Shown here piece after piece: positions 1 to 64,000 of a stretch of DNA of 64,000 nucleotides (position 1 is its first letter; each line of letters begins with the position of its first letter). Both the position numbers and the translations under genes were made by a program. The stretch spans positions 5,580,001 to 5,644,000 of the forward strand of contig NZ_CP064703.1 in the NCBI RefSeq assembly GCF_023101085.1. The letters run 5' to 3'. Below the pieces are notes generated by a model that saw nothing but the letters and a program-made list of their open reading frames with translations, did not search any database and was not told the origin of the DNA. The stretch is from Bradyrhizobium sp. 170. Its GTDB lineage: Bacteria > Pseudomonadota > Alphaproteobacteria > Rhizobiales > Xanthobacteraceae.

Positions 1-930
1 CTGCCCGACGATGTCGGCCGGATCCCGGCTGATCTGGGTCAGCGAGGAAGCGCCGTGCAGCACGAAGCCTTCCGGCCCCTTTACTTCCAGCGATATCTCC
101 ATTCTCCGCACGTCATCGAGCGTGAAGCTTTCATCGAAGAATCGCACGAACGGCCCGATGGCGCAGGACGCGTTGTTGTCCTTGGCCTTGGACAACAGCA
201 GCGCCGAGCGTCCCTCGAAGTCGCGCAAATTGACATCGTTGCCAAGCGTGGCGCCGACGATGCGGCCGTCGCTCGTCACCACCAGCACCACCTCGGGCTC
301 CGGATTATTCCAGGTCGATTTCGGATGCAGACCCGCATCCACACACGTGCCCACCGCCGACAGCACGGGAGCCTTGGTAAACACCTCGGCATCCGGCCCG
401 ATGCCGACTTCGAGATACTGGCTCCAGGCATTCTGGGAAACCAGCACGTCCTTCACATGCTGCGCTTCGGCCGAGCCCGGCTTCAACCGCGACAGGTCGG
501 TGCCGACAATCCGGGTCACCTCGGCCCGGATGGCTTGCGCCGAATCCGGATTGCCCCGCGCCCGCTCCTCGATCACCCGCTCCAGCATCGATACGGCGAA
601 CGTGACGCCGGCGGCCTTGATCACCTGCAGATCGATCGGGGCGAGCAGCCATGGCCTGGTCGGATCGCGGCTGTCGGGCGGCGTGTTGTTCAACAGATCC
701 TGCAGCGTCCCTACCCGTTCGCCATGCGAGGCGCGCAGCGCCCGCGCCGGATCGGCGGCAGCGGCAAGCTGGCTGGCGGTGGGAAATTCGTCGGTGATGT
801 CGAACACACCGTCCTGACGGATCGCAACCACCGACGGACCGGCAAGATCGGGACGCCAGATCCGCCCCATCAGCGCGGCGCCGGCGAAATCGTCGGGTAG
901 AATGAATGCGGCGTCTGTGGCGATCGGCAT
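1..930 (-). CDS. Fumarylacetoacetate hydrolase family protein, 3' end outside window
   Basis: The minus-strand frame starts at the ATG ending at 930 (MPIATDAAF) and stays open for 310 codons to the window edge, so the C-terminus is missing. The second half carries the family's typical NPEPEVVLVV and GNDVNLRDFEGRSALLLSKA stretches, where acidic metal ligands sit. Relatives of this roughly 390-residue type are annotated as 2-keto-3-deoxy-sugar-acid dehydratases (AraD1/GguC-like) in pentose and galactose oxidation. That exact reaction is an inference. The next gene to the right is unrelated, and the 450-bp gap suggests a separate transcription unit. Confidence 0.75.
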   Translation of the reverse strand, partial: MPIATDAAFILPDDFAGAALMGRIWRPDLAGPSVVAIRQDGVFDITDEFPTASQLAAAADPARALRASHGERVGTLQDLLNNTPPDSRDPTRPWLLAPIDLQVIKAAGVTFAVSMLERVIEERARGNPDSAQAIRAEVTRIVGTDLSRLKPGSAEAQHVKDVLVSQNAWSQYLEVGIGPDAEVFTKAPVLSAVGTCVDAGLHPKSTWNNPEPEVVLVVTSDGRIVGATLGNDVNLRDFEGRSALLLSKAKDNNASCAIGPFVRFFDESFTLDDVRRMEISLEVKGPEGFVLHGASSLTQISRDPADIVGQ

Positions 931-1382
931 GGTGGGGAATCCTTCGCGAGGTCACGTCTGTGCGGTCAGGGCAGCATCGTCCATAGAAGGGAACCGCGCG
1001 ACGGGTCAACACCCCAAGAGATGCCTGCCTTCACATTTGCGGCTGCCGCGACAAAGCTCATCGCGCCGCAGCATGCAAAATCAGACGTTCGGGCAAGTGC
1101 AGCCGATTGTGCACACGCCGCAACCTGCCATGGACGGCATCGCGACCGAGCAAGGAACTCAGGGGGTCGGTGTCTGAGAATTGTGCGCGGGACGGTCGCG
1201 CCAGAGAGCAGCCTGGCCGGGATGGCTGCACGACCTTTATTGGCCGGGCAGGCTTTCACCCGCCGGCATCAACGAAGAAGTTGTACGACCTGCGGTGCGG
1301 CACCCCGCTCCGCTGATGGCGGGCGGCCATCAGCGGAGTTTGGAATCGCGAGGATCAGGCTGACGCCTGCTTCAAGCAGCCT
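931..1382. other. Intergenic region
   Basis: About 450 bp separate the hydrolase gene from gfa. Short open frames on both strands lack credible ribosome binding sites or recognisable protein features. The only clear structure is the inverted repeat at 1308-1338. The promoter of the leftward hydrolase gene must lie here, but no convincing -35/-10 pair was identified. Confidence 0.5.
1308..1338 (-). terminator. Perfect 12-bp inverted repeat downstream of gfa
   Basis: CTCCGCTGATGG at 1308-1319 pairs perfectly with CCATCAGCGGAG at 1327-1338 across a 7-nt loop, about 45 nt beyond the gfa stop. There is no T-tract on the minus side (CGGGG follows), so intrinsic termination would be weak. It may instead stabilise the 3' end of the xoxF-gfa transcript. 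Confidence 0.45.
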
Positions 1383-1952
1383 TCAAGCCGCCTTGGCCTT
1401 GGACTTTGCCACATGGCTCGAGATCGCATCCATCAAGGGCGGCGACAGGCAATCATAGGGCTCGAGCCCAAGCTCCTTCAGCCGCCCCCTGATTCCGTCC
1501 ATCTCGCCCGGTTGGACGCCGGACTCCAGCACGGACGACACGAACGCGGCAAACCCCGGAGCCGCTGATCCAGCTTCCTGGAACAGTTCAGGATGGATGA
1601 AGTCGAGGCCGTAGAATGGATGCCCGGTGTTCTCGATCCGGCCGTACATATGCGTACCGCAGGCCTTGCAGGCATAGCGCTGGATCGTCGCCGACGCGTC
1701 GACAATCTGCAGCTTGTCGCCGTTCTCTGTCACCTTCACATTGTCGCGCGGGACCACGGCGACAACGGAGAAGATCGCCCCTTCGGGCTTCCAGCACTTG
1801 GTGCAGCCGCAGGCGTGGTTGTGGGCCACATCGCCCTTGATGGCGACCTTGACCGGCTTATCGCTGCATTTGCAGACAAGCGTGCCGCCGGCGAAACTGC
1901 CGGTCCCCTTTTTTACACCGCTGTCAATCGATGGGTGGATATGAACAGTCAT
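1383..1952 (-). CDS. gfa: S-(hydroxymethyl)glutathione synthase (Gfa)
   Basis: Gfa is thought to speed the condensation of formaldehyde with glutathione in the cytoplasm and so feed the glutathione-dependent formaldehyde dehydrogenase. The 189-residue protein has the zinc-binding cysteine pattern of the family: CKCS near the N-terminus, HACGCTKC in the middle and CKACG further on. I chose the ATG at 1952 because AAGGAGG lies about 8 nt upstream; an in-frame extension to 1985 has no such site. It follows the dehydrogenase gene by 33 bp and is the last gene of the xoxF operon. Whether Gfa acts as an enzyme or as a glutathione carrier is debated for the family. Confidence 0.93.
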
Positions 1953-1985
1953 GGGCTTATCCTCCTTGTGTTTGAAGTTCTCCAA

Positions 1986-3092
1986 TCAGAACACGACAAC
2001 CGAGCGGATCGATTTGCCCTGGTGCATGAGATCGAATCCGTGGTTGATCTCGTCCAGCTTGAGGACGTGTGTGATCATCGGATCGATCTCGATCTTTCCG
2101 TTCATGTACCAGTCAACGATTTTCGGCACATCCGTGCGGCCGCGCGCCCCGCCAAAGGCCGTGCCCTTCCAGACGCGGCCGGTCACCAACTGGAACGGCC
2201 GGGTGGCGATTTCCTTGCCGGACTCCGCGACACCGATAACGACCGAGACGCCCCAGCCGCGATGGCACGCTTCGAGGGCCTGCCGCATCACGGTGGTGTT
2301 GCCGGTGCAGTCGAAGGTGTAGTCGGCGCCGCCGTCGGTAAGCCCGACCAGATGCTGGACGATGTCGCTGACCTTGGTCGGGTTGACGAAATGCGTCATG
2401 CCGAAACGGCGACCCCAATCCTCCTTGGAATCGTTGATGTCAACGCCGACGATCTTGTCGGCGCCTACCATCTTCGCGCCCTGGATGACGTTGAGTCCGA
2501 TGCCGCCGAGACCGAATACGACGACGTTGGCGCCCGGTGTCACCTTGGCTGTATTGACTACGGCGCCAACGCCCGTCGTCACCCCACAACCGATGTAGCA
2601 GCTCTTGTCGAAGGGCGCGTCCTCGCGAATCTTTGCCACTGCGATCTCCGGCAGCACGGTAAAGTTCGAGAAGGTCGAGCAGCCCATATAGTGGTAGATC
2701 GGCTTGCCCTGATAGCTGAAGCGTGAGGTGCCGTCCGGCATCAACCCCTTGCCCTGGGTGGCGCGGATGGCGGTGCAAAGATTGGTCTTGCCGCTCAGGC
2801 AGCTTTTGCACTGGCGGCATTCCGGCGTGTAGAGCGGTATCACGTGATCGCCTGCCTTGACCGACGTCACGCCCGGCCCTACTTCGCGGACGATGCCCGC
2901 GCCCTCATGACCGAGGATCGACGGAAAGATTCCTTCGCTGTCGAATCCATCGAGCGTGTAGGCGTCGGTGTGACAGATTCCGGTCGCCTTTATCTCGACG
3001 AGGACCTCGCCGGCCTTCGGGCCTTCCAGATCGACCTCAACAATTTCAAGAGGCTTTTTGGCCTCGAACGCGACAGCAGCGCGGGTCTTCAT
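1986..3092 (-). CDS. frmA: S-(hydroxymethyl)glutathione dehydrogenase / class III alcohol dehydrogenase
   Basis: This is the NAD-dependent zinc enzyme that oxidises S-hydroxymethylglutathione to S-formylglutathione, called FlhA in Paracoccus. The 368-residue protein shows the catalytic zinc region ([18 protein letters not shown]), the four-cysteine structural zinc lobe ([15 protein letters not shown]) and the nucleotide-binding GLGGIG. The ATG at 3092 is preferred because GGAG lies 6 nt upstream; an upstream in-frame GTG at 3104 would add four residues. It sits between the cytochrome gene (74 bp) and gfa (33 bp) in one operon, consistent with clearing the formaldehyde made by XoxF. Confidence 0.96.
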
Positions 3093-3166
3093 CTTAAGCT
3101 CCACATCTTCTTTTCAAGTCGCTGCACGGACCTGCCGGAACGCGCGCCTCACATGTTTCGGCATGA

Positions 3167-3679
3167 TCATTTGGCCCCCATGCAGGACTTCTCTGCCTCA
3201 GTGTAGGCGTCGGGTTTGTCTTCACGCTTGGGAGGCCGCACACGGCCGACCGCGTCATAAGCACGGGCGCGCAGATAGACGTAGAGGTCGTCCATATAAC
3301 AGGCGACATTCGGATTATCGCCGAACGCCGGCATGACGCTCTCTTGCGCGGTGTTGACGTTCTTGCGGCCGCTGGCGACCACCCCGAGGAAATCGCCGTA
3401 GCTCATCGTCTTTAGCGAATCCTTCAACGCCGGCGCGTAGGTCGACCCCATCCCATCAGGGCCATGACAGACGTGGCATTCCGAGTGATAACGTCGGAAA
3501 CCGGAATAGGTGTACCAATCGACTGTCCCGTCGGCCGCGACCTTGAAGGTCGGGTTTCCTTCCTTGTCGAGATACTTGCCATCCTCGGACTTGACGGCGG
3601 TCGGATCGTCCGCCGCGTGGGCAACCGATCCCGGCGCCACAAGCATGAGAGTGGCTGCAATCAAACAAATTCTACGCAA
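3167..3679 (-). CDS. xoxG: Periplasmic c-type cytochrome, methanol-metabolism type (XoxG-like)
   Basis: The 170-residue protein has a signal peptide (about residues 1-22, ending AHA), one haem-binding motif CHVCH at residues 68-72 and a likely axial methionine in SVMPAFG (Met116). Two further cysteines (127 and 166) match the four-cysteine methanol-related cytochrome family. It directly follows xoxF, so it is the probable electron acceptor of the dehydrogenase. The start is a TTG at 3679 with GAGGATGAG just upstream; no in-frame ATG would leave the signal peptide intact. The assignment as the XoxF partner rests on family and position. Confidence 0.88.
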   Translation of the reverse strand: MRRICLIAATLMLVAPGSVAHAADDPTAVKSEDGKYLDKEGNPTFKVAADGTVDWYTYSGFRRYHSECHVCHGPDGMGSTYAPALKDSLKTMSYGDFLGVVASGRKNVNTAQESVMPAFGDNPNVACYMDDLYVYLRARAYDAVGRVRPPKREDKPDAYTEAEKSCMGAK

Positions 3680-3710
3680 GAGCTCATCCTCGATATTCGA
3701 TGTAGATCAA

Positions 3711-3738
3711 CCGGCGCGTGGAACGAGCCACGCGCCGG
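3711..3738 (-). terminator. Perfect 11-bp hairpin between xoxF and the cytochrome gene
   Basis: CCGGCGCGTGG at 3711-3721 pairs with CCACGCGCCGG at 3728-3738 around a 6-nt loop, 16 nt after the xoxF stop. The downstream side reads TTGATCT, so it is a weak intrinsic terminator at most. It more likely stabilises the xoxF message or partly uncouples xoxF from the genes below. Confidence 0.55.
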
Positions 3739-3754
3739 ACGAGGTGGTCCTGCT

Positions 3755-5560
3755 TTACTGCGGCAGCGCGAACACCGTGAGCGTGCCGCCGAGCGCGGTA
3801 TAGTTGCTCAGCGCGGCATAGCCACCGACAGCGCCGAGACCTTCGGTCGGTTCGGTCAAACCTGCGGCAAGGCCGATACCTGCCCAGCCGCCGACACCGG
3901 ACAGCACTGCGATGTACTGCCTGCCGCCGTTCTCATAGGTCGTGACGTTGCCGATGATGCCGGACGGGGTCTTGAACTTGTAAAGCTCCTTGCCCGTCTT
4001 GGCATCGACTGCCTTCAGATAGCCTTCGAGCGTTCCGTAGAACACCACGCCGCCTGCGGTAGCGAGCGCTCCCGACCACACCGAGAACTGCTCCTTGTTC
4101 GACCAGACGATCTTGCCGGTCTTGTTATCCCAGGCAATGAAGTTGCCCATGTGGCTTTCGCCCTGAGGCGGATACATCGACAGGGTCGCGCCGACATAGG
4201 GCTGGCCTGCGGTGTAGCTCACCTTGAACGGCTCGTAGTCCATGCAGACGTGGTTGGTCGGCACGTAGAACAGTTGCGTATCGGGCGAATAGGCTGCCGG
4301 CTGCTCGTCCTTGGTGCCGAGCGCGGCCGGGCAGATGCCCTTGGTGTTCTTGTCTTCGCCGCCCTTTTCGGTCGAATACTGATCGACCACCTTGGGACGC
4401 CCGTAGGTCGGCGAGCTCTTGTTCATGTCCACGCCGGTGGTCCAGTTCACCTTCGGATCGTACTTCTCGGCGACCAGGAGTTCGCCGTTGGTACGGTCCA
4501 TCGTGTAAGCCAGACCGTTGCGGTCGAAATGGGTCAACAGCTTGCGCGCCTGGCCATTGATCTCCTGGTCACTGAGGATCATTTCGTTGACGCCGTCGTA
4601 GTCCCACTCATCATGGGGCGTCATCTGATAGACCCAGTTGGCCATGCCGGTGTCCGGATTGCGCGCGAAGACGGTCATCGACCACTTGTTGTCGCCCGGA
4701 CGCTGTTTCGGGTTCCAGGTCGAGGGGTTGCCGGACCCGTAATAGACCATGTTCAGACCGGGGTCATAGGACAACCAGCCCCATGTGCAGCCGCCGCCGA
4801 TCTTCCACTGATCGCCTTGCCAGGTCTTGATGCTCGAATCCTTGCCGATCGGCTTGCCGAGTTCGGTCGTCTTCACAGGGTCGACCAGGATCTGGTCGTC
4901 CGGCCCTTCGGAGAACGCCCGCCACACTTGCTTTCCGGACTTGAGATCGTAAGCGGTGACGTGACATTGCACGCCAAACTCACCGCCGGAAATGCCGACC
5001 AGAACCTTGTCCTTGACGACGAGCGGCGCGGAGGTGCCCGTGGCGCCCTTGCCCGGATCTCCATTCTTGACGCTCCACGCCACCTGCCCGGTCTTGGCAT
5101 CGAGCGCGACCAGGGTGGTGTCGGCCTGATGCAGGAAGATCTTGCCGTCGCCATAGGCCACACCGCGGTTGACGGTGTCGCAGCACATCACCGGAATGAC
5201 GTTCGGATCCTGCTTCGGCTCATACTTCCAGACGATCTTGTTCTCCTGAGAAAGGTCAAGAGCATAGACCTTGTTCGGGAACGGGGTATGGACGTACATG
5301 ATGTTGCCGATGATGAGCGGCCCACCTTCATGGCCGCGCAGCACGCCGGTCGAGAAGGTCCAGGCGACCTGGAGCTTGCCGACATTGGCTGCGGTGATCT
5401 GGTTCAGTTTCGAGTAGCGTGTGTTTGCGTAATCGCCGGCCGGCTGCACCCAGTCCTTTGGGTTCTGTGACATCTTGATCAGTTCGTCATTGGCGTACGC
5501 AACGCCTGCGGCGAATGCCGCCACGGCGCCTAGACAGGCAGCGGATAGCACCTTGCGCAT
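3755..5560 (-). CDS. xoxF: Lanthanide-dependent methanol dehydrogenase XoxF, PQQ enzyme
   Basis: The 601-residue periplasmic quinoprotein has a signal peptide (about residues 1-23, AYA-ND) and the eight-bladed propeller repeats of PQQ alcohol dehydrogenases. The vicinal cysteine pair that stacks on PQQ is Cys126-Cys127. Metal-site residues line up as Glu194, Asn278 and the DYD motif Asp320/Asp322. The second aspartate is the hallmark of lanthanide-type XoxF and is replaced by alanine in calcium-type MxaF. GGGAGGAAACC precedes the ATG. It heads the operon with the cytochrome, dehydrogenase and gfa genes. No mxaF or mxaI is present in the window. Confidence 0.97.
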
Positions 5561-5977
5561 AGTGGTTTCCTCCCAGATTTAAGAGTTTTGGGTTTCCGCC
5601 GAGACGGCCCATTTTCCATTCTTGGTCCCTATTCCTATCCCGTTCGGAAATAGGAAACTTGCCCAAGAGCGAAGCGCGTTTGCTCAATAGCGAAACTTAA
5701 TCATTTTTTTAATTTCGGACCGGCGCGCGACGTTCCGGCTCTGCCGTGATGCTGCGAAGCATCATTCCGTGGGCGTGTTCCCACGACCTTCCCTTGCGGC
5801 TCTCGGTCGAGGTTTCCCTTGACGCCGCCGAAAGTAAGTTGGAGGATTGTCAAAGGGATATTGGGAAGAATCTGCGCAACTTCCCGGACGACTGCCTAAA
5901 TTGGGTCCAAATGGTGCGACCATCTGACCGACGCCTTGGCGGAGGTCGTAGCCTGTTCTCAAATTGGTGGCTGGGCA
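5561..5977. promoter_or_regulatory. Divergent control region between xoxF and the AraC-type gene
   Basis: This 417-bp region carries the tandem repeat at 5661-5694 and an inverted pair TTCCTAT (5632-5638) / ATAGGAA (5650-5656), both on the xoxF side. Near the AraC gene is a short palindrome ATGGTGCGACCAT (5911-5923). The size and the number of repeats suggest several regulator sites. No coding sequence is convincing here, and the -10/-35 elements are not clear by eye. Confidence 0.6.
5661..5694 (+). promoter_or_regulatory. Tandem 13-bp direct repeats upstream of xoxF, 21-bp period
   Basis: GCCCAAGAGCGAA (5661-5673) is followed 21 bp on by GCTCAATAGCGAA (5682-5694), about 100 bp upstream of the xoxF start. 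Two half-sites spaced two helical turns apart are the usual layout for AraC-family activators. The same repeat with the same spacing occurs near pqqA at 26807-26840. Binding by the adjacent AraC-type protein is an inference. Confidence 0.6.
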
Positions 5978-6946
5978 ATGTCTGATACAGTTCGTTCACT
6001 CAGCACTTCCGGGTTAACGCCGAAGAGGCAGCTCCAAACTTGGTCAGATGCGCTGACCGATCTCTGCGGCCAGTTTGATGTCGATCCGCTGGAAGGTTCT
6101 TCGCTCGAGGCGCGAATCAATTACACCACCGTCTCGCAGCTCAAGCTGTGTCAGATCGAGGCAAGTCAGCATCGCATCGCGCACACGGTCTCAGGCACGA
6201 AACTGAGCGAACATCCCTACGTCAAGATATTGTTCCAGACCTACGGCATCTCGCATTTCGAACAAGGCGGCCGTCGCATCGACATCATGCCCGGCGATTG
6301 CCTCGCCTATGACGTCTCCTGTCCGCACACGATCGTCAGCCCCTCGTTGACCCGGCACGAGGTCGTGATCGTCCCAAAGGCACTGCTTCACGAGCGCGGC
6401 TTCCGCACGGCGAAGATGTTGCCGTGCAAGCTCTCCGCGCGTAACGGCACCGGCCGCATCGCCTACGACTTCGTGCACACCGCGTTTGACGAAGCAAACA
6501 GACTGTCGCCCTACAACGCCATCGGCGTCGCTGATTCGCTGATCGATCTGCTGCTGTTGCCGCTGCGCGAGGCCGACACGATGTTCGATCGCGTCGGTCC
6601 CGAGGCGATGTACATCCGGGCTCAAGCCTTCATCCGCGAACATTTGCGCGACCCGGATCTTTGCATCGACCAGATCTCGGCGGCATTGGGCTGCACCAAG
6701 CGCTATCTGCACATGCTGTTCAGCGACAAGGGCATGACCGTCAGCGATTACATCTGGCGGGCGAGGCTGATGCACTGCCGGCAGGAGCTGGAGACCCAGA
6801 ACGGAAAGACGATCACGGATGTCGCATTTTCGTGGGGCTTTTCCAGCTCGTCGCACTTCAGCCGCGTGTTCCGGAAGCATTTCGGGTTCGTTCCCTCCGC
6901 CATCCACAAGGCACACTGCGCCGATCCGTTGCCGGACGCTTCCTGA
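5978..6946 (+). CDS. AraC family transcriptional regulator, divergent from xoxF
   Basis: The 322-residue protein has an N-terminal AraC-binding-like (cupin-type) domain over roughly residues 1-190. The C-terminal pair of helix-turn-helix motifs (about residues 215-310) includes DQISAALGCTKRYLHMLF and ITDVAFSWGFSSSSHFSRVFRKHFG. I chose the ATG at 5978 (MSDTVRSLS); a TTG 42 bp upstream would only add an unlikely extension. Its divergence from xoxF and the AraC-like direct repeats in the shared region suggest it controls xoxF, perhaps in response to methanol, formaldehyde or lanthanide. The ligand is unknown. Confidence 0.9.
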   Translation: MSDTVRSLSTSGLTPKRQLQTWSDALTDLCGQFDVDPLEGSSLEARINYTTVSQLKLCQIEASQHRIAHTVSGTKLSEHPYVKILFQTYGISHFEQGGRRIDIMPGDCLAYDVSCPHTIVSPSLTRHEVVIVPKALLHERGFRTAKMLPCKLSARNGTGRIAYDFVHTAFDEANRLSPYNAIGVADSLIDLLLLPLREADTMFDRVGPEAMYIRAQAFIREHLRDPDLCIDQISAALGCTKRYLHMLFSDKGMTVSDYIWRARLMHCRQELETQNGKTITDVAFSWGFSSSSHFSRVFRKHFGFVPSAIHKAHCADPLPDAS

Positions 6947-7058
6947 CGAGGACGTTCCGGTTGTGCGGCAACCACATGTTGCCGCACCGTCGTCGATAGC
7001 TCGAAATTTTGCGCTTCCCCACACCGCCGGCCCATGATGGCTGCGCCGCGTCACCGGC

Positions 7059-9503
7059 TTAGAAGGTCGCCTTTAGCCCCGCATAGAAGGCACGCGGCCG
7101 CGCCGGGCTGACCGAACGCGCGTCAGTGAACTGCGTGCCGCCATTGGTGAAATTGGGCACGTTATCGGTATCGAAGAACGTTCCGTAGGTCGCATAGCGA
7201 TTGTCGAAGATATTGTCGACGCGGCCGTAGATCTGAAACGTCTTGTTGATCTGATACGAGGTGTGCAGGTTGAAAACCGAATAGCCGGGCAGTCTCGCCG
7301 CCTGGTTGGATTCATCGCCGACAAAATACTGGCTGCCGACGAACAACGCATCGCCGCCAACCTTGAAAGCGTCGGTGACCGAATAATCGATGCCAAATTT
7401 GACGCGGTTGCGCGGGATCGCAGGGATTCGGTTGCCCGGCAGTATCTGGACAACGTCGTCAACTGCGAACGGGCTGTTCGAGCCGACCTGCAGGGTATCG
7501 AGGAAGCGCGCATCGACGAGGGCATAGCTGGCGTATAGTTGCAGCGTCTTCGACGTCAGATTCACCTGGGCCTCGATGCCCTGGCGCCGCGTCCGACCCA
7601 CGTTCTGGAAATAGCCAAATCCCTGCAACTCCGGACTGGGAATCGCCAGGATGTCATCGGCATTCGTTGCGCGGAACGCGCCGACCTTCCACCCGAGCGT
7701 TCCGATATTCAGCTCCTTGGTGCCGCGCAGACCAAGCTCGACGGTACGGGACACGACCTGCTTCAGCGGCGGGTCGGCGATGAGGAATGCCGCGACGATA
7801 CAGGGGCGCGCAGGATCGGCGCATGCGAGTTCCAGCGGGGTCGGCGCGCGATTGGCTTCGGAATAGCCGGCATAGGCCGTCAGTTCAGGAGTAATCTTGT
7901 ATGTGCCGCCGATCATCGGATTGAAGCGGCTGAACGTATGTTCGCCGTTGAGATCGGTGCCGATCTGATCTTCAAGCTTGATGTGCGCATGGTTGAACCG
8001 GCCACCGCCCGAGATTGAAAACGCGTCCGTCACGTCGAATGTGTCGAGCGCATAGATTCCGGTGTAGCGGTTGGTGGCGCGAAGTCCGACCGGACCGATC
8101 GAAACCGGAATGCCGGACGGGCCGAGAAATATGCCGCTGCCGTTGACGACGTAGTTTGAGCCGATCGTGCCCAATTCCGCGCTGGCCCCGAAGCGGGTGA
8201 CGCCGGAGTCGACACTGGTGCCAACCATGAACTGATTGTTATGCCCGAACAACTGGTCGGTATTGGTTGCCTGCAAGGTTGCACCGGTCGTGACCGAACG
8301 GGTTGTTGTTCGGTCGATCTGCCCCAGCACGGCGTCGGTTGGGAAGGGATTTGCGAGCTGGACTCCGTTGAGCCCGTTCGCCGGCGCTCCCGGCGCGGTG
8401 TCTTCGTTGAAACAAAGCAGGCCCGGATCGGCGGCACACGGCGCCGTCTCGGTCGGGTTTCCGTCCACGGTTTTCTGCCGGAATTCACGGACGCGCGCTG
8501 AGCCTTCGATCGTCCAGGTCGGCGTGGCCTCGACCTTTCCGGTCAGATTGGCGTAGGCAACGCGGTTGTCCGTGGTCTGCGGTGTCGTATAGGTCGCACC
8601 CCAGTACTTCTGCAGCAACTCGATCGGCACCGCCGCCGCCGCGCCGAAATTGTTTTTGGCGACGCCCACGTTGAGGTGAAATTCACTGCTGTCGGTCCGG
8701 TAGCCGACATCGCCGTAGAACCGACGAATCGCCGATTCCGAAAAATTGCGATAGCCGTTGTCACGCACGCCTTCGAGCGCACCATAGACAGAAAAATTGT
8801 CGATCTGCTTGCCATACTGCGCCGAACTCTGGATGCGTCCGAAAGAGCCGCCCATCGTGTTGATTTCGGCACCTTTATAGTTGAATCCGTCCTTCATCTG
8901 CACGTTGGCGGCTCCGCCGAGGGCATTGAGACCGAACGCGGGATTGTTGGTTACGACGGTGACCGACCTGATCGCAGCGGTCGGGATCAAGTCCCAATTG
9001 ACGGTGTCGCCGAACGCCTCGTTGATTCGCACGCCGTTCTGGTAAACTGCCAGTCCCTGAGGGGTACCGGCGACCGGCGATGCAACGAAACCGCGAAACT
9101 GGATGTCCGGCATGAACGGATTGCCGGTCGTATCACTGATGATGATACCCGGTACCTGTTGCTGCAGTGCGTCCGCGATGTTCAGCGAGCCTGTGCGCGC
9201 GATCTGCCCGGCGCCGACGGCATTGACCGCTGCCGAGACCTTGTCGACATCCATTCCTGAGCCAACCGTCGGCGTCGGCGCGGTCGGGTAGACATACACT
9301 CTGCGCACGTTCCTGGTGGCCTGAGACGCCCTTCCGCTGCGGGATGGTTTAGCGGCCGTGGCCGGGGCGGTTACCTCGATGGCCGGCAAGACCTCACTGT
9401 GTCCTGCCGCAGTTTGGGCCAGAGCACTGTCATTCCCGGGAACCAGACATAGCGATACCGTCCCGATAAACAGGAATCTCGTGCCCATTTCGTCCCACCC
9501 CAT
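7059..9503 (-). CDS. TonB-dependent outer-membrane receptor
   Basis: The 814-residue protein has a signal peptide, a proline/threonine-rich N-terminal linker, a plug domain (about residues 85-200, with VPGIIISDTTGNPFMPDIQFRG and GGAANVQMKDG) and a long beta-barrel. It ends in a C-terminal phenylalanine (FYAGLKATF), as outer-membrane barrels do. It lies between the xoxF regulator and the FlhSR pair. Methylotrophs with XoxF use TonB receptors for lanthanide uptake (LutH in Methylobacterium), so a lanthanide or lanthanophore substrate is a reasonable but unproven inference. An internal ATG at 9488 is an alternative start. Confidence 0.92.
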   Translation of the reverse strand: MGWDEMGTRFLFIGTVSLCLVPGNDSALAQTAAGHSEVLPAIEVTAPATAAKPSRSGRASQATRNVRRVYVYPTAPTPTVGSGMDVDKVSAAVNAVGAGQIARTGSLNIADALQQQVPGIIISDTTGNPFMPDIQFRGFVASPVAGTPQGLAVYQNGVRINEAFGDTVNWDLIPTAAIRSVTVVTNNPAFGLNALGGAANVQMKDGFNYKGAEINTMGGSFGRIQSSAQYGKQIDNFSVYGALEGVRDNGYRNFSESAIRRFYGDVGYRTDSSEFHLNVGVAKNNFGAAAAVPIELLQKYWGATYTTPQTTDNRVAYANLTGKVEATPTWTIEGSARVREFRQKTVDGNPTETAPCAADPGLLCFNEDTAPGAPANGLNGVQLANPFPTDAVLGQIDRTTTRSVTTGATLQATNTDQLFGHNNQFMVGTSVDSGVTRFGASAELGTIGSNYVVNGSGIFLGPSGIPVSIGPVGLRATNRYTGIYALDTFDVTDAFSISGGGRFNHAHIKLEDQIGTDLNGEHTFSRFNPMIGGTYKITPELTAYAGYSEANRAPTPLELACADPARPCIVAAFLIADPPLKQVVSRTVELGLRGTKELNIGTLGWKVGAFRATNADDILAIPSPELQGFGYFQNVGRTRRQGIEAQVNLTSKTLQLYASYALVDARFLDTLQVGSNSPFAVDDVVQILPGNRIPAIPRNRVKFGIDYSVTDAFKVGGDALFVGSQYFVGDESNQAARLPGYSVFNLHTSYQINKTFQIYGRVDNIFDNRYATYGTFFDTDNVPNFTNGGTQFTDARSVSPARPRAFYAGLKATF

Positions 9504-9638
9504 CCCATTCCGGTTGCCCTGGCGGCTACTGGTTAGCTGGGGCTAATCTTAGGGCGTCAGTGTTATATTGCGCTATATTCAAAAGGTCCGGTTCACAGAT
9601 GCCCTTTTTCCCTGAACCAGCCAGGAAAACTTCCCGGA

Positions 9639-11012
9639 TCAGCAACGCACGTCTCTGGGAACTACAGCCTCCACCGTTACGCCGCCATCCCCGGAGGCAA
9701 TCGTAAGGGAGCCACCCAGCGCCAAAATGCGCTCACGCATTCCCGTCAACCCGAAGCCAAACTTGTGATCCGGCCTTAATCCGCCGCCATTGTCGCGGAT
9801 CCGTACCAGAGCGCCGCCGCGGCCGGTGCGCACCGGCCCCGAAAGCAGTTCCGTGGGTTCAACGGTTACGTTGACGCAGGTGGCGCTCGCGTGGCGAAAG
9901 ACATTGGTCAGTGCTTCCTGAATGGTACGGTAGATCGTCAAATCGGCCGTCTCCCCTGTGTCGCCCAGCGACTGCGAAATTGCCGTTTCAATAACGACGT
10001 CGGGATGCGACTCCCCCCATAGACGCAAGAGCGCACCGAGCGCTTCGTGAAGGCCGAGCTCCGTCAGACCCACGGGCCGCAGCTTTTCAAGGACTCGCCG
10101 ATTGGACTGCTGCAACGCATTGACCTGTTCCAATATCGCGCTGCCGTGCTTTCGCGTCGCTTCCACGTTCGGATCCCTTGCATCTGCGATCCGCGTCAGC
10201 GCGCCGGCATGGGCTCGCAAGGCAAAGAGATAGGGCCCGAATTCATCGTGAAGCTCGCGTGCGATTTCCTTGCGTTCGACATCCTGCAGCGAGACGATGC
10301 GTTCGGCCAGACGCCGCTTGTCGTCAACCGCGTTGCCCAGAGTGGCGGCAAGGTGATTCAACTTGTCGCAAATGGCAGAGAATTCCGGCGGGCCATCCGG
10401 CTTTACGTGCGTGTCGTAGCCGCCGGCTTCGATCTTCGTCATCGCTTCCGAAAGCGTCTGGATCGGCGCGAGCGCCCGGCTGACGACCCTGGTCGTAATG
10501 AGGAAAAGAACGACGGCAATTACCGTGCCGATCTGAAGCTGGGTGATAATTCCATCCCAGATCTCGGCCATCTCGTCGTTCGGATGCGACGTGATCAGCA
10601 ACGAACCCGGCTTTCCCTTGATCGAGATCGGCACGTCCACCGTGGTCTTTTCGGGGTGAACCAGCGTGACAAACCATGCCGGCGGCGAGCGTGCATCGGC
10701 ATTGCCGTCAGGGTTGTCCGCCTGCCCGGGTCTCTCGACCGCTTCGCCCTGCCGCGTGATACTGACGTGGCGCAGCCGGTTGAGGTCGTGAACAATCTGG
10801 TTCAACCGCGCCTCCGGGTCCGGCGCCTCGTTCAGTCCTGCAACGATCGTATCGATGAACTCACGCGCCAACCGTATGACGCTTTGATCTTCGGCCTGAA
10901 CACGGGGCCCGGCCTCGAGCACAAGCCGCGCAACATTGATCGCCAGGCCGAGCGTGAGGACGAGCGCGAGCAGCACGTTGATCCGGGCGCGCAAGGAAAA
11001 TTTTTGCCACAT
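9639..11012 (-). CDS. flhS: Sensor histidine kinase, FlhS/MoxY type
   Basis: This 457-residue membrane kinase has transmembrane segments near residues 11-32 and 157-175 enclosing a periplasmic sensor region of the LapD/MoxY type. A HAMP-like stretch follows, then a NarX-type dimerisation domain with phospho-acceptor His255 (EIARELHDEFGP). The ATPase region shows EALTNVFRHA, RIRDNGGGL and GFGLTGMRERI. FlhS and MoxY kinases control methanol and formaldehyde oxidation in Paracoccus denitrificans. It is transcribed away from its partner flhR. The stimulus is not evident from sequence. Confidence 0.88.
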   Translation of the reverse strand: MWQKFSLRARINVLLALVLTLGLAINVARLVLEAGPRVQAEDQSVIRLAREFIDTIVAGLNEAPDPEARLNQIVHDLNRLRHVSITRQGEAVERPGQADNPDGNADARSPPAWFVTLVHPEKTTVDVPISIKGKPGSLLITSHPNDEMAEIWDGIITQLQIGTVIAVVLFLITTRVVSRALAPIQTLSEAMTKIEAGGYDTHVKPDGPPEFSAICDKLNHLAATLGNAVDDKRRLAERIVSLQDVERKEIARELHDEFGPYLFALRAHAGALTRIADARDPNVEATRKHGSAILEQVNALQQSNRRVLEKLRPVGLTELGLHEALGALLRLWGESHPDVVIETAISQSLGDTGETADLTIYRTIQEALTNVFRHASATCVNVTVEPTELLSGPVRTGRGGALVRIRDNGGGLRPDHKFGFGLTGMRERILALGGSLTIASGDGGVTVEAVVPRDVRC

Positions 11013-11084
11013 AGCCTTTGTCCAGGAGTGAAATCGCCTTTGTCTGGGAGCGAAGTCGTCTTCAGTTCCGCATCGAGGGGAGCG

Positions 11085-11113
11085 TTGACAGATAAAATAG
11101 GCGTCTATCTAAT
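11085..11113 (+). promoter_or_regulatory. Sigma-70-like promoter upstream of flhR
   Basis: TTGACA at 11085-11090 and TCTAAT at 11108-11113 are separated by exactly 17 bp and point toward flhR, whose start is about 120 bp downstream. It is one of the closest matches to a housekeeping promoter in the window and suggests constitutive expression of the response regulator. Confidence 0.55.
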
Positions 11114-11235
11114 CGAAGCGTACAGCAACATCGCTCGGGTTGCATAACCGTCGACGGCGAGTATCGCTCCGACATCGGTGCCGCGTCTCACCTGATGTGG
11201 TGCAGCAACAGGATTGACGCGGGTATTCGGGACCA

Positions 11236-11862
11236 ATGCCAATGCGCGTGCTGATCGTTGATGACCATCGAATTGTTGCTTCGGGGTGCCGTGCCCTGTT
11301 CGCGGACGACCCCGAGATCGACATATTGGAGGCCTCCGACGCGGAGAGTGGCGAGCGCGTGTTCGGCGAACGTCATCCGGATATCTGCGTGCTCGATATC
11401 AACCTGCCGACGGTGTCCGGGTTTGAACTGGCGCGACGCCTCCTCGGGCGCGATGCCTCGGCACGTATCATCATGTTCAGCATGAACGATGATCCGGTAT
11501 TCGCCGCGCGCGCCATTGAAGTCGGCGCCAAGGGTTATGTTTCCAAAGCCGGGGATCCCCAGGACCTGGTTGAGGCCATCCGTGAAGTTGCAAAGGGAGG
11601 CGCTTATCTGCCGCCGGCGATGGCGCGAAGTATTGCATTCGCGAGACCCTCGTACGCCCAGAGCCCGCTTTCAAAACTGACTTCGCGCGAGATGGAGATA
11701 TTGCGCCTGCTCAGTGCCGGCAAAAGCCTGTCCGAAATTGCGTGGATGGTCCATTCCTCCTACAAGACGGTCGCCAATACCTCCTCGATTATGCGCCAGA
11801 AGCTCGGCGTGCGTACATCTGCCGAACTGGTGCGGTTAGCAATCGAGAACCGCGTGGCTTGA
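11236..11862 (+). CDS. flhR: NarL/LuxR-type response regulator, FlhR/MoxX type
   Basis: The 208-residue protein has a receiver domain (residues 1-120) with phospho-acceptor Asp54 in CVLDINLP and conserved lysine in GYVSKAG. A linker leads to a C-terminal LuxR-type helix-turn-helix (about residues 142-205, LTSREMEILRLLSAGKSLSEIA). It diverges from the flhS-like kinase gene and lies 36 bp upstream of fghA in the same direction, so it may be cotranscribed with fghA. By analogy with Paracoccus FlhSR it should activate the xoxF/formaldehyde genes. A second ATG two codons in (MRVLIV) is an equally good start. Confidence 0.9.
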   Translation: MPMRVLIVDDHRIVASGCRALFADDPEIDILEASDAESGERVFGERHPDICVLDINLPTVSGFELARRLLGRDASARIIMFSMNDDPVFAARAIEVGAKGYVSKAGDPQDLVEAIREVAKGGAYLPPAMARSIAFARPSYAQSPLSKLTSREMEILRLLSAGKSLSEIAWMVHSSYKTVANTSSIMRQKLGVRTSAELVRLAIENRVA

Positions 11863-11898
11863 GATGATGACGCAGCGCGGCGCTGGAGTGGTTAATTC

Positions 11899-12744
11899 AT
11901 GACGATGCAAACCGTTTCGCTCAACAAATCGCACAACGGCGTGCAGGGCGTTTACAAGCACGCCAGCCGCGAAACCGGCACCGACATGACCTTCTCGGTC
12001 TATGTGCCTCCGCACGCCGGCGGCGCCAGGCTGCCGGTGGTCTGGTATCTCTCCGGCCTGACCTGCACCCACGCCAATGTGACGGAAAAGGGCGAATTCC
12101 GCAGCGCCTGCGCCGCGCTTGGACTGATCTTCGTTGCGCCCGACACCAGCCCGCGCGGTGAAGGCGTGCCCGGCGATCCCGCCAATGCCTACGATTTCGG
12201 GCTTGGCGCCGGCTTCTATGTCGATGCGACACAGGAACCATTCGCCCGCAATTACCGCATGTGGAGCTACGTCACGGAAGAGCTGCCGAAACTGGTCGCT
12301 GAAAACTTTCCGGTCGACGCCAATCGACAATCCATTCTCGGCCACTCCATGGGCGGTCACGGCGCGCTGACGGTCGCGCTGCGCCATCCCGATCGATATC
12401 GCGCGGCAAGCGCGTTTTCGCCGATCGTTGCGCCCTCGCAGGTGCCCTGGGGTATCAAGGCCCTCGGCGGCTATCTCGGCGACATCAGGCAAGCATGGCG
12501 CAAGCACGATGCGGTGGCGTTGATCGAGGATGGCGCCAGAGTGTCCGATCTCCTGGTCGACTACGGTGACGCCGATCAGTTTCTGGCCGAACAGCTCCGC
12601 CCGGAGCTGCTGCAGGGCGCATGCGAGAAAGCCAAAATCCCCCTCACCTTGCGCCGGCAGCCCGGCTATGACCACAGCTACTACTTCATCTCCACGTTCA
12701 TGTCCGATCATCTGCGCTGGCACGCGGAGCGCCTGAAGGGCTGA
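11899..12744 (+). CDS. fghA: S-formylglutathione hydrolase
   Basis: The enzyme hydrolyses S-formylglutathione to formate and glutathione, the last step of glutathione-linked formaldehyde oxidation. The 281-residue alpha/beta hydrolase matches the esterase D family length and shows nucleophile Ser150 in GHSMGG, acid Asp226 (DYGDADQF) and His259 (PGYDHSYYF). The conserved WYLSGLTCTHAN oxyanion-side motif is also present. It completes the pathway with gfa and the dehydrogenase gene, which lie about 9 kb away in the xoxF operon on the other strand. Confidence 0.96.
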   Translation: MTMQTVSLNKSHNGVQGVYKHASRETGTDMTFSVYVPPHAGGARLPVVWYLSGLTCTHANVTEKGEFRSACAALGLIFVAPDTSPRGEGVPGDPANAYDFGLGAGFYVDATQEPFARNYRMWSYVTEELPKLVAENFPVDANRQSILGHSMGGHGALTVALRHPDRYRAASAFSPIVAPSQVPWGIKALGGYLGDIRQAWRKHDAVALIEDGARVSDLLVDYGDADQFLAEQLRPELLQGACEKAKIPLTLRRQPGYDHSYYFISTFMSDHLRWHAERLKG

Positions 12745-12745
12745 A

Positions 12746-12780
12746 ACGGCGTGAAGCCGTCCCAACCGAGAATTGGGTTG
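12746..12780 (+). terminator. Two small adjacent stem-loops after fghA
   Basis: ACGGC/GCCGT (12746-12760) and CCCAA/TTGGG (12761-12777) form two consecutive short hairpins directly after the fghA stop. No T-tract follows, so termination is uncertain. They could mark the boundary between fghA and the ABC operon. Confidence 0.3.
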
Positions 12781-12860
12781 CAAGCCAAGACAATTCGGTC
12801 ATGGTTCAAGCCAACGGCCTTCGATACGGCGAAGTCGAGAAGGCCTGTCAGGGAGGAGCC

Positions 12861-14042
12861 ATGATCCGATGGTTGGTCGCTGCGATCGGTTTCTGCATCG
12901 CGGCCACCCCCGTGCTCGCGGCCGACCCCATCGAGATCGGCATCGGCTATCTCGGCCGCACCGGCGTCAAGGCGAAATTGTCGCTGGTCGAACTGCCAGC
13001 CGAGAATGACGGCCTTGCCGGCGCACGCCTTGCGATCGAAGACAACAACACCACGGGAAAATTCCTCAACCAGCACTTCACGCTGGAGGAAGTCCGCCTC
13101 AAGGACAATGAGGATGTCGCGAAGGCAGCAGCAGCGCTTGCCGCGCGCACCGGCTTCATCATTGCCGACCTTCCGGCGGACGAGTTATTGAAGGCAGCCG
13201 ACACGCTTCGCGATCGCGGCACGCTGCTGTTGAATGCCGGCGCGATCGACGACCGGTTGCGCGAGCAGGATTGTCGCGCCAATGTGATCCATGTCGCGCC
13301 GACGCGTTCGATGCTGGCGGATGCGCTTGCCCAGTATCTGGTGTGGAAGCAATGGAAACGTTGGCTGTTCGTCGTCGGTTCGCATGACCAGGACAAGTTG
13401 TACGCCGACGCATTGCGCCGCGCAGCGACGCGCTTCGGCGCCAAGATCGTTCAGGAACGAATCTTTGAGGATACCGGCGGCGCCCGGCGGACCGATAGCG
13501 GCGTCACCTTGATCCAGCGGCAAATCCCGGTGTTCACCCAGCAGGCGCCCGCCTATGACGTCCTCGTCGCTGCTGACGAAAGCGAGGTTTTTGCGTCCTA
13601 CCTGCCCTACCGCACCTGGGACCCGCGGCCGGTTGCCGGTTCGGCCGGGCTGGTTCCGACCAGTTGGCACGCGGCGCAGGACCAGTGGGGCGCGATCCAG
13701 ATCCAGAACCGGTTTGCAAAATTGAATTTGCGACACATGAGCGCACTGGACATGCAAGCATGGATGGCAGTGCGCATAATCGGCGAAGCGGCGTCGCGCA
13801 CGAAGTCCGGTGAACCAAAGGCGGTATCGGATTTCCTCAAGGGACCCGACTTTTCCATTGCGGCGTTCAAGGGCCGGCGGCTGACGCTGCGGGATTGGAA
13901 CCTGCAGCTTCGTCAACCGATCCTGCTGGTCGATGGACGCATGGTAGTCTCGGTTTCACCGCAGGAGGGATTTTTGCACCAGGTGTCGGAGCTCGATACG
14001 CTTGGCGTCGATCGGCCCGAAACCAAGTGCAGGCTGCAATGA
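12861..14042 (+). CDS. PQQ-associated ABC transporter substrate-binding protein
   Basis: The 393-residue exported protein has a signal peptide (MIRWLVAAIGFCIAATPVLA) and the type I periplasmic-binding fold seen in branched-chain amino acid receptors. It matches the family found only beside PQQ-dependent alcohol dehydrogenases (ABC transporter substrate-binding protein, PQQ-dependent alcohol dehydrogenase system). The start at 12861 is set by GGGAGGAG a few bases upstream. The next gene begins just after the stop, so five genes form one operon. The substrate is unknown; similar clusters in Methylobacterium are linked to lanthanide transport. Confidence 0.85.
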   Translation: MIRWLVAAIGFCIAATPVLAADPIEIGIGYLGRTGVKAKLSLVELPAENDGLAGARLAIEDNNTTGKFLNQHFTLEEVRLKDNEDVAKAAAALAARTGFIIADLPADELLKAADTLRDRGTLLLNAGAIDDRLREQDCRANVIHVAPTRSMLADALAQYLVWKQWKRWLFVVGSHDQDKLYADALRRAATRFGAKIVQERIFEDTGGARRTDSGVTLIQRQIPVFTQQAPAYDVLVAADESEVFASYLPYRTWDPRPVAGSAGLVPTSWHAAQDQWGAIQIQNRFAKLNLRHMSALDMQAWMAVRIIGEAASRTKSGEPKAVSDFLKGPDFSIAAFKGRRLTLRDWNLQLRQPILLVDGRMVVSVSPQEGFLHQVSELDTLGVDRPETKCRLQ

Positions 14043-14059
14043 AGGAGGATGGATTGCGT

Positions 14060-15031
14060 ATGTGGCATCGCTGCCTGCTTTCAGGAATGGCTGTCTGGCT
14101 CGCGGCGGCGGCCCCCGCCTCGGCCTTCATCGCCTATGTGTCCAACGAAAAGAGCAACACTGTATCGGTAATCGATACGGACAATTGGACCGTTACCAAG
14201 ACCATCAAGGTCGGCCAGCGGCCGCGCGGCATCGAGTTCACGCGGGACGGCAAGTTTGTATTCGTGGCCGTCGGCGACGACGACAGCATTCAGGTCATCG
14301 ACGTTGCGAAGCAGGAGGTGGTCGACACCCTGCCCTCCGGCCCGGATCCCGAACTGTTTGCCTTGGATGCCGACGGCAAGATCCTCTACGTCGCCAACGA
14401 AAACGACAACACGGTGACCATCATCGACGTCGAAAAGCGCGCCCGCCTCGGCGAGATCCAGGTCGGCGTCGAGCCGGAGGGCATGGCCATCAGCCCGGAC
14501 GGCAAGATCCTGATCAATACTTCCGAGACCACCAACATGGCGCATTTCATCGACACCACGACGCGCCAGATCATTGCCAATGTACTGGTCGATGCCCGCC
14601 CGCGCTTCGCCGAGTTCAAGCGCGATAATTCCGAGGTGTGGGTATCATCGGAGATCGGCGGCACCGTTTCGGTGATCGACCCGGTCAAGCGGGTGGTGAC
14701 CGACAAGATTTCATTCAACATTCCAGGCCTGCGGAGCGAAGCCATCCAGCCGGTCGGCATCGGCATGACCAAGGACGGCAAGACCGCTTTCGTCGCGCTC
14801 GGTCCCGCCAATCGCGTCGCGGTCGTCGATGCCACCAGCCACAAGGTCACCAAATATCTGCTGGTGGGTCAGCGGGTATGGCACATGGCATTCACCCCGG
14901 ACGAGAAATATCTGATGGTTACCAACGGCGTTTCGAACGACGTCTCGGTGATTGACGTCGCCGCGCAAAAGGTCATCAAGACGATCCAGGTCGGCGAGCT
15001 GCCCTGGGGTATCACGATTGCACAACCATGA
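14060..15031 (+). CDS. YVTN-repeat beta-propeller protein, PQQ-system associated
   Basis: The 324-residue protein has a signal peptide (MWHRCLLSGMAVWLAAAAPASA). At least seven repeats of about 42 residues follow, each containing a YVSNE/YVANE-type strand and a VSVIDxxxxKVxxTIxVG strand, which build a propeller. AAGGAGG lies about 10 nt upstream of the ATG at 14060; an ATG at 14039 overlapping the previous stop is an alternative. It is the beta-propeller component that accompanies the PQQ-associated ABC system and probably works in the periplasm. Its exact role is unknown. Confidence 0.85.
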   Translation: MWHRCLLSGMAVWLAAAAPASAFIAYVSNEKSNTVSVIDTDNWTVTKTIKVGQRPRGIEFTRDGKFVFVAVGDDDSIQVIDVAKQEVVDTLPSGPDPELFALDADGKILYVANENDNTVTIIDVEKRARLGEIQVGVEPEGMAISPDGKILINTSETTNMAHFIDTTTRQIIANVLVDARPRFAEFKRDNSEVWVSSEIGGTVSVIDPVKRVVTDKISFNIPGLRSEAIQPVGIGMTKDGKTAFVALGPANRVAVVDATSHKVTKYLLVGQRVWHMAFTPDEKYLMVTNGVSNDVSVIDVAAQKVIKTIQVGELPWGITIAQP

Positions 15032-15849
15032 CGGCCACTGACGCATTTTCCGCCGGTCAGAACACGCAGGACATCGCTTCCCGGCTAGACGCCGCGGAGA
15101 TGCCGGCATTGTCGATCGACGGCGTCAGCCATACCTACGGCGCGCGACAGGCGCTGATCGACATCGGCTTCACGGTTGCGCCGGCCAGTTTCACGGCGCT
15201 GCTTGGCCTGAATGGCGCCGGCAAGAGCACGCTGTTCTCGCTGATCACGCGGCTGTTCGGAATCCAGCGCGGGCGTATCGGCATTTTCGGCCATGACGTC
15301 GCACATGCACCCGGCGAAGCATTGCGGCTGCTCGGCGTGGTATTTCAGCCCCGCACGCTCGATCTCGACCTCTCGGTAACGCAGAACCTGCTTTATCACG
15401 CCGCCCTGCACGGCATCGCCAGGCGCGATGCGCGCGCGCGCAGCGGCGAAGTGCTGGCCCGCATCGGCATTGCCGACCGCGCCGGCAGCAAGGTGCGCGA
15501 CCTCTCCGGCGGCCAGATGCGGCGATTGGAAATCGCACGCGCACTGCTGCACCGCCCGCGTCTGCTCCTGCTCGACGAGGCAACCGTCGGCCTCGACGTC
15601 AAGGCCCGCGCCGACATCCTCAACCACGTCCGCCAGCTTGTTACCGAACAGGGAATAAGCGTGTTGTGGGCGACGCATCTGTTCGACGAGATCGGTTCAA
15701 ACGACGATCTGGTAGTGCTGCATCAGGGCCGCGTACTGGCTCAGGGCAAGGTGGCGCGGGTTATCGCCGATACCGGCGGCAGCGATATCAACACGGCGTT
15801 CATGCGGCTGACCGGCTCCACCGCGCAGAGCGGGAGCCCAACGTCATGA
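15028..15849 (+). CDS. ABC transporter ATP-binding protein, PQQ-dependent alcohol dehydrogenase system
   Basis: The 273-residue ATPase has Walker A GLNGAGKST, signature LSGGQMRR, Walker B LLLLDEAT and the switch histidine in WATHLFDE. It starts with an ATG overlapping the stop of the propeller gene (ATGA) and ends overlapping the permease gene, so the products are translationally coupled. With the ABC-2 permease it resembles the PedC-type transporters beside PQQ ethanol dehydrogenases. ABC-2 partners usually export, while a binding protein usually signals import, so the direction of transport is open. Confidence 0.92.
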   Translation: MTATDAFSAGQNTQDIASRLDAAEMPALSIDGVSHTYGARQALIDIGFTVAPASFTALLGLNGAGKSTLFSLITRLFGIQRGRIGIFGHDVAHAPGEALRLLGVVFQPRTLDLDLSVTQNLLYHAALHGIARRDARARSGEVLARIGIADRAGSKVRDLSGGQMRRLEIARALLHRPRLLLLDEATVGLDVKARADILNHVRQLVTEQGISVLWATHLFDEIGSNDDLVVLHQGRVLAQGKVARVIADTGGSDINTAFMRLTGSTAQSGSPTS

Positions 15850-16694
15850 CATCAGCAGCCATGAGGCCGGTCCGAAGCGGATTCTCGCTCGCCGAATATT
15901 TCACCTGCCTGAGCGGCATTGTCTGGCGCGAGGCGCTTCGCTTCCTGCATCAGCGCGAACGCTTCATCTCGGCGCTGGTGCGGCCCCTGGTGTGGCTGTT
16001 CATCTTCGCCGCCGGCTTCCGTCAGGTGCTCGGCCTCTCCATCATCCCGCCATACGAAACCTACATCCTGTACGAGGTCTACATCGCGCCCGGCCTGATG
16101 GCGATGATCCAGCTCTTCAACGGCATGCAGTCTTCCCTCTCCATGGTCTATGACCGCGAGATGGGCAATATGCGGACATTGCTGGTGAGCCCGCTGCCGC
16201 GATGGTTTCTCCTGTCCTGCAAGCTTCTGGCGGGAACCGCGGTCTCGCTGCTTCAGGTGTATGCCTTCCTGCTGATCGCCTGGTTCTGGGATATCGCGCC
16301 GCCGCCGGCCGGCTATCTCACGGTGCTGCCGGCGCTGGTGCTATCAGGCCTGATGCTCGGTGCCCTGGGGATGCTGATCTCCTCAGGCATCAAGCAGCTT
16401 GAGAATTTTGCGGGCGTGATGAACTTTGTCATCTTCCCGATGTTCTTCGCCTCGTCAGCGCTCTATCCGCTGTGGCGCATCCTGGAGAGCAGCCCGATGC
16501 TTTACTACGTCTGCCTGTTCAATCCGTTCACGCATGCCGTGGAGCTGATACGTTTCGCGCTATATGGGCAAGTGAACTGGATCGCGCTCGCGGTCGTCGG
16601 CGGCTGCACGATCGCCTTCATGGTCGGCGCAATTTACGCCTACGATCCATCGCGCGGCCTGATACGTCGCGGGCCGGCCGGAGGCGAGACATGA
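15846..16694 (+). CDS. ABC-2 type permease, PQQ-dependent alcohol dehydrogenase system
   Basis: The 282-residue membrane protein has about six hydrophobic segments and the ABC-2 pattern (VWLFIFAAGFRQVLG, DREMGNMRTLLVSPLPRWFLL, LFNPFTHAVELIRFALYG). The ATG at 15846 overlaps the stop of the ATPase gene, with GGGAG upstream. It is the membrane partner of that ATPase in the inner membrane. The longer open frame beginning at 15666 overlaps the ATPase and was not used. Confidence 0.92.
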   Translation: MTSAAMRPVRSGFSLAEYFTCLSGIVWREALRFLHQRERFISALVRPLVWLFIFAAGFRQVLGLSIIPPYETYILYEVYIAPGLMAMIQLFNGMQSSLSMVYDREMGNMRTLLVSPLPRWFLLSCKLLAGTAVSLLQVYAFLLIAWFWDIAPPPAGYLTVLPALVLSGLMLGALGMLISSGIKQLENFAGVMNFVIFPMFFASSALYPLWRILESSPMLYYVCLFNPFTHAVELIRFALYGQVNWIALAVVGGCTIAFMVGAIYAYDPSRGLIRRGPAGGET

Positions 16695-17302
16695 GGCATC
16701 GGATCGCAATCGCGGCATTGCTCGCCGCTACGGTGACCGGCGGAATCTGCCATGCCGCCGATCCGCGCTATCCGGACTGGCCATGCGTGCAGGCCAAGGT
16801 GCCCGAGATTTCGCTTGCCGCGGTGTGGGCAGGCCCACCGCTCGACGACGTCTCCGGCAAGTGGAAGGACGATGCCAAGGTCAGTACGCTGGTCGCAAAG
16901 CTGGCGGCGAGGCGTACCCCTCTCGAGGAAGCGCAGAAGGCAATCACCGAATATCTGAACGGTGCAGCCGACAAGACCGGAAGCGGAAAACTGCTGTTTG
17001 CCGGCCTGTTCGATTCGCTCAATGCCCAACGCTCCCAGGTCTTGAACGGGCTGGAGCGCGTGACCCGCAAGCAGCGCGAGGCGGCCGACAAAATACGCGC
17101 TGATACGCTTTCCCTGCAGGCGCTGCAGGGAGAGTCCCAGCGCGATCAAGCCAAGATCGACGACCTCGGCAATCAGCTTGTTTGGCAGACGCGCATCTTC
17201 GAAGACCGGCAGCGCGTCATCAAATTCGTCTGCGAGGTGCCGACGGCGATCGACCAGCGTCTGTTCGCCCTCGGACGAACGATTCAGCAGGAAATCGAAT
17301 AG
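16691..17302 (+). CDS. Exported helical protein of unknown function in PQQ-ABC operon
   Basis: This 203-residue protein has a signal peptide (about residues 1-22, ending CHA). Its first mature segment contains PRYPDWPCVQAKVPEIS, followed by a mostly helical, charged region (residues 95-190) rich in Q, R and D/E that could form a coiled coil. The start overlaps the permease stop (ATGA), so it is the last gene of the operon. Homologues are conserved in PQQ-ABC clusters, but I know of no assigned function. Confidence 0.8.
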   Translation: MRHRIAIAALLAATVTGGICHAADPRYPDWPCVQAKVPEISLAAVWAGPPLDDVSGKWKDDAKVSTLVAKLAARRTPLEEAQKAITEYLNGAADKTGSGKLLFAGLFDSLNAQRSQVLNGLERVTRKQREAADKIRADTLSLQALQGESQRDQAKIDDLGNQLVWQTRIFEDRQRVIKFVCEVPTAIDQRLFALGRTIQQEIE

Positions 17303-17436
17303 CCGCTGGCAGGATGAGACCAAGTTGGGCCGAGACGACGGACCATCCCGTGCCCCGGACGCAAGCGGCTGGAGTGCTGCGAGACCAGCCCTATTCTACT
17401 TTGCATGGGGTTGTTTTCGACATTTTGTGTCCCGCC

Positions 17437-18012
17437 CTAATGCACCGATGGCGCCGCCTCGCCTGCCCGCGGTTCCGGCTGCGCCTCCATCAACGCCAGC
17501 CCGGCCCGTTCCCAGCCATCCGTTCCTTCGGAGTACCACGCAACGTTGGCGTAGCCGTAGGTTAGGATTCGCTTTGCCGCGTTCCAGGACATCCAGCAAT
17601 CGGCCTGACAGTAAACCACCACCAGCGCGGTAGTGTTGCCCGCCGTCGCGCGGACGAGCCCCCGCCGCAGATAGTCTTCCGTCGCCGCCGCGAGCTTTCC
17701 GTAGCCAGTATCCGGCAGCCACACGCTGCCGGGAATGTTGAGCCGCGGCTGGTCGCGCCAGACCGTGCCTTGAGGAAGATTTGGCGGCTTCGGCGCGCGG
17801 GGCATTACGTCGATGAACACGCCCGCTTTTGCTTGCCAGATCGCGCCGGCCTCCGCGGTCGTCAGAACACGCGCGCCTGAGAGCGTCGCGGGAACCGGCG
17901 CACGGTAATCTTCCATGCGGTACCCGTCCGGTTCGGGAGGCCCTTCCTGCGCTGATGCCGAGACACTGAATGTGAATGCCGCAAGGATCAGACCTGCGAG
18001 CGATTCCTTCAT
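17437..18012 (-). CDS. PQQ-dependent catabolism-associated cysteine-motif protein, rhodanese-like
   Basis: The 191-residue exported protein (signal peptide ends ASA, residue 20) has a rhodanese-like fold with FIDVMPR and the family signature CQADCW. Cys135 and Cys139 are followed by WMSWNAAKR. The family is known as PQQ-associated CXXCW motif proteins, although three residues separate the cysteines here. The start at 18012 overlaps the stop of the XoxJ-like gene (ATGA). A much longer frame reading upstream overlaps that gene and is spurious. A role in periplasmic thiol or sulfur chemistry near the quinoprotein is inferred. Confidence 0.86.
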   Translation of the reverse strand: MKESLAGLILAAFTFSVSASAQEGPPEPDGYRMEDYRAPVPATLSGARVLTTAEAGAIWQAKAGVFIDVMPRAPKPPNLPQGTVWRDQPRLNIPGSVWLPDTGYGKLAAATEDYLRRGLVRATAGNTTALVVVYCQADCWMSWNAAKRILTYGYANVAWYSEGTDGWERAGLALMEAQPEPRAGEAAPSVH

Positions 18013-18893
18013 GGCGCCTTCGTTGCCGTCTCCGCACCGATCGGCCGGTCGTTCTCGTCGAGCAAGGGAACGCCGAAGTCCAGCAGTATCTTGTTGATGG
18101 CGGGCTGGTTCTCCTGGATCAGGCGGTTGAGCAGCCGCTTCCAGTTCTGGTCCGCCCCGCGCACCCCCATGCCGATACGAAACGCCAATCGCGGGCCGGT
18201 CTTTTCCTTCACGAGGGGCGTGACATGGAGCGGCGGGTTCGCCTTCTTCGCATGGAAGCCCGCCATCGGTCCCCACAGAATGCCGGCGTCGATCTGACCC
18301 GACATCAGGTCGGCGATCATGGCCTCCGCTGACGAGTCCAGGCGGGTATCGACCATCAGCTGATATGGTCTGGCATTCGTCATCAGGCCGTTGACCGCCA
18401 TGTTCGTGGCAGGCGGCGTGCCGGCCACGATGCCGATACGCTTGCCTTTCAGGCGCTCGTCTTCCAGCGTCGCAACGTCTTCGAGGCCGCTGCCCCGCTT
18501 GGCAACCAGCGCATAGGCGGTGCGGTAATAGGGATTGGTACCCTGGACCAGGTCGTCGCCTTGCGGGAAGCCCATAATGACGTCGCAACGATGCGCCCCG
18601 AGCGTCATCCGGACGAAGCCGGTCGCCTGCGGGAAATACATGTAGTCCAGCTTCTTCTGTAGTTTCTCCGCGAACAGCTCAGCGAGCTTGTTCTCGAATC
18701 CCTCGCCCTTTTCGTTGGAGAACGGCAGATTGTGCGGATCGGCACAGACACGCAGCACCTTGGGATCGACGAGTTCGATCGACAAATCGCCGGTTTCGTT
18801 GATCTGCGCGCGTGCGACATCGCGCCCGATGAGCACGGCGAAGATCGTCAGTATCGAAATCGTCAGCCAGCGCTTCTGCCCGGCATATGTCAT
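18009..18893 (-). CDS. xoxJ: XoxJ/MoxJ-like periplasmic substrate-binding-type protein
   Basis: The 294-residue protein has a signal-anchor-like N-terminus and the two-lobed fold of family-3 solute-binding proteins (LRVCADPHNLPFSNEKGEGFENKLAELFA, then KRIGIVAGTPPATN). This is the quinoprotein-dehydrogenase-associated group that includes MxaJ and XoxJ. XoxJ is thought to help activate or load XoxF rather than bind a nutrient. The start is uncertain: ATG at 18893 and GTG at 18908 both lack good ribosome binding sites. It is cotranscribed with the cysteine-motif gene and separated from xoxF by about 12 kb. Confidence 0.82.
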   Translation of the reverse strand: MTYAGQKRWLTISILTIFAVLIGRDVARAQINETGDLSIELVDPKVLRVCADPHNLPFSNEKGEGFENKLAELFAEKLQKKLDYMYFPQATGFVRMTLGAHRCDVIMGFPQGDDLVQGTNPYYRTAYALVAKRGSGLEDVATLEDERLKGKRIGIVAGTPPATNMAVNGLMTNARPYQLMVDTRLDSSAEAMIADLMSGQIDAGILWGPMAGFHAKKANPPLHVTPLVKEKTGPRLAFRIGMGVRGADQNWKRLLNRLIQENQPAINKILLDFGVPLLDENDRPIGAETATKAP

Positions 18894-19129
18894 CAAAAGC
18901 TGCTGCACTTCCGGCCCACCATTGTTGCCAACTTCGGAAAAGTATCGGCAACCCCGACGAACGAAGTTCCGTTGAAGCCGCAGACAAGCAAAATGCTAAG
19001 CTTGTCAATTGGCGCGTGCAACTGGAATAATCCCGATAGCGGCCTCATTGCCTGTGCTGCGACGCAAACGTAGGCGCGATGAAGCATGAAACTGCCGATA
19101 GCATTTCGTGGTGAGACGGAGGCCGAAAT

Positions 19130-20053
19130 ATGGCTCATCCCGCATTGATCCTTGCCGCGCTCGCGATGCTCGCTACGGCGACAGCTTCGTTCGCGCAGCA
19201 GCGGGAGTTGCCCGTGAACTCCGTTGCGGATGGCGTGTTCGTGCACAACGGCCACACCGCACAGATGACGCGCGAGAACGACGGCGCGATCGCCAATGTC
19301 GGTTTCATCGTTGGCGAGGATGCGGTCGCCGTGATCGACACGGGTGGCAGCCTCCGCGAGGGACGACAATTGATTGCTGCCATTCGTGCCCGGACCGGCA
19401 AGCCGATCCGCTACGTCATCAATACGCACGGCCATCCCGATCACGTTTTCGGCAATGGCGCCTTCGTGCAGGATGGCACAACCTTCGTCGGCCACGCAAA
19501 CCTGCCACGTGCGTTGGCCGCGCGCGGACAATTCTATCTCGATGCATTTCGCCGGACCATGGGCGACGAGCTGATCGACGAGATACGGATCGTGCCGCCA
19601 ACGCTGCTCGTCAGCGGCACGCTCAACCTGGACCTCGGCCGACGAACCCTCGTCTTGCGGGCGTGGCCTGCCGCGCATAGCGATTGCGATCTCACGGTGC
19701 TCGATGAAAAAACCGGAACTCTGTTCGCGGGCGATCTGGTGTTTCTGGCCCACACGCCCGTACTGGACGGCAGCATCCGCGGCTGGCTGGCCGCACTCGG
19801 CGAGCTCGGCGCCCTATCAGCACAACGCGTGGTTCCCGGTCACGGTCCTGTGAGCGGATGGCCGGGCGCGCTCGCCGACGAGCGCCGCTATCTCCAAACG
19901 CTGGCCTCAGACGTACGCGGGCTCGTCGCCCGCGGTGAGCCGATCGCGGCGGCTGGCACGGCAGCGAACTCCGAGCGATCCCGATGGGAATTGTTCGACG
20001 ACTTCAACACCCGCAACGCAACCGCAGCATTTTCGGAAATTGAATGGGAATAG
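19130..20053 (+). CDS. Quinoprotein relay system zinc metallohydrolase (SoxH-related)
   Basis: The 307-residue exported protein (signal peptide ends SFA) has a complete metallo-beta-lactamase metal site: His100, His102, Asp104 and His105 in THGHPDH, then His183 (AAHSDCDL), Asp202 (FAGDLV) and His238 (PGHGP). It belongs to the SoxH-related group found beside PQQ dehydrogenases, and it is paired with the SoxYZ-like gene 54 bp downstream. SoxH-type enzymes are thought to act on carrier-bound sulfur adducts. The actual substrate here is unknown. It diverges from the XoxJ-like gene. Confidence 0.88.
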
Positions 20054-20107
20054 CGCGCGCGTTGCCCTATATTGCGTGCGTTGCTTCCATTCCAATGAAG
20101 GTGGTGC

Positions 20108-20926
20108 ATGCCCGGATCTCTTTTCCGCCTGCTCGGCGTCGCTGGCTTGCTGTTGTTCGGCGCGCCGCTGACGCTTGCGGCAACATCAAACGACCCCTGG
20201 CCCGGCCTGGTCCAGGACATCTTTAACAACCGGCCGATCAACGATGGCAGCGACGTGATCGCCATCGAAATGCCGTCCCGAGCCGAAGATGCCGCCATCG
20301 TGCCGGTGACCTTGCGAACGAAGCTTTCGCCCGGTGATATCAGGCAGGTGTTGAGCATTACGCTGGTCATCGACCAGAACCCCGCGCCGATGGCGGCAAA
20401 ATTCCAGCTCGGGCCGGACGCCAAAGTGTCTGAGATCTCCACCCGCGTCCGCGTCAACAACTACACCGATGTTCATGCGGTAGCCGAGCTCAGCGACGGC
20501 AAACTTTACATGGTCAAGACCTATGTGAAGGCGTCCGGCGGCTGCTCGGCGCCTGCCGCCAAGAACGCCGACGAAGCCAAGGGCAGGCTCGGCCAGATGC
20601 GCTACCGGCAGTTCGGAAAAGCCGGTGAAGGCCCCGCCAGCGGCATGCGCGAGGCACAGATCATGATCGGGCATCCCAACAATTCCGGCCTGCAGATGGA
20701 CCAGGTCACGCACCTCTATGTCCCGGCCTTCTTCGTCAACGAACTGCGGCTTTGGCAGGACGACAGCCTGGTGTTGACCATGGAAGGCGGCATTTCAATT
20801 TCGGAAGATCCCAATATCAGGTTCACCTACGCGTCGAATGGCGCGAAAGAGTTCCGCGCCGAGGCCAAGGATACTGAGGGACACGTCTTCCAGCGCGAGT
20901 GGAAGATCGACGATTCCGGGATTTGA
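20108..20926 (+). CDS. Quinoprotein dehydrogenase-associated SoxYZ-like carrier protein
   Basis: The 272-residue exported protein fuses a SoxY-like domain (about residues 30-150) to a SoxZ-like domain (about 165-272). In sulfur oxidisers these form a two-chain carrier that holds substrate on a cysteine near the SoxY C-terminus. Here the equivalent GGC lies at residues 144-146, inside the fusion rather than at a chain end. The signal peptide ends near residue 25 (LAA). It follows the metallohydrolase gene, forming a carrier-hydrolase pair. No soxA, soxX or soxB is visible, so ordinary thiosulfate oxidation is unlikely. Confidence 0.87.
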   Translation: MPGSLFRLLGVAGLLLFGAPLTLAATSNDPWPGLVQDIFNNRPINDGSDVIAIEMPSRAEDAAIVPVTLRTKLSPGDIRQVLSITLVIDQNPAPMAAKFQLGPDAKVSEISTRVRVNNYTDVHAVAELSDGKLYMVKTYVKASGGCSAPAAKNADEAKGRLGQMRYRQFGKAGEGPASGMREAQIMIGHPNNSGLQMDQVTHLYVPAFFVNELRLWQDDSLVLTMEGGISISEDPNIRFTYASNGAKEFRAEAKDTEGHVFQREWKIDDSGI

Positions 20927-20947
20927 CGCCGAGCCGCGTATAACGCC

Positions 20948-21307
20948 TCAGAAACAGCGCACTTCCGCTTCGGCCTGGGCCCGCCTGAGTTCGTTGAGCG
21001 CGCTTGCCGCCTGCTCTGATGTGCGGAACTGCCCGCCCAGATTTCCCCGGACCTGCGACATGCTGAGGACGGTTTCGGCCGTGACATACCGCGCAAAGGG
21101 CACGAGCGAAGCGACAACGTCGATCGAACAGGAGCATTGCTCGATCGCCTGCCGCGTCTCGCCATTCGCTTTCAGGCAACCGAAAACATATTCGACGCGC
21201 GCCGATGTCGGATAGTCGTTGATGTCCTGGGCGTGCGTGGTCACGGCCATCGTCATCAGCGCTATCAACGCGGCGACAATACGTCGTACCGATCCGACAA
21301 GCATCAT
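20948..21307 (-). CDS. Small exported cysteine-containing protein, unknown function
   Basis: This 119-residue protein has a signal peptide (ending THA) and a cysteine pattern FGCLKANG...QCSCSID...CF-end, which suggests disulfides or metal binding in the periplasm. GAGGAAGA precedes the ATG. It converges on the SoxYZ-like gene with 21 bp between stops and sits opposite the ABC operon starting at 21394. I recognise it only as a conserved companion of xoxF/PQQ loci. Confidence 0.75.
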   Translation of the reverse strand: MMLVGSVRRIVAALIALMTMAVTTHAQDINDYPTSARVEYVFGCLKANGETRQAIEQCSCSIDVVASLVPFARYVTAETVLSMSQVRGNLGGQFRTSEQAASALNELRRAQAEAEVRCF

Positions 21308-21393
21308 CGTCTTCCTCCCACTGCTAACCGTGGAAGCTATGCTATGACTGCCCTGCTGAAAAGCAGACGTTAGAGGAAACGGCTCAACGGACC

Positions 21394-22368
21394 ATGAAAC
21401 TTCTTGTTCGCATGCTGCTTGCTACGATTGTTCTGGTCTCGCTCGGCACGTGCTGCAGCGCCGAGGCTTTACGCGTTGCGGTGCAGAAGACCGGAACATT
21501 CGCCTGGGAACTCGCAGTGATCCGCGCGCACGGCCTCGACAAGCGGGCCAACCTTTCGGTCCAGGTTCTCGAACTGGCGAGCCCCGAGGCGGGCAAGATC
21601 GCGCTTCGCGCCGGAAACGCCGACATTGTGGTCACCGACTGGCTTTGGGTGTCCCGCGAACGCGGACTTGGCGCCAAACTGACATTCTATCCTTATTCGA
21701 GCGCGCTCGGCGCCGTAATGGTGCCTGCCGCATCACCGATCCAGAGCTTAGCCGATCTTAGGGGCCGCAGGCTCGCCGTCGCGGGTGGGCCGATCGACAA
21801 GAGCTGGCTGCTGCTGCTGGCGTGGTTGAAGCAGGGCGGCATCGACCTGAAGTCGGAGGCGACAATCGCGTACGGCGCGCCACCGCTGCTGGCTGCGAAG
21901 ACGCTCAGCGGCGAAATGGATGCGACCTTGAACTACTGGAATTTCTGCGCCGGACTGGAAGCGAAGGGTTTTCGCCGCGTCGCCGGCATTGAGGATCTGC
22001 TGCCGAAACTCGGCGCCAAGGGCCGCACCGCGATGATCGGCTACGTCTTCGACGAAAAGTGGGCGAACGCAAACCAGGACAAGATTGCCCGCTTCATCGC
22101 CATGACCCGCGCGGCGAAAGAGATCCTGTCGACCTCGGATGCGGAGTGGGAGAAAATTGCGCCACTGACCGGCGCTCCCGATGCCGCAACGTTGCGCGCC
22201 TATCGCGATCGCTATCGGGAGGGAATTCCGCGTCGCCCGGTCGCAGACGAAGAAGCCGACGCACGCATTCTCTACCGCGTGCTGGCTGACATCGGCGGCC
22301 GCGAACTTGTCGGGCCGGCGCGTGAACTCGATTCCGGAACATTCTATCACGCGATCCCGGGAGACTGA
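21394..22368 (+). CDS. ABC transporter substrate-binding protein, SsuA/NMT1-like
   Basis: The 324-residue exported protein (signal peptide ends CCSAEA) has the family-16 fold of nitrate, sulfonate and thiamine-precursor receptors: LRVAVQKTGTFAWELAVIRAHGLDKRA at the start and GNADIVVTDWLWVSRERG. The permease gene begins at a GTG two bases after its stop. Many SsuA-like receptors bind sulfonates, but the position inside a xoxF/PQQ island suggests a substrate tied to that system. The ligand cannot be read from the sequence. Confidence 0.85.
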   Translation: MKLLVRMLLATIVLVSLGTCCSAEALRVAVQKTGTFAWELAVIRAHGLDKRANLSVQVLELASPEAGKIALRAGNADIVVTDWLWVSRERGLGAKLTFYPYSSALGAVMVPAASPIQSLADLRGRRLAVAGGPIDKSWLLLLAWLKQGGIDLKSEATIAYGAPPLLAAKTLSGEMDATLNYWNFCAGLEAKGFRRVAGIEDLLPKLGAKGRTAMIGYVFDEKWANANQDKIARFIAMTRAAKEILSTSDAEWEKIAPLTGAPDAATLRAYRDRYREGIPRRPVADEEADARILYRVLADIGGRELVGPARELDSGTFYHAIPGD

Positions 22369-22369
22369 G

Positions 22370-23107
22370 GTGCCGCGTCTGCTGTCATTCGCCGTGCTGC
22401 TCGCAACCTGGTGGATCGCCTCGCTGTTTGCCGGAGACGCGAAGCTGCCACCTCCCCCCACCGTGCTCACGGCCATGATTGCGGAAGCGAGGTCGGGTGA
22501 CTTGTTCTTCCATCTCGGCGTGACATTGGTGCGCGTTGCGCTCGCCTTCACGCTGGCGATGACGCTGGGCGCCGCCATCGGATACCTGATGGGCCGGGTA
22601 CGGCTTGCCGATCGGCTGGTCGACCCCTGGCTGATCCTGCTGCTCAATCTGCCGGCGCTCGTGGTCATCGTGCTCGCCTACATCTGGGCTGGATTGACTG
22701 AAGTCGCCGCTATTGCCGCAATCGCCATCAACAAGCTCCCGACGGCTGTCGTTACGCTGCGCGAGGGCGCGCGTGCCCTCGACGCGGCGCTCGACGAAAT
22801 GGCGACAGTGTTTGCGTTGCCGCGCTGGAAGAAGTTCCGGCACGTCATTTTGCCGCAACTGTCGCCCTATATCGCAGCCGCCGCGCGATCAGGGCTTTCC
22901 CTGGTCTGGAAGATCGTCCTTGTTGCGGAATTACTCGGACGTCCGAACGGTGTTGGCTTCGAGATTGGCGTGGCGTTCCAGCTGTTCGACATTCCGCTAT
23001 TGCTTGCCTATTCACTGAGCTTCGCGGCGGTCGTGCTCCTCATTGAAACCTTGTTGGTGCAGCCATTTGAGGCCCGGCTATCCCGGTGGCGTCCCCGTGC
23101 GGCTTGA
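22370..23107 (+). CDS. ABC transporter permease, SsuC-like
   Basis: The 245-residue inner-membrane protein has about six transmembrane segments and the BPD_transp_1 contact motif (EMATVFALPRWKKFRHVILPQLSPY). The start is a GTG at 22370 with GGGAG upstream, right after the receptor stop; an in-frame opening from 22181 lies inside that gene. It overlaps the ATPase gene by 11 bp, so the three genes make one importer. Confidence 0.88.
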   Translation: MPRLLSFAVLLATWWIASLFAGDAKLPPPPTVLTAMIAEARSGDLFFHLGVTLVRVALAFTLAMTLGAAIGYLMGRVRLADRLVDPWLILLLNLPALVVIVLAYIWAGLTEVAAIAAIAINKLPTAVVTLREGARALDAALDEMATVFALPRWKKFRHVILPQLSPYIAAAARSGLSLVWKIVLVAELLGRPNGVGFEIGVAFQLFDIPLLLAYSLSFAAVVLLIETLLVQPFEARLSRWRPRAA

Positions 23108-23825
23108 GGTCGATATCGCCAGCAAGACGTTCAAGAACGCAGCGGGCGAACAGCACGACGTGATCGCCGGCGTGGCCTTCGCGCTTGATGCCGGAGAGGT
23201 TGGTGTACTGGTCGGTCCATCCGGCTGCGGCAAGAGTACGATGCTCAGGATTCTCACCGGCCTCGACCCCGACTTTCAGGGGCGCGTCTCGCGTCCTGCC
23301 GGCGCGCGGATCGGCTTCGTGTTCCAGGAGCCGCGGCTGCTGCCCTGGCGGTCGGTCGAAGAAAATGTACGACTTGCCGCGCCCCTGGCCGATGAAGCGA
23401 AACTTTCAGCGCTGTTCGAGATTCTGGAATTGAACGCGCATCGCAACCATTTTCCCGGCGAACTATCGCTAGGTCTGGCCCGGCGCGTCGCGCTCGCCCG
23501 AGCGTTCGCCGTCGAGCCGGCCTTCCTCATTCTCGACGAACCGCTGGCCTCACTCGATGCCGCCCTCGCCGCCCGTATGCGCGATCAGATCGCCATGTTG
23601 ATGGACAACCGTTCCATGATAACGCTGCTGGTTACCCATGACGTGGACGACGCGGTTCGCCTCGGCGACCGCCTGTTCCTGCTGTCGCCGCGACCGGCCC
23701 GGATTGTCGCCGACCTGCCTGTCCGCACACCGCGCGGCGAGCGCGGAGATGCCGAGATCGCCGCAATCAAGCTGGACGTCATGCGGCGGATCAATGGCGA
23801 TCCCCCCGGGCAGGAAAGCTCATAG
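23097..23825 (+). CDS. ABC transporter ATP-binding protein, SsuB-like, degenerate signature
   Basis: The 242-residue ATPase has Walker A GPSGCGKST, Q-loop FVFQEPRLLPW, Walker B FLILDEPLASLDA and the switch histidine in LLVTHDVDDA. The signature motif reads LSLGLARR instead of LSGGQ(R/K)R. The GTG at 23097, inside the end of the permease gene, gives the best N-terminus (VRLEVDIASKTF). The intact Walker motifs argue for an active enzyme despite the altered signature. Confidence 0.87.
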   Translation: MRLEVDIASKTFKNAAGEQHDVIAGVAFALDAGEVGVLVGPSGCGKSTMLRILTGLDPDFQGRVSRPAGARIGFVFQEPRLLPWRSVEENVRLAAPLADEAKLSALFEILELNAHRNHFPGELSLGLARRVALARAFAVEPAFLILDEPLASLDAALAARMRDQIAMLMDNRSMITLLVTHDVDDAVRLGDRLFLLSPRPARIVADLPVRTPRGERGDAEIAAIKLDVMRRINGDPPGQESS

Positions 23826-23873
23826 GCAGTGCTTGAGGCCGGTGCTAGGATTACGTCACAGGCGGGGTTAGAG

Positions 23874-24668
23874 ATGAAACGCTCGATCGGAACCGCAGCG
23901 CTCGGTCTTGCTCTTTTGACCATGACGGCAACGGCGCAGGACATGATGCGTCACGTGGACCTGTCGTCACCCGATATGGTCTCGGCCGAAATGACCCGCG
24001 GAGAGGTCGAGGCCGCGCTCGCTGCGGCGACCGCCACCGCGCCCGCCGATTTCACAGGAAAGAGATTATCCGGTCTCGACCTCTCCGGGCTCAACCTGTC
24101 CGGCGCGAGTTTTCGCGCGGCACGTCTCAACAGGACAAAGCTCGCCGGCGCCAAGCTCGACCGTGCAATCCTCGACCAGGCATGGCTGCTCGAGGCGGAC
24201 CTGACCGGCGCAAGCCTGAAGGGCGCAAACCTGTTCGCCTCGCAGATGGTTCGCGCCCGTCTGGACGGCGCCGATCTCTCGGGAGCACGCATCGCTGCCG
24301 ATCTCACCGGCGCGAGCCTCGTCGGAGCTTCGATCGCGGATGCAAATCTGGGCGCCGACATGCGCAACCAGTCGATGGGCCTGATGCGCGCAATTCTGAA
24401 ATCCGCCAATCTGGAACGGCTGAACGCACGCGGCGCCGACCTGTCGCGCGTCGATCTTGAGTTTGCCGTGCTGAAGGGCGGTGACCTCACGGGTGCTTCG
24501 CTCAAGAGGGCCCAACTCGGGGGAGCCGACTTGACCGGTATCACCGTCATCGATACCGATTTCGATGGTGCCGATCTCGATTCAGCCAGGTTGATCGCCC
24601 CAATCGGCCTCGACCGGGCGAGAAATTTCGATAAGGCCAAAAATCGAGACCGTCTGATAAAGCAATGA
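23874..24668 (+). CDS. Exported pentapeptide-repeat protein
   Basis: The 264-residue protein has a signal peptide (ending ATAQ, near residue 22). From about residue 70 to 245 it carries consecutive A(D/N)LxG-type pentapeptide repeats (LSGLDLSGLNLSGASF, ADLTGASLKGANLFASQM), which form a right-handed beta-helix. Periplasmic export of such a protein is less common than cytoplasmic forms. It lies 48 bp downstream of the SsuABC-like operon and may be part of it. Its function in the island is unknown. Confidence 0.85.
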   Translation: MKRSIGTAALGLALLTMTATAQDMMRHVDLSSPDMVSAEMTRGEVEAALAAATATAPADFTGKRLSGLDLSGLNLSGASFRAARLNRTKLAGAKLDRAILDQAWLLEADLTGASLKGANLFASQMVRARLDGADLSGARIAADLTGASLVGASIADANLGADMRNQSMGLMRAILKSANLERLNARGADLSRVDLEFAVLKGGDLTGASLKRAQLGGADLTGITVIDTDFDGADLDSARLIAPIGLDRARNFDKAKNRDRLIKQ

Positions 24669-24703
24669 CGGCTCTGAACGCTCCGCGATGAAAGGATTGC
24701 CCG

Positions 24704-25048
24704 ATGCGATGGACCCTGGCTTTGGCGGCCCTGCTGTCAGCGAGCGCCAATGAAGTGGCCGCGCAGGGAAAAGGCGTCCGATTGTGGAATCTGACCACCG
24801 CGACCATTTCGGAGTTTCAGCTTTCCCTGCCCGGAAAGAACGACTGGGGTCCCAACCAGACCCTGAACGACAAGGACAAGGAAGTCGACCACGACGAACG
24901 TCTGCGCATCACGGGGGTGGAGCCGGGACGCTATGACGCCAAGGTCGGCTATCGCGGCTCGAAACATTGCTTTGTGCGCGGCATCGAGATCAAGGCCGAC
25001 GCCGTGTTTTCGATCGCGGACAAGGATTTGAAGGACTGCAACAAGTAG
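24704..25048 (+). CDS. Small exported acidic protein, unknown function
   Basis: This 114-residue protein has a signal peptide (ending VAA, about residue 20) and a small beta-rich mature domain. It begins VRLWNLTTATISEFQLS and contains an unusually acidic run, NDKDKEVDHDERL. Two cysteines near the C-terminus (HCFVRG and DC) could pair. The aspartate-rich stretch does not fit a canonical EF-hand. It is 35 bp after the pentapeptide gene in the same direction. I do not recognise a function. Confidence 0.72.
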   Translation: MRWTLALAALLSASANEVAAQGKGVRLWNLTTATISEFQLSLPGKNDWGPNQTLNDKDKEVDHDERLRITGVEPGRYDAKVGYRGSKHCFVRGIEIKADAVFSIADKDLKDCNK

Positions 25049-25076
25049 CCGCTACAGCCTTCTCGCCGACGATGGT

Positions 25077-25313
25077 TCAGCCTGCGGACCACACGGCGTC
25101 CTGGAATGCCTTTTGGTTGTTACGTGGATATTCGCAGCGCCATTTCACCGCGGTCCATTTCGGATGCTCGCCAACCCACTGCGCGATGTAGGGCTGCGCA
25201 GCCATGACGCACTGCCGTAACGAAACATCTGAAGAAAAGACCAGATGGGTTTCCTCGCAGGTGGTCGGCGAGAGCACCGCACAAACGGTCACGATCAAAT
25301 CTATCGGAGTCAT
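25077..25313 (-). CDS. Small conserved cysteine protein, unknown function
   Basis: The 78-residue product starts at MTPIDLIVTVCAVL with AAGGGATAT upstream. It carries four cysteines (VCAVL, TTCEE, RQCVM, WRCEY) and aromatic clusters (YIAQWVGEHPKWTAVKW). Similar small proteins are common in Bradyrhizobium genomes without an assigned role. The hydrophobic first 15 residues could be a short secretion signal. It converges on the acidic small protein gene. Confidence 0.6.
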   Translation of the reverse strand: MTPIDLIVTVCAVLSPTTCEETHLVFSSDVSLRQCVMAAQPYIAQWVGEHPKWTAVKWRCEYPRNNQKAFQDAVWSAG

Positions 25314-25448
25314 GGCTGATATCCCTTGAATTGCTCCCGAATTAATAACGCAAAAAGCTACGGTAACGGGTGCGTAAAGTTTCACTACCCCGTGAAAAGC
25401 CGGAACCGGGCCGCGCGGCGCCGCCAGCTCTAAAAGTCGCCTCCAGCC

Positions 25449-26321
25449 CTAAAAGTTAACACCAAATATCAAGCGTGCCTGATGGCGTTCGAAATTGACG
25501 AGATCAAGGCTGGCTATTGACCCCGCCGGACGCCCCCACGCCTGAACGCTCCAGCTTGCGGTCAGCCGCGAGCGTTTCGACAATTGGAAGTATGCCGTTG
25601 GACCGACAAACAACGCCTGCCCTGCAAGTTCCTCCAAACCGATCCCTTCGTATTTCCGCAAGTAACGCGCTTCACCGCCCAGGAGGAAACCGGGACGCAA
25701 CTGCGCCATCAGCGCAAGTGCCACACCTGCGGTGGATTCCCGCTCCATCACACCACTGCCGACAAGGCGCGTCCACTCCGGTTCGTAGATCAGGTTGAAC
25801 GCCGCAACGACGCGGTTCGGCACGAGCTCCCGGTCGAACGCCAGCCTGAACTCCGTTCCGAAACTCCGGACCGTTTCGGCCGTCGCCTCATCGACACGAT
25901 GCGCGTGCGCTTCCGCCGCGAAAGTGAGCCCGAACAGGGCCGTTTCCCGGTCGAGAAAGCGGTAGCGCAAATCGAGCGACCCGCCCTGCCACGACAGCCG
26001 GCGCTGGTCGTCAAGACCTGGCACACCGCTGATCAGGTGCGACGCAAACGTGCTTCCGATCTCTATTCGAAAATTCCGGACAGGCACAAACTCCAGCTCG
26101 AACTCCTGGCCGACGGCCCGATAACGGCCGCCGTTCTTGCCGAAGCGTCCGGTCGTCTCGCTTTGAAACTCCCGTTCGCCGACATTGCCGACATCGGTTC
26201 CGATCATGAAGCCGAACACATGCTCGGTATCGATGCCCTCGGCATGGACGCAGGCCGGCAGCAGCGCAGCAAGAGACACGACCGCCGCCTGGAGGGTCTT
26301 TGCACGCGCAGATATTCGCAT
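25449..26321 (-). CDS. Putative outer-membrane beta-barrel protein, unknown function
   Basis: The 290-residue protein has a signal peptide (ending VHA) followed by alternating amphipathic strands with aromatic girdle residues. It ends in a C-terminal phenylalanine (LIFGVNF), the usual outer-membrane sorting signal. Repeated features such as GGSLDLRYRFLDRETALFGLTF look like barrel strands with short turns. It stands alone between the cysteine protein gene and pqqA. A channel role in the methanol system is possible but not shown. The start lacks a strong ribosome binding site. Confidence 0.7.
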   Translation of the reverse strand: MRISARAKTLQAAVVSLAALLPACVHAEGIDTEHVFGFMIGTDVGNVGEREFQSETTGRFGKNGGRYRAVGQEFELEFVPVRNFRIEIGSTFASHLISGVPGLDDQRRLSWQGGSLDLRYRFLDRETALFGLTFAAEAHAHRVDEATAETVRSFGTEFRLAFDRELVPNRVVAAFNLIYEPEWTRLVGSGVMERESTAGVALALMAQLRPGFLLGGEARYLRKYEGIGLEELAGQALFVGPTAYFQLSKRSRLTASWSVQAWGRPAGSIASLDLVNFERHQARLIFGVNF

Positions 26322-26598
26322 TCAGCGGGTCATGGGGTTGAACCGGTAAAATCCGGCAGAGTCGGCCGAGGACATACCCTAGCATGATGCTGGGACCATC
26401 GGCGAGCCACGGGAACATGTGGGAAAGAGAAATCGGGACGGGATCGCCATCCGGGCGACCGTCTACATTGGGATTCGCGCCCTGCTCTTGATGCAGGTGG
26501 TGGAGAACTTCCAAGGATCATACAGCTTGAGATCGTACAGCTTGCCCGACCCGCAGCAACAGACCGTTGCCGGAGCCGGGCAGACCGTTTCGACGCGT

Positions 26599-26679
26599 CT
26601 ATTGACGCGCCGCGCAGGCGTACATGTTGATTTCCATGCCCACCGGCACTTCCACAATCTTCGGAGTTTTCCAACTCAT
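26599..26679 (-). CDS. pqqA: PqqA, coenzyme PQQ precursor peptide
   Basis: The 26-residue peptide reads MSWKTPKIVEVPVGMEINMY followed by ACAARQ, with the invariant Glu16 and Tyr20 that are cross-linked and excised to form PQQ. GGGAG lies about 12 nt upstream of the ATG at 26679. pqqBCDE do not follow in this window, so they must lie elsewhere. The gene is immediately relevant to XoxF, which needs PQQ. A direct repeat like that at xoxF lies about 130 bp upstream. Confidence 0.95.
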   Translation of the reverse strand: MSWKTPKIVEVPVGMEINMYACAARQ

Positions 26680-27004
26680 CAGGGTTTCTCCCAAGCAGTG
26701 CTGGCACGACATTCGTGCCGGCACCAAAACTAGGTTGACCTCGAACGTAGCGCAAGCTCGGAACATCAGACATTGACGGCATACCGGCGCATCTGACGCC
26801 GGAAACTTCCCTCTTGGGCAAAGCCACTTCGCTCTTGGACAAGGCGAACGAGCGAAAGCGACGAATCGACGTATACGTCGCGTCGGTCACGATTGGCGAA
26901 TTCGGTTCGCCTAACAAAACCTGTCTGTTGCAGTCGGACACTTCGGGGATGTCGGAGAGCCGGCCGAAGCGCCGACAATCCGACACCGCCTGAGCTACAC
27001 GCCC
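26680..27004. promoter_or_regulatory. Upstream region of pqqA, repeat-rich
   Basis: This 325-bp region holds the direct repeats at 26807-26840, a TTCGCTC (26828-26834) / GAGCGAA (26850-26856) inverted pair, a 14-bp palindrome CGACGTATACGTCG (26867-26880) and a GGCGAA/TTCGCC hairpin (26895-26911). Frames reading through it have no protein-like features. It most likely controls pqqA. Confidence 0.55.
26807..26840 (-). promoter_or_regulatory. Tandem 13-bp direct repeats upstream of pqqA, matching the xoxF site
   Basis: TTCCCTCTTGGGC (26807-26819) and TTCGCTCTTGGAC (26828-26840) are 21 bp apart. Read on the minus strand they are GTCCAAGAGCGAA and GCCCAAGAGGGAA, near-identical to the pair at 5661-5694. 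The near edge is 127 bp from the pqqA start. Relative to its gene the pair is inverted compared with the xoxF copy. Confidence 0.58.
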
Positions 27005-27334
27005 TCAGCAATCCTTGTCTGCGTCTGCGGTCTTGCTGTCCGCTTTGGCGCCTTCGGCCTGCTGTGCCGCCGGTGGTTCGCCCTGCATCTGCCGCTGCGT
27101 ATCCTGCGAAGACGCCGCAACGTCTCCGGTCTTTTGATTCATCGTTTCGGTCGGCGGATGTCGATCGGTGCTGCCGGCCATACCCGTCGTCTGGCTGTCG
27201 CCCATCTTGGCCGGCCCGGAGCCTGCGTCCTTCAGGCTGGCGGATCGGCCTGTATCACAGGGACCTGCCAACGCTGCGCCGGTGCTCAAAACCAGGATGG
27301 AGCAACCAGCAATCATGAACTGTTTCATTTTCAT
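27005..27334 (-). CDS. Small exported low-complexity protein, unknown function
   Basis: The 109-residue protein has a signal peptide (MKMKQFMIAGCSILVLSTGAALA), then GPCDTGRSASLKDAGSGPA and a hydrophilic tail rich in Q, A, D and K ending in DKDC. AGGAGAGACAG precedes the ATG at 27334. Similar proteins in Bradyrhizobium have been loosely labelled YjbE-like exopolysaccharide proteins, which I would not rely on. Its link to the methanol island is positional only. Confidence 0.6.
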   Translation of the reverse strand: MKMKQFMIAGCSILVLSTGAALAGPCDTGRSASLKDAGSGPAKMGDSQTTGMAGSTDRHPPTETMNQKTGDVAASSQDTQRQMQGEPPAAQQAEGAKADSKTADADKDC

Positions 27335-27468
27335 CTGTCTCTCCTGTTCTCGTGAAGCACGCACACCGTGATGAGGGGCAACCGACACGTTGTCTGCAGG
27401 TTCCGGGTGGTTACGCGAATCTCGACATGTTTAATCTGGCGCACGATTTTTTTTGACGAGGACAGCCC

Positions 27469-27732
27469 ATGGAACCGATTCACCGAAGGTTGATCAGTTT
27501 TCTTTTCGCGTTGGGCCTTGTGTCGGGAGCCTTTGCGCAGGACAGGCAGCCTGACCAAACCGCGCCAAATGCCGAGACCGCCGCGCCCGCCAACGGGCCG
27601 TCATTGACCGGAAAAGAACGCATGGGCAGGAAGTGGATGGACGAGCAACGGATCGACAATTGCAACGTGCCGATCGACAAGCGCGGGAGCAGGCCACGAT
27701 CCAGCATCTGCCCGCATGTTCCGTCGGGATGA
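27469..27732 (+). CDS. Small exported protein, unknown function
   Basis: The 87-residue protein has a signal peptide (ending AFA), a short disordered spacer and a conserved-looking C-terminal block GRKWMDEQRIDNCNVPIDKRG...CPHVPSG with two cysteines. GAGGA lies upstream of the ATG. It diverges from the gene at 27005-27334. The C-terminal block resembles proteins seen in other Rhizobiales, but no function is known to me. Confidence 0.62.
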   Translation: MEPIHRRLISFLFALGLVSGAFAQDRQPDQTAPNAETAAPANGPSLTGKERMGRKWMDEQRIDNCNVPIDKRGSRPRSSICPHVPSG

Positions 27733-27898
27733 TCGGCGACGACGGAGAAAGGGCACGGCTGCGCAAGCAATATGGTCCAGCGCTGTCGCCCTTGTCCGCG
27801 ACACGACGCACCGAGATGAACTCACGCAGCGCCACGGTTCAGCCACACGGCATCAGCCCTGCGATGAAGACCAAAGCAGCGGCTCGTCGTGCCCGCCG

Positions 27899-27926
27899 CG
27901 GTTAATCCCAGGCGGTTAATCCCAGG
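27899..27926. repeat. 14-bp tandem duplication at the end of the peptide-binding protein gene
   Basis: CGGTTAATCCCAGG occurs twice in a row (27899-27912 and 27913-27926). The right copy holds the stop codon and last codons of the gene ending at 27916, so the left copy repeats the gene end just outside the reading frame. It looks like a replication-slippage duplication. Confidence 0.7.
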
Positions 27927-29412
27927 ACCAGGCGGAGAAGTCGTTCTCGAATTGCGGGACTTCCTTCCACACGCCCTTCAGCTTCTTGTTCGCGATGGTG
28001 ATCCATTGCGGCTGGAACAGGAAGCCGGCGACCGCGTCGGTCGCTAGCATGCGCTGTGCGTCGCCGAGCAGTTTGGCGCGCTCGGCCTCGGCCGGTGTTG
28101 CCCTGATCTGCTGGTAGAGCGCATTGAAGGCCTCGTTGTTATAACCGAGATAATAGTCGGACTCGGTTATCTTCACGAGATCGAACGGCTCGACATGCGA
28201 GATGATGGTGAGATCGAAATTGTGCGGACCGTTGCCGGCAAACACCTGCGACAGCCACTGCGCCCATTCGACGTTCTCGATCTTGGCGATGATGCCGACC
28301 TTGGCGAGCTGGGCTGCGAGGACTTCGCCGCCCTGCCGCGCGTAAGGCGGCGGCGGCAGCTTGAGGCTGAGCTCAAGCGGCGTCTTCACGCCGGCCTCCG
28401 CCAACAGCTTCTTGGCCTTTTCGGGGTCGTAGGGATTGATGCCTGTCGTGTCGACATAACCCAGCGATCCCGGCGTATAGAAGCTGCCGATCGGCGCGCC
28501 AAAGCCATCGACGGCGCCGTCGATCATCGCCTTGCGATCGATGGCAGCGAGAATGGCGCGGCGAACCCGCACATCGTCGAGCGGCTTCTTCCGTTCGTTG
28601 ATGCCGACGATGGTCTTGGCCCTGGAGCCGCCGATCAACACATTGAAGCGCGGATCGGCCTTGAACTGCGCCACGCTGCGCGCCACTGCGGCGCGCGGAA
28701 ACGCGTCGATGTCGCCCGACAGCAGCGCCGCGACCTGCGCGGAGGGATCGCTGATGAAGCGGATGGTCACCTTGGAAAGCTTGATCGCGGCGGCGTTGCG
28801 ATAATCGGGCCATTTGCTCAGAGTGATCGACGATCCCTTGGCCCAGGCGCCGAGTGTATAGGGTCCAGTGCCGACCGGCTGCGTCGCATTGGTCGGCGCG
28901 CTCTTCGGCTCGACGATCGAGCCGCCCGCCTGACCGAGCAGGAACGGCAGGTTCGGTTCGGAATATTTGAGCGCGACCACGATCGTCTCCGCATCGGGCG
29001 CGGTGACCTGCTCAAACGCCTGGTACAGGCTCTTGTCCTTGTTGGTGCTGGTCGGCACCGCGTTGCGATCATAGGAGAACTTTACCGCCGCGGAATCGAA
29101 CGGCTCGCCGTTATGGAATTTGACGCCCTTGCGGAGCTTGAATGTATAGGTCTTCAGGTCGGCCGACGCCTGCCAGCTCTCGGCGAGCAACGGCGATACC
29201 GAACCGTCCTCGTTGATCTTGGTCAGGGTCTCATAGAGGTTATAGAGCGTGACCTCGGCGATCGCCGCAGCCGCTGCGTTGGTGGGATCGAGCCCCGGCG
29301 GCTCCAGCCCCATGCCCATGACGACGCTGTCCTTCTTGCCCTGCGCGAGGCTCGGCAGCGGCGTTGCGGCGAACGCGGCGATAAGTGCAAAAACAGCTAG
29401 TTTCCTGAACAT
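27916..29412 (-). CDS. Peptide-type ABC transporter substrate-binding protein (family 5)
   Basis: The 498-residue exported protein (signal peptide ends LAQG) has the family-5 extracellular solute-binding pattern: GLDPTNAAAAAIAEVTLYNLYETL, LAESWQASADLKTYTFKLRKGVKFHNGEPF and GINPYDPEKAKKLLAEAG. It is the last gene after two permease and two ATPase genes and follows the second ATPase gene by 56 bp. Substrates of this family include peptides, opines and nickel. With the amidase at the head of the operon, an amide or short peptide is plausible. Confidence 0.9.
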   Translation of the reverse strand: MFRKLAVFALIAAFAATPLPSLAQGKKDSVVMGMGLEPPGLDPTNAAAAAIAEVTLYNLYETLTKINEDGSVSPLLAESWQASADLKTYTFKLRKGVKFHNGEPFDSAAVKFSYDRNAVPTSTNKDKSLYQAFEQVTAPDAETIVVALKYSEPNLPFLLGQAGGSIVEPKSAPTNATQPVGTGPYTLGAWAKGSSITLSKWPDYRNAAAIKLSKVTIRFISDPSAQVAALLSGDIDAFPRAAVARSVAQFKADPRFNVLIGGSRAKTIVGINERKKPLDDVRVRRAILAAIDRKAMIDGAVDGFGAPIGSFYTPGSLGYVDTTGINPYDPEKAKKLLAEAGVKTPLELSLKLPPPPYARQGGEVLAAQLAKVGIIAKIENVEWAQWLSQVFAGNGPHNFDLTIISHVEPFDLVKITESDYYLGYNNEAFNALYQQIRATPAEAERAKLLGDAQRMLATDAVAGFLFQPQWITIANKKLKGVWKEVPQFENDFSAWSWD

Positions 29413-29468
29413 TCACTTGCTCCCCTGACATATCGCGTGACCAGACTAAGCCAGTCCCGCACAAAAGA

Positions 29469-30503
29469 CTAACTCTCCTCCGACGACACTGGAGGCAATG
29501 CCATCACGGCCTCGGCGTGGTGGCATGCCGCAAGGTGCGCCGTTCCGAAATTGCGCAGCGCCGGCGCGGTGTCGCGGCAATGCTGGTCGGCCAGTGGACA
29601 GCGCGATGCGTAGGCGCACCCTGTCGCGCCGGTCGACTGCGAAGCGATCGACTGGGCGCCGCGGCGGCGGCGTACCCCACCGGCGCGGGCGCGCGGCACG
29701 GCCTCGAGCAACGCCCGCGTGTAGGGGTGGGCGCAATGCGCGAACAGATCCTCAGGGCTCCCCTGCTCGACGATCCGCCCGAGATACATCACCGCGATCT
29801 CGTCGCAGAGATAATCCACCACCGCGAGATCGTGGCTGATCAGGATGTAGCTCAACCCAAACTGATCCTGCAGGTCTTGCAGAAGATTGAGCACCTGCGC
29901 CTGCACGGAGACGTCGAGTGCGCTGACCGGCTCGTCGGCGACAATCAGTTTTGGCTGGGTGATCAGCGCACGCGCGATCGCGATGCGCTGACGCTGGCCG
30001 CCGGAGAATTCATGCGGAAACTTGTCCATGTCGGCGTCGCGCAGCCCGACCTGCCCCAGCACGCCGGCAACGCGCTGACGCAGCGTGGCGCGATCCATGC
30101 GCCCGAGCGCGGTCAAAGGCTCCGCGACGATACGCGCAATGGTCTGTCGTGGGTCTAGCGAGCCATAGGGATCCTGAAACACCATCTGGAAATCACGCCG
30201 GGCGCGGCGCAATTCGCCAGCCGGCATCCGGTGCAGGTCACGGCCCATCAGCGACACCGACCCCGACGAGGGCTGCTCCAGCGCCATCACCAGCCGCGCG
30301 AAGGTCGACTTGCCCGATCCGGACTCGCCGACCACGCCGAGGCTTCGGCCTGCCATCACCTGCGCGGTGACGCCGTTGAGCGCGTGCACCTGCCCGGCCG
30401 GCTTGAACACGCTTTCGCGCGGCAGCGTGTAGCGCTGCGCCAGATCCTTTACATCGAGCAGCGGCAGTTCGGCGGACGGTAACGATTGGTCCAGCATGGT
30501 CAT
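29469..30503 (-). CDS. Peptide-type ABC transporter ATP-binding protein (DppF-like)
   Basis: The 344-residue ATPase has Walker A GESGSGKST, signature FSGGQRQR and Walker B LIVADEPVSALD. It also has the C-terminal oligopeptide-transporter extension with GCAYASRCPLADQHC, where cysteines bind a metal cluster in the family. The start overlaps the stop of the other ATPase gene by 4 bp. The two ATPases are expected to form the heterodimer that drives the permease. Confidence 0.92.
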   Translation of the reverse strand: MTMLDQSLPSAELPLLDVKDLAQRYTLPRESVFKPAGQVHALNGVTAQVMAGRSLGVVGESGSGKSTFARLVMALEQPSSGSVSLMGRDLHRMPAGELRRARRDFQMVFQDPYGSLDPRQTIARIVAEPLTALGRMDRATLRQRVAGVLGQVGLRDADMDKFPHEFSGGQRQRIAIARALITQPKLIVADEPVSALDVSVQAQVLNLLQDLQDQFGLSYILISHDLAVVDYLCDEIAVMYLGRIVEQGSPEDLFAHCAHPYTRALLEAVPRARAGGVRRRRGAQSIASQSTGATGCAYASRCPLADQHCRDTAPALRNFGTAHLAACHHAEAVMALPPVSSEES

Positions 30504-31519
30504 GCGCCCAAAACTCCGACCGCCTCAGCCATTGAAACATCCGTCCTGAGACAGCGCACGCCATGGCCGGCGCCGACGTCCACCGCGGCCGGAAGCGCCA
30601 CGCGGCAACGATCCTCGACGATCGCGCAGCGGTCAGCGAAGGTGCACCCCGAGGGCAGATCGGCAAGCTCGGGTACGGTGCCGGCGATCGTCTGCAGCCG
30701 GGTCCCCTTGCGCGCACCAAGGCGCGGGCGGGCGCGAAACAGACCCTGCGTGTAGGGATGCCCCATGCGCGTGAACACGGCATCCGTCGCGCCGCTTTCG
30801 ACGACGGTGCCGCCATACATCACCATCATACGCTGCACATTCTCGGCGATGACGCCGAGATCGTGCGAGATAAGAATCATCGACATGCCGCGCTCGGCAA
30901 CGAGGTCTGCGATCAAATCGAGGATCTGTCCCTGGATGGTGACGTCGAGCGCCGTGGTCGGCTCATCGGCGATCAGCACGTCGGGCTGGCAGGCCAGCGC
31001 CATGGCAATGGTAACACGCTGCCGCTGGCCCCCCGAGAACTGGTGCGGATAGGCATCGACGCGTTTCGCCGCATCGGGAAGCCCGACACGATCGAGCAAG
31101 GCGATGGCTTCCTTGCGGGCCTCTGCCGCCGAGCAATTGGTGTGACGCCGCAGCGGCTCGGCCACCTGACGGCCGATCGTGTGCATCGGATTGAGCGCAG
31201 TCATCGGCTCCTGGAAGATCATGCTGATGCGATTGCCGCGCAGCTTGCAGTAATTCGCATCCGACAGGCCCACCAGTTCGCTGCCGTCGAGCCGGATGCT
31301 GCCGCTGACGACGGCGCTGTCGGGCAGCAGGCCCATCAGCGCGAGCGCGGTGACGGACTTGCCGCATCCGGATTCACCGACGAGACCCAGGGTTTCGCCG
31401 CGCTTCAGCGAGAAACTGATGCCGCGAACGGCCTGCGCCGGACCGCGGCTGGTGTTGAGCCGGACGCCGAGATCCCTGACCTCGATCAAAGGCGCGTTGG
31501 CGGACTTGCTCATGTTCAA
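30500..31519 (-). CDS. Peptide-type ABC transporter ATP-binding protein (DppD-like)
   Basis: The 339-residue ATPase carries Walker [11 protein letters not shown]-loop [12 protein letters not shown], signature FSGGQRQR and Walker [13 protein letters not shown], plus a C-terminal [16 protein letters not shown] cysteine region. It overlaps the permease gene by 4 bp upstream and the DppF-like gene by 4 bp downstream. The Walker A ends in Ser-Val rather than Ser-Thr, a variation seen in DppD/OppD proteins. Confidence 0.92.
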
Positions 31520-32412
31520 CGCTCCCGCGCCAGCCGGGGATCGAGCAGATCGCGCAACCCGTCGCCGAGCAGATTGAGGCCAAGCACGGCAACTGCGATC
31601 GCAGCGCCCGGATAGACCGCGAGCATCGGTGACTGGAACAGCAACGTCTGCGCGTCGTTCAGCATGCGGCCCCAGGACGGCTGCGGCGGCTGTGTGCCGA
31701 GGCCGAGATAGGACAGCGCCGCTTCGGCCAGGATCGCGAGCGCGAACTGGATCGTGCCCTGCACGATCAGGATCGGCAGGACGTTCGGCAGCACGTGCTC
31801 AATGGTGATGCGGAAGCCGCCTTTGCCAGAGGCGCGCGCGGCCAGCACGAACTCCCGCGCCCAGATCGCATTGGCCGATCCACGGGTCAGCCGGACCAGA
31901 GTTGGAATCTGGAAGATACCGATGGCGATGATCGAGGTCACCATGCCCGGGCCGGCGACGGCCGCCAGCATGATGGCCGAGAGCACCGCAGGAAACGCAA
32001 AGGTGAAGTCGCTCATCCGCATGATGAGCTCTTCGGTCCAGCCCTTGCGCGCGGCGGCAATCAGCCCAAGGCACACCCCGAAGGTGAGACCGATCCCGAC
32101 GGCGATGATGCCGACCATGATGGTAGAGCGGGCGCCGACCAGCAGCAACGAGACGATATCGCGGCCGAGCACGTCGGTGCCGAGCCAGTGCGCGGCCGAC
32201 GGTGGCCGCAGCTTGGAGGCCACGTCGATTTCATAGGCCGACCACGGCGTCCAGACCAGCGACAGCAAGGCGGCGCAGAGCACCATCAGGCTGAGCGTGC
32301 CGCCCGCAACGAAGCTGCGATGGCGCAGCGCGCGACGCCAGAAGCCGTTCGCGAGCCGCGGACGCGCGACGGTGGCTGCAACCTCGACTGAGGCGCTCAG
32401 CGGGGTGCTCAT
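31516..32412 (-). CDS. Peptide-type ABC transporter permease (DppC-like)
   Basis: The 298-residue protein has an N-terminal OppC-type region with one transmembrane segment (SFVAGGTLSLMVLCAALLSLV). The BPD_transp_1 domain follows, with the contact motif EFVLAARASGKGGFRITIEHVLPNVLP. The ATG at 32412 overlaps the DppB-like stop (ATGA); a longer upstream reading overlaps that gene and is spurious. Confidence 0.9.
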   Translation of the reverse strand: MSTPLSASVEVAATVARPRLANGFWRRALRHRSFVAGGTLSLMVLCAALLSLVWTPWSAYEIDVASKLRPPSAAHWLGTDVLGRDIVSLLLVGARSTIMVGIIAVGIGLTFGVCLGLIAAARKGWTEELIMRMSDFTFAFPAVLSAIMLAAVAGPGMVTSIIAIGIFQIPTLVRLTRGSANAIWAREFVLAARASGKGGFRITIEHVLPNVLPILIVQGTIQFALAILAEAALSYLGLGTQPPQPSWGRMLNDAQTLLFQSPMLAVYPGAAIAVAVLGLNLLGDGLRDLLDPRLARER

Positions 32413-33359
32413 AGGTTGTGAACCTTGATGCGCGGATCGATGAAGGCATAGAGCACATCGACCACAAAGTTGACGATGACGACCACGGCCGCCAGCAGCA
32501 TCACGCAGTTGCGCACCACGATCAGGTCGCGATTGGCGATCGACTGGAAAATCAGTCGGCCGAGACCCGGCAGATAGAACACGTTCTCGATCACGATCGT
32601 CCCCGCCAGCAGGTTGGCGAACTGAAGGCCCATGATCGTCATGACAGGGATCATCGCGTTGCGCAGTACATGCCGCCACAATACGTCGCGCTTGCTCAAG
32701 CCCTTGGCGCGCGCGGTGCGCACGAAATCCTCGCGCAGCACCTCAAGCACCGCGGAGCGCGTGACCCGTGCGAGGATCGCCGCCTGCACCACCGATAGCG
32801 AGATCGCAGGCAACAGCAGCGACTTGATCCCGGCAATGATGCTTTCATCCCAGCCCGCAAATCCGCCGGCCGAAAGCCATTGCAGCTTCACCGAGAACAG
32901 CAAAATAAGCAGGATGGCGAACCAGAAGTTGGGAAGCGCTATGCCGAACTGCGTCAGCGACATCACGCCCACATCGCCGAGCTTGTTGTGATTTGCCGCC
33001 GTATAGATGCCGGCGGACAGAGCCAGCACGACCGTCATGGACATGGACATGATCGCCAATGGAATTGTCAGCGTAAGACGCTCAGCAATCAATGCTGCAA
33101 CAGGCGTGCCATAGGCATAGCTGTTGCCGAGATCGCCCGTCAGCATTCCCGCGATCCAATGGACGTACCGATAGTGCAGCGGTTGATCCAGCCCGAGCTT
33201 GACCGTCAGCGCCCGGACCGCATCAGGCGAGGCATCCGCGCCCATCAGCATCTGTGCAGCGTTGCCGGGCAACGCATCCAGGACAAGGAAGATAATCAGC
33301 GACGCGCCGACCAGCGTCGCTACCAGCGTCAGAAAGCGGCGGAAAATGAAGACGCTCAA
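32409..33359 (-). CDS. Peptide-type ABC transporter permease (DppB-like), TTG start
   Basis: The 316-residue protein has the DppB layout: N-terminal MSVFIFRRFLTLVATLVGASLIIF transmembrane segment, an extracytoplasmic loop, then a five-helix permease domain with EDFVRTARAKGLSKRDVLWRHVLRNA. No ATG is near the beginning; the frame opens with TTG at 33359, with AAGGGA about 9 nt upstream inside a duplicated element. It follows the amidase gene by 68 bp. Confidence 0.9.
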   Translation of the reverse strand: MSVFIFRRFLTLVATLVGASLIIFLVLDALPGNAAQMLMGADASPDAVRALTVKLGLDQPLHYRYVHWIAGMLTGDLGNSYAYGTPVAALIAERLTLTIPLAIMSMSMTVVLALSAGIYTAANHNKLGDVGVMSLTQFGIALPNFWFAILLILLFSVKLQWLSAGGFAGWDESIIAGIKSLLLPAISLSVVQAAILARVTRSAVLEVLREDFVRTARAKGLSKRDVLWRHVLRNAMIPVMTIMGLQFANLLAGTIVIENVFYLPGLGRLIFQSIANRDLIVVRNCVMLLAAVVVIVNFVVDVLYAFIDPRIKVHNL

Positions 33360-33367
33360 GTCCCGAT

Positions 33368-33397
33368 TCCCTTGTTAGCAGCCAGTCCCTTGTTAGC
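33368..33397 (-). repeat. Duplicated 12-bp element carrying a ribosome binding site
   Basis: TCCCTTGTTAGC occurs at 33368-33379 and 33386-33397, 18 bp apart. On the minus strand each copy ends in AAGGGA. The copy nearer the gene supplies the likely Shine-Dalgarno site for the TTG-initiated permease gene. Confidence 0.6.
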
Positions 33398-33427
33398 GAT
33401 CAAGCGTGGTGGCGGCCGCATTTTCGC

Positions 33428-34858
33428 TTAGCCGGCTAGATTCGGCCACCGGCCGAGAAGATCTTGCGAGGCCTCAAACAGCGCGCTGACGCGCAGCAAT
33501 TCGACGTCTCCACGGAATTGTCCGACCAACTGGATGCCGATCGGCAGGCCGTCCGCGTCAAAGCCGCAGGGCAGACTGACGGCAGGATGACCGGTCATGT
33601 TGAACGGCATTGTCCAGGGAAACCAGCTCGGCCGCACGTCGCTGAATACCCGCCCGTCGATGTCTATCGTGCCGAACAGGTCCTGATCGATCGGCAGCGC
33701 GGTTCGGGTTATGGTTGGCATCGCGAGAATGTCGACCCTTTGCAGCAATGTCTGAACCCGCCGGAACAGCGCCGTACGGTCAAACATCGCCCGCTGATAG
33801 TCAACACCGCTGACCTTCGTGGCCAGCGCCAGTTGCTTCATGAAGGTCTCGCTCAGCTCATCGCCATGATCGGCGGCAAGCTTCTCGAACCGCGCGCGCC
33901 AGGCGGTGTGATTGATGGCGCGCCAGATCGGCTCCACCTCAAATCCGTCGCCGGACATTTCCTCGACCTCGGCCCCGAGGGCCTCCAGCCTGGCAAGCGC
34001 GACCTTGAATGCCGCGACGACATCGGCCGCAACTGGCAGGCCGAGCGGCGCGAGGCAGAATGCAATCTTGCGCCCGCGCAGATCACCGTTTGGCGCCGAT
34101 CCCTCGACAAAATTCCACGGCGGCAATCCGATCGACCACGGATCGGAAGCGTCTTCTCCCGACATCGCCTGCATCATCAGGGCGGTGTCTGCGACGGTGC
34201 GCGTCGTAGGCGTCACGTAGGTCTGATTGCCGAACGCGTCCTGCACCTGACTGTGGGGAATAGCGCCGTTGCTTTGCTTCAGGCCAACAACGCCGTTGCA
34301 GGCTGCCGGAATCCGAGTCGAGCCGCCGCCATCGGTTGCGATGGCAAGCGGCGCGATGCCGCTTGCAACCGCAACCGCCGCCCCCCCGCTTGAACCGCCG
34401 CTCGAGCGCGCGCCACTCCAGGCATTGCGCGTGCGGCCGAACAACGGCGAATCCGTCAGGCACTTGGTGCCGAACTCCGGCGTCGTGGTCTTGCCCACGA
34501 GAATGGCACCCTCTGCCCGCATTCGCGCCACGGCGACCGCATCATGGTCAGGCACGTTGTCCTTGTAGGGGATCGCTCCGAAGGTCGTTCGCACCCCCTT
34601 GGTGTTGACAATATCTTTCACGGTGAATGGGATGCCGTGAAGAAGGCCCAGCGGCTTCCCGGCCATCACCTCACGCTCTGCGTTCCTCGCCTCGGCCATG
34701 GCTTCATCCCCACACAGCGTGATGAAGCAGTTCAACTCGGGCTGCATCCGCTCGGCACGCGCAAGCACGGCACGCGTAATTTCGACCGGTGAAACATCCC
34801 TGCGGACGATCCGCGCGCGGAGTTCGGTCGCAGGCAGGAAGCACAGTTCATCGCTCAT
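33428..34858 (-). CDS. Amidase, amidase-signature family
   Basis: The 476-residue enzyme has the Ser-cisSer-Lys triad of the amidase-signature family: Lys81 in FTVKDI, Ser156 in GGSSGG and Ser180 in TDGGGSTRIPA. It hydrolyses an amide whose identity is not evident. AGGGGA upstream supports the ATG at 34858 over an extension to 34897. It heads an apparent operon with the peptide-type ABC transporter genes, so imported amides may be cleaved in the cytoplasm. The divergent LysR gene probably controls it. Confidence 0.92.
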   Translation of the reverse strand: MSDELCFLPATELRARIVRRDVSPVEITRAVLARAERMQPELNCFITLCGDEAMAEARNAEREVMAGKPLGLLHGIPFTVKDIVNTKGVRTTFGAIPYKDNVPDHDAVAVARMRAEGAILVGKTTTPEFGTKCLTDSPLFGRTRNAWSGARSSGGSSGGAAVAVASGIAPLAIATDGGGSTRIPAACNGVVGLKQSNGAIPHSQVQDAFGNQTYVTPTTRTVADTALMMQAMSGEDASDPWSIGLPPWNFVEGSAPNGDLRGRKIAFCLAPLGLPVAADVVAAFKVALARLEALGAEVEEMSGDGFEVEPIWRAINHTAWRARFEKLAADHGDELSETFMKQLALATKVSGVDYQRAMFDRTALFRRVQTLLQRVDILAMPTITRTALPIDQDLFGTIDIDGRVFSDVRPSWFPWTMPFNMTGHPAVSLPCGFDADGLPIGIQLVGQFRGDVELLRVSALFEASQDLLGRWPNLAG

Positions 34859-34960
34859 CGCGAAAGTCCCCTGGGTCGAATGACGCAAAGATGACATTCA
34901 GATTGACTTCAGGTCCAATACCATCGCACAACTGACCCATACGAGTTCGGTATAGCAAAA

Positions 34961-35848
34961 ATGGACCTTCGGCGTCTCCGCTATTTCGTTGCCGTAGCCG
35001 AAGAGCGAAGCGTTGGCCGGGCGGCCGTACGCCTGCGCATGGCGCAGCCGCCACTGTCGGTCCAGATCCGCAAATTGGAATCGGAAGTAGGAACGCCGCT
35101 GTTTCGTCGAGGCGCGCGGGGAATGGAGCTGACGGCGGCCGGCCGCGCCTTGCTGTCGCGCGCGCGTGAAGCGCTGGCCCTGACGGCTGAAGGTTTTGAG
35201 GCCGCCCGCGCAGTGGCGGCGGGGCGCCGGGGAAGATTGTCGGTCGGTTACATGTTCGCGCTTGCCCACGCCGTGCTGCCGAGGCTCGTTCCGGAGCTTC
35301 GAAGGTCCCTACCCAAGGTCGATCTGGAGTTCATCGAACTGAGCGCATCGACGCGTGAGGCACGGCTGCTGGATCACAGTGTGACTGTCGCGCTGTGCAT
35401 GCCCGCAATTCGCCACAGCGAGATCGAGGTCTCCACGATCGGAAAGCAGCGATTGATGCTGGCCATGCCGGCCGGCTCGCAGCTGGCGCGCTCGGCGGCC
35501 GTGCCGGTGAGAAAGCTGCAAGGCCGCCCGCTGATAAGTTTACCCGGGCCTGCCGAGGATCCGGCGGCCTCCGTTGTGGCGTCGCTGCTCCGGCGGCATC
35601 AGGTCAGCATGACGGTCGCGAACCGGGTCGAGACGGTGCACTCGGCGCTCAGCCTCGTCCTTGCCGGCGAAGGCATGGCGATCCTTCCCGCCTGCGCCCA
35701 GCTCGGATGCCCGACCGGCGTCGTGTTCCGGCCCTTCCTCGACGCCGACGATGCCATCGACGTCGCGGTTTGCTGGCGCCGGGATTCTCTCAATCCGCTG
35801 GTCCGGAATTTCCTCAAATGCGCGGAAAAGGTGATCCGCTACGCCTGA
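34961..35848 (+). CDS. LysR family regulator, divergent from the amidase gene
   Basis: The 295-residue protein has the N-terminal winged helix-turn-helix (VGRAAVRLRMAQPPLSVQIRKLE, residues 17-40) and a C-terminal ligand-binding domain beginning near residue 90 (GRLSVGYMFALAHAVLPRLVPEL). It is transcribed away from the amidase-transporter operon across a 102-bp gap, the usual LysR arrangement, so it likely activates that operon in response to its substrate. It converges on the last gene of the phn operon. Confidence 0.92.
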   Translation: MDLRRLRYFVAVAEERSVGRAAVRLRMAQPPLSVQIRKLESEVGTPLFRRGARGMELTAAGRALLSRAREALALTAEGFEAARAVAAGRRGRLSVGYMFALAHAVLPRLVPELRRSLPKVDLEFIELSASTREARLLDHSVTVALCMPAIRHSEIEVSTIGKQRLMLAMPAGSQLARSAAVPVRKLQGRPLISLPGPAEDPAASVVASLLRRHQVSMTVANRVETVHSALSLVLAGEGMAILPACAQLGCPTGVVFRPFLDADDAIDVAVCWRRDSLNPLVRNFLKCAEKVIRYA

Positions 35849-35934
35849 CACCATCGGCTTTAAGGTGCCCGCGTCGCTCGTTCTGGATGGCTTACCGTAT
35901 GCCCGCCGCAAGATCGCGACGCGATATCGGCGCA

Positions 35935-36546
35935 TCACCACATCGTCTGCCGCGCGCGCTCCGGCCATTCGCGGTCGTATTTCTCGCCGCCGACGGTGTT
36001 GTCGCTCATCTCGGCGAGGATCTGGCCGGGCGTCGGCAAGCTTCGGGGGTCGACGCGCGTGTCGGGATTCCAGAGATCGGAGCGCACGATGGCGCGCGCG
36101 CACTGGAAGTAAACCTCCTCCGCCGTCATGACGATGACGGTGCGCGGCGCCTTGCCCTCCATCTTGAACGACGCGAGCAGTTCCGGATCGGCCGAGACAT
36201 GCGCGCGGCCGTTGATGCGCAGCGTGCTGCCGGAGCCCGGTATGAGAAACAACAGCGCCACCCTCGGATCGCGCACGATGTTGCGCAGCGAATCGCAGCG
36301 GTTGTTGCCGCGGCGGTCCGGCATCATCAGCGTCTTCTCGTCGTGGACGCGAACGAAGCCCGGCTGGTCGCCACGCGGCGAGCAGTCCAGCCCCTCCGGC
36401 CCGCAGGTTGCGAGCGTCACGAACGGCGACTTGTCCATCAACGCCCGATAGGCCGGCGTGACCCTGTCCGCGACCTTGACGGTCGAGGCATCGTTGGGAA
36501 AGCCGTAGATGGCCTCGAGCTGCTCGATGGTCGCGACAACGGTCAT
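35935..36546 (-). CDS. Pyridoxamine 5'-phosphate oxidase-family FMN-binding protein
   Basis: The 203-residue protein has the split-barrel FMN-binding pattern (LMDKSPFVTLATCGPEGLDCSPRGDQPGFVRVHDEKTLMMPDRRGNNR) of the DR2398-type PPOX family. GAAAGGAAACC precedes the ATG at 36546. It lies 13 bp after phnN in the same direction, so it is probably part of the phn operon, although it is not a standard C-P lyase component. The substrate is unknown. Confidence 0.87.
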   Translation of the reverse strand: MTVVATIEQLEAIYGFPNDASTVKVADRVTPAYRALMDKSPFVTLATCGPEGLDCSPRGDQPGFVRVHDEKTLMMPDRRGNNRCDSLRNIVRDPRVALLFLIPGSGSTLRINGRAHVSADPELLASFKMEGKAPRTVIVMTAEEVYFQCARAIVRSDLWNPDTRVDPRSLPTPGQILAEMSDNTVGGEKYDREWPERARQTMW

Positions 36547-36559
36547 TTCCGGTTTCCTT

Positions 36560-37159
36560 TCAATCGTCCCATTTCTCGCCCTTGATAACGCGGACGAGTT
36601 GGCGGGCATGGTATTCGGCGCTGCTGATATTGACGATGGTCACGTTGGGCGCGGCCGATGCGTCCTCGACCGTGCGGCGCAGGCGGTTTTCGACCATGCC
36701 GTCGCTGCTTCGTGCGCGCATTGCAATCCGTTCGGCCAGAACGTCTGGCGGCGCGGTGATTGAAATCACCACCACGTCGGCATAGGCGCGGCGCATCGCA
36801 CCGATCACCGTGCGCGACACGTTGGCAACAATGGTGCGTCCGGCGCGGATTTCGTCGTCGATCGCGCGCGACAGCGCGTAGCAATGGCCGTGGGCTTCCC
36901 AGTGCATGGCGTAGTCGCCACGCATCAACGCCTCCTGAAACGTGCCGATGCTGGCCTCCTGGTTTTCCTCCGATGCCGACGCTTCGCGCGTAATCACACG
37001 CCGTGGAAACACGATGTTGCGATCATCGGCACAGGCTGCCCTGGCAAGGCTCAGCAGCGTATCTTTGCCCGCGCCGCTTGGGCCGACCACGAGCACCAAC
37101 CGGCCCGGCCCGATGGCAGCGGTCTGATCTGCTGTTGTGGTCGTCAGCGTCTCCGTCAT
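36560..37159 (-). CDS. phnN: Ribose 1,5-bisphosphate phosphokinase PhnN
   Basis: PhnN phosphorylates ribose 1,5-bisphosphate to PRPP, the last step that returns the ribose from C-P lyase metabolism. The 199-residue guanylate-kinase-like protein has the P-loop GPSGAGKDT near residue 27 and the family's RVITR and HWEAHGHCYAL stretches. Its start overlaps the phnM stop (ATGA). Confidence 0.94.
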   Translation of the reverse strand: MTETLTTTTADQTAAIGPGRLVLVVGPSGAGKDTLLSLARAACADDRNIVFPRRVITREASASEENQEASIGTFQEALMRGDYAMHWEAHGHCYALSRAIDDEIRAGRTIVANVSRTVIGAMRRAYADVVVISITAPPDVLAERIAMRARSSDGMVENRLRRTVEDASAAPNVTIVNISSAEYHARQLVRVIKGEKWDD

Positions 37160-38310
37160 GCGACCCGCCGCCCTTCGCGCCAGACACTGCGCACCACCGG
37201 AATGTTGCGCGCGACATGCACCCGGATCAAGTCGGCGCGCTTGCCGGGCGCGATCTCGCCACGGTCCGCAAGGCCCACGGCTTCGGCCGGCGTTTTTGTC
37301 ACCGTGCGAACGGCCGACGCCAGATCGATCGCGGGCGCGTGTCGCGGCAACTGCAGTGCGGCCATCAACAGGCTCGAGGGGATGTAGTCGGACGACAGGA
37401 TATCCAACAATCCTTCGCGGGCGAGATCGATGGCGGCGATGTTGCCGGAATGCGAACCGCCACGGACCACGTTCGGCGCTCCCATCAGAATGCCGATGCC
37501 GGCCTGATGCAGCCCACGCGCGGCTTCCATCGTGGTCGGAAACTCCGCCACCGAAACGCGATCCTGGATCGCGTCAGCGACATTTTCTTCGGTCGTATCG
37601 TCGTGGCTGGCGAGCGGGATTTCATATTGATGCGCAAGGGCCACGATTTCGCGCATGTTGCTCGCAGCATACGTCTTCTGATAGTGGAAGCGCTTCTCGA
37701 ACAGCGCATCGAGTTCGGCGTTGGTCTTGCCGCCCCCCTTGCCGCGATAATAGTCGCGCAGCTTGACCTCGTCGCGGAACTGGCGCTGCCCCGGCGTGTG
37801 GTCCATCAGCGACATCAGCCGCACGTCCGGCCGGTCGATCAATTCCCTGGCTTCCTCGACCACGCTGGGCATCGGGATTTCACAGCGCAGGTGCAGGAAG
37901 TGATCGGCACGAAGCAGGTTAGCGTCGCGCGCGGATGTGATCGCCTCCGCCAGCACGCCTGCCCTGCCGTCAACCTCCTCGGCGCCATCCTCGCGCCAGA
38001 CCCGCAGCGAATCCAGCACGGTGGTGATGCCGGAGGTGGCCAACTGCCCGTCGTAGGAAACCACCGCCGCGATCGGATCCCAGAATACTTTCGGACGCGG
38101 CACATAGTGCATTTCGAGATGGTCGGTGTGCAGCTCGATCAGGCCGGGCATGATCAGGTCGCCGCCGGCGTCCTCGCTGCCTGACGGCGCACTGCCCTCG
38201 CCGTATTCGGCGATGCGGCCATCGGCGAACGCGACCCAGCCGCGCTCGATCACGCGATCTGCCAGCACGATGCGGGCGTTGCCGAGGATGGTTTCGTGCT
38301 TCGAAGTCAT
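37156..38310 (-). CDS. phnM: Alpha-D-ribose 1-methylphosphonate 5-triphosphate diphosphatase PhnM
   Basis: PhnM removes pyrophosphate from the triphosphate intermediate before C-P bond cleavage. The 384-residue amidohydrolase-fold protein has the metal-binding LIELHTDHLEMH motif, HDDTTEE and [14 protein letters not shown]. The ATG at 38310 has GGAAGAA upstream. It lies between phnL (14 bp) and phnN (4-bp overlap). A second, more divergent PhnM-type gene lies at 48327. Confidence 0.95.
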   Translation of the reverse strand: MTSKHETILGNARIVLADRVIERGWVAFADGRIAEYGEGSAPSGSEDAGGDLIMPGLIELHTDHLEMHYVPRPKVFWDPIAAVVSYDGQLATSGITTVLDSLRVWREDGAEEVDGRAGVLAEAITSARDANLLRADHFLHLRCEIPMPSVVEEARELIDRPDVRLMSLMDHTPGQRQFRDEVKLRDYYRGKGGGKTNAELDALFEKRFHYQKTYAASNMREIVALAHQYEIPLASHDDTTEENVADAIQDRVSVAEFPTTMEAARGLHQAGIGILMGAPNVVRGGSHSGNIAAIDLAREGLLDILSSDYIPSSLLMAALQLPRHAPAIDLASAVRTVTKTPAEAVGLADRGEIAPGKRADLIRVHVARNIPVVRSVWREGRRVA

Positions 38311-38324
38311 CTCACATTCTTCCT

Positions 38325-39035
38325 TCATGCCGCGGCGGCAAATGATGTCACGTCGACGATCCGGTCAGCGATCAGATGGCGAATTTCATCGTCATGGACG
38401 ATCGCCACCATCGCAACGCCCTGACGCTTCTTCTCTTCAATCAACTCGACGACGACCGCGCGATTGGCAGCGTCGAGCGAGGCGGTCGGTTCATCCAGCA
38501 ATAAAATCGGCAGGTCCGAGATGAAACCATGCGCAATGTTGACCCGCTGCTGCTCGCCGCCGGAGAACGTCGATGGCGGCAGTCCCCACAGCCGCTCGGG
38601 AATGTTGAGGCGGCGCAGCAGCGCGCCCGCCTGCTCGCGAGCTTCCGCGCGTGCAGATCCGTTCGCAATCAAGGGCTCCGCCACCACATCGATGGTGGCG
38701 ACCCGCGGCACCGCACGCAGGAACTGGCTGACATAGCCGATGGTCGAGCGGCGCACGCTGAGCACCTGCCGCGGCTCGGCCGTGGCAAGATCGATCACCG
38801 TGCCTCGGTGCCGGATGCCGATCCGCCCCGCATCGCAGCGGTAATTGCCGAAGATCATTTTCAGGATCGAGGATTTGCCGGCGCCTGATGGGCCTGACAG
38901 CACCACGCATTCGCCTGATACAACATGGAACGAGACGCCGCGTACCACGGGCAACTCGACGCCGCCCTGCAGATGCATGGTGAAGGTCTTTTCGGCGTTG
39001 GTGATGTCGATCATCGCAGTCATTGGCGCGCTCAT
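38325..39035 (-). CDS. phnL: Phosphonate C-P lyase system ATP-binding protein PhnL
   Basis: The 236-residue ABC-type ATPase carries Walker A GPSGAGKSS, signature FSGGEQQR, and Walker B LPILLLDEPTASLD. PhnL and PhnK associate with the C-P lyase core complex rather than with a membrane transporter. Its start overlaps the phnK stop by 4 bp. Confidence 0.94.
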   Translation of the reverse strand: MSAPMTAMIDITNAEKTFTMHLQGGVELPVVRGVSFHVVSGECVVLSGPSGAGKSSILKMIFGNYRCDAGRIGIRHRGTVIDLATAEPRQVLSVRRSTIGYVSQFLRAVPRVATIDVVAEPLIANGSARAEAREQAGALLRRLNIPERLWGLPPSTFSGGEQQRVNIAHGFISDLPILLLDEPTASLDAANRAVVVELIEEKKRQGVAMVAIVHDDEIRHLIADRIVDVTSFAAAA

Positions 39036-39832
39036 GCCGGCAAAATCGAGGAAACGAGCAATTGGGTGTAGGGCTCGCGGGGATCGTCGAGCACCTGATC
39101 GGTCAGGCCGGTTTCGATGACACGACCGCCCTTCATCACCATCACGCGATGCGACAGCAGCCGCGCCACGGCGAGATCATGGGTGACGACGATGGCGGCA
39201 AGCCCGAGCTCGTTGACGAGATTGCGCATCAGATCGAGCAGACGCGCCTGCACCGAGACGTCGAGCCCGCCGGTCGGCTCGTCCATGAACACCAGGCGCG
39301 GCTCGGTCACCAGATTGCGCGCGATCTGCAGCCGCTGCCGCATGCCGCCCGAATAGGTCCGCGGCGCGTCGTCGATGCGCGCGGTATCAATCTCGACCCG
39401 CTCCAGCCAGGACGAGGCGGTATCGCGGATGCGGCCGTAGTGATTCCAGCCCACCGCCATCAGCCGCTCGCCGACATTGGCGCCGGCCGAAACCGCCATC
39501 CGCAGGCCCAGCGCGGGGTCCTGATGCACATAGCCCCAGTCGGTGCGGAACAGAAAACGGCGCTCTGCCTCACCCAACGCGGCCAGATCGCGCAACGCGC
39601 CATCGCGCATCCGGTACGACACGCAGCCGGCGCTCGGCGCGAGTTGCGCCGACAACAGTTGCAAGAGCGTCGACTTGCCCGATCCGGACTCACCGACGAC
39701 CGCCAGCACCTCGCCGGGGTAGAGCGCAAAGGATACGTCGCGGCAGGCGGTCAGCCGACCGTAGGTCTTGCCAACGTGATCTGCGACCAGAAGCGGCTCG
39801 TCGTTCTGCACCGGATTTCTCGGCTCAGCCAT
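39032..39832 (-). CDS. phnK: Phosphonate C-P lyase system protein PhnK
   Basis: The 266-residue ATPase has Walker A GESGSGKST, signature YSGGMRQR and Walker B LVFMDEPTGGLDVS. In Escherichia coli, PhnK docks on the PhnGHIJ core and is needed for C-P lyase activity. The ATG at 39832 overlaps the end of phnJ by 8 bp; a longer frame upstream lies entirely within phnJ. Confidence 0.94.
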   Translation of the reverse strand: MAEPRNPVQNDEPLLVADHVGKTYGRLTACRDVSFALYPGEVLAVVGESGSGKSTLLQLLSAQLAPSAGCVSYRMRDGALRDLAALGEAERRFLFRTDWGYVHQDPALGLRMAVSAGANVGERLMAVGWNHYGRIRDTASSWLERVEIDTARIDDAPRTYSGGMRQRLQIARNLVTEPRLVFMDEPTGGLDVSVQARLLDLMRNLVNELGLAAIVVTHDLAVARLLSHRVMVMKGGRVIETGLTDQVLDDPREPYTQLLVSSILPA

Positions 39833-40709
39833 GCGCCCTCTCCCTGTGCGGCGTGGCGCTCTCACTGCCGCGATGGCCGGCCTGCTGACGCTGCTCGCAG
39901 TAATCGGTGTCGGAACAGACGAACATTCGCCCGCCCTTGTCATCGGTGACGATTTCGTCGAGGTAGGAATCGCCGGCGCCACATAGCGCGCAGGGTGCGT
40001 CGAAGCGGTAGCGCGTGAACGGGTGGTCCTCGAAATCGAGCGACACCACATTGGTATGCGGCGGAATCGCATAGATGCGCTTTTCGCGCCCCGCGCCGAA
40101 CAGTTGCAACGCCGGGCAATTGTCCATCTTCGGATTGTCGAATTTCGGCGTCGGCGACGGGTCCATCACATAGCGCGCATTCACCTTCACCGGATAGGCG
40201 TAGGAAGTCGCGATATGGCCGAAGCGCGCGATATCCTCGTACAGCTTGACATGCATCAGGCCATACTCGCCGAGCGCATGCATGCGCCGCGTCTCGGTCT
40301 CGCGCGGCTCCAGGAACCGCAGCGGCTCAGGGATCGGCACCTGATAGACCAGCACCTGTCCCGCATGCAGCGGCGCTTCGGGAATCCGGTGCCGGGTCTG
40401 GATCACGGTGGCATCCGCCGTCGACGTGGTGGTCGCGACACCGGCCGTCTTGCCGAAGAATTTCCGGATCGAGATCGCGTTGGTGGTGTCGTCGGAACCC
40501 TGGTCGATCACCTTCAGCACGTCATCAGGGCCGAGGATCGCCGCCGTCACCTGCACGCCGCCGGTGCCCCAGCCATAGGGCATCGGCATCTCGCGGCTGG
40601 CGAACGGCACCTGATAGCCGGGGATCGCGATCGCTTTGAGGATCGCGCGGCGGATCATCCGTTTCGTTTGCTCGTCGAGATAGGCAAAATTGTAAGCCGG
40701 CGCGTTCAT
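39825..40709 (-). CDS. phnJ: Carbon-phosphorus lyase PhnJ, radical SAM enzyme
   Basis: PhnJ cleaves the C-P bond of ribose 1-alkylphosphonate 5-phosphate. The 294-residue protein shows the cluster-binding cysteines with C-x2-C-x21-C-x5-C spacing at Cys240, Cys243, Cys265 and Cys271. It also has the conserved CPALQLFGAGREKRIYAIPP block. Cys271 corresponds to the thiyl-radical cysteine of the E. coli enzyme. The start overlaps the phnI stop by 4 bp. All recognised catalytic residues are intact. Confidence 0.97.
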   Translation of the reverse strand: MNAPAYNFAYLDEQTKRMIRRAILKAIAIPGYQVPFASREMPMPYGWGTGGVQVTAAILGPDDVLKVIDQGSDDTTNAISIRKFFGKTAGVATTTSTADATVIQTRHRIPEAPLHAGQVLVYQVPIPEPLRFLEPRETETRRMHALGEYGLMHVKLYEDIARFGHIATSYAYPVKVNARYVMDPSPTPKFDNPKMDNCPALQLFGAGREKRIYAIPPHTNVVSLDFEDHPFTRYRFDAPCALCGAGDSYLDEIVTDDKGGRMFVCSDTDYCEQRQQAGHRGSESATPHRERAHG

Positions 40710-41809
40710 TCGGCGGCCTCTTGCATTTGCGGGCCCTCATTAGCCTCGGCAAACTCCTTGCGCAATTTTCGCAGCAGGCCGAGTTCGGACTGGAAATCGA
40801 CGTAGTGCGGCAGCTTGAGATGCTCGACGAAGCCGGTCGCCTGCACATTGTCCGAGTGCGACATCACGAATTCCTCGTCCTGGCCGGGCGCGATCACCTC
40901 CTCACCGAGCTCGCGGGCGCGCAGGCTGCGATCGACCAGCGCCATCGACATGGTCTTGCGCTCGCTTTGCCCGAACGCCAGGCCATAGCCGCGCGTAAAA
41001 CACGGCGCTTCCGTCGCCGAGCCCTTGAACTGGTTGACCATCTGGCATTCCGTCAGCGCGACCGAACCGAGTGGAACGGCAAAGCCGGCATCCTCGGCCA
41101 TGAATTCAACCTCCACCTCGCCGAACCTGATCTCGCCGGCAAAGGGATGGTTGCGGCCATAGCCGCGCTGCGAGGAATATCCGAGCGCCAGCAGAAAACC
41201 CTCATCGGCGCGCGCCAGGTTTTGCAGGCGCAGATCGCGGTCCGCTGGGAAATTTAGCGGCTCGCGCGTCAGGTCACCGACGGGAGCGTCAGCATCCGCG
41301 ACCGGCGACGGCTCGATCAGTCCGTCACGGCCCAGAATATCGGTCACGCGCGGGGTCGCTGCGGCAGAAGCATCCCCTGTCGCGGGAGCCTCGGGCGCTA
41401 AACCCTCGGCGAGCTGGGGGTCGAGCAGGCGATGGGTGTAGTCGAAGGTGGGACCAAGAATCTGTCCACCCGGAATATCCTTGAACGTCGACGAAATCCG
41501 TCGCTGCACCCGCATCGCGCCGGTGTCCACTGACTCGGTCGCGCCGAAGCGCGGCAGCGTGGCGCGGAACGCCCGGACCAGGAAGATCGCCTCGATCAGG
41601 TCACCGCGCGCCTGCTTGATGGCCAGCGCCGCAAGTTCGCGGTCGTAGAGCGAGCCCTCGGTCATGACGCGGTCGACGCCGAGCGAAAGCTGCTCGGATA
41701 TCTGAGCCAGCGACAGTTCGGGAACGTCGCGGTCGCCGCGCCGCTCATGCGCCAGCAGTCGATGGGCGTTCTCTATGGCGCGCTCGCCTCCCTTGACGGC
41801 AACGTACAT
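40706..41809 (-). CDS. phnI: Phosphonate C-P lyase core component PhnI
   Basis: PhnI, with G, H and L, attaches the phosphonate to the C1 of ATP ribose, displacing adenine. The 367-residue protein has the family start MYVAVKGGERAIENAH and conserved ALGYSSQRGYGRNHPFAGEIRFGEVEVEF and FVMSHSDNVQATGFVEHLKLPHYVDFQ blocks. It lies between phnH (2 bp) and phnJ (overlap). Confidence 0.96.
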   Translation of the reverse strand: MYVAVKGGERAIENAHRLLAHERRGDRDVPELSLAQISEQLSLGVDRVMTEGSLYDRELAALAIKQARGDLIEAIFLVRAFRATLPRFGATESVDTGAMRVQRRISSTFKDIPGGQILGPTFDYTHRLLDPQLAEGLAPEAPATGDASAAATPRVTDILGRDGLIEPSPVADADAPVGDLTREPLNFPADRDLRLQNLARADEGFLLALGYSSQRGYGRNHPFAGEIRFGEVEVEFMAEDAGFAVPLGSVALTECQMVNQFKGSATEAPCFTRGYGLAFGQSERKTMSMALVDRSLRARELGEEVIAPGQDEEFVMSHSDNVQATGFVEHLKLPHYVDFQSELGLLRKLRKEFAEANEGPQMQEAAE

Positions 41810-41811
41810 GG

Positions 41812-42417
41812 TCAGCCTCCCCTCATGAGCCGTGTCGTGCGCGGTATGGCAACGACGGCATCGTCATGAACCAGCACGACATCGATGCCGCGTGGAAACA
41901 GTACGGCGTTTATGGTCACCCGCTCGAACAGATCCCTCGGCTGGATCAAAGCGCGGAGTGCCGTCGTGCCGTCGATGCCGGGGCCCTGCAACTCGACAAC
42001 GGAGCCATCCGTCAGGCTTTCGACCTGCAGGATCAACGTCGTCGAACGATCCGGATATTCATTGCTGCCGAACGCGAAGCGATCGAGCGACGGAAGGTTT
42101 TGGGGATCGCCTACCAGCGCGAAACCGGCAATCGACGAATCCGCAACGACCGGCGCGCTGGTGTGGAACTTGAGCCACTTGGCGACATCAGCCGTCGCCG
42201 ACATTCGGCCGTCGAGCCAGACCGGCGTATCGTGATCGAACAAGGTCAGCGCAATCGCGGCGGTGCCGCGCATCATCCCACCCGGCGCGCCGGCCGCGGA
42301 CGCGATACGCTGAATGCTGCCCGGACGCGCCATCGCATCCATGACGGTCCGGAAGGTCGATTGCGCCGACAACACCTTGTCGGCAAATCCTGCGGGCAGT
42401 TCGGCAACGCTCGTCAT
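41812..42417 (-). CDS. phnH: Phosphonate C-P lyase core component PhnH
   Basis: The 201-residue protein has the PhnH pattern (AQSTFRTVMDAMARPGSIQ near the start and LELQGPGIDG-like VVELQGPGIDGT later). It forms part of the PhnGHIJ core. The ATG at 42417 follows the phnG stop by 1 bp, with GAGGG upstream; a GTG at 42429 is possible but overlaps phnG. Confidence 0.94.
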   Translation of the reverse strand: MTSVAELPAGFADKVLSAQSTFRTVMDAMARPGSIQRIASAAGAPGGMMRGTAAIALTLFDHDTPVWLDGRMSATADVAKWLKFHTSAPVVADSSIAGFALVGDPQNLPSLDRFAFGSNEYPDRSTTLILQVESLTDGSVVELQGPGIDGTTALRALIQPRDLFERVTINAVLFPRGIDVVLVHDDAVVAIPRTTRLMRGG

Positions 42418-42418
42418 G

Positions 42419-42895
42419 TCAGCCCTCACCCCGCACCAGCGTGTAGAAATCGACCCGCGTTGCAGCGGCCTCCGCGACCTTGCGGTTTTGCCTTTCGATC
42501 ATCGCCGTATGCAACGGCGCGACGACTTGGGTTTCGATTGCGCCGGCGAGTTCAGCCGACTGCACCATGGCATCGCACAGCGCGATCAGCCTGGCCTTCT
42601 GGTGGTCTCGGCCCAGCGTGTAGCCGAATCCGACCTCGCCGGTCGACAGCCGCACCGCGGCGCGCGACACCGTTGCCTCGCCGAGGTTGAACGGCGCGCC
42701 GTCGCCTCCGACGCGGCCGCGCACCATGACGAGCCCATTCTCGGGCTCGCGCAGGTCTTCGTGCGCTGGCAACGCCACCGTCGCGAGATGCCCTTCTATG
42801 TCGGCCGTTGCGGAATGAGCCAGCACTGCCATCACGGCCTTGCGCCGCGCCTGGGCGCCGTGTTCGTCTGCCAGACTTTCGTTACTCGCCATCAT
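42419..42895 (-). CDS. phnG: Phosphonate C-P lyase core component PhnG
   Basis: The 158-residue PhnG carries the conserved GLVMVRGRVGGDGAPFNLGEATVSRAAVRL and GYTLGRDHQKARLIALCDA blocks. It is the first gene of a leftward operon phnGHIJKLMN plus the PPOX gene. The promoter region holds a Pho box and a perfect operator palindrome. Two adjacent ATG codons (42895 and 42892) could both serve. Confidence 0.95.
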   Translation of the reverse strand: MMASNESLADEHGAQARRKAVMAVLAHSATADIEGHLATVALPAHEDLREPENGLVMVRGRVGGDGAPFNLGEATVSRAAVRLSTGEVGFGYTLGRDHQKARLIALCDAMVQSAELAGAIETQVVAPLHTAMIERQNRKVAEAAATRVDFYTLVRGEG

Positions 42896-42912
42896 ATCGG
42901 CCTTGCCGGAAT

Positions 42913-42940
42913 CAAGTTGTCTATGATACTAGACAACTTG
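42913..42940. promoter_or_regulatory. Perfect operator palindrome, likely PhnF site
   Basis: CAAGTTGTCTA (42913-42923) and TAGACAACTTG (42930-42940) are perfect 11-bp inverted arms with a 6-bp centre, 17 bp upstream of the phnG start. On the minus strand a TAGTAT element that could be the -10 box lies inside it. GntR/UTRA repressors such as PhnF bind this kind of TNGTCTAGACNA-type palindrome. Assignment to PhnF is by position. Confidence 0.8.
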
Positions 42941-42953
42941 ATAACGAAGCGCC

Positions 42954-42971
42954 ATGACGATTTCGTGACAC
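42954..42971 (-). promoter_or_regulatory. Pho box upstream of phnG
   Basis: On the minus strand the sequence reads GTGTCAC, 4 bp, TCGTCAT, close to the PhoB consensus of CTGTCAT heptamers spaced 11 bp. It lies 13 bp upstream of the PhnF-type palindrome, consistent with PhoB activation under phosphate starvation and PhnF repression acting on one promoter. Confidence 0.6.
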
Positions 42972-43005
42972 CGAGGTGATTTTTGCCGATGCCCCATTTC
43001 GTTCC

Positions 43006-43734
43006 ATGAGCATCCAGGACGCGCCCTCCGGCGTTGCGCTGTGGCGGCAGGTCGCCGACGGCATCGAGCGCGGCATCGCCGACGGCCGCTTTGTCGCCGG
43101 CGAAAAGCTGCCGGGCGAGATCGAGATCGCCGAGACCTACCGGGTCAACCGCCACACCGTTCGCCGGGCGCTCGCCACGCTCGCCGAACGCGGCCTGGTG
43201 CGCGCCGAGCGCGGCAGCGGCACCTATGTCGAGACCCGGCGCCTCGCCTACCCCCTGCGCTCACGGACGCGGTTTTCCGAAATCGTCGGTGCCGGCGGCC
43301 GCGAGCCGCGCGGCCAATTCATCGATGCGGCAGAGGAAGAAGCCACGCGCGAGCTGGCGCGGGAGCTTGGACTGAAGACCGGAGCGTCCCTGATCCGGAT
43401 CGAATCCGTGCGGCTTGCCGACCGCGCGCCGATCTGCGTCAGCACCACGTGGCTTTCGGCGGAACGCTTCCCCGACGCCGGAAAAGTGTTCGCCAATATG
43501 CGCTCGATGACCAAGCTGCTGGCGCATTACGGCATCCGGGATTTTCGCCGCGCCTCGACCCGGATCACCGCCGGTATCGTGGACGGGGCTGACGCCGCGC
43601 GGCTCGACCTCGCGCTCGGACGTCCCGTGCTCGTGGTCGACAGCACCGACGTCGATACGGACGGCACGCCGCTGGTTACCAAACGCTCGCGCTTTGCGGC
43701 GGAGCGCGTCGAGTTTTTGGTGGAGAATAGTTGA
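43006..43734 (+). CDS. phnF: Phosphonate operon GntR/UTRA regulator PhnF
   Basis: The 242-residue regulator has an N-terminal winged helix-turn-helix (ETYRVNRHTVRRALATLAERGLV, near residues 43-65) and a C-terminal UTRA ligand domain (from about residue 90). It diverges from phnG, and the perfect palindrome between them is its likely operator. The ATG at 43006 is chosen for the usual PhnF N-terminus; the upstream in-frame ATG adds ten residues. The effector is unknown but probably a phosphonate or related metabolite. Confidence 0.93.
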   Translation: MSIQDAPSGVALWRQVADGIERGIADGRFVAGEKLPGEIEIAETYRVNRHTVRRALATLAERGLVRAERGSGTYVETRRLAYPLRSRTRFSEIVGAGGREPRGQFIDAAEEEATRELARELGLKTGASLIRIESVRLADRAPICVSTTWLSAERFPDAGKVFANMRSMTKLLAHYGIRDFRRASTRITAGIVDGADAARLDLALGRPVLVVDSTDVDTDGTPLVTKRSRFAAERVEFLVENS

Positions 43735-43739
43735 CGGCT

Positions 43740-43827
43740 CGTAGGGTGGGCAAAGCGAAGCGTGCCCACCATTGACACCAACGATTTCGGTGGGATGGTG
43801 GGCACGCTTCGCTCTGCCCACCCTACG
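43740..43827. repeat. 33-bp inverted repeat, Bradyrhizobium-type extragenic element
   Basis: The arms at 43740-43772 and 43795-43827 are inverted copies with one mismatch. Each contains GTAGGGTGGGC and GAAGCGTGCCCACCAT. This GTAGGGTGGGCAAAGC family is scattered between genes in Bradyrhizobium genomes. It sits exactly between the convergent phnF and phnE2 stops, where it could act as a bidirectional terminator. Confidence 0.8.
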
Positions 43828-43833
43828 GAGCAA

Positions 43834-44682
43834 CTACGCCAACGCCCGCTGTCCGATGATGGCAAAGCGCAGTTTGCCTGAGATCCAGTCGATCGCGGCC
43901 ACCGCGACCAGAATCATCAGGATCAGGAACGAAACCTTCTGCCATTCCAGCACACGTATCTGCTCGGCCAGCTGCAGACCGATGCCGCCGGCGCCGACGA
44001 TTCCGATGATGGTGGCCGAGCGGGTATTCGATTCGATGAAGTAGAGCACCTGCCCCGCGATAACAGGCAGCACCTGGGGCATCAGGCCGAAGCGTATTTC
44101 ATGCAGCGCGTTGCCGCCGGAAGCCCTGATGCCCTCGACCTGCTTCTTGTCGGCGGCCTCGATGGCCTCGGAAAACAATTTGCCGAAGGCACCGAAATCC
44201 GCCGCCGCAATCGCGAGCACACCGGCAAACGGGCCGAGGCCAACGACGTTGATCCACACCAGCGCCCAGATCAGCGTATCGACACCGCGGATGGAATCGA
44301 ACGCGCGGCGCACCGGAAAGCGTAGCCACCCCGAGGGAATGACGTTCCGCGCCGCCAGCAGGCTGACGGGCAGCGCCAGGACGGCGGCGATGGTGGTGCC
44401 GAGCAGCGCAATCGACAGGGTTTCCCCCAGCGCCGAGAGATAGGCCGGCAATGATGAGCCCGGATCGGGCGGGATCATCATCAGCGTGATCCAGCCGAGC
44501 TGGCTCAGCCCGGCGAACAGCTTCGCCGGTGAAAAGTCGAGATCGACGAGCCCGAAGACGAAAACGGCGAAGGCGGCGACGATCATTGCCGGCGTGGCGA
44601 GCCGCGTCCCGGCGGGCCTGTCGAACACATCGGGATATTTCGCCCGCAATTGCTCTCGGTCCGGCTTCGGCAACTGGCTCAT
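43834..44682 (-). CDS. phnE: Phosphonate ABC transporter permease PhnE (second copy)
   Basis: The 282-residue inner-membrane protein begins MSQLPKPDREQLRAKYPDVF and has the PhnE permease pattern (SLPAYLSALGETLSIALLGTTIAAVLALPVSLLAARN and ASGGNALHEIRFGLMPQVLPV). The ATG at 44682 overlaps the stop of the other permease gene (ATGA). With it, it probably forms a heterodimeric channel. The longer open frame to 45327 overlaps the other permease gene and is spurious. Confidence 0.93.
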   Translation of the reverse strand: MSQLPKPDREQLRAKYPDVFDRPAGTRLATPAMIVAAFAVFVFGLVDLDFSPAKLFAGLSQLGWITLMMIPPDPGSSLPAYLSALGETLSIALLGTTIAAVLALPVSLLAARNVIPSGWLRFPVRRAFDSIRGVDTLIWALVWINVVGLGPFAGVLAIAAADFGAFGKLFSEAIEAADKKQVEGIRASGGNALHEIRFGLMPQVLPVIAGQVLYFIESNTRSATIIGIVGAGGIGLQLAEQIRVLEWQKVSFLILMILVAVAAIDWISGKLRFAIIGQRALA

Positions 44683-45563
44683 GCCCGCGCATCCCCGCCG
44701 AACAGACGGCCGCGCAGCCAGCCGGTGCCGATATCGATGATGAAGACGGTGACGATGATCGTAATCAGGATGGCGCTGACGTCGGAGTAGTAGAATTTTC
44801 GGATCGCGACCACGAGTTCCTGCCCGATGCCGCCGGCCCCCACAAATCCCATCACCGAGGCTTCGCGAACGTTGATCTCGAAGCGCAGCAGGGCATAGCT
44901 GGCGTAACCGGCTGCCACCTGCGGCAACACGGCAAACCGCATGCAGGACAGCCAGCTTGCGCCGGTCGAGCGTACGCCTTCGACCGGCTTCATGTCGGCA
45001 TTTTCGACAATCTCGGAAAACAGCTTTCCAAGCGCCCCGGTGGAATGAATCGCAATCGCCAGCACGCCGGCCATCGGGCCGAGACCGAAGGCGATGACGA
45101 AGATCAGCGCGAACACGATGCCGGGAACGGTGCGGGCAAATTCCAGCAAGCGGCGAATGACGAAACGAAGCCACCGCGCCGGCGAGGTGTTTTGGGCGGC
45201 GAAGAAGTTCAGTGCAAAGGCCAGCACCGCCCCGATCATGGTGCCGACATAGCTGATCAGAATGGTCTCGGCCAACATCCAGAGCCATTTGCGCCAGCCC
45301 CAGAACCACTCGGCCGGATTGCTCCACACCCTGGTGCCGTCTTCCAGCGTCAGAATGCGGTCAAAATAGCTGACGAAGTTTCCGAAATAAGTGAACAGGG
45401 TGCGCAGGTTCACTTCCGCGCCGAACGCCGCGACGACAAGCGCTGCAAGAAAAGCCGCCGCCGCCAGCGCCAGCCGCAACCGCTTGCGCGCCACCGCCCC
45501 GCGATAGGCCGCGTTGAGAACGGCCAGTTGCGCGCCTGGAAGGATGGATACGGCTGATGTCAT
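44679..45563 (-). CDS. phnE: Phosphonate ABC transporter permease PhnE (first copy)
   Basis: The 294-residue protein has the PhnE fold with an N-terminal extracytoplasmic segment (residues 50-90) and the contact motif VRSTGASWLSCMRFAVLPQVAAG. It starts 29 bp downstream of a strong intrinsic terminator that follows phnD, so its transcription probably depends on read-through or an internal start. Confidence 0.93.
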   Translation of the reverse strand: MTSAVSILPGAQLAVLNAAYRGAVARKRLRLALAAAAFLAALVVAAFGAEVNLRTLFTYFGNFVSYFDRILTLEDGTRVWSNPAEWFWGWRKWLWMLAETILISYVGTMIGAVLAFALNFFAAQNTSPARWLRFVIRRLLEFARTVPGIVFALIFVIAFGLGPMAGVLAIAIHSTGALGKLFSEIVENADMKPVEGVRSTGASWLSCMRFAVLPQVAAGYASYALLRFEINVREASVMGFVGAGGIGQELVVAIRKFYYSDVSAILITIIVTVFIIDIGTGWLRGRLFGGDARA

Positions 45564-45591
45564 TGAGGCGTTCTGCCCGGGGCCCTAATTC

Positions 45592-45621
45592 AAAAAAAGG
45601 CCGGGCCACGCGGACCCGGCC
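45592..45621 (-). terminator. Rho-independent terminator/attenuator between phnD and phnE
   Basis: On the minus strand GGCCGGG and CCCGGCC form a 7-bp GC stem (45615-45621 with 45599-45605) with a 9-nt loop, followed by seven Ts (45598-45592). It lies 21 bp after the phnD stop and 28 bp before the phnE start. A partial terminator would raise binding-protein levels over permease. Confidence 0.85.
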
Positions 45622-45642
45622 TCATTTGTTTCTACCGATCGA

Positions 45643-46578
45643 TCAGGACGCCCTCTTCTTACGCAACGCATCGACGAACTTGATCAACTCGATAGTACCG
45701 TCCCAGTCCTTGGTGGTTGCCGGGTTGAAGCCTTTCTTCTGACCGTCGGACAGGCGGTCGAACGCGGCCTTGTCCTTGGTCGGCGCTTCGGTGAACGCCT
45801 TGGCAATCGCCGCCTTCAGATCTGCCGGAAGGTCCGAATTACAGGCATAGGGTCCGTTGATGATCGGGGCCGACTTGTGGATGATCCGGAAGTCGTCCTT
45901 CTTCATCGGCGACCCGTCGGCATTCTTCAGCATGCCCTTGTGCAGCATCTGGGCGAGCGTCGAGTCGCCGTCGTTGGTCCACTGATTGGCGGCGACTTCG
46001 ACGGTGCCCTGCGACAGCGCCAGCATGGCGTTCTCGTGGCTGCCGGTGAAAACGACCTTGCCGAAATAACCGTCAGCGTCGGAGATACCCAGCTTGTCGA
46101 GCTCGAAGCGCGGCACGTTGTTGCCCGAGGTCGAGTTCGGATCGACCAGGCCGAGATTCTTGCCCTTCAGTTGATCGATATTCTTGTAGGGGCTCGACGC
46201 CTTGACGAAGAACACCGAGTAATAGCCGGTCGAGCCATCGGCATTGATGTCGTTGGCGAAGGCGTCGGTCTTGACGCCGGTCAGGCGGGCGCGGGCAAAC
46301 GATGCCGAGCCGTAGCTTGCGATATGGATGTTGCCGGCGCGCTGGCCTTCGATGACGGCGGCATAGTCATTGGCGATGCGCAGCGTGACCTTGACGCCGA
46401 GTTCCTTGGACAAATAGGCCACGAACGGCGTCCAGCGCTCGGTCACGCCCGAAGCGTTTTCGGCCGGCACCACCGCAAAAGTCAGTTCCGGATATTTGCT
46501 CTTCCAGTCCTGCGCCGAGGCGGAAGCGGTGAACGCCAGCGCGGCTGCGCCGGCCAGAACGATACGACGAGTGATCAT
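45643..46578 (-). CDS. phnD: Phosphonate ABC transporter substrate-binding protein PhnD
   Basis: The 311-residue exported protein has a signal peptide (MITRRIVLAGAAALAFTASASA). Its PhnD fold includes LTFAVVPAENASGVTERWTPFVAYLSKELG, IASYGSASFARA and the phosphonate-binding LVDPNSTSGNNVPRF. GAGGG upstream supports the ATG at 46578. It follows phnC by 77 bp and precedes a terminator-like hairpin. Confidence 0.95.
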   Translation of the reverse strand: MITRRIVLAGAAALAFTASASAQDWKSKYPELTFAVVPAENASGVTERWTPFVAYLSKELGVKVTLRIANDYAAVIEGQRAGNIHIASYGSASFARARLTGVKTDAFANDINADGSTGYYSVFFVKASSPYKNIDQLKGKNLGLVDPNSTSGNNVPRFELDKLGISDADGYFGKVVFTGSHENAMLALSQGTVEVAANQWTNDGDSTLAQMLHKGMLKNADGSPMKKDDFRIIHKSAPIINGPYACNSDLPADLKAAIAKAFTEAPTKDKAAFDRLSDGQKKGFNPATTKDWDGTIELIKFVDALRKKRAS

Positions 46579-46655
46579 GGTGAGCCCTCTTGTTGTGGTT
46601 ACGCCTGTTCGCCGATTGCAGGTTTGCAACCGGCTACCCTGTACAGAAATGACAC

Positions 46656-47471
46656 TCAGGCTGCGGCAGCCGTGCCGAGTTCAGGCACCGCCGCGCCGTC
46701 CGGCACCTGCGCGGGCGCGGTGCCCATGACGTCGTTGGCTTCGAGATCGTAGAGTTCGCGCGCGATGCGATCGGTCAGCGTCTCGGGCGCACCGTCGAAC
46801 ACCACACGACCGGCCGCCATGCCGATCAGCCGGTCGCAATAGCTTCGCGCCAGATCGAGCGAATGCAGGTTGCAGACGACGGTGATGCCGAAATGCTTGT
46901 TGATGCGCAGCAGCGCGTCCATCACGATCCGCGTGTTGCGCGGGTCGAGCGAAGCAATCGGCTCGTCGGCAAGAATAATGTCAGGCTCCTGCACCAGCGC
47001 CCGCGCGATCGCGACGCGCTGCTGCTGGCCGCCGGAAAGCTGGTCGGCGCGCTGGGCGGCGACCCCTGCCATATCGAACTGGTCCAGCGCTGACAGCGCC
47101 AGCGCCCTGTCCTCTTCCGGCCAGAGCTGTGTCAGCGAGCGCCAGGACGGAATTTCCGCCAGCCGCCCCATCAGCACATTGGTCAGGACGTCGAGCCGGC
47201 CGACCAGATTGAACTGTTGAAAGATCATCGCGGAGCGCGCACGCCATTGCCGCAGATCTTTGCCGCGCAATGCGGTCACGTCGACGCCTTCAAACAGAAT
47301 GCGCCCTTCGGACGGTTCAGCGAGGCGGTTGATCATCCGGAGCAGCGTCGACTTGCCGGCGCCGGAGCGGCCGATCACTCCGACGAAGCTGCCGGGCGCG
47401 ATCGAGAATGACGCGTTATCCACCGCGGCTTTGGTGCCGAACCGGCACGTCAAACCTTCTACCACCAGCAT
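46656..47471 (-). CDS. phnC: Phosphonate ABC transporter ATP-binding protein PhnC
   Basis: The 271-residue ATPase has Walker [11 protein letters not shown]-loop [15 protein letters not shown], signature LSGGQQQR and Walker [13 protein letters not shown]. It powers the PhnCDE importer and is the first gene of a leftward operon. A Pho-box-like pair (47518-47535) lies about 50 bp upstream in the right orientation. Confidence 0.94.
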
Positions 47472-47517
47472 GCACTGCTCCAGAGTTCCAGTCGTGCAGC
47501 ATCGCTAACGGCTCGAT

Positions 47518-47535
47518 CTAACAGTTGTGTGACAC
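47518..47535 (-). promoter_or_regulatory. Pho box facing phnC
   Basis: On the minus strand GTGTCAC, 4 bp, CTGTTAG makes two heptamers at 11-bp period, 47 bp upstream of the phnC start. The second heptamer departs from CTGTCAT at two positions, so it is a moderate match to the PhoB consensus. Confidence 0.5.
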
Positions 47536-47573
47536 GGATGCCGCGGTGCGGCGTTCGTCCACAGCGCTGGCTG

Positions 47574-47602
47574 GCGTCACGCATCTGTCATGATCTTGTC
47601 AT
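47574..47602 (+). promoter_or_regulatory. Pho box of three heptamers facing the acetyltransferase operon
   Basis: GCGTCAC (47574), CTGTCAT (47585) and TTGTCAT (47596) follow each other at exact 11-bp intervals. The last two nearly match the PhoB consensus. The start of the downstream gene is about 60 bp away. This is the strongest Pho box in the window and points rightward, opposite to the phnC site. Confidence 0.7.
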
Positions 47603-47664
47603 CAAGCGCATCGAAGACGAACGCACGCCAATGATCCTTCCTCGATTGCTGATGGACACCACCG

Positions 47665-48330
47665 ATGGCCGGCAAGATGCTTTCCACTGAACCGGCCGTC
47701 GATCCCACCGCATCGGTGCGCGACTGCCAGTTTGGCGCCTACACCGAGGTCGGCGCGCGGACCATCCTGCTCGAAGTCGCGATGGCCGACTATTCCTACG
47801 TCGTGAATGACGCGCAGATCACCTACACGACGATCGGCAAATTCTGTTCGATCGCGGCGATAACGCGGATCAACCCGGGCAATCACCCGATGCACCGGGC
47901 CTCGCAGGCGCATTTCACCTATCGCGCCAGCAGCTATTTTCCGGGCGAGAGCGACGATGCCGAATTCTTTGCATGGCGGCGCAGGCATCACGTCCATATC
48001 GGCCATGACGTCTGGATCGGCCACGGCGCGGTCATCCTGCCCGGCCGTTCGATCGGCACCGGCGCGGTGGTCGCTGCCGGCGCCATCGTAACCAAGGACG
48101 TCCCCGCCTATACGATCGTTGCAGGTAACCCGGCCCGGCCGATCAAGCGGCGGTTTCCGGAATCCATTGCCGGACGGCTTGCGGAGCTTGCGTGGTGGGA
48201 CTGGGACCATGAGACGCTTCGCCGCGCCCTGCCCGATTTCCGCAAGCTCGACGTCGAGAGCTTTCTCGACAAGTACGAAGCCGCTGCCGCATCTGGCCGC
48301 CTCCGTTTCAACCAGAGTGCTGCATCGTGA
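47665..48330 (+). CDS. Phosphonate-locus acetyltransferase, hexapeptide-repeat type
   Basis: The 221-residue protein has left-handed beta-helix repeats of the DapH/LpxA type ([55 protein letters not shown]). It belongs to the group commonly found in phn operons. It probably acetylates an aminoalkylphosphonate or chloramphenicol-like acceptor, but the substrate is unknown. The start is unsure: ATG at 47665 or 47677. It overlaps the second phnM-type gene at its end. Confidence 0.87.
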
Positions 48331-49520
48331 CCGAACTGTTCATTGAAGGTGGCCGGGCCCTGCTCGGCAACGAAATCATCGAAACCACGTTGCGGATTGG
48401 CGGCCGCGAGATCATTGCCGTGGGTACGGACAACAGCCATAGCTCGCCCAGCATCGATGCCGACGGACTGCTTGTGCTGCCGGGCATTGTCGACCTGCAT
48501 GGCGATGCCTTCGAGCGGCAGATGATGCCGCGCCCCGGGGTTGATTTTCCGATCGACGTCGCACTGGTCGACAGCGACCGGCAGGCGGTCAGCAACGGCA
48601 TCACGACCGTCTATCACGCCACGACCTGGTCGTGGGAGCCTGGCCTGCGCAGCGCGGACAATGCGCGAAAGTTGCTGGAGGCGATCGAGCAGATGCGGCC
48701 ACAGCTCGCCGCCGACACCCGCTTCCATTTGCGCCACGAGACCTACAATCTCGACGCCGAAGGCGAAATCATCGACTGGCTGTCGGAAGGCCGCGTCGAC
48801 CTGTTCGCATTCAACGACCACATGGACTCGACGGTTGCGAGCCTCACCAAACCGCTGAAGCGCAGCCGAATGGTCGAGCGCACGGGGCTCACCAATGAGG
48901 CGTTCGACCGCCTGGTGCAAAGCGTGGTCACCCGCAGCCACGATGTGCCGGCTTCGATCGCCCGGCTGGCGCAGACGGCGCGCGCGGCTGATGTCCGGAT
49001 GCTCTCGCATGACGACGAAAGCCCGACGATGCGGCAGGCCTTTCGTGCGCAGAGCGTTGCCATCGCCGAATTCCCAGTCAACGAGGAAACCGCCCGCGAC
49101 GCCGCCGAAGCCGGTGATTTCATCGTGTTCGGTGCGCCCAATGTCGTGCGCGGCGGCAGCCACACCGGCTGGACCAAAGCATCCGACATGATCGCCAAGG
49201 GCCTGTGTTCGGTGCTGGCGTCGGACTATTACTATCCGGCGCCGCTGCTGGCCGCCTTCCGGCTCGCGGCTGACGGCGTGCTGCCGCTGGCCGCGGCATG
49301 GCAACTGATCTCGTCGGCGCCGGCGCGCGCCGCCGGCCTCGCCGATCGCGGCACGCTCGCCGCGGGACAGCGCGCCGACATCATTCTGGTCGATGATACG
49401 GCGCCGCTACGGCCGCGAATCGTCGCGGTCGTTGCCGCGGGGCGTCTGGTGCATTTGACGGAGGTGCACCGTCTCGTCCGTTCGTCCGTCGCTCCCCGCA
49501 AGGCAGTTGCAGCCGCGTGA
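48327..49520 (+). CDS. phnM: Second PhnM-type amidohydrolase
   Basis: The 397-residue protein has the PhnM fold with metal motif [31 protein letters not shown] and [14 protein letters not shown]. It is clearly diverged from the PhnM at 37156-38310. It begins with a GTG overlapping the acetyltransferase stop and ends overlapping the downstream gene region. It could be a redundant triphosphate diphosphatase or have a related substrate. The C-terminal tail ends KAVAAA. Confidence 0.9.
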
Positions 49521-49540
49521 AGCGGCCCTATTCTGGTGCA

Positions 49541-50230
49541 ATGGCAAATTACCCCCGTTACGCAATCTACTACACCTCTGCACAAGACAGCGCGCTCGAC
49601 CGGTTCGGCGCATCGCTGCTCGGCTACGACACCTATGGCGGCGGCGACCTGCCCTTTCCGGATGGGCTCCCACTGGACTGGCGCGACCTGACGCAGGATC
49701 CCCGCAAATACGGCTTTCATGCCACGCTGAAAGCACCGATGGCGCTGGCCGACCGCAAGGCCGAGGCGCAGCTTGCCGCGGCATGCGAATTGTTTGCCGA
49801 TCTGGCCCGGCCGGTGCCGGTGATCCAACCGGTCGTGGATTCGATCAGCGGTTTCATCGCGGTGATTCCGGCCGAACCGTCGGCAGAGCTCGAACTGCTC
49901 GCCGCCGAGGCGACCAAGGCATTCGATCCGTTCCGTGCCCCCCTTGGCCCGGAAGATCGTGCGCGGCGAAATCCCGACAAGCTGACGCCGCGGCAGCGCG
50001 ACTATCTCGACCGCTGGGGCTACCCTTACGTCTTCGAAGAATTTCGCTTCCACATGACGCTGACGGGGCGACTTGCCGCAGAACGGCGCGAGCAGGTTGT
50101 GGCGATGCTGCGCGAGAGATTTACAGCAACGGGCATCGGCCCGCTCGCGATCGACGCAATTGCCCTGTGCCGTCAGGACAATCCGAATTCGCGGTTTCGC
50201 GTCATTGGCCGCTGGCAATTGCAGGACTGA
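49541..50230 (+). CDS. DUF1045 phosphonate-operon protein, two-histidine phosphoesterase-like
   Basis: The 229-residue protein has two H-x-T motifs, His60-Ala-Thr62 (FHATLKAP) and His171-Met-Thr173 (FHMTLTG), the catalytic signature of 2H phosphoesterases. Such enzymes open cyclic phosphates. C-P lyase produces a ribose 1,2-cyclic phosphate that PhnP normally opens, and phnP is absent here, so this protein may do that job. The ATG at 49541 matches the family N-terminus; a GTG at 49517 overlapping phnM is possible. Confidence 0.85.
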   Translation: MANYPRYAIYYTSAQDSALDRFGASLLGYDTYGGGDLPFPDGLPLDWRDLTQDPRKYGFHATLKAPMALADRKAEAQLAAACELFADLARPVPVIQPVVDSISGFIAVIPAEPSAELELLAAEATKAFDPFRAPLGPEDRARRNPDKLTPRQRDYLDRWGYPYVFEEFRFHMTLTGRLAAERREQVVAMLRERFTATGIGPLAIDAIALCRQDNPNSRFRVIGRWQLQD

Positions 50231-50242
50231 CGCCGCTGCCCC

Positions 50243-51742
50243 TCATTCCGCCAGCGCTTCCTTCCGTGTTTTCAGTATTTGCGGCGACAGCATTGCCAGC
50301 AACAGAATGGCGACGACGCCGAGAATGACCGCGCTGATCGGTCGTGACAGAAAGACGGCGAAATCGCCGTCCGCGATCAGCATCGCGCGCCGGAAGTTTT
50401 CCTCGAGCTGCGGACCGAGCACGAGGCCGAGCAGAAGCGGCGCCGGCTCGACGCCGATCTTGATGAAGAAATAGCCGATCAGGGCGCACCCCATCATCAA
50501 CCAGACGTTGAACAGGCTGTTGGCGATGCCATAGGTGCCGATGCAGCAGAACAGGACGATGGCGGGAAACAGCAGGCGATAGGGAATCTTCAGCATCGAG
50601 ACCCACAGGCCGATCAACGGGAGGTTGATCACCAGCAACATCAAATTTCCGACCCACATACTGGCGATGACGCCCCAGACGAGCTTGGGTTGCTCGGTCA
50701 TGATCTGCGGGCCGGGCTGGATGCCCTGCATCATCAGCGCGCCGATCATCAGCGCCATCAGGGCGTTGGCGGGAATGCCGAGCGTCAGCAGCGGGATGAA
50801 GCTGGTCTGGGCGCCGGCATTGTTGGCGGCCTCCGGACCGGCAACGCCCTCGATGGCGCCTTTGCCGAAGCGCGAGGGATCGCGCGCGAGCTTCTTCTCC
50901 AGCGCGTAGGAGGAGAACGGCGGCAGCGCGGCCCCGCCGCCGGGCAACACCCCCAGCACGGAGCCCAGCGCCGTGCCGCGCACCATGGCCGGAAAGGCGG
51001 CCCGAAAATCCTCCTGGCTCGGGATCAGGCTGCGGATCGATTGGCTGACGACGCGGCGCTCAACAGGTCTCTCCAGATTGGCGATGATCTCGCCGAGCCC
51101 GAACAGGCCCATCGCGATCGGCACGAAATCAAGACCGTCCGACAGAGCGGCGATGCCGAAGGTCATGCGCGCAACGCCCGAGCTGACATCGATGCCGACG
51201 AGACCGAGCAATAGCCCCAGCAGCACCATCGCAAGCGACTTGGCGACCGAACCATGCGCGAGCACGACCGCGGCGATCAGGCCAAGCACGAGGAGGCTGA
51301 AATATTCGACCGCGGTGAACTTGAGCGCCAGCATCGACAGCGGCACGCTGAGCACCGCAATCACGATCGTCGCCGTCGTGCCGGCAAAGAACGAGGCGAT
51401 GGCGGCAATGGCGAGCGCAGTTCCGGCCTTGCCCTGCTTGGCCATCTCGTGGCCGTCGATACAGGTGACGACCGACGACGTTTCGCCCGGCACATTGACC
51501 AGGATCGCAGTGGTCGAGCCGCCATACTGCGCGCCGTAGAAGATGCCGGCCAGCATGATCATGGCGCTGGGGGGCGACAGGCCGAAGGTGAAGGGCAACA
51601 GCAGCGCCACCGTCGGAATTGGGCCGATGCCGGGCAGCACGCCGATCGCGGTGCCAATGACCACGCCGATCAGGCAGAACAGCAGATTGTTGAGCTCGAG
51701 GGCCGTCGAAAGGCCCATCAGCAGATTATTGAAGAGTTCCAT
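50243..51742 (-). CDS. tctA: Tripartite tricarboxylate transporter large permease TctA
   Basis: The 499-residue protein has about twelve hydrophobic segments and the TctA signature near the N-terminus (GTAIGVLPGIGPIPTVALLLPFTFG and YGAQYGGSTTAILVNVPGE). The matching second-half LGVLPGGGAALPPFSSYALE and AGAQTSFIPLLTLGIP are also present. It is the last gene of tctC-tctB-tctA and converges on the DUF1045 gene with 12 bp between stops. Confidence 0.95.
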   Translation of the reverse strand: MELFNNLLMGLSTALELNNLLFCLIGVVIGTAIGVLPGIGPIPTVALLLPFTFGLSPPSAMIMLAGIFYGAQYGGSTTAILVNVPGETSSVVTCIDGHEMAKQGKAGTALAIAAIASFFAGTTATIVIAVLSVPLSMLALKFTAVEYFSLLVLGLIAAVVLAHGSVAKSLAMVLLGLLLGLVGIDVSSGVARMTFGIAALSDGLDFVPIAMGLFGLGEIIANLERPVERRVVSQSIRSLIPSQEDFRAAFPAMVRGTALGSVLGVLPGGGAALPPFSSYALEKKLARDPSRFGKGAIEGVAGPEAANNAGAQTSFIPLLTLGIPANALMALMIGALMMQGIQPGPQIMTEQPKLVWGVIASMWVGNLMLLVINLPLIGLWVSMLKIPYRLLFPAIVLFCCIGTYGIANSLFNVWLMMGCALIGYFFIKIGVEPAPLLLGLVLGPQLEENFRRAMLIADGDFAVFLSRPISAVILGVVAILLLAMLSPQILKTRKEALAE

Positions 51743-51769
51743 AAGCGTCTGCCTGCGAAGCCCGCCACC

Positions 51770-52219
51770 CTAGCGGGGCCAGATCGGGATCGGCAAGCCG
51801 AGCAACTTGACGAACAGAAGCACCGCGGCGCCTGAAAGCACGATGGCAAACGCTATCGCTTCGATGAGCCGCCCTTCCCGCGTGGCGAAGCTGGCGAGAA
51901 TCACGGCGACGACGGAGGCGATCGCAAGGCCAAGGCGCTCGGCCGTCAGTGCGAAAACACCGACAGAAGCCAGAATCGCAAGCAGCGGCCGCAACTGAAC
52001 GGGCGCGATTCCGACGCGCATGCGCCAGAGCCCGCGCCCGCTGAAGAAGAGACCGAATCCCATCAGCGCGACGGCGACGACGCGGGGCATGTAGCCCGGT
52101 CCCATATCGGCCGCGTGACCGATCGCCAGCTTGCGCGTGGCGACGAGGGTACCCGCCGCCACCACCACCAGAAACAGGCCGAACAGCAGATCCTGCAGGT
52201 CGATCCGGGAACGCGTCAT
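51770..52219 (-). CDS. tctB: Tripartite tricarboxylate transporter small subunit TctB
   Basis: The 149-residue protein has four predicted transmembrane segments and the typical TctB start (LQDLLFGLFLVVVAAGTLVATR). It lies between tctC (10 bp) and tctA (27 bp) and completes a secondary transporter. Substrate is set by the binding protein. Confidence 0.9.
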   Translation of the reverse strand: MTRSRIDLQDLLFGLFLVVVAAGTLVATRKLAIGHAADMGPGYMPRVVAVALMGFGLFFSGRGLWRMRVGIAPVQLRPLLAILASVGVFALTAERLGLAIASVVAVILASFATREGRLIEAIAFAIVLSGAAVLLFVKLLGLPIPIWPR

Positions 52220-52229
52220 CGGCCCGCCC

Positions 52230-53210
52230 TCAGCTGCCCTTGATGCCGGCCTCGCGGATGATCGTCCCCCAGCGGGCCGTCGCGTCGTTGAGCCAGCTGC
52301 GGAACTCCTCCGGCGATTGGGCCTTCACGACGCCGCCCTGCTCGGCGATCTTCTGCTGAATTTCGGGCTCTGCCAGGATCTTGCGAATCTCGGCGTTCAA
52401 TCGCGCGACCATGGCAGGCGGCGTTCCGCCCGTGGTCAGGATGCCCTGCCAGGTCCCGGCATCGCCGCCGGGCAGGCCCGCCTCCTTGAAGGTCGGCAGA
52501 TCGGGGGCCGACGCAATGCGCTGCTCGCCGGTGACGGCCAGTCCGACAAGCTGCTTGTTCACCACGAAGGGCATCGTCGCCGCAGCGCCGTTGATGATCA
52601 CGCCGCTCTCCCCGGATACGACGGCGCGCGAGGCCGCCGCCCCGCCCTTGTAGGGAATGTTCTTCCACTGAATTCCGAGCTGCTTCGCCATCGCCACGGC
52701 CGTGATGTGGGTGGCGCCACCGACGCCTGAATTGGCAATGGTGAGCTTGTTCGGATTGGCCTTGGCGTATTCGATCAGCTCCTTCGTCGACTTCGCCGGG
52801 ACCGATTCATGGACGGCCAGGACGTAGGGGCCGAACATCACCATGGAAATGGGCGCAAGGTCCTTCTGGACGTCGAAAGTGAGATCGGAAAACAGGCTGG
52901 GCGCCGTCGCGAGCGAAGCGACATCCATCAGCAGCAAAGTGTGTCCGTCAGGCTGCGACTTGGCGACGGCGTCGGCGCCGAGATTGCCGGCCGCGCCGGG
53001 TTTGTTCTCAACCACGACCGACTGGCCGATGGCGGCGGATAGCTTCGGACTGATCAGGCGGGCGAGAATGTCGGAGGTGCCACCGGGGGCGAAAGGCACA
53101 ATCAGCCGCACCGGCCGCTCGAAATTCTGGGCCCCGGCCCCGCTTGATGCCAAAGCAGACACCGAAAGGACTGCGGCCGCGATCGCCCGGGCGAGAGATG
53201 GCATAGACAT
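52230..53210 (-). CDS. tctC: Tripartite transporter substrate-binding protein TctC (Bug family)
   Basis: The 326-residue exported protein (signal peptide ends AGAQ) has the Bug-receptor pattern (RPVRLIVPFAPGGTSDILARLISPKLS and VVENKPGAAGNLGADAVAKSQPDGHTLL). GGAGGAAGACC precedes the ATG. The nearby dehydratase for glucarate breakdown and the divergent LysR gene suggest an aldarate such as glucarate or galactarate as ligand, which is an inference. Confidence 0.93.
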   Translation of the reverse strand: MSMPSLARAIAAAVLSVSALASSGAGAQNFERPVRLIVPFAPGGTSDILARLISPKLSAAIGQSVVVENKPGAAGNLGADAVAKSQPDGHTLLLMDVASLATAPSLFSDLTFDVQKDLAPISMVMFGPYVLAVHESVPAKSTKELIEYAKANPNKLTIANSGVGGATHITAVAMAKQLGIQWKNIPYKGGAAASRAVVSGESGVIINGAAATMPFVVNKQLVGLAVTGEQRIASAPDLPTFKEAGLPGGDAGTWQGILTTGGTPPAMVARLNAEIRKILAEPEIQQKIAEQGGVVKAQSPEEFRSWLNDATARWGTIIREAGIKGS

Positions 53211-53444
53211 CGGTCTTCCTCCGTTTCAAAGCGCAGTTACGCGCGATCCCGCCGTTTCACCGGCAGGCTGCAGGCCTTCGAGGCTGCGTTGGGAGAAATG
53301 ATAGGTCATGGGCATGGCCGTCCATGAACTAGTCTGCGGATAGGTCGATACCTTTTTTGGATGGATCGGCCCTGTCTCAGCCTATAGAAGCAGGGCATCC
53401 GGCCGGTGACCGGCCCCTCGTCTCAAGTTGAAAATACGGGTTTC
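53211..53444. promoter_or_regulatory. Divergent promoter region of tctC and the LysR gene
   Basis: This 234-bp gap holds an inverted repeat TCATGG (53306-53311) / CCATGA (53322-53327), 22 bp end to end with T and A at the outer positions. That layout would fit a LysR-type recognition box. It lies about 96 bp upstream of tctC and 118 bp upstream of the LysR gene. No coding sequence is evident in the gap. Confidence 0.45.
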
Positions 53445-54371
53445 ATGTTTGAGTTGAGCCAGTTGCGCTGCTTCGTTGCAGTTGCGGAAGAACTGCATTT
53501 CGGGCGTGCGGCGCTGCGGCTGAACATGACGCAGCCGCCGCTCAGCCGCCAGATCCAGATTCTCGAGCGCGTTCTCGATGTGACGCTGCTGGAACGCAGC
53601 AACCGGGCGGTCAGGTTGACGCCTGCCGGGCAGCGTTTTCTGACCGATGCGCGGCATCTGCTCAAGCTGGCGGAAAGCGCGGCCGTGCTGGCCCGGCGGA
53701 TGGCAAATGGCAAAGCGGGATCGATCAATATCGGCTTCACGGCGACCTCCGCCTACAGCTACGTGCCGGCGCTGGTCGCGGCCTGCCGGCGCGAACTGCC
53801 TGATATCGAGATATCGCTGAAGGAAATGGTCTCCAGCGACCAGCTCAAACGGCTCGATTCCGGCGAGGTCGATATCGGCCTGCTCCGCCCGCCGATTCCG
53901 CGCGGCAATCTTGACGCCTTCCGTGTGACGGCGGAGCCGCTGGTCGCGGCGCTGCCGAGCGGCCACCCGCTGGCGCAGGCGGCCCAGTTGCGTCTGGAGG
54001 ATCTCGCGAACGAGCCCTTCATCATGTATGAGCCTTATGAAGCCCGCTATTTCCACGATCTCCTGGTCGAGCTGTTTTCACGCGCAAATCTGGTGCCGAA
54101 TTACGTGCAGCATCTCGCCCAGATCCATTCGATCCTCGCCATGGTGCATTCCGGCGTCGGCGTGGCGCTGGTCCCCGAGACAGCGCAGAATCTCCGTTTC
54201 AGCGGCGTGGTGCTGCGCCCCGTCCTGATGCAGTGGCAGCGGCCGGCCGAATTGTTCTTTGTCTGGCGCGGCGACAACGACAATCCGCTTCTACCCGTCA
54301 TTGCCGGCATCGCCCGAGACCTTGCCGCCGAGGCCAGCTCGATCCAATCAATGGATCGATCGATACAGTGA
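53445..54371 (+). CDS. LysR family regulator, divergent from tctCBA
   Basis: The 308-residue protein has the LysR helix-turn-helix ([23 protein letters not shown], near residues 18-40) and the typical effector domain ([24 protein letters not shown] and [18 protein letters not shown]). The ATG at 53445 fits the family start [16 protein letters not shown]. The dehydratase gene follows by 64 bp in the same direction, so the regulator probably governs both the transporter and the dehydratase. Confidence 0.92.
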
Positions 54372-54402
54372 TTGGGTCTCCATCCGCAGCCATCTTGCAT
54401 TA

Positions 54403-54429
54403 ATCCTTCAGCGCAAGCCGCTGAAGGAT
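54403..54429 (+). promoter_or_regulatory. Perfect 11-bp hairpin sequestering the ribosome binding site of the dehydratase gene
   Basis: ATCCTTCAGCG (54403-54413) pairs perfectly with CGCTGAAGGAT (54419-54429) around loop CAAGC. The right arm contains AAGGA, the Shine-Dalgarno site 7-8 nt before the ATG at 54436. Folding would block initiation, so translation may depend on the LysR ribosomes reading through, on a ligand or on temperature. Confidence 0.6.
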
Positions 54430-54435
54430 CAGAGC

Positions 54436-55386
54436 ATGAGCAGAATGACCCCCAAGGAAATGGCCAGCCGGATCGGCAATGGCCTGCTGTCGTTTCCCGT
54501 CACGCCGTTTCGGCCCGACAACACGTTCGACGAGGTCCGCTACCGCTCCAATCTCGACTGGCTGTGCGGCTATGAGGTGGCAGGACTGTTTGCCGCCGGC
54601 GGCACCGGCGAATTCTTCTCGCTGAACCCGGCCGAGGTCGCGAAGGTCGTGGCAACGGCCGTGAGCCAGACCAAGGGACGCGTGCCGGTCCTCGCCGGGA
54701 TCGGCCACGGTACGGCGATGGCGACGCAACTCGCCATTGCGGTCGAGGCGGCTGGCGCCGATGGCGTGCTGCTGCTGCCGCCCTACCTGGTCTTTTCGGA
54801 ACAGGAGGGGCTGGCGGCCCATATCGAAGCGGTGTGCAACGCCACAAAGCTCGGCGTCATCGTCTACAACCGCGATAATGCGATCCTGAACGAGGATACG
54901 CTCGAAAAGCTGTGCCAGCGCTGCCCCAACCTCGTCGGCTACAAGGACGGCATCGGCGACATCGAGCTGATGACCCGCATCCATCTGCGCATGGGCGACC
55001 GGCTGACCTATATCGGCGGGTTGCCCACGGCCGAGACCTTTGCACTGCCTTATCTGGAAATGGGCGTAACCACCTATTCCTCCGCGGTATTCAACTTCGT
55101 CCCGGAGTTCGCGACCAAGTTCTACGCGGCCGTGCGCCGCCGCGACCGCGAGACGGTTCAGGCCGGGCTGCGTGACTTCATCCTTCCCCTGATCGCAATC
55201 CGCAATCGCAAACGCGGCTATGCCGTCTCAATGATCAAGGCTGGCATGAAGGTGATTGGCCGTGACAGCGGCCATGTCCGTTCGCCCCTGACGGACCTGA
55301 CGCCGGCGGAGACCGAGGAACTGGCGGCACTCGTCGCGCGTCTCGAAACTTGCGAGTTCGCAAAGCGCGAGCTGGCGGCCGCTTAG
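54436..55386 (+). CDS. 5-dehydro-4-deoxyglucarate dehydratase
   Basis: The enzyme converts 5-keto-4-deoxyglucarate to 2-oxoglutarate semialdehyde with loss of CO2 and water. The 316-residue DapA-superfamily protein has Schiff-base Lys170 ([15 protein letters not shown]), catalytic Tyr144 (IVYNRDN) and GGTGEFFSL at 55-63, the last being typical of this group. A longer reading from 54259 overlaps the LysR gene and is discounted. It converges on gguB with 11 bp between stops. Confidence 0.92.
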
Positions 55387-55397
55387 CCGCCACTGCC

Positions 55398-56579
55398 CTA
55401 TCGCCGCTGGTTATAGACGTCCAGGCAGACGGCGCCGAGCAGCACCAGCCCCTTGATCACCTGCTGGTAGTCGATGCCGATGCCGAGGATGGACATGCCG
55501 TTGTTCATGACCCCCATGATCATAGCCCCGATCACCGCGCCGCCGACCCTGCCGACACCGCCATAGGCGGACGCGCCGCCGATGAAACAGGCCGCGATGA
55601 CGTCGAGCTCGAAGCCGGCGCCGGCCTTCGGGGTCGCGGTATTGAGCCGCGCGGCGAACACGAGGCCGGCGAGTGCCGCCAGCACTCCCATGTTGACGAA
55701 GGTCAGAAACGTCAGCCGTTCGGTCTTGATGCCGGACAGGCTCGCAGCCCTGGCGTTGCCGCCGATGGCATAGATGTGGCGGCCGATCACGGTGCGGGTG
55801 GTGACGAAAGCATAGAGCCCGATCAGCGCCGTCATGATCACCAGCACGTTGGGCAGGCCGCGATGCGAGGCGATCAGGCCGGCGAAGAACACGATCACGG
55901 CAAACAGCACCGCGCTCTTGGCGACGAAGAAGCCAAAGGGCTCAACCTCGATGCCGTGCGACGCCTGCCGCGCCCGGCTCTTGGCGCTGGTATAGACCAG
56001 GGCCACCGCCAATACGGCACCGATCAACAGCGAGGTGGGATAGAGCGTGCCGGCGCCGGGGAACAATTCCGGAATGAAGCCCGAGGACAATTTCTGGAAG
56101 GTCGGCGGAAACGGCCCGACCGACTGGCCCGCCAGGATCGCGAGCGCAAGTCCCTTGAACACCAGCATGCCGGCCAGCGTCACGATAAAGGACGGAATCT
56201 TGAAGTACGCGACCCAATAGCCCTGTGCGGCGCCGATCGCCGCGCCGACCAGCAGGCAGGCGAGGAAGGCCAGCGGATAGGCAATGTGATAGCGCACCAT
56301 CAGCACCGCGGCGACGGCGCCGACGAAGCCCGCGACCGAGCCGACCGACAGGTCGATATGGCCGGTGACGATGATCAGCAGCATGCCGAGCGCCATGATC
56401 ACGATGTAGCTGTTCTGCAGCACCAGATTGGTCAGGTTCAGCGGCTGCAGCAGCGTGCCGTCGGTCATGACCTGGAAGAACAGCATGATCGCAAACAGCG
56501 ACAGCAGCATGCCGTAGTTGCGCAGATTGTTCTTGATGAAGCCGGTGTGCCCGGGCAGCGCAACCGCCTTGTCGGTCAT
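55398..56579 (-). CDS. gguB: Multiple-sugar ABC transporter permease GguB
   Basis: The 393-residue membrane protein has about ten hydrophobic segments and the ribose/xylose-type permease block (IVTGHIDLSVGSVAGFVGAVAA and SFIVTLAGMLVFKGLALAIL). It resembles XylH and Agrobacterium GguB. Its start overlaps the gguA stop by 4 bp. It is the last gene of the leftward sugar operon. Confidence 0.93.
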   Translation of the reverse strand: MTDKAVALPGHTGFIKNNLRNYGMLLSLFAIMLFFQVMTDGTLLQPLNLTNLVLQNSYIVIMALGMLLIIVTGHIDLSVGSVAGFVGAVAAVLMVRYHIAYPLAFLACLLVGAAIGAAQGYWVAYFKIPSFIVTLAGMLVFKGLALAILAGQSVGPFPPTFQKLSSGFIPELFPGAGTLYPTSLLIGAVLAVALVYTSAKSRARQASHGIEVEPFGFFVAKSAVLFAVIVFFAGLIASHRGLPNVLVIMTALIGLYAFVTTRTVIGRHIYAIGGNARAASLSGIKTERLTFLTFVNMGVLAALAGLVFAARLNTATPKAGAGFELDVIAACFIGGASAYGGVGRVGGAVIGAMIMGVMNNGMSILGIGIDYQQVIKGLVLLGAVCLDVYNQRR

Positions 56580-58138
56580 GGCCGCAAATCTCCCTGAAGT
56601 ACCTTCTTGTCCATTTCCTTGTTGCGCATGATGGCCCGCATGATCCTTTCCTGGGTGGCCTCGGCGGCCGCGAATTCTCCGACAAAGGCGCCGTCATTCA
56701 TCACGCAGATGCGGTCGCAGACCCCGAGCAGTTCCGGCATCTCCGACGAGATCATCACCACCCCCTTGCCCGCCTCGGCAAGCTCGTTGATGATACAATA
56801 GATTTCGTACTTTGCCCCGACATCGATGCCGCGCGTAGGCTCGTCGAGGATCAATACTTTCGGATCGGTCATCAGCCATTTCGACAGCACCACCTTCTGC
56901 TGGTTGCCGCCGGAGAGCTGGCCGGTCTCCTGATAGACATCGGAACACCTGATCCGCATCCGGTTGCGATAGTCGCTCGCAATGCGCAATTCGGACATGT
57001 CATCGATCATGCCTTGCCGCGCCACGCGGCCGAGGCTCGCCAGCGTGATATTCTTGCGGACGTCGCTGTCCAGGATCAGGCCGAGCTGTTTGCGATCCTC
57101 GGTGACGTAAGCGAGGCCGGCATCGATCGCCGCCGCCACGCTCGACAGGTTGACTTCCCTTCCATCGAGCCAGATGCGGCCGCTGATCCGGTCCCCCCAG
57201 GCGCGGCCGAACAGGCTCATGGCGAATTCGGTACGGCCGGCCCCCATCAGCCCGGCGATCCCGACCACCTCGCCGCGCCGGACCTCGAAATCGACGCCCT
57301 TGATCACGCGGCGTTCCCTGTGGAGCGGATGATGCACCGTCCAGTCCTGGACGGCGAAAACAGGTGCGCCGATCGTGGCGGTGCGTTGCGGAAAACGATG
57401 GGCAAGGTCGCGATCGACCATGCTGCGGATGATCCGGTCCTCTTCCACCGGCTCGGCGCGGCAATCGATGCTGTCGACGGTGCGGCCGTCGCGCAGCACC
57501 GTGATCCGGTCGGCGACGCGCGCGACCTCCGACAATTTGTGCGAGATCAGGATCGAAGCGATGCCCTGGGCGCGGAAAGCCAGCAGGCGATCCAGCAATG
57601 CCGCGCTGTCGTTCTCGTTCAGGCTGGCGGTCGGCTCGTCGAGGATCAATAGTCGCACCCGCTTGGACAAGGCCTTGGCGATTTCAACCAATTGCTGCTT
57701 GCCGACGCCGAGATCCGTCACCAGCGTATCGGGCATCTCGGTGAGGCCGACCTGGGCGAGCAGTTCCTTGGTCCGGCGGTAGACCGTGTCGCGGTCGATC
57801 ACGCCAAGACGCGAGGGCGGATGCGACAGGAAGATGTTCTCCGCGATCGGCATCAAAGGAATCAGCGCCAGCTCCTGATGGATGATGATGATACCGAGCG
57901 CCTCGGAATCATTGACGTCGCGAAAGCGCCGCTCCTCGCCGTCGAAGATGATGCTGCCTTCGTAATCGCCGTGTGGGTAAACGCCACTGAGAACCTTCAT
58001 CAGGGTAGACTTGCCAGCGCCGTTCTCGCCGACCAGCGCATGGATCTGCCCCGCCTCCACCGTGAAGTTCACGTCGCGCAGGGCCTGAACGCCGGCAAAG
58101 CTCTTGCTTACGCCGCGCATTTCGAGAATTGCGGTCAT
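56576..58138 (-). CDS. gguA: Multiple-sugar ABC transporter ATP-binding protein GguA
   Basis: The 520-residue protein is a tandem ATPase of the sugar-import class. The first half has Walker A GENGAGKST and Walker B LLILDEPTASL; the second half has LSGGNQQKVVLSKWL and VLILDEPTRGIDVG. The N-terminal half has lost a standard signature (VGKQQLVEIAKAL), which is normal for the class. It is preceded by the chvE gene and a strong intercistronic hairpin. Confidence 0.94.
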   Translation of the reverse strand: MTAILEMRGVSKSFAGVQALRDVNFTVEAGQIHALVGENGAGKSTLMKVLSGVYPHGDYEGSIIFDGEERRFRDVNDSEALGIIIIHQELALIPLMPIAENIFLSHPPSRLGVIDRDTVYRRTKELLAQVGLTEMPDTLVTDLGVGKQQLVEIAKALSKRVRLLILDEPTASLNENDSAALLDRLLAFRAQGIASILISHKLSEVARVADRITVLRDGRTVDSIDCRAEPVEEDRIIRSMVDRDLAHRFPQRTATIGAPVFAVQDWTVHHPLHRERRVIKGVDFEVRRGEVVGIAGLMGAGRTEFAMSLFGRAWGDRISGRIWLDGREVNLSSVAAAIDAGLAYVTEDRKQLGLILDSDVRKNITLASLGRVARQGMIDDMSELRIASDYRNRMRIRCSDVYQETGQLSGGNQQKVVLSKWLMTDPKVLILDEPTRGIDVGAKYEIYCIINELAEAGKGVVMISSEMPELLGVCDRICVMNDGAFVGEFAAAEATQERIMRAIMRNKEMDKKVLQGDLRP

Positions 58139-58180
58139 CGCGCCATCACGTCCATTGTCTGTCTATCTCGCTGCGGCAGG

Positions 58181-58210
58181 TGGCGGCGCCGGTCATCGCC
58201 GGCGCCGCCA
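58181..58210 (-). terminator. Perfect 12-bp hairpin between chvE and gguA
   Basis: TGGCGGCGCCGG (58181-58192) pairs with CCGGCGCCGCCA (58199-58210) around a 6-nt loop, 7 nt after the chvE stop. No T-tract follows, so it probably protects the chvE message 3' end or slows read-through, raising binding protein over ATPase and permease. Confidence 0.6.
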
Positions 58211-58217
58211 TTGCATG

Positions 58218-59291
58218 TCAATCGAACTGCGAACGCTTGTAGTAGCCGCCGTCGATCAGCACCTTCTCCCAGTTGCTCTTGTCGACGACGACGGGCTTCA
58301 GGAGATAGGAAGGTACCACCTTGACACCGTTGTTGTAGGTCTTGGTGTCGTTGACGGTCACTTCCTTGCCGCTGAGCGAGGCGTCCACCATGTCGGCGGT
58401 GACGCGGGCGAGATCGCGGGTGTCCTTGAAGATGGTCGAATACTGCTCGCCGCGCTGCATCGACTTGATCGACGGCACCTCGGCATCCTGGCCGCTGACG
58501 ACAGGCATCGCCATGTTGCCGCTGCCATAGCCGACGCCCTTCAACGACGAAAGAATGCCGATGGACAGGCCGTCATAGGGAGAGAGCACCGCATCGACCC
58601 GCTTGCGGCCGTAGAACGCGCTCAAGAGGTTGTCCATCCGCGCCTGGGCCGTGGCGCCGTCCCAGCGCAGGGTCGAGACCTTGTCCATGCCCTTCTGGCC
58701 GCTGCCGATCACCAGCTTGCCGCTGTCGATATAGGGCTGCAGCACCGACATCGAGCCGTTGTAGAAGAAGTAGGCGTTGTTATCGTCCGGCGAGCCGCCG
58801 AACAGTTCGATGTTGAAGGGTCCCTTGCCTTCCTTCAATCCCAGCCCCTGCTCGATCGACTGCGCCTGCAGCACGCCGACCTGGAAATTGTCGAACGTGG
58901 CGTAGTAGTCGACATTGGGCGTGTCGCGGATCAACCGGTCATAGGCTATGACCGTGATCCCCTTGGCCTTGGCCTGCTTCAGCACGTCCGACAGCGTGGT
59001 GCCGTCGATCGCCGCGATCACCAGCACCTTGGCGCCCTTGGTCACCATGTTCTCGACCTGAGAGAGCTGGTTCGGAATGTCGTCCTCGGCGTATTGCAAA
59101 TCGGTGCCGTAGCCGCGCTCCTTCAGGATTTTTACGATGTTGTTGCCATCGTCGATCCAGCGTGCCGAGGATTTTGTCGGCATGGCGATGCCGACCGTGC
59201 CCTTGCTCTGGGCGAAAGCGCCGGTCACCGCCGTTGCGGCCATGGTTGCTGCCAGCGCCAACGCCGACAATGTGGTCTTCAGACTAGTCAT
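58218..59291 (-). CDS. chvE: Multiple-sugar-binding periplasmic protein ChvE
   Basis: The 357-residue exported protein (signal peptide ends AFAQ) has the ChvE/XylF pattern: [42 protein letters not shown] and [28 protein letters not shown]. In Agrobacterium ChvE binds galactose, arabinose and related sugars and also works with VirA. Here the neighbouring mutarotase, sugar dehydrogenase and lactonase suggest oxidation of the same sugars. Confidence 0.94.
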
Positions 59292-59408
59292 GCTTCACTC
59301 CCTTGATATCAGAGGATCTATGGTTCCTGGATTGTCGGACCGCTGAATGCGGTTCTTGAAACTCAGTCGTTTCTCGCGCGTTTTGCTGCCGCGCCTCGTC
59401 TTCCTCCA

Positions 59409-60314
59409 TCAACCCGTTGCAAGTTTTACGTCCGGTTCAGGGCGGCCACGCGCTGCGACATCGAGCACGAAGGTGCGGCCATGATCGGGATCGGCGCGTT
59501 TCGCATCTTCCCCCATCCCCTGCCAGGCCGAGGTAACGAGCAGGCGTGAGAAATCCGGCCCGACAAAGGCAGGACAACTCGACTGCTGCGCCGGGACACG
59601 GAGCGTGCGCAGATGCTCGCCTTGCGGACTGTAGACATCGATGCAGCCGCCGCCCCAGCGTGCATTCCAGATCAGCCCGTCGGCATCGACCACCGCGCCG
59701 TCAATACCGCCGCCACCTCGCCGGGTGACCAGCGCGACCGGCGCGCCGCGCGGCAGGCCAGTCGCCGCATCGAGGTCGACGCGGAACAAGATGTTCTTAC
59801 CGGTGTCGGCGAAATAGCCGACAGTCCCGTCCGGCGAGAAACAGATCGCGTTCGGGATCGTGATGTGGTCATAGAGGCGCGACAGCTCGCCGCGATGCAG
59901 CGCATAGATGGCGCCCAGCCCCCGCTCGGCCCGGCGGCCCATGGTGCCGATCCAGAAGGTACCGGATGGATGAACCCGGGCATCGTTCGAACGCGTTGCG
60001 GCATCGTCGGCTTCGAGCGGACGGTACAGCGCCATCCGTCCATCCGCCGGGTCGCGGATGTAGAGGCCGTCGTCGGCGACGAGGAGCTGACGATGCGCGT
60101 CGATCCGCCCAAGCGCACTGCCCATCACATCGAGCGAATGGATGGTGGTCCGGCCGGTATCAAGCCGCGCCTCAAACAGCCGGCGCTCGACGATGTCGAA
60201 CCACCAGGCCGTGTCGGTGGTCGCGTCATAGGTCGGCCCCTCGCCGAGATGGCATCGCTCGTTACAGAGAACGGTCGTCGGCACCTCCTCTTCCATTTTG
60301 TGATCGCCGGTCAT
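59409..60314 (-). CDS. SMP-30/gluconolactonase-type sugar lactonase
   Basis: The 301-residue protein has the six-bladed propeller pattern of SMP-30 lactonases (LGEGPTYDATTDTAWWFDI, ARVHPSGTFWIGTMG, IPNAICFSPDGTVGYFADT and GGIDGAVVDADGLIWNA) with the metal-binding Glu, Asn and Asp positions in those blocks. It would hydrolyse the lactone made by the sugar 1-dehydrogenase upstream in the operon. The ATG at 60314 overlaps the mutarotase stop; an ATG at 60296 is an alternative. Confidence 0.9.
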   Translation of the reverse strand: MTGDHKMEEEVPTTVLCNERCHLGEGPTYDATTDTAWWFDIVERRLFEARLDTGRTTIHSLDVMGSALGRIDAHRQLLVADDGLYIRDPADGRMALYRPLEADDAATRSNDARVHPSGTFWIGTMGRRAERGLGAIYALHRGELSRLYDHITIPNAICFSPDGTVGYFADTGKNILFRVDLDAATGLPRGAPVALVTRRGGGGIDGAVVDADGLIWNARWGGGCIDVYSPQGEHLRTLRVPAQQSSCPAFVGPDFSRLLVTSAWQGMGEDAKRADPDHGRTFVLDVAARGRPEPDVKLATG

Positions 60315-61450
60315 TGCCCGCCCTCTCCAGGTAACTCTACCTCGGATTGTGTCCCGATTGCGCCGTGATCTGCATGCGAAAAGCGGTACAGCGTGGTGTG
60401 GCGATAGACTTCGCCAGGCGAAAGCCGTGCGGTCGGGAAGTCGGGCCGATTGGGCGTATTGGGCCACGCGTGCGGCTCGAGGCACATGGCGTCCGACTGC
60501 CGATAGAGGCGGCCGCCCTTTCCGGCGGTGGAGCCGTCGAGAAAGTTTCCGGAATAGACCTGCAGCCCGGGCTGGTTGGTGAAGAGTTCGAGCACGCGGC
60601 CGGACGCAGGCTCCGCGAGCCGCGCAGCGAAGCGAGGCTCGCCGCCTGCCGACGCGAGGCAGAAATTATGGTCATAGCCGCGGCCCACTCGCAGTTGCGG
60701 ATGGTCGTTGCGGATCCGTGCGCCGACCTCGGCGCCTGCCCGGAAGTCGAACGGCGTACCGGCGACGGCGCTAGGCGGCTGCGGCAGCGGGATCGCCCCG
60801 GCATCGATGGCAAGGAAATGATCCGCCGCCACGGTCAGGTGATGATCGAGAATATTCCGGCCCGAGCGGGCACCGGCCATGTTGAAAAAGCTGTGATTGG
60901 TGAGGTTGACCATGGTGGGGCGATCGGTCCGCGCCGTCATGTCGAGCCGGAGTTCCATCGGTCCGGCGAGGCGCCAGGTCACCTCCACGTCCAGCGTACC
61001 GGGATATCCTTCCTCGCCATCAGCGCTGGTGTAGGCAAGCGTCACGGCCGGATGATCTCCATCCTCGATCGCGATAATTCGCCAGTTGCGGCGATCGAAA
61101 CCGTCCAACCCGCCATGCAGCGCATTGACCCCGTTATTTGCCGCGAGCTGCACCTCAGTGCCGTCGAGCACAAAGCGCGCGCCGGCGATGCGGTTGGCAT
61201 ATCGCCCCACCGTCGCGCCGAAGAACTGCCGCCGGGCGAGATATCCCTCGAATGTGTCATGCCCGAGCACGATGTCGTCGCGGCGTCCGGCCGCATCCGG
61301 CACCAGCAATGCCTGCAGCGATGCGCCATAGGTCATGATGCGCGCTTCCAGGCCATCCGCGGCGTGCAAGGTCACGCGCTCGACTTCGGTGCCATCGGGC
61401 AGCATCCCGAAGGTGGAACGCACGATACGAGGCATAGAAGACACGTTCAT
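60311..61450 (-). CDS. galM: Aldose 1-epimerase (mutarotase)
   Basis: The 379-residue protein has the GalM fold with NGVNALHGGLDGFDRRNW, VNLTNHSFFNMAG and VGRGYDHNFCLA, where the catalytic histidines lie, and a C-terminal glutamate region (DAMCLEPHAWPNTPN). It interconverts sugar anomers before dehydrogenation. It overlaps the lactonase gene and the dehydrogenase gene by 4 bp each. Confidence 0.94.
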   Translation of the reverse strand: MNVSSMPRIVRSTFGMLPDGTEVERVTLHAADGLEARIMTYGASLQALLVPDAAGRRDDIVLGHDTFEGYLARRQFFGATVGRYANRIAGARFVLDGTEVQLAANNGVNALHGGLDGFDRRNWRIIAIEDGDHPAVTLAYTSADGEEGYPGTLDVEVTWRLAGPMELRLDMTARTDRPTMVNLTNHSFFNMAGARSGRNILDHHLTVAADHFLAIDAGAIPLPQPPSAVAGTPFDFRAGAEVGARIRNDHPQLRVGRGYDHNFCLASAGGEPRFAARLAEPASGRVLELFTNQPGLQVYSGNFLDGSTAGKGGRLYRQSDAMCLEPHAWPNTPNRPDFPTARLSPGEVYRHTTLYRFSHADHGAIGTQSEVELPGEGGQ

Positions 61451-62379
61451 GTCGCGTCCTCGAAGGGTTCAACCGTGCGGCGTCGCCCCAGCAGGAGCGC
61501 GTCGGCGACAAGCTGGAGCGGCGCGAGATCGACGTCGGCCTCGCCGGTTGCGCAGAGTTCGCGGAAGCGGCGATAGAGCCCGGCATATTCGGCGTCCGCG
61601 GCATCGACGAGCTGCTTGCCCCCTGCCCTCAACCTCGCCCCGCCCATGGAAAGCGTGACCGGGCCGCCGTCGGTGTCGAGATCAATGTCCCAGCTTTGCG
61701 GGCCGGTCTGGAGGAAGTCGAATTCGGCCGTGATGCTCAGCCCCTGCGCATCGCTGAGCGCAAGCGTGGCGGCGATCGGCGCGTCGCGATTGGCGGGGAA
61801 TGCGAGATCGGCCGACGTCACGAATAATGGTTGCGGCAGGATACGCGTCAGGATCGAAAGCGCGTTGATGCCGGGGTCGAACACGCCGAGCCCGCCCGGC
61901 TCAAAAATCCAGGCCTGACCCGGATGCCAGACCCGCACGTCTTCCTTCCAGGTAATTTTGACGGATGTGACCTGCCGGCCGGCCAGCAATTGCCGCGCCG
62001 GTTCGACAGCCGGAGCGAAGCGGGAGTGCCACGTGGCGAACAGCGTGCGTTGCGCGGCCCTTGCGGCGGTCACGAGCGGAGCGATTTCAGCGACTGTAGC
62101 TCCCGGCGGCTTTTCCAGCATCACATGCTTGCCGGCGGCAAGCGCCATCGCCGCCTGCGCGTGGCGAACCTGCGGCGGGGTGCACAGCGCCACCGCGTCG
62201 ATCGGTGGACCGTCGCGCAGCAGCTCATCGAGCGTCGCCGCATGCGGCACGCCGGGAAGCGAGGCATTGCGGCTGGCGACGGCAACGAGTTCGACACCGT
62301 CAGTCGCAGCGATGGCCGGCACATGCTGATCGCGCGCGATCTTGCCAAAGCCGACGATAGCGACGCGAAGCGGGCTCAT
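61447..62379 (-). CDS. Gfo/Idh/MocA-type sugar 1-dehydrogenase (galactose or arabinose type)
   Basis: The 310-residue oxidoreductase has a Rossmann start (VAIVGFGKIARDQHVPAIA) and the catalytic EKPPG in KHVMLEKPPGATVAE. Its size and context match D-galactose/L-arabinose 1-dehydrogenase. Together with GalM and the lactonase it makes the oxidative, non-phosphorylative entry route. NAD versus NADP use cannot be told reliably here. Confidence 0.85.
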   Translation of the reverse strand: MSPLRVAIVGFGKIARDQHVPAIAATDGVELVAVASRNASLPGVPHAATLDELLRDGPPIDAVALCTPPQVRHAQAAMALAAGKHVMLEKPPGATVAEIAPLVTAARAAQRTLFATWHSRFAPAVEPARQLLAGRQVTSVKITWKEDVRVWHPGQAWIFEPGGLGVFDPGINALSILTRILPQPLFVTSADLAFPANRDAPIAATLALSDAQGLSITAEFDFLQTGPQSWDIDLDTDGGPVTLSMGGARLRAGGKQLVDAADAEYAGLYRRFRELCATGEADVDLAPLQLVADALLLGRRRTVEPFEDAT

Positions 62380-63155
62380 GATGGCTCTCCGGACTCGGCT
62401 GCAGCTGATGTCGCAGGCGCAACACCGGACGACGCCGGCGTTCCCTCATGACGGCGCAATCCATTGTGGATCACCTCGATCATGGCTGCGGTGGCTGCCC
62501 CGGCATCGCCGCTCTCGATCGCATCGACGATGCGCTGGTGCCACAACAGCACCGTCTCGCGGTCCTGCGTTTCCACCGGCGCGCTGAGCAGGAACGAGGC
62601 GCGCAACGCCGCCTCGATGACGTTGCCGATCGAGCGCATGAACAAATTGCCGGAGGCATTGGCGACGGCCAGATGCAGGGCAAGATCGCCGTCGGCAAAA
62701 CCAACGGAGTCGGAAGCCTCCGCCCGCATTCGCGCCATGCTCCGGCGGAGTTCGGCGATGTCGGCCTCCGAGCGCCGGCCAGCCGCGAGCGCGGCGGCGC
62801 GCGGCTCGACGGCGAGGCGAATCTCGGCGAGATCGTTGAGAAAGCGCCGGTCGATACCGGCATCGAGATGCCAGGCCAGCACGTCGGCGTCGAACATGTT
62901 CCAGGCGCCGCGCTCGCGCACCACGGTGCCGACCCGTGCCTTGGTGGTGAGCAGACCCTTGGCGACCAACGTTTTCACGCTCTCGCGCAGCACCGGCCGC
63001 GATACGCCGAACATCGCCGTGAGTTCGACGTCGCCCGGCAGGCGGCCACCTTCGGCGTAACGGCCGGCGATGATGTCAACGCCGATGCTGCGGGCAACCT
63101 CGGCGTGGTTGGAATGCGCGCGCCGCGTCGGGATGACGACAAGCCGGGACGTCAT
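62376..63155 (-). CDS. GntR/FadR-type (FCD) transcriptional regulator of the sugar operon
   Basis: The 259-residue protein has an N-terminal winged helix-turn-helix (VARSIGVDIIAGRYAEGGRLPGDVELTAMFGVSRPVLRESVKTL) and a C-terminal FCD domain (RRFLNDLAEIRLAVEPRAAALAA, with histidines for metal binding downstream). It overlaps genes on both sides by 4 bp, so it is embedded in the sugar operon and is probably its repressor. Confidence 0.9.
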   Translation of the reverse strand: MTSRLVVIPTRRAHSNHAEVARSIGVDIIAGRYAEGGRLPGDVELTAMFGVSRPVLRESVKTLVAKGLLTTKARVGTVVRERGAWNMFDADVLAWHLDAGIDRRFLNDLAEIRLAVEPRAAALAAGRRSEADIAELRRSMARMRAEASDSVGFADGDLALHLAVANASGNLFMRSIGNVIEAALRASFLLSAPVETQDRETVLLWHQRIVDAIESGDAGAATAAMIEVIHNGLRRHEGTPASSGVAPATSAAAESGEPS

Positions 63156-64000
63156 GATTTGAGAACTCCTGCCTTACGGGGGCCGGCCCGGCGGGCGATG
63201 CCCAGCATCGCCTGCTGCAGGGCGATGAAAGCGAAAAGCAGAACACCGGTCACGATCTTCGTCCACCAGCTCGACAAGGTTCCATCAAAATTGATGTAGG
63301 TCTGGATCAGGCCCTGGATAAGCACGCCGAGCAATGTGCCGACCACCGACCCCTGCCCGCCGGTCAGCAAGGTCCCGCCGATCACCACGGCCGCGATGGA
63401 ATCCAGTTCGACGCCGACGGCGGACAGCGAGTAGCCCGCCGCAGTGTAGAAAGAGAACACAATGCCGGCGAGCCCGGCAAGGACGCTCGACAGCATGTAG
63501 ATGCGCACCGTCATGGACCCGACCGGAATGCCCATCAGGGCGGTGGTCGCGCGGCTGCCGCCGAGCGCATAGACGTTGGCCCCGAAGCGGGTGAAATGCA
63601 GCAGAACGGCTCCCGCCGCGACCACCGCAAGCATGATGAGGGCAATGGCCGTGAGCCGGCCTCCCCCGGGCAACCGCAGCGCGAAATCCGACACCGTCGA
63701 ATAGAGCGGCGCACTGATCGGCGTCGATTCCGTCGACATCAGAAAACTGGCGCCGCGAGCGAGGAACATGCCCGCCAGCGTGACGATGAACGGCGGCATA
63801 TCGAAGACGTGGATGATGGCGCCCATGGCCGCGCCAAAGGCGGCGCACAGCAAGAGGATCGCGGCGAAGGCGACGAGCGGCGGCACGCCGAGCCGCTCGA
63901 TCGCCAGCGCGACGAACACGGTGGTGAAGCCGATCACCGAGCCGACCGACAGGTCGATCCCGCCGGAAATGATCACGAAGGTCATGCCGGTGGCGACGAT
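63152..64000 (-). CDS. Sugar ABC transporter permease (YjfF-like), 5' end outside window
   Basis: The frame runs from the stop at 63152 to the window edge (283 codons). It resembles the galactofuranose permease YjfF, with GMTFVIISGGIDLSVGSVIGF and DMPPFIVTLAGMFLARGASF. The in-frame ATG at 63985 is internal: the preceding codons IVATG belong to the same conserved segment, so roughly 40-50 N-terminal residues are missing. It is a second sugar permease upstream of the ChvE system in the same operon. Confidence 0.85.
   Translation of the reverse strand: MVATGMTFVIISGGIDLSVGSVIGFTTVFVALAIERLGVPPLVAFAAILLLCAAFGAAMGAIIHVFDMPPFIVTLAGMFLARGASFLMSTESTPISAPLYSTVSDFALRLPGGGRLTAIALIMLAVVAAGAVLLHFTRFGANVYALGGSRATTALMGIPVGSMTVRIYMLSSVLAGLAGIVFSFYTAAGYSLSAVGVELDSIAAVVIGGTLLTGGQGSVVGTLLGVLIQGLIQTYINFDGTLSSWWTKIVTGVLLFAFIALQQAMLGIARRAGPRKAGVLKS

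Follow-up and report, generated by a model that had tools for sequence, protein, structure and literature searches.

Two repeat pairs in the genome of Bradyrhizobium sp. 170 are candidate operators through which a FeaR-like protein of the AraC family would quite probably activate, jointly, the xoxF-xoxG-frmA-gfa operon and an orphan pqqA gene. Most likely, the protein would bind as a dimer to two direct half-sites (TTGYCCAANAGNGAA) placed two helical turns apart. The dimer would activate the xoxF-xoxG-frmA-gfa promoter, with its poor −35 element, from a class II position, and the orphan pqqA from a class I position, approximately 50 bp above a better −35 element and with the pair facing the other way relative to its gene. 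Joint activation would raise the enzyme together with the precursor peptide of PQQ, and the main pqq operon would be left under other control. The identity of the binder, activation rather than repression, the promoter elements and the inducer are what we infer from the data described below.

Genes and repeat pairs in the window

The window, that is the whole 64,000-nucleotide stretch of DNA analysed, spans positions 5,580,001-5,644,000 of the 9.2-Mb single-contig genome, and coordinates of its features are counted from its first letter. The xoxF gene (3755-5560, minus strand; TIGR03075) encodes a PQQ-dependent dehydrogenase of the methanol/ethanol family, its product scoring 782.6 bits against a cut-off of 480.05; XoxF-type dehydrogenases feature an extra active-site Asp for the lanthanide (PMC12628762). 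It is followed on the same strand by the genes of a xoxG-like c-type cytochrome related to methanol metabolism (3167-3679; TIGR03874), of S-(hydroxymethyl)glutathione dehydrogenase (frmA, 1986-3104; TIGR02818) and of S-(hydroxymethyl)glutathione synthase (gfa, 1383-1985; TIGR02820), and the four genes presumably form one operon.

The AraC-type gene that the first-pass annotation had placed beside xoxF is indeed there (5978-6946, plus strand) and is divergent from it. Its product, the presumed binder, contains a C-terminal double HTH (HTH_18, E 1.2e-19) and an N-terminal ligand/dimerisation domain (AraC_binding_2, E 1.3e-13). The best family match is FeaR (NCBIfam NF007243) and, because its 164.5 bits fall under the curated 199-bit cut-off, the protein is called FeaR-like only. 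The gene is followed by that of a TonB-dependent receptor (7059-9503, minus strand), as also in 16 of 80 related loci (the best 80 of 131), which is possibly a lanthanide or metallophore receptor. Further along (9639-11862), two genes lie beside a PQQ-associated ABC transporter cluster: one encodes a histidine kinase whose periplasmic match to LapD_MoxY is weak, the other a response regulator of the LuxR type.

The 26-codon pqqA gene for the PQQ precursor peptide (26599-26679, minus strand; TIGR02107 above cut-off) lies approximately 21 kb from xoxF and araC. It is regarded as an orphan, rather than a member of a pqqABCDE operon, because the sole pqqE above cut-off in the genome is found at 2,362,450-2,363,523, approximately 3.2 Mb away. 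The three other pqqA copies of the genome have no repeat pair upstream on their own strand. Downstream of the orphan pqqA, and transcribed in its direction, lies the gene of a 290-aa protein (25449-26321), which is found likewise in 8 of 10 pqqA loci of the pattern scan described below. The protein has no match in Pfam or NCBIfam; by eye it resembles a secreted beta-barrel, and it might be co-transcribed with pqqA or help in PQQ release.

The repeat pairs are located at 5659-5694 (plus strand), where the pair reads against xoxF, and at 26807-26842 (minus strand), where it reads with pqqA. Both positions had been indicated by the first-pass annotation, which described a 13-bp unit with an 8-bp spacer and a 21-bp period. 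The positions and the period were confirmed, and the unit was redefined when a conserved TTG was noticed before each 13-mer: the half-site is a 15-bp direct repeat with a 6-bp spacer. Shuffling the window 100 times gave no match to the pair. Across the entire genome, CAANAGNGAA-N11-CAANAGNGAA is perfect at these two sites only, the next best having 2 mismatches, and the 36-bp consensus (22 scored positions), allowing up to 3 mismatches, retrieves the two sites plus one stray with 3 mismatches. The reversed consensus at the same threshold retrieves none. Occurrence at chance frequency, named at the outset as evidence that would count against the proposal, is thus not what the 9.2-Mb genome shows, and the pair is real. 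By the same token, no third target of the pair was found with the 36-bp consensus at up to 3 mismatches, the one stray apart.

Conservation at xoxF and pqqA

Related loci were fetched by means of the AraC protein and the best 80 of 131 were kept; they are uninformative on genomes without araC because they were chosen by araC, and their counts are not independent because relatives share ancestry. In a search of the plus strand, the pair was found between xoxF and the divergent araC in all 80 loci, with 0 mismatches over the 22 scored positions in 57, 1 in 22 and 2 in a single locus. The reversed intergenic regions, used as a control, gave 3 mismatches at best and most commonly 7 (37/80). Site positions are 96% conserved as compared with 55% in the ungapped flanks. 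The period is 21 bp in 59 loci and 22 bp in 21, the latter being exactly the loci of what we label the elkanii-like clade. This clade had seemed to be site-less because the strict 21-bp pattern misses the 22-bp period, and that reading was discarded as wrong.

Genomes with more than one xoxF-like gene were also considered. In G187, of which two of the three xoxF-like genes were taken in, the pair is present at the xoxF adjoining araC and absent from the 2-kb stretch at the second, close xoxF copy. Likewise, in G308 it is found at the araC-linked xoxF and not at the second copy. In G255, where araC is not divergent from xoxF but is found on its opposite side, the closest pair has 1 mismatch and is approximately 425 nt from the xoxF start instead of 98 nt; this pair may or may not serve xoxF.

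At pqqA, the pair was searched on the gene's own strand, except for the strict-site search, which covered both. Within the same araC loci (best 80 of 131) it lies upstream of 35 of the 43 pqqA genes, always with a period of 21 bp and at most 2 mismatches. The other 8, found in L107, L111, L113 and L114, in L087, L088 and L141, and as the second copy in L081, have no pair on their own strand, with nothing better than 7 mismatches. The absence or scrambling of the pair in close relatives, named at the outset as evidence that would count against it, is therefore mostly not observed at either gene. Thirteen further pqqA genes from other genomes comprise 9 with the pair and 4 without, namely one in G047 (which has no araC), two in G131 (which has araC) and the second copy in G029. 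Across loci the distance of pqqA from araC varies, and its strand relative to araC may be either. Of the distinct strict sites that have a pqqA nearby, 47 of 47 are on the strand of that gene.

When pqqA upstream regions identical over 160 bp are counted once, 66 distinct pairs remain, with the end of the site 104-148 nt upstream of pqqA (224 nt in one) and a period of 20 bp in one and of 22 bp in two. Each of the 15 pqqA genes fetched from the elkanii-like clade (L145-L159) has one half-site only, ATGYCCAGCAGSGAA. At G101:C1:157211-157244 (L164), away from pqqA, the half-site of the candidate operators occurs as a pair with 19-bp spacing.

Promoter layout and orientation of the pair

The predicted −10 element of xoxF is TAGGAA (5632-5637, minus strand), its TA occurring at this offset, 22-23 nt from the site on the xoxF strand, in 78 of 80 loci, as the second best conserved dinucleotide on that side. 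The predicted −35 element, a poor AAGTTT (5655-5660, minus strand), was placed by assuming 17 bp between it and the conserved −10, and overlaps the pair by 2 bp. That the pair abuts the predicted −35 fits a class II position. For the divergent gene, a conserved promoter-like element, TTGACG...GAGGAT (5819-5847, plus strand), is found in 80/80 loci, 82-128 bp from the site; the pattern was chosen after the sequences had been seen, and the element would be the promoter of araC.

At pqqA, a block conserved in relatives (CTTG...TAG) puts the predicted −35 element, TTGCGC (26750-26755, minus strand), approximately 50 bp downstream of the pair, and the predicted −10 element, TAGTTT (26727-26732, minus strand), 17 bp from it. 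The pair would thus be upstream of a better −35, in a class I position. The distance between the site and the −10 element among the 66 distinct pairs is 70-74 bp in 60, 60-62 bp in 3 (one with a weak −10) and 52 bp in 3; in 10 of the 66 the −10 was missed by its pattern and was measured separately. The single half-sites of the elkanii-like clade are 42-43 bp from the −10 (14 cases). The distances appear to differ between lineages in steps of approximately 10 bp, as if only whole helical turns were tolerated, with four length classes among related genomes. The pqqA promoters (26727-26756 in the window) have CTTG(CGC/AAC) at −35 and CCTAG at −10, and CTTG in the −35 has been linked to RpoH-like promoters (PMC4842269). 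The main text of the B. japonicum start-site literature has no mention of xoxF, pqq or methanol.

The inversion of the pair relative to its gene at pqqA, for which the first-pass annotation had asked an explanation, is real, since the pair reads along the strand of pqqA and against that of xoxF. Sites of MarA-type activators are single and bound by a monomer, whereas the Bradyrhizobium candidate operators are made of two direct half-sites. With this difference, the arrangement resembles what has been described for MarA-type activators, with site orientation flipping between class I and class II promoters, and with a good −35 lacking in class II and a better one present in class I promoters (PMC10268841, PMC8811837). 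In our case the flip is between a site overlapping the predicted −35, which is poor, and an upstream site with a better one, so that the class II/class I rule may, by analogy, explain the opposite orientation at xoxF and pqqA. However, both MarA-type rules are obeyed by only 19 of 36 regions, and the pqqA pair is further upstream than the MarA-type class I range of 53-73 bp (PMC10268841).

Distribution of the regulator and of the site

The regulator is present in 136 of 146 Bradyrhizobium genomes, a count that takes in an araC ortholog of G097 (C131:33633-34589) containing a single in-frame TGA, although its locus is conserved in other respects. The strict pattern was found in 110 of the 146, counting a site anywhere in the genome, with individual sites taken from among the matches listed. 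It is present in 109 of the 136 AraC-positive genomes as compared with 1 of the 10 AraC-negative ones (Fisher p 1.2e-5, relatedness ignored), and the single AraC-negative genome that has the pattern is an 80%-complete assembly. The 27 AraC-positive genomes missed by the strict pattern all have a pair with 1-2 mismatches upstream of araC.

A pattern-only scan of 248 genomes of the family gave 35 matches in 27 genomes belonging to 4 of 47 genera, and the reversed pattern, as a control, gave none in the same genomes. Thirty of the 35 matches were fetched as loci and proved to be 20 xoxF/araC and 10 pqqA loci; the remaining five adjoin known pqqA or araC positions. An exception to the association is the complete genome of G237 (L180, L205, L212), with a perfect pqqA pair and no ortholog of the regulator, the best AraC match being 24% identical; the 2-kb stretch fetched at its xoxF is devoid of the pair. 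Unless this genome has lost or replaced the regulator, it speaks against the simple model. On the whole, the link between the AraC protein and the pair proposed at the outset gains support from their co-occurrence, and the conservation of the pair at both xoxF and pqqA similarly argues for one regulator coordinating the enzyme and its cofactor precursor; both proposals remain conditional, as readings of sequence.

Alternative explanations

The pair could be the operator of a different regulator, be it another protein of the AraC type or the histidine kinase/LuxR-type pair close by, the adjacent araC being a passenger. Such an arrangement would account for the pqqA pair kept by G237 without the AraC ortholog, and in the window the kinase and the response regulator lie 3-6 kb from araC. 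We consider it unlikely, however: the kinase/response regulator pair is found in 0 of 29 japonicum-type loci (with flanks of at most 10 kb, shorter in some loci), in which the site is kept, and the presence of the AraC protein tracks that of the site. Furthermore, AraC dimers recognize two direct half-sites approximately 21 bp apart, a layout that the observed pair suits.

The position of the intergenic site between divergent genes, reading along araC, would also be compatible with autoregulation of araC or repression of xoxF, so that pqqA alone would be activated. The TT found 13-16 bp past the site on the araC side, conserved in 93-98% of the 80 loci, and the distant pair of G255 point the same way. 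Yet araC has the conserved promoter-like element of its own, 82-128 bp from the site, and in 78 of 80 loci a constant distance separates the site from the TA assigned to the putative −10 of xoxF, which makes this reading improbable, and more so than the previous one. Shared ancestry or chance, in the form of a duplicated promoter piece or of a functionless repeat, would find an argument in a sample made mostly of close relatives, but it is contradicted by the conservation across the 80 loci, with site positions exceeding their flanks, and by the genome search, with only two sites in 9.2 Mb; the two copies are, in addition, oppositely oriented with respect to their genes, and we give this explanation hardly any credit. 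Joint activation of xoxF and the orphan pqqA by the FeaR-like protein is thus preferred.

Relation to known systems and possible inducers

FeaR of Escherichia coli has the same domain make-up as the Bradyrhizobium regulator, and its targets differ from xoxF and pqqA; nothing useful was found in the literature on the FeaR operator. Coordination of PQQ-dependent dehydrogenases with pqq genes is already known, for example in Pseudomonas, where AgmR (PedR1/ErbR) activates the pqq operon along with the ped genes for alcohol dehydrogenase (PMC12997753). As would be the case in Bradyrhizobium, a single regulator there links dehydrogenases that depend on PQQ with genes of PQQ synthesis located far away in the genome. 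However, AgmR is of the LuxR type and controls the whole pqqFABCDE operon, whereas the Bradyrhizobium candidate is a FeaR-like AraC protein that would act on the orphan precursor gene only. In the open-access literature surveyed, mostly as titles and abstracts and with Pastawan et al. 2020 (strain Ce-3) outside its scope, no regulator of xoxF in Bradyrhizobium is named and no AraC-type regulon including an orphan pqqA is described.

XoxF drives lanthanide-dependent methanol use in Bradyrhizobium, and in Bradyrhizobium sp. 3456, with the same xoxF-xoxG-frmA-gfa order as judged by locus-tag numbers, growth on methanol raised xoxF 59-, xoxG 43-, frmA 27- and gfa 30-fold (PMC12628762). Since the 59-fold increase of xoxF was observed on methanol relative to succinate with La in both media, our guess is that methanol or formaldehyde is a likelier inducer than the lanthanide. 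In the same RNA-seq experiments the PQQ biosynthesis genes, among which pqqA is not named, were not upregulated (PMC12628762), which counts against the model. The terms ‘AraC’, ‘promoter’ and ‘pqqA’ have no occurrence in the main text of that report, and the orphan pqqA may have gone uncounted there, in which case induction of the precursor gene only would reconcile unchanged PQQ genes with the model.

A more speculative and rather doubtful extension is that of a supply valve, in which the extra pqqA alone would be induced with the dehydrogenase. The FeaR-like regulator would sense the formaldehyde produced by XoxF, a case of positive feedback; once bound to the inducer, it would activate one gene from a class II position and the other, with its orientation reversed, from a class I position.

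The analysis gives a candidate regulator of xoxF in Bradyrhizobium along with its putative operator sequence and target promoters. With its 26 codons, the pqqA concerned is a gene that annotation may miss, and the model suggests that induction of only the precursor peptide may be how cofactor supply is kept in step with the enzyme.
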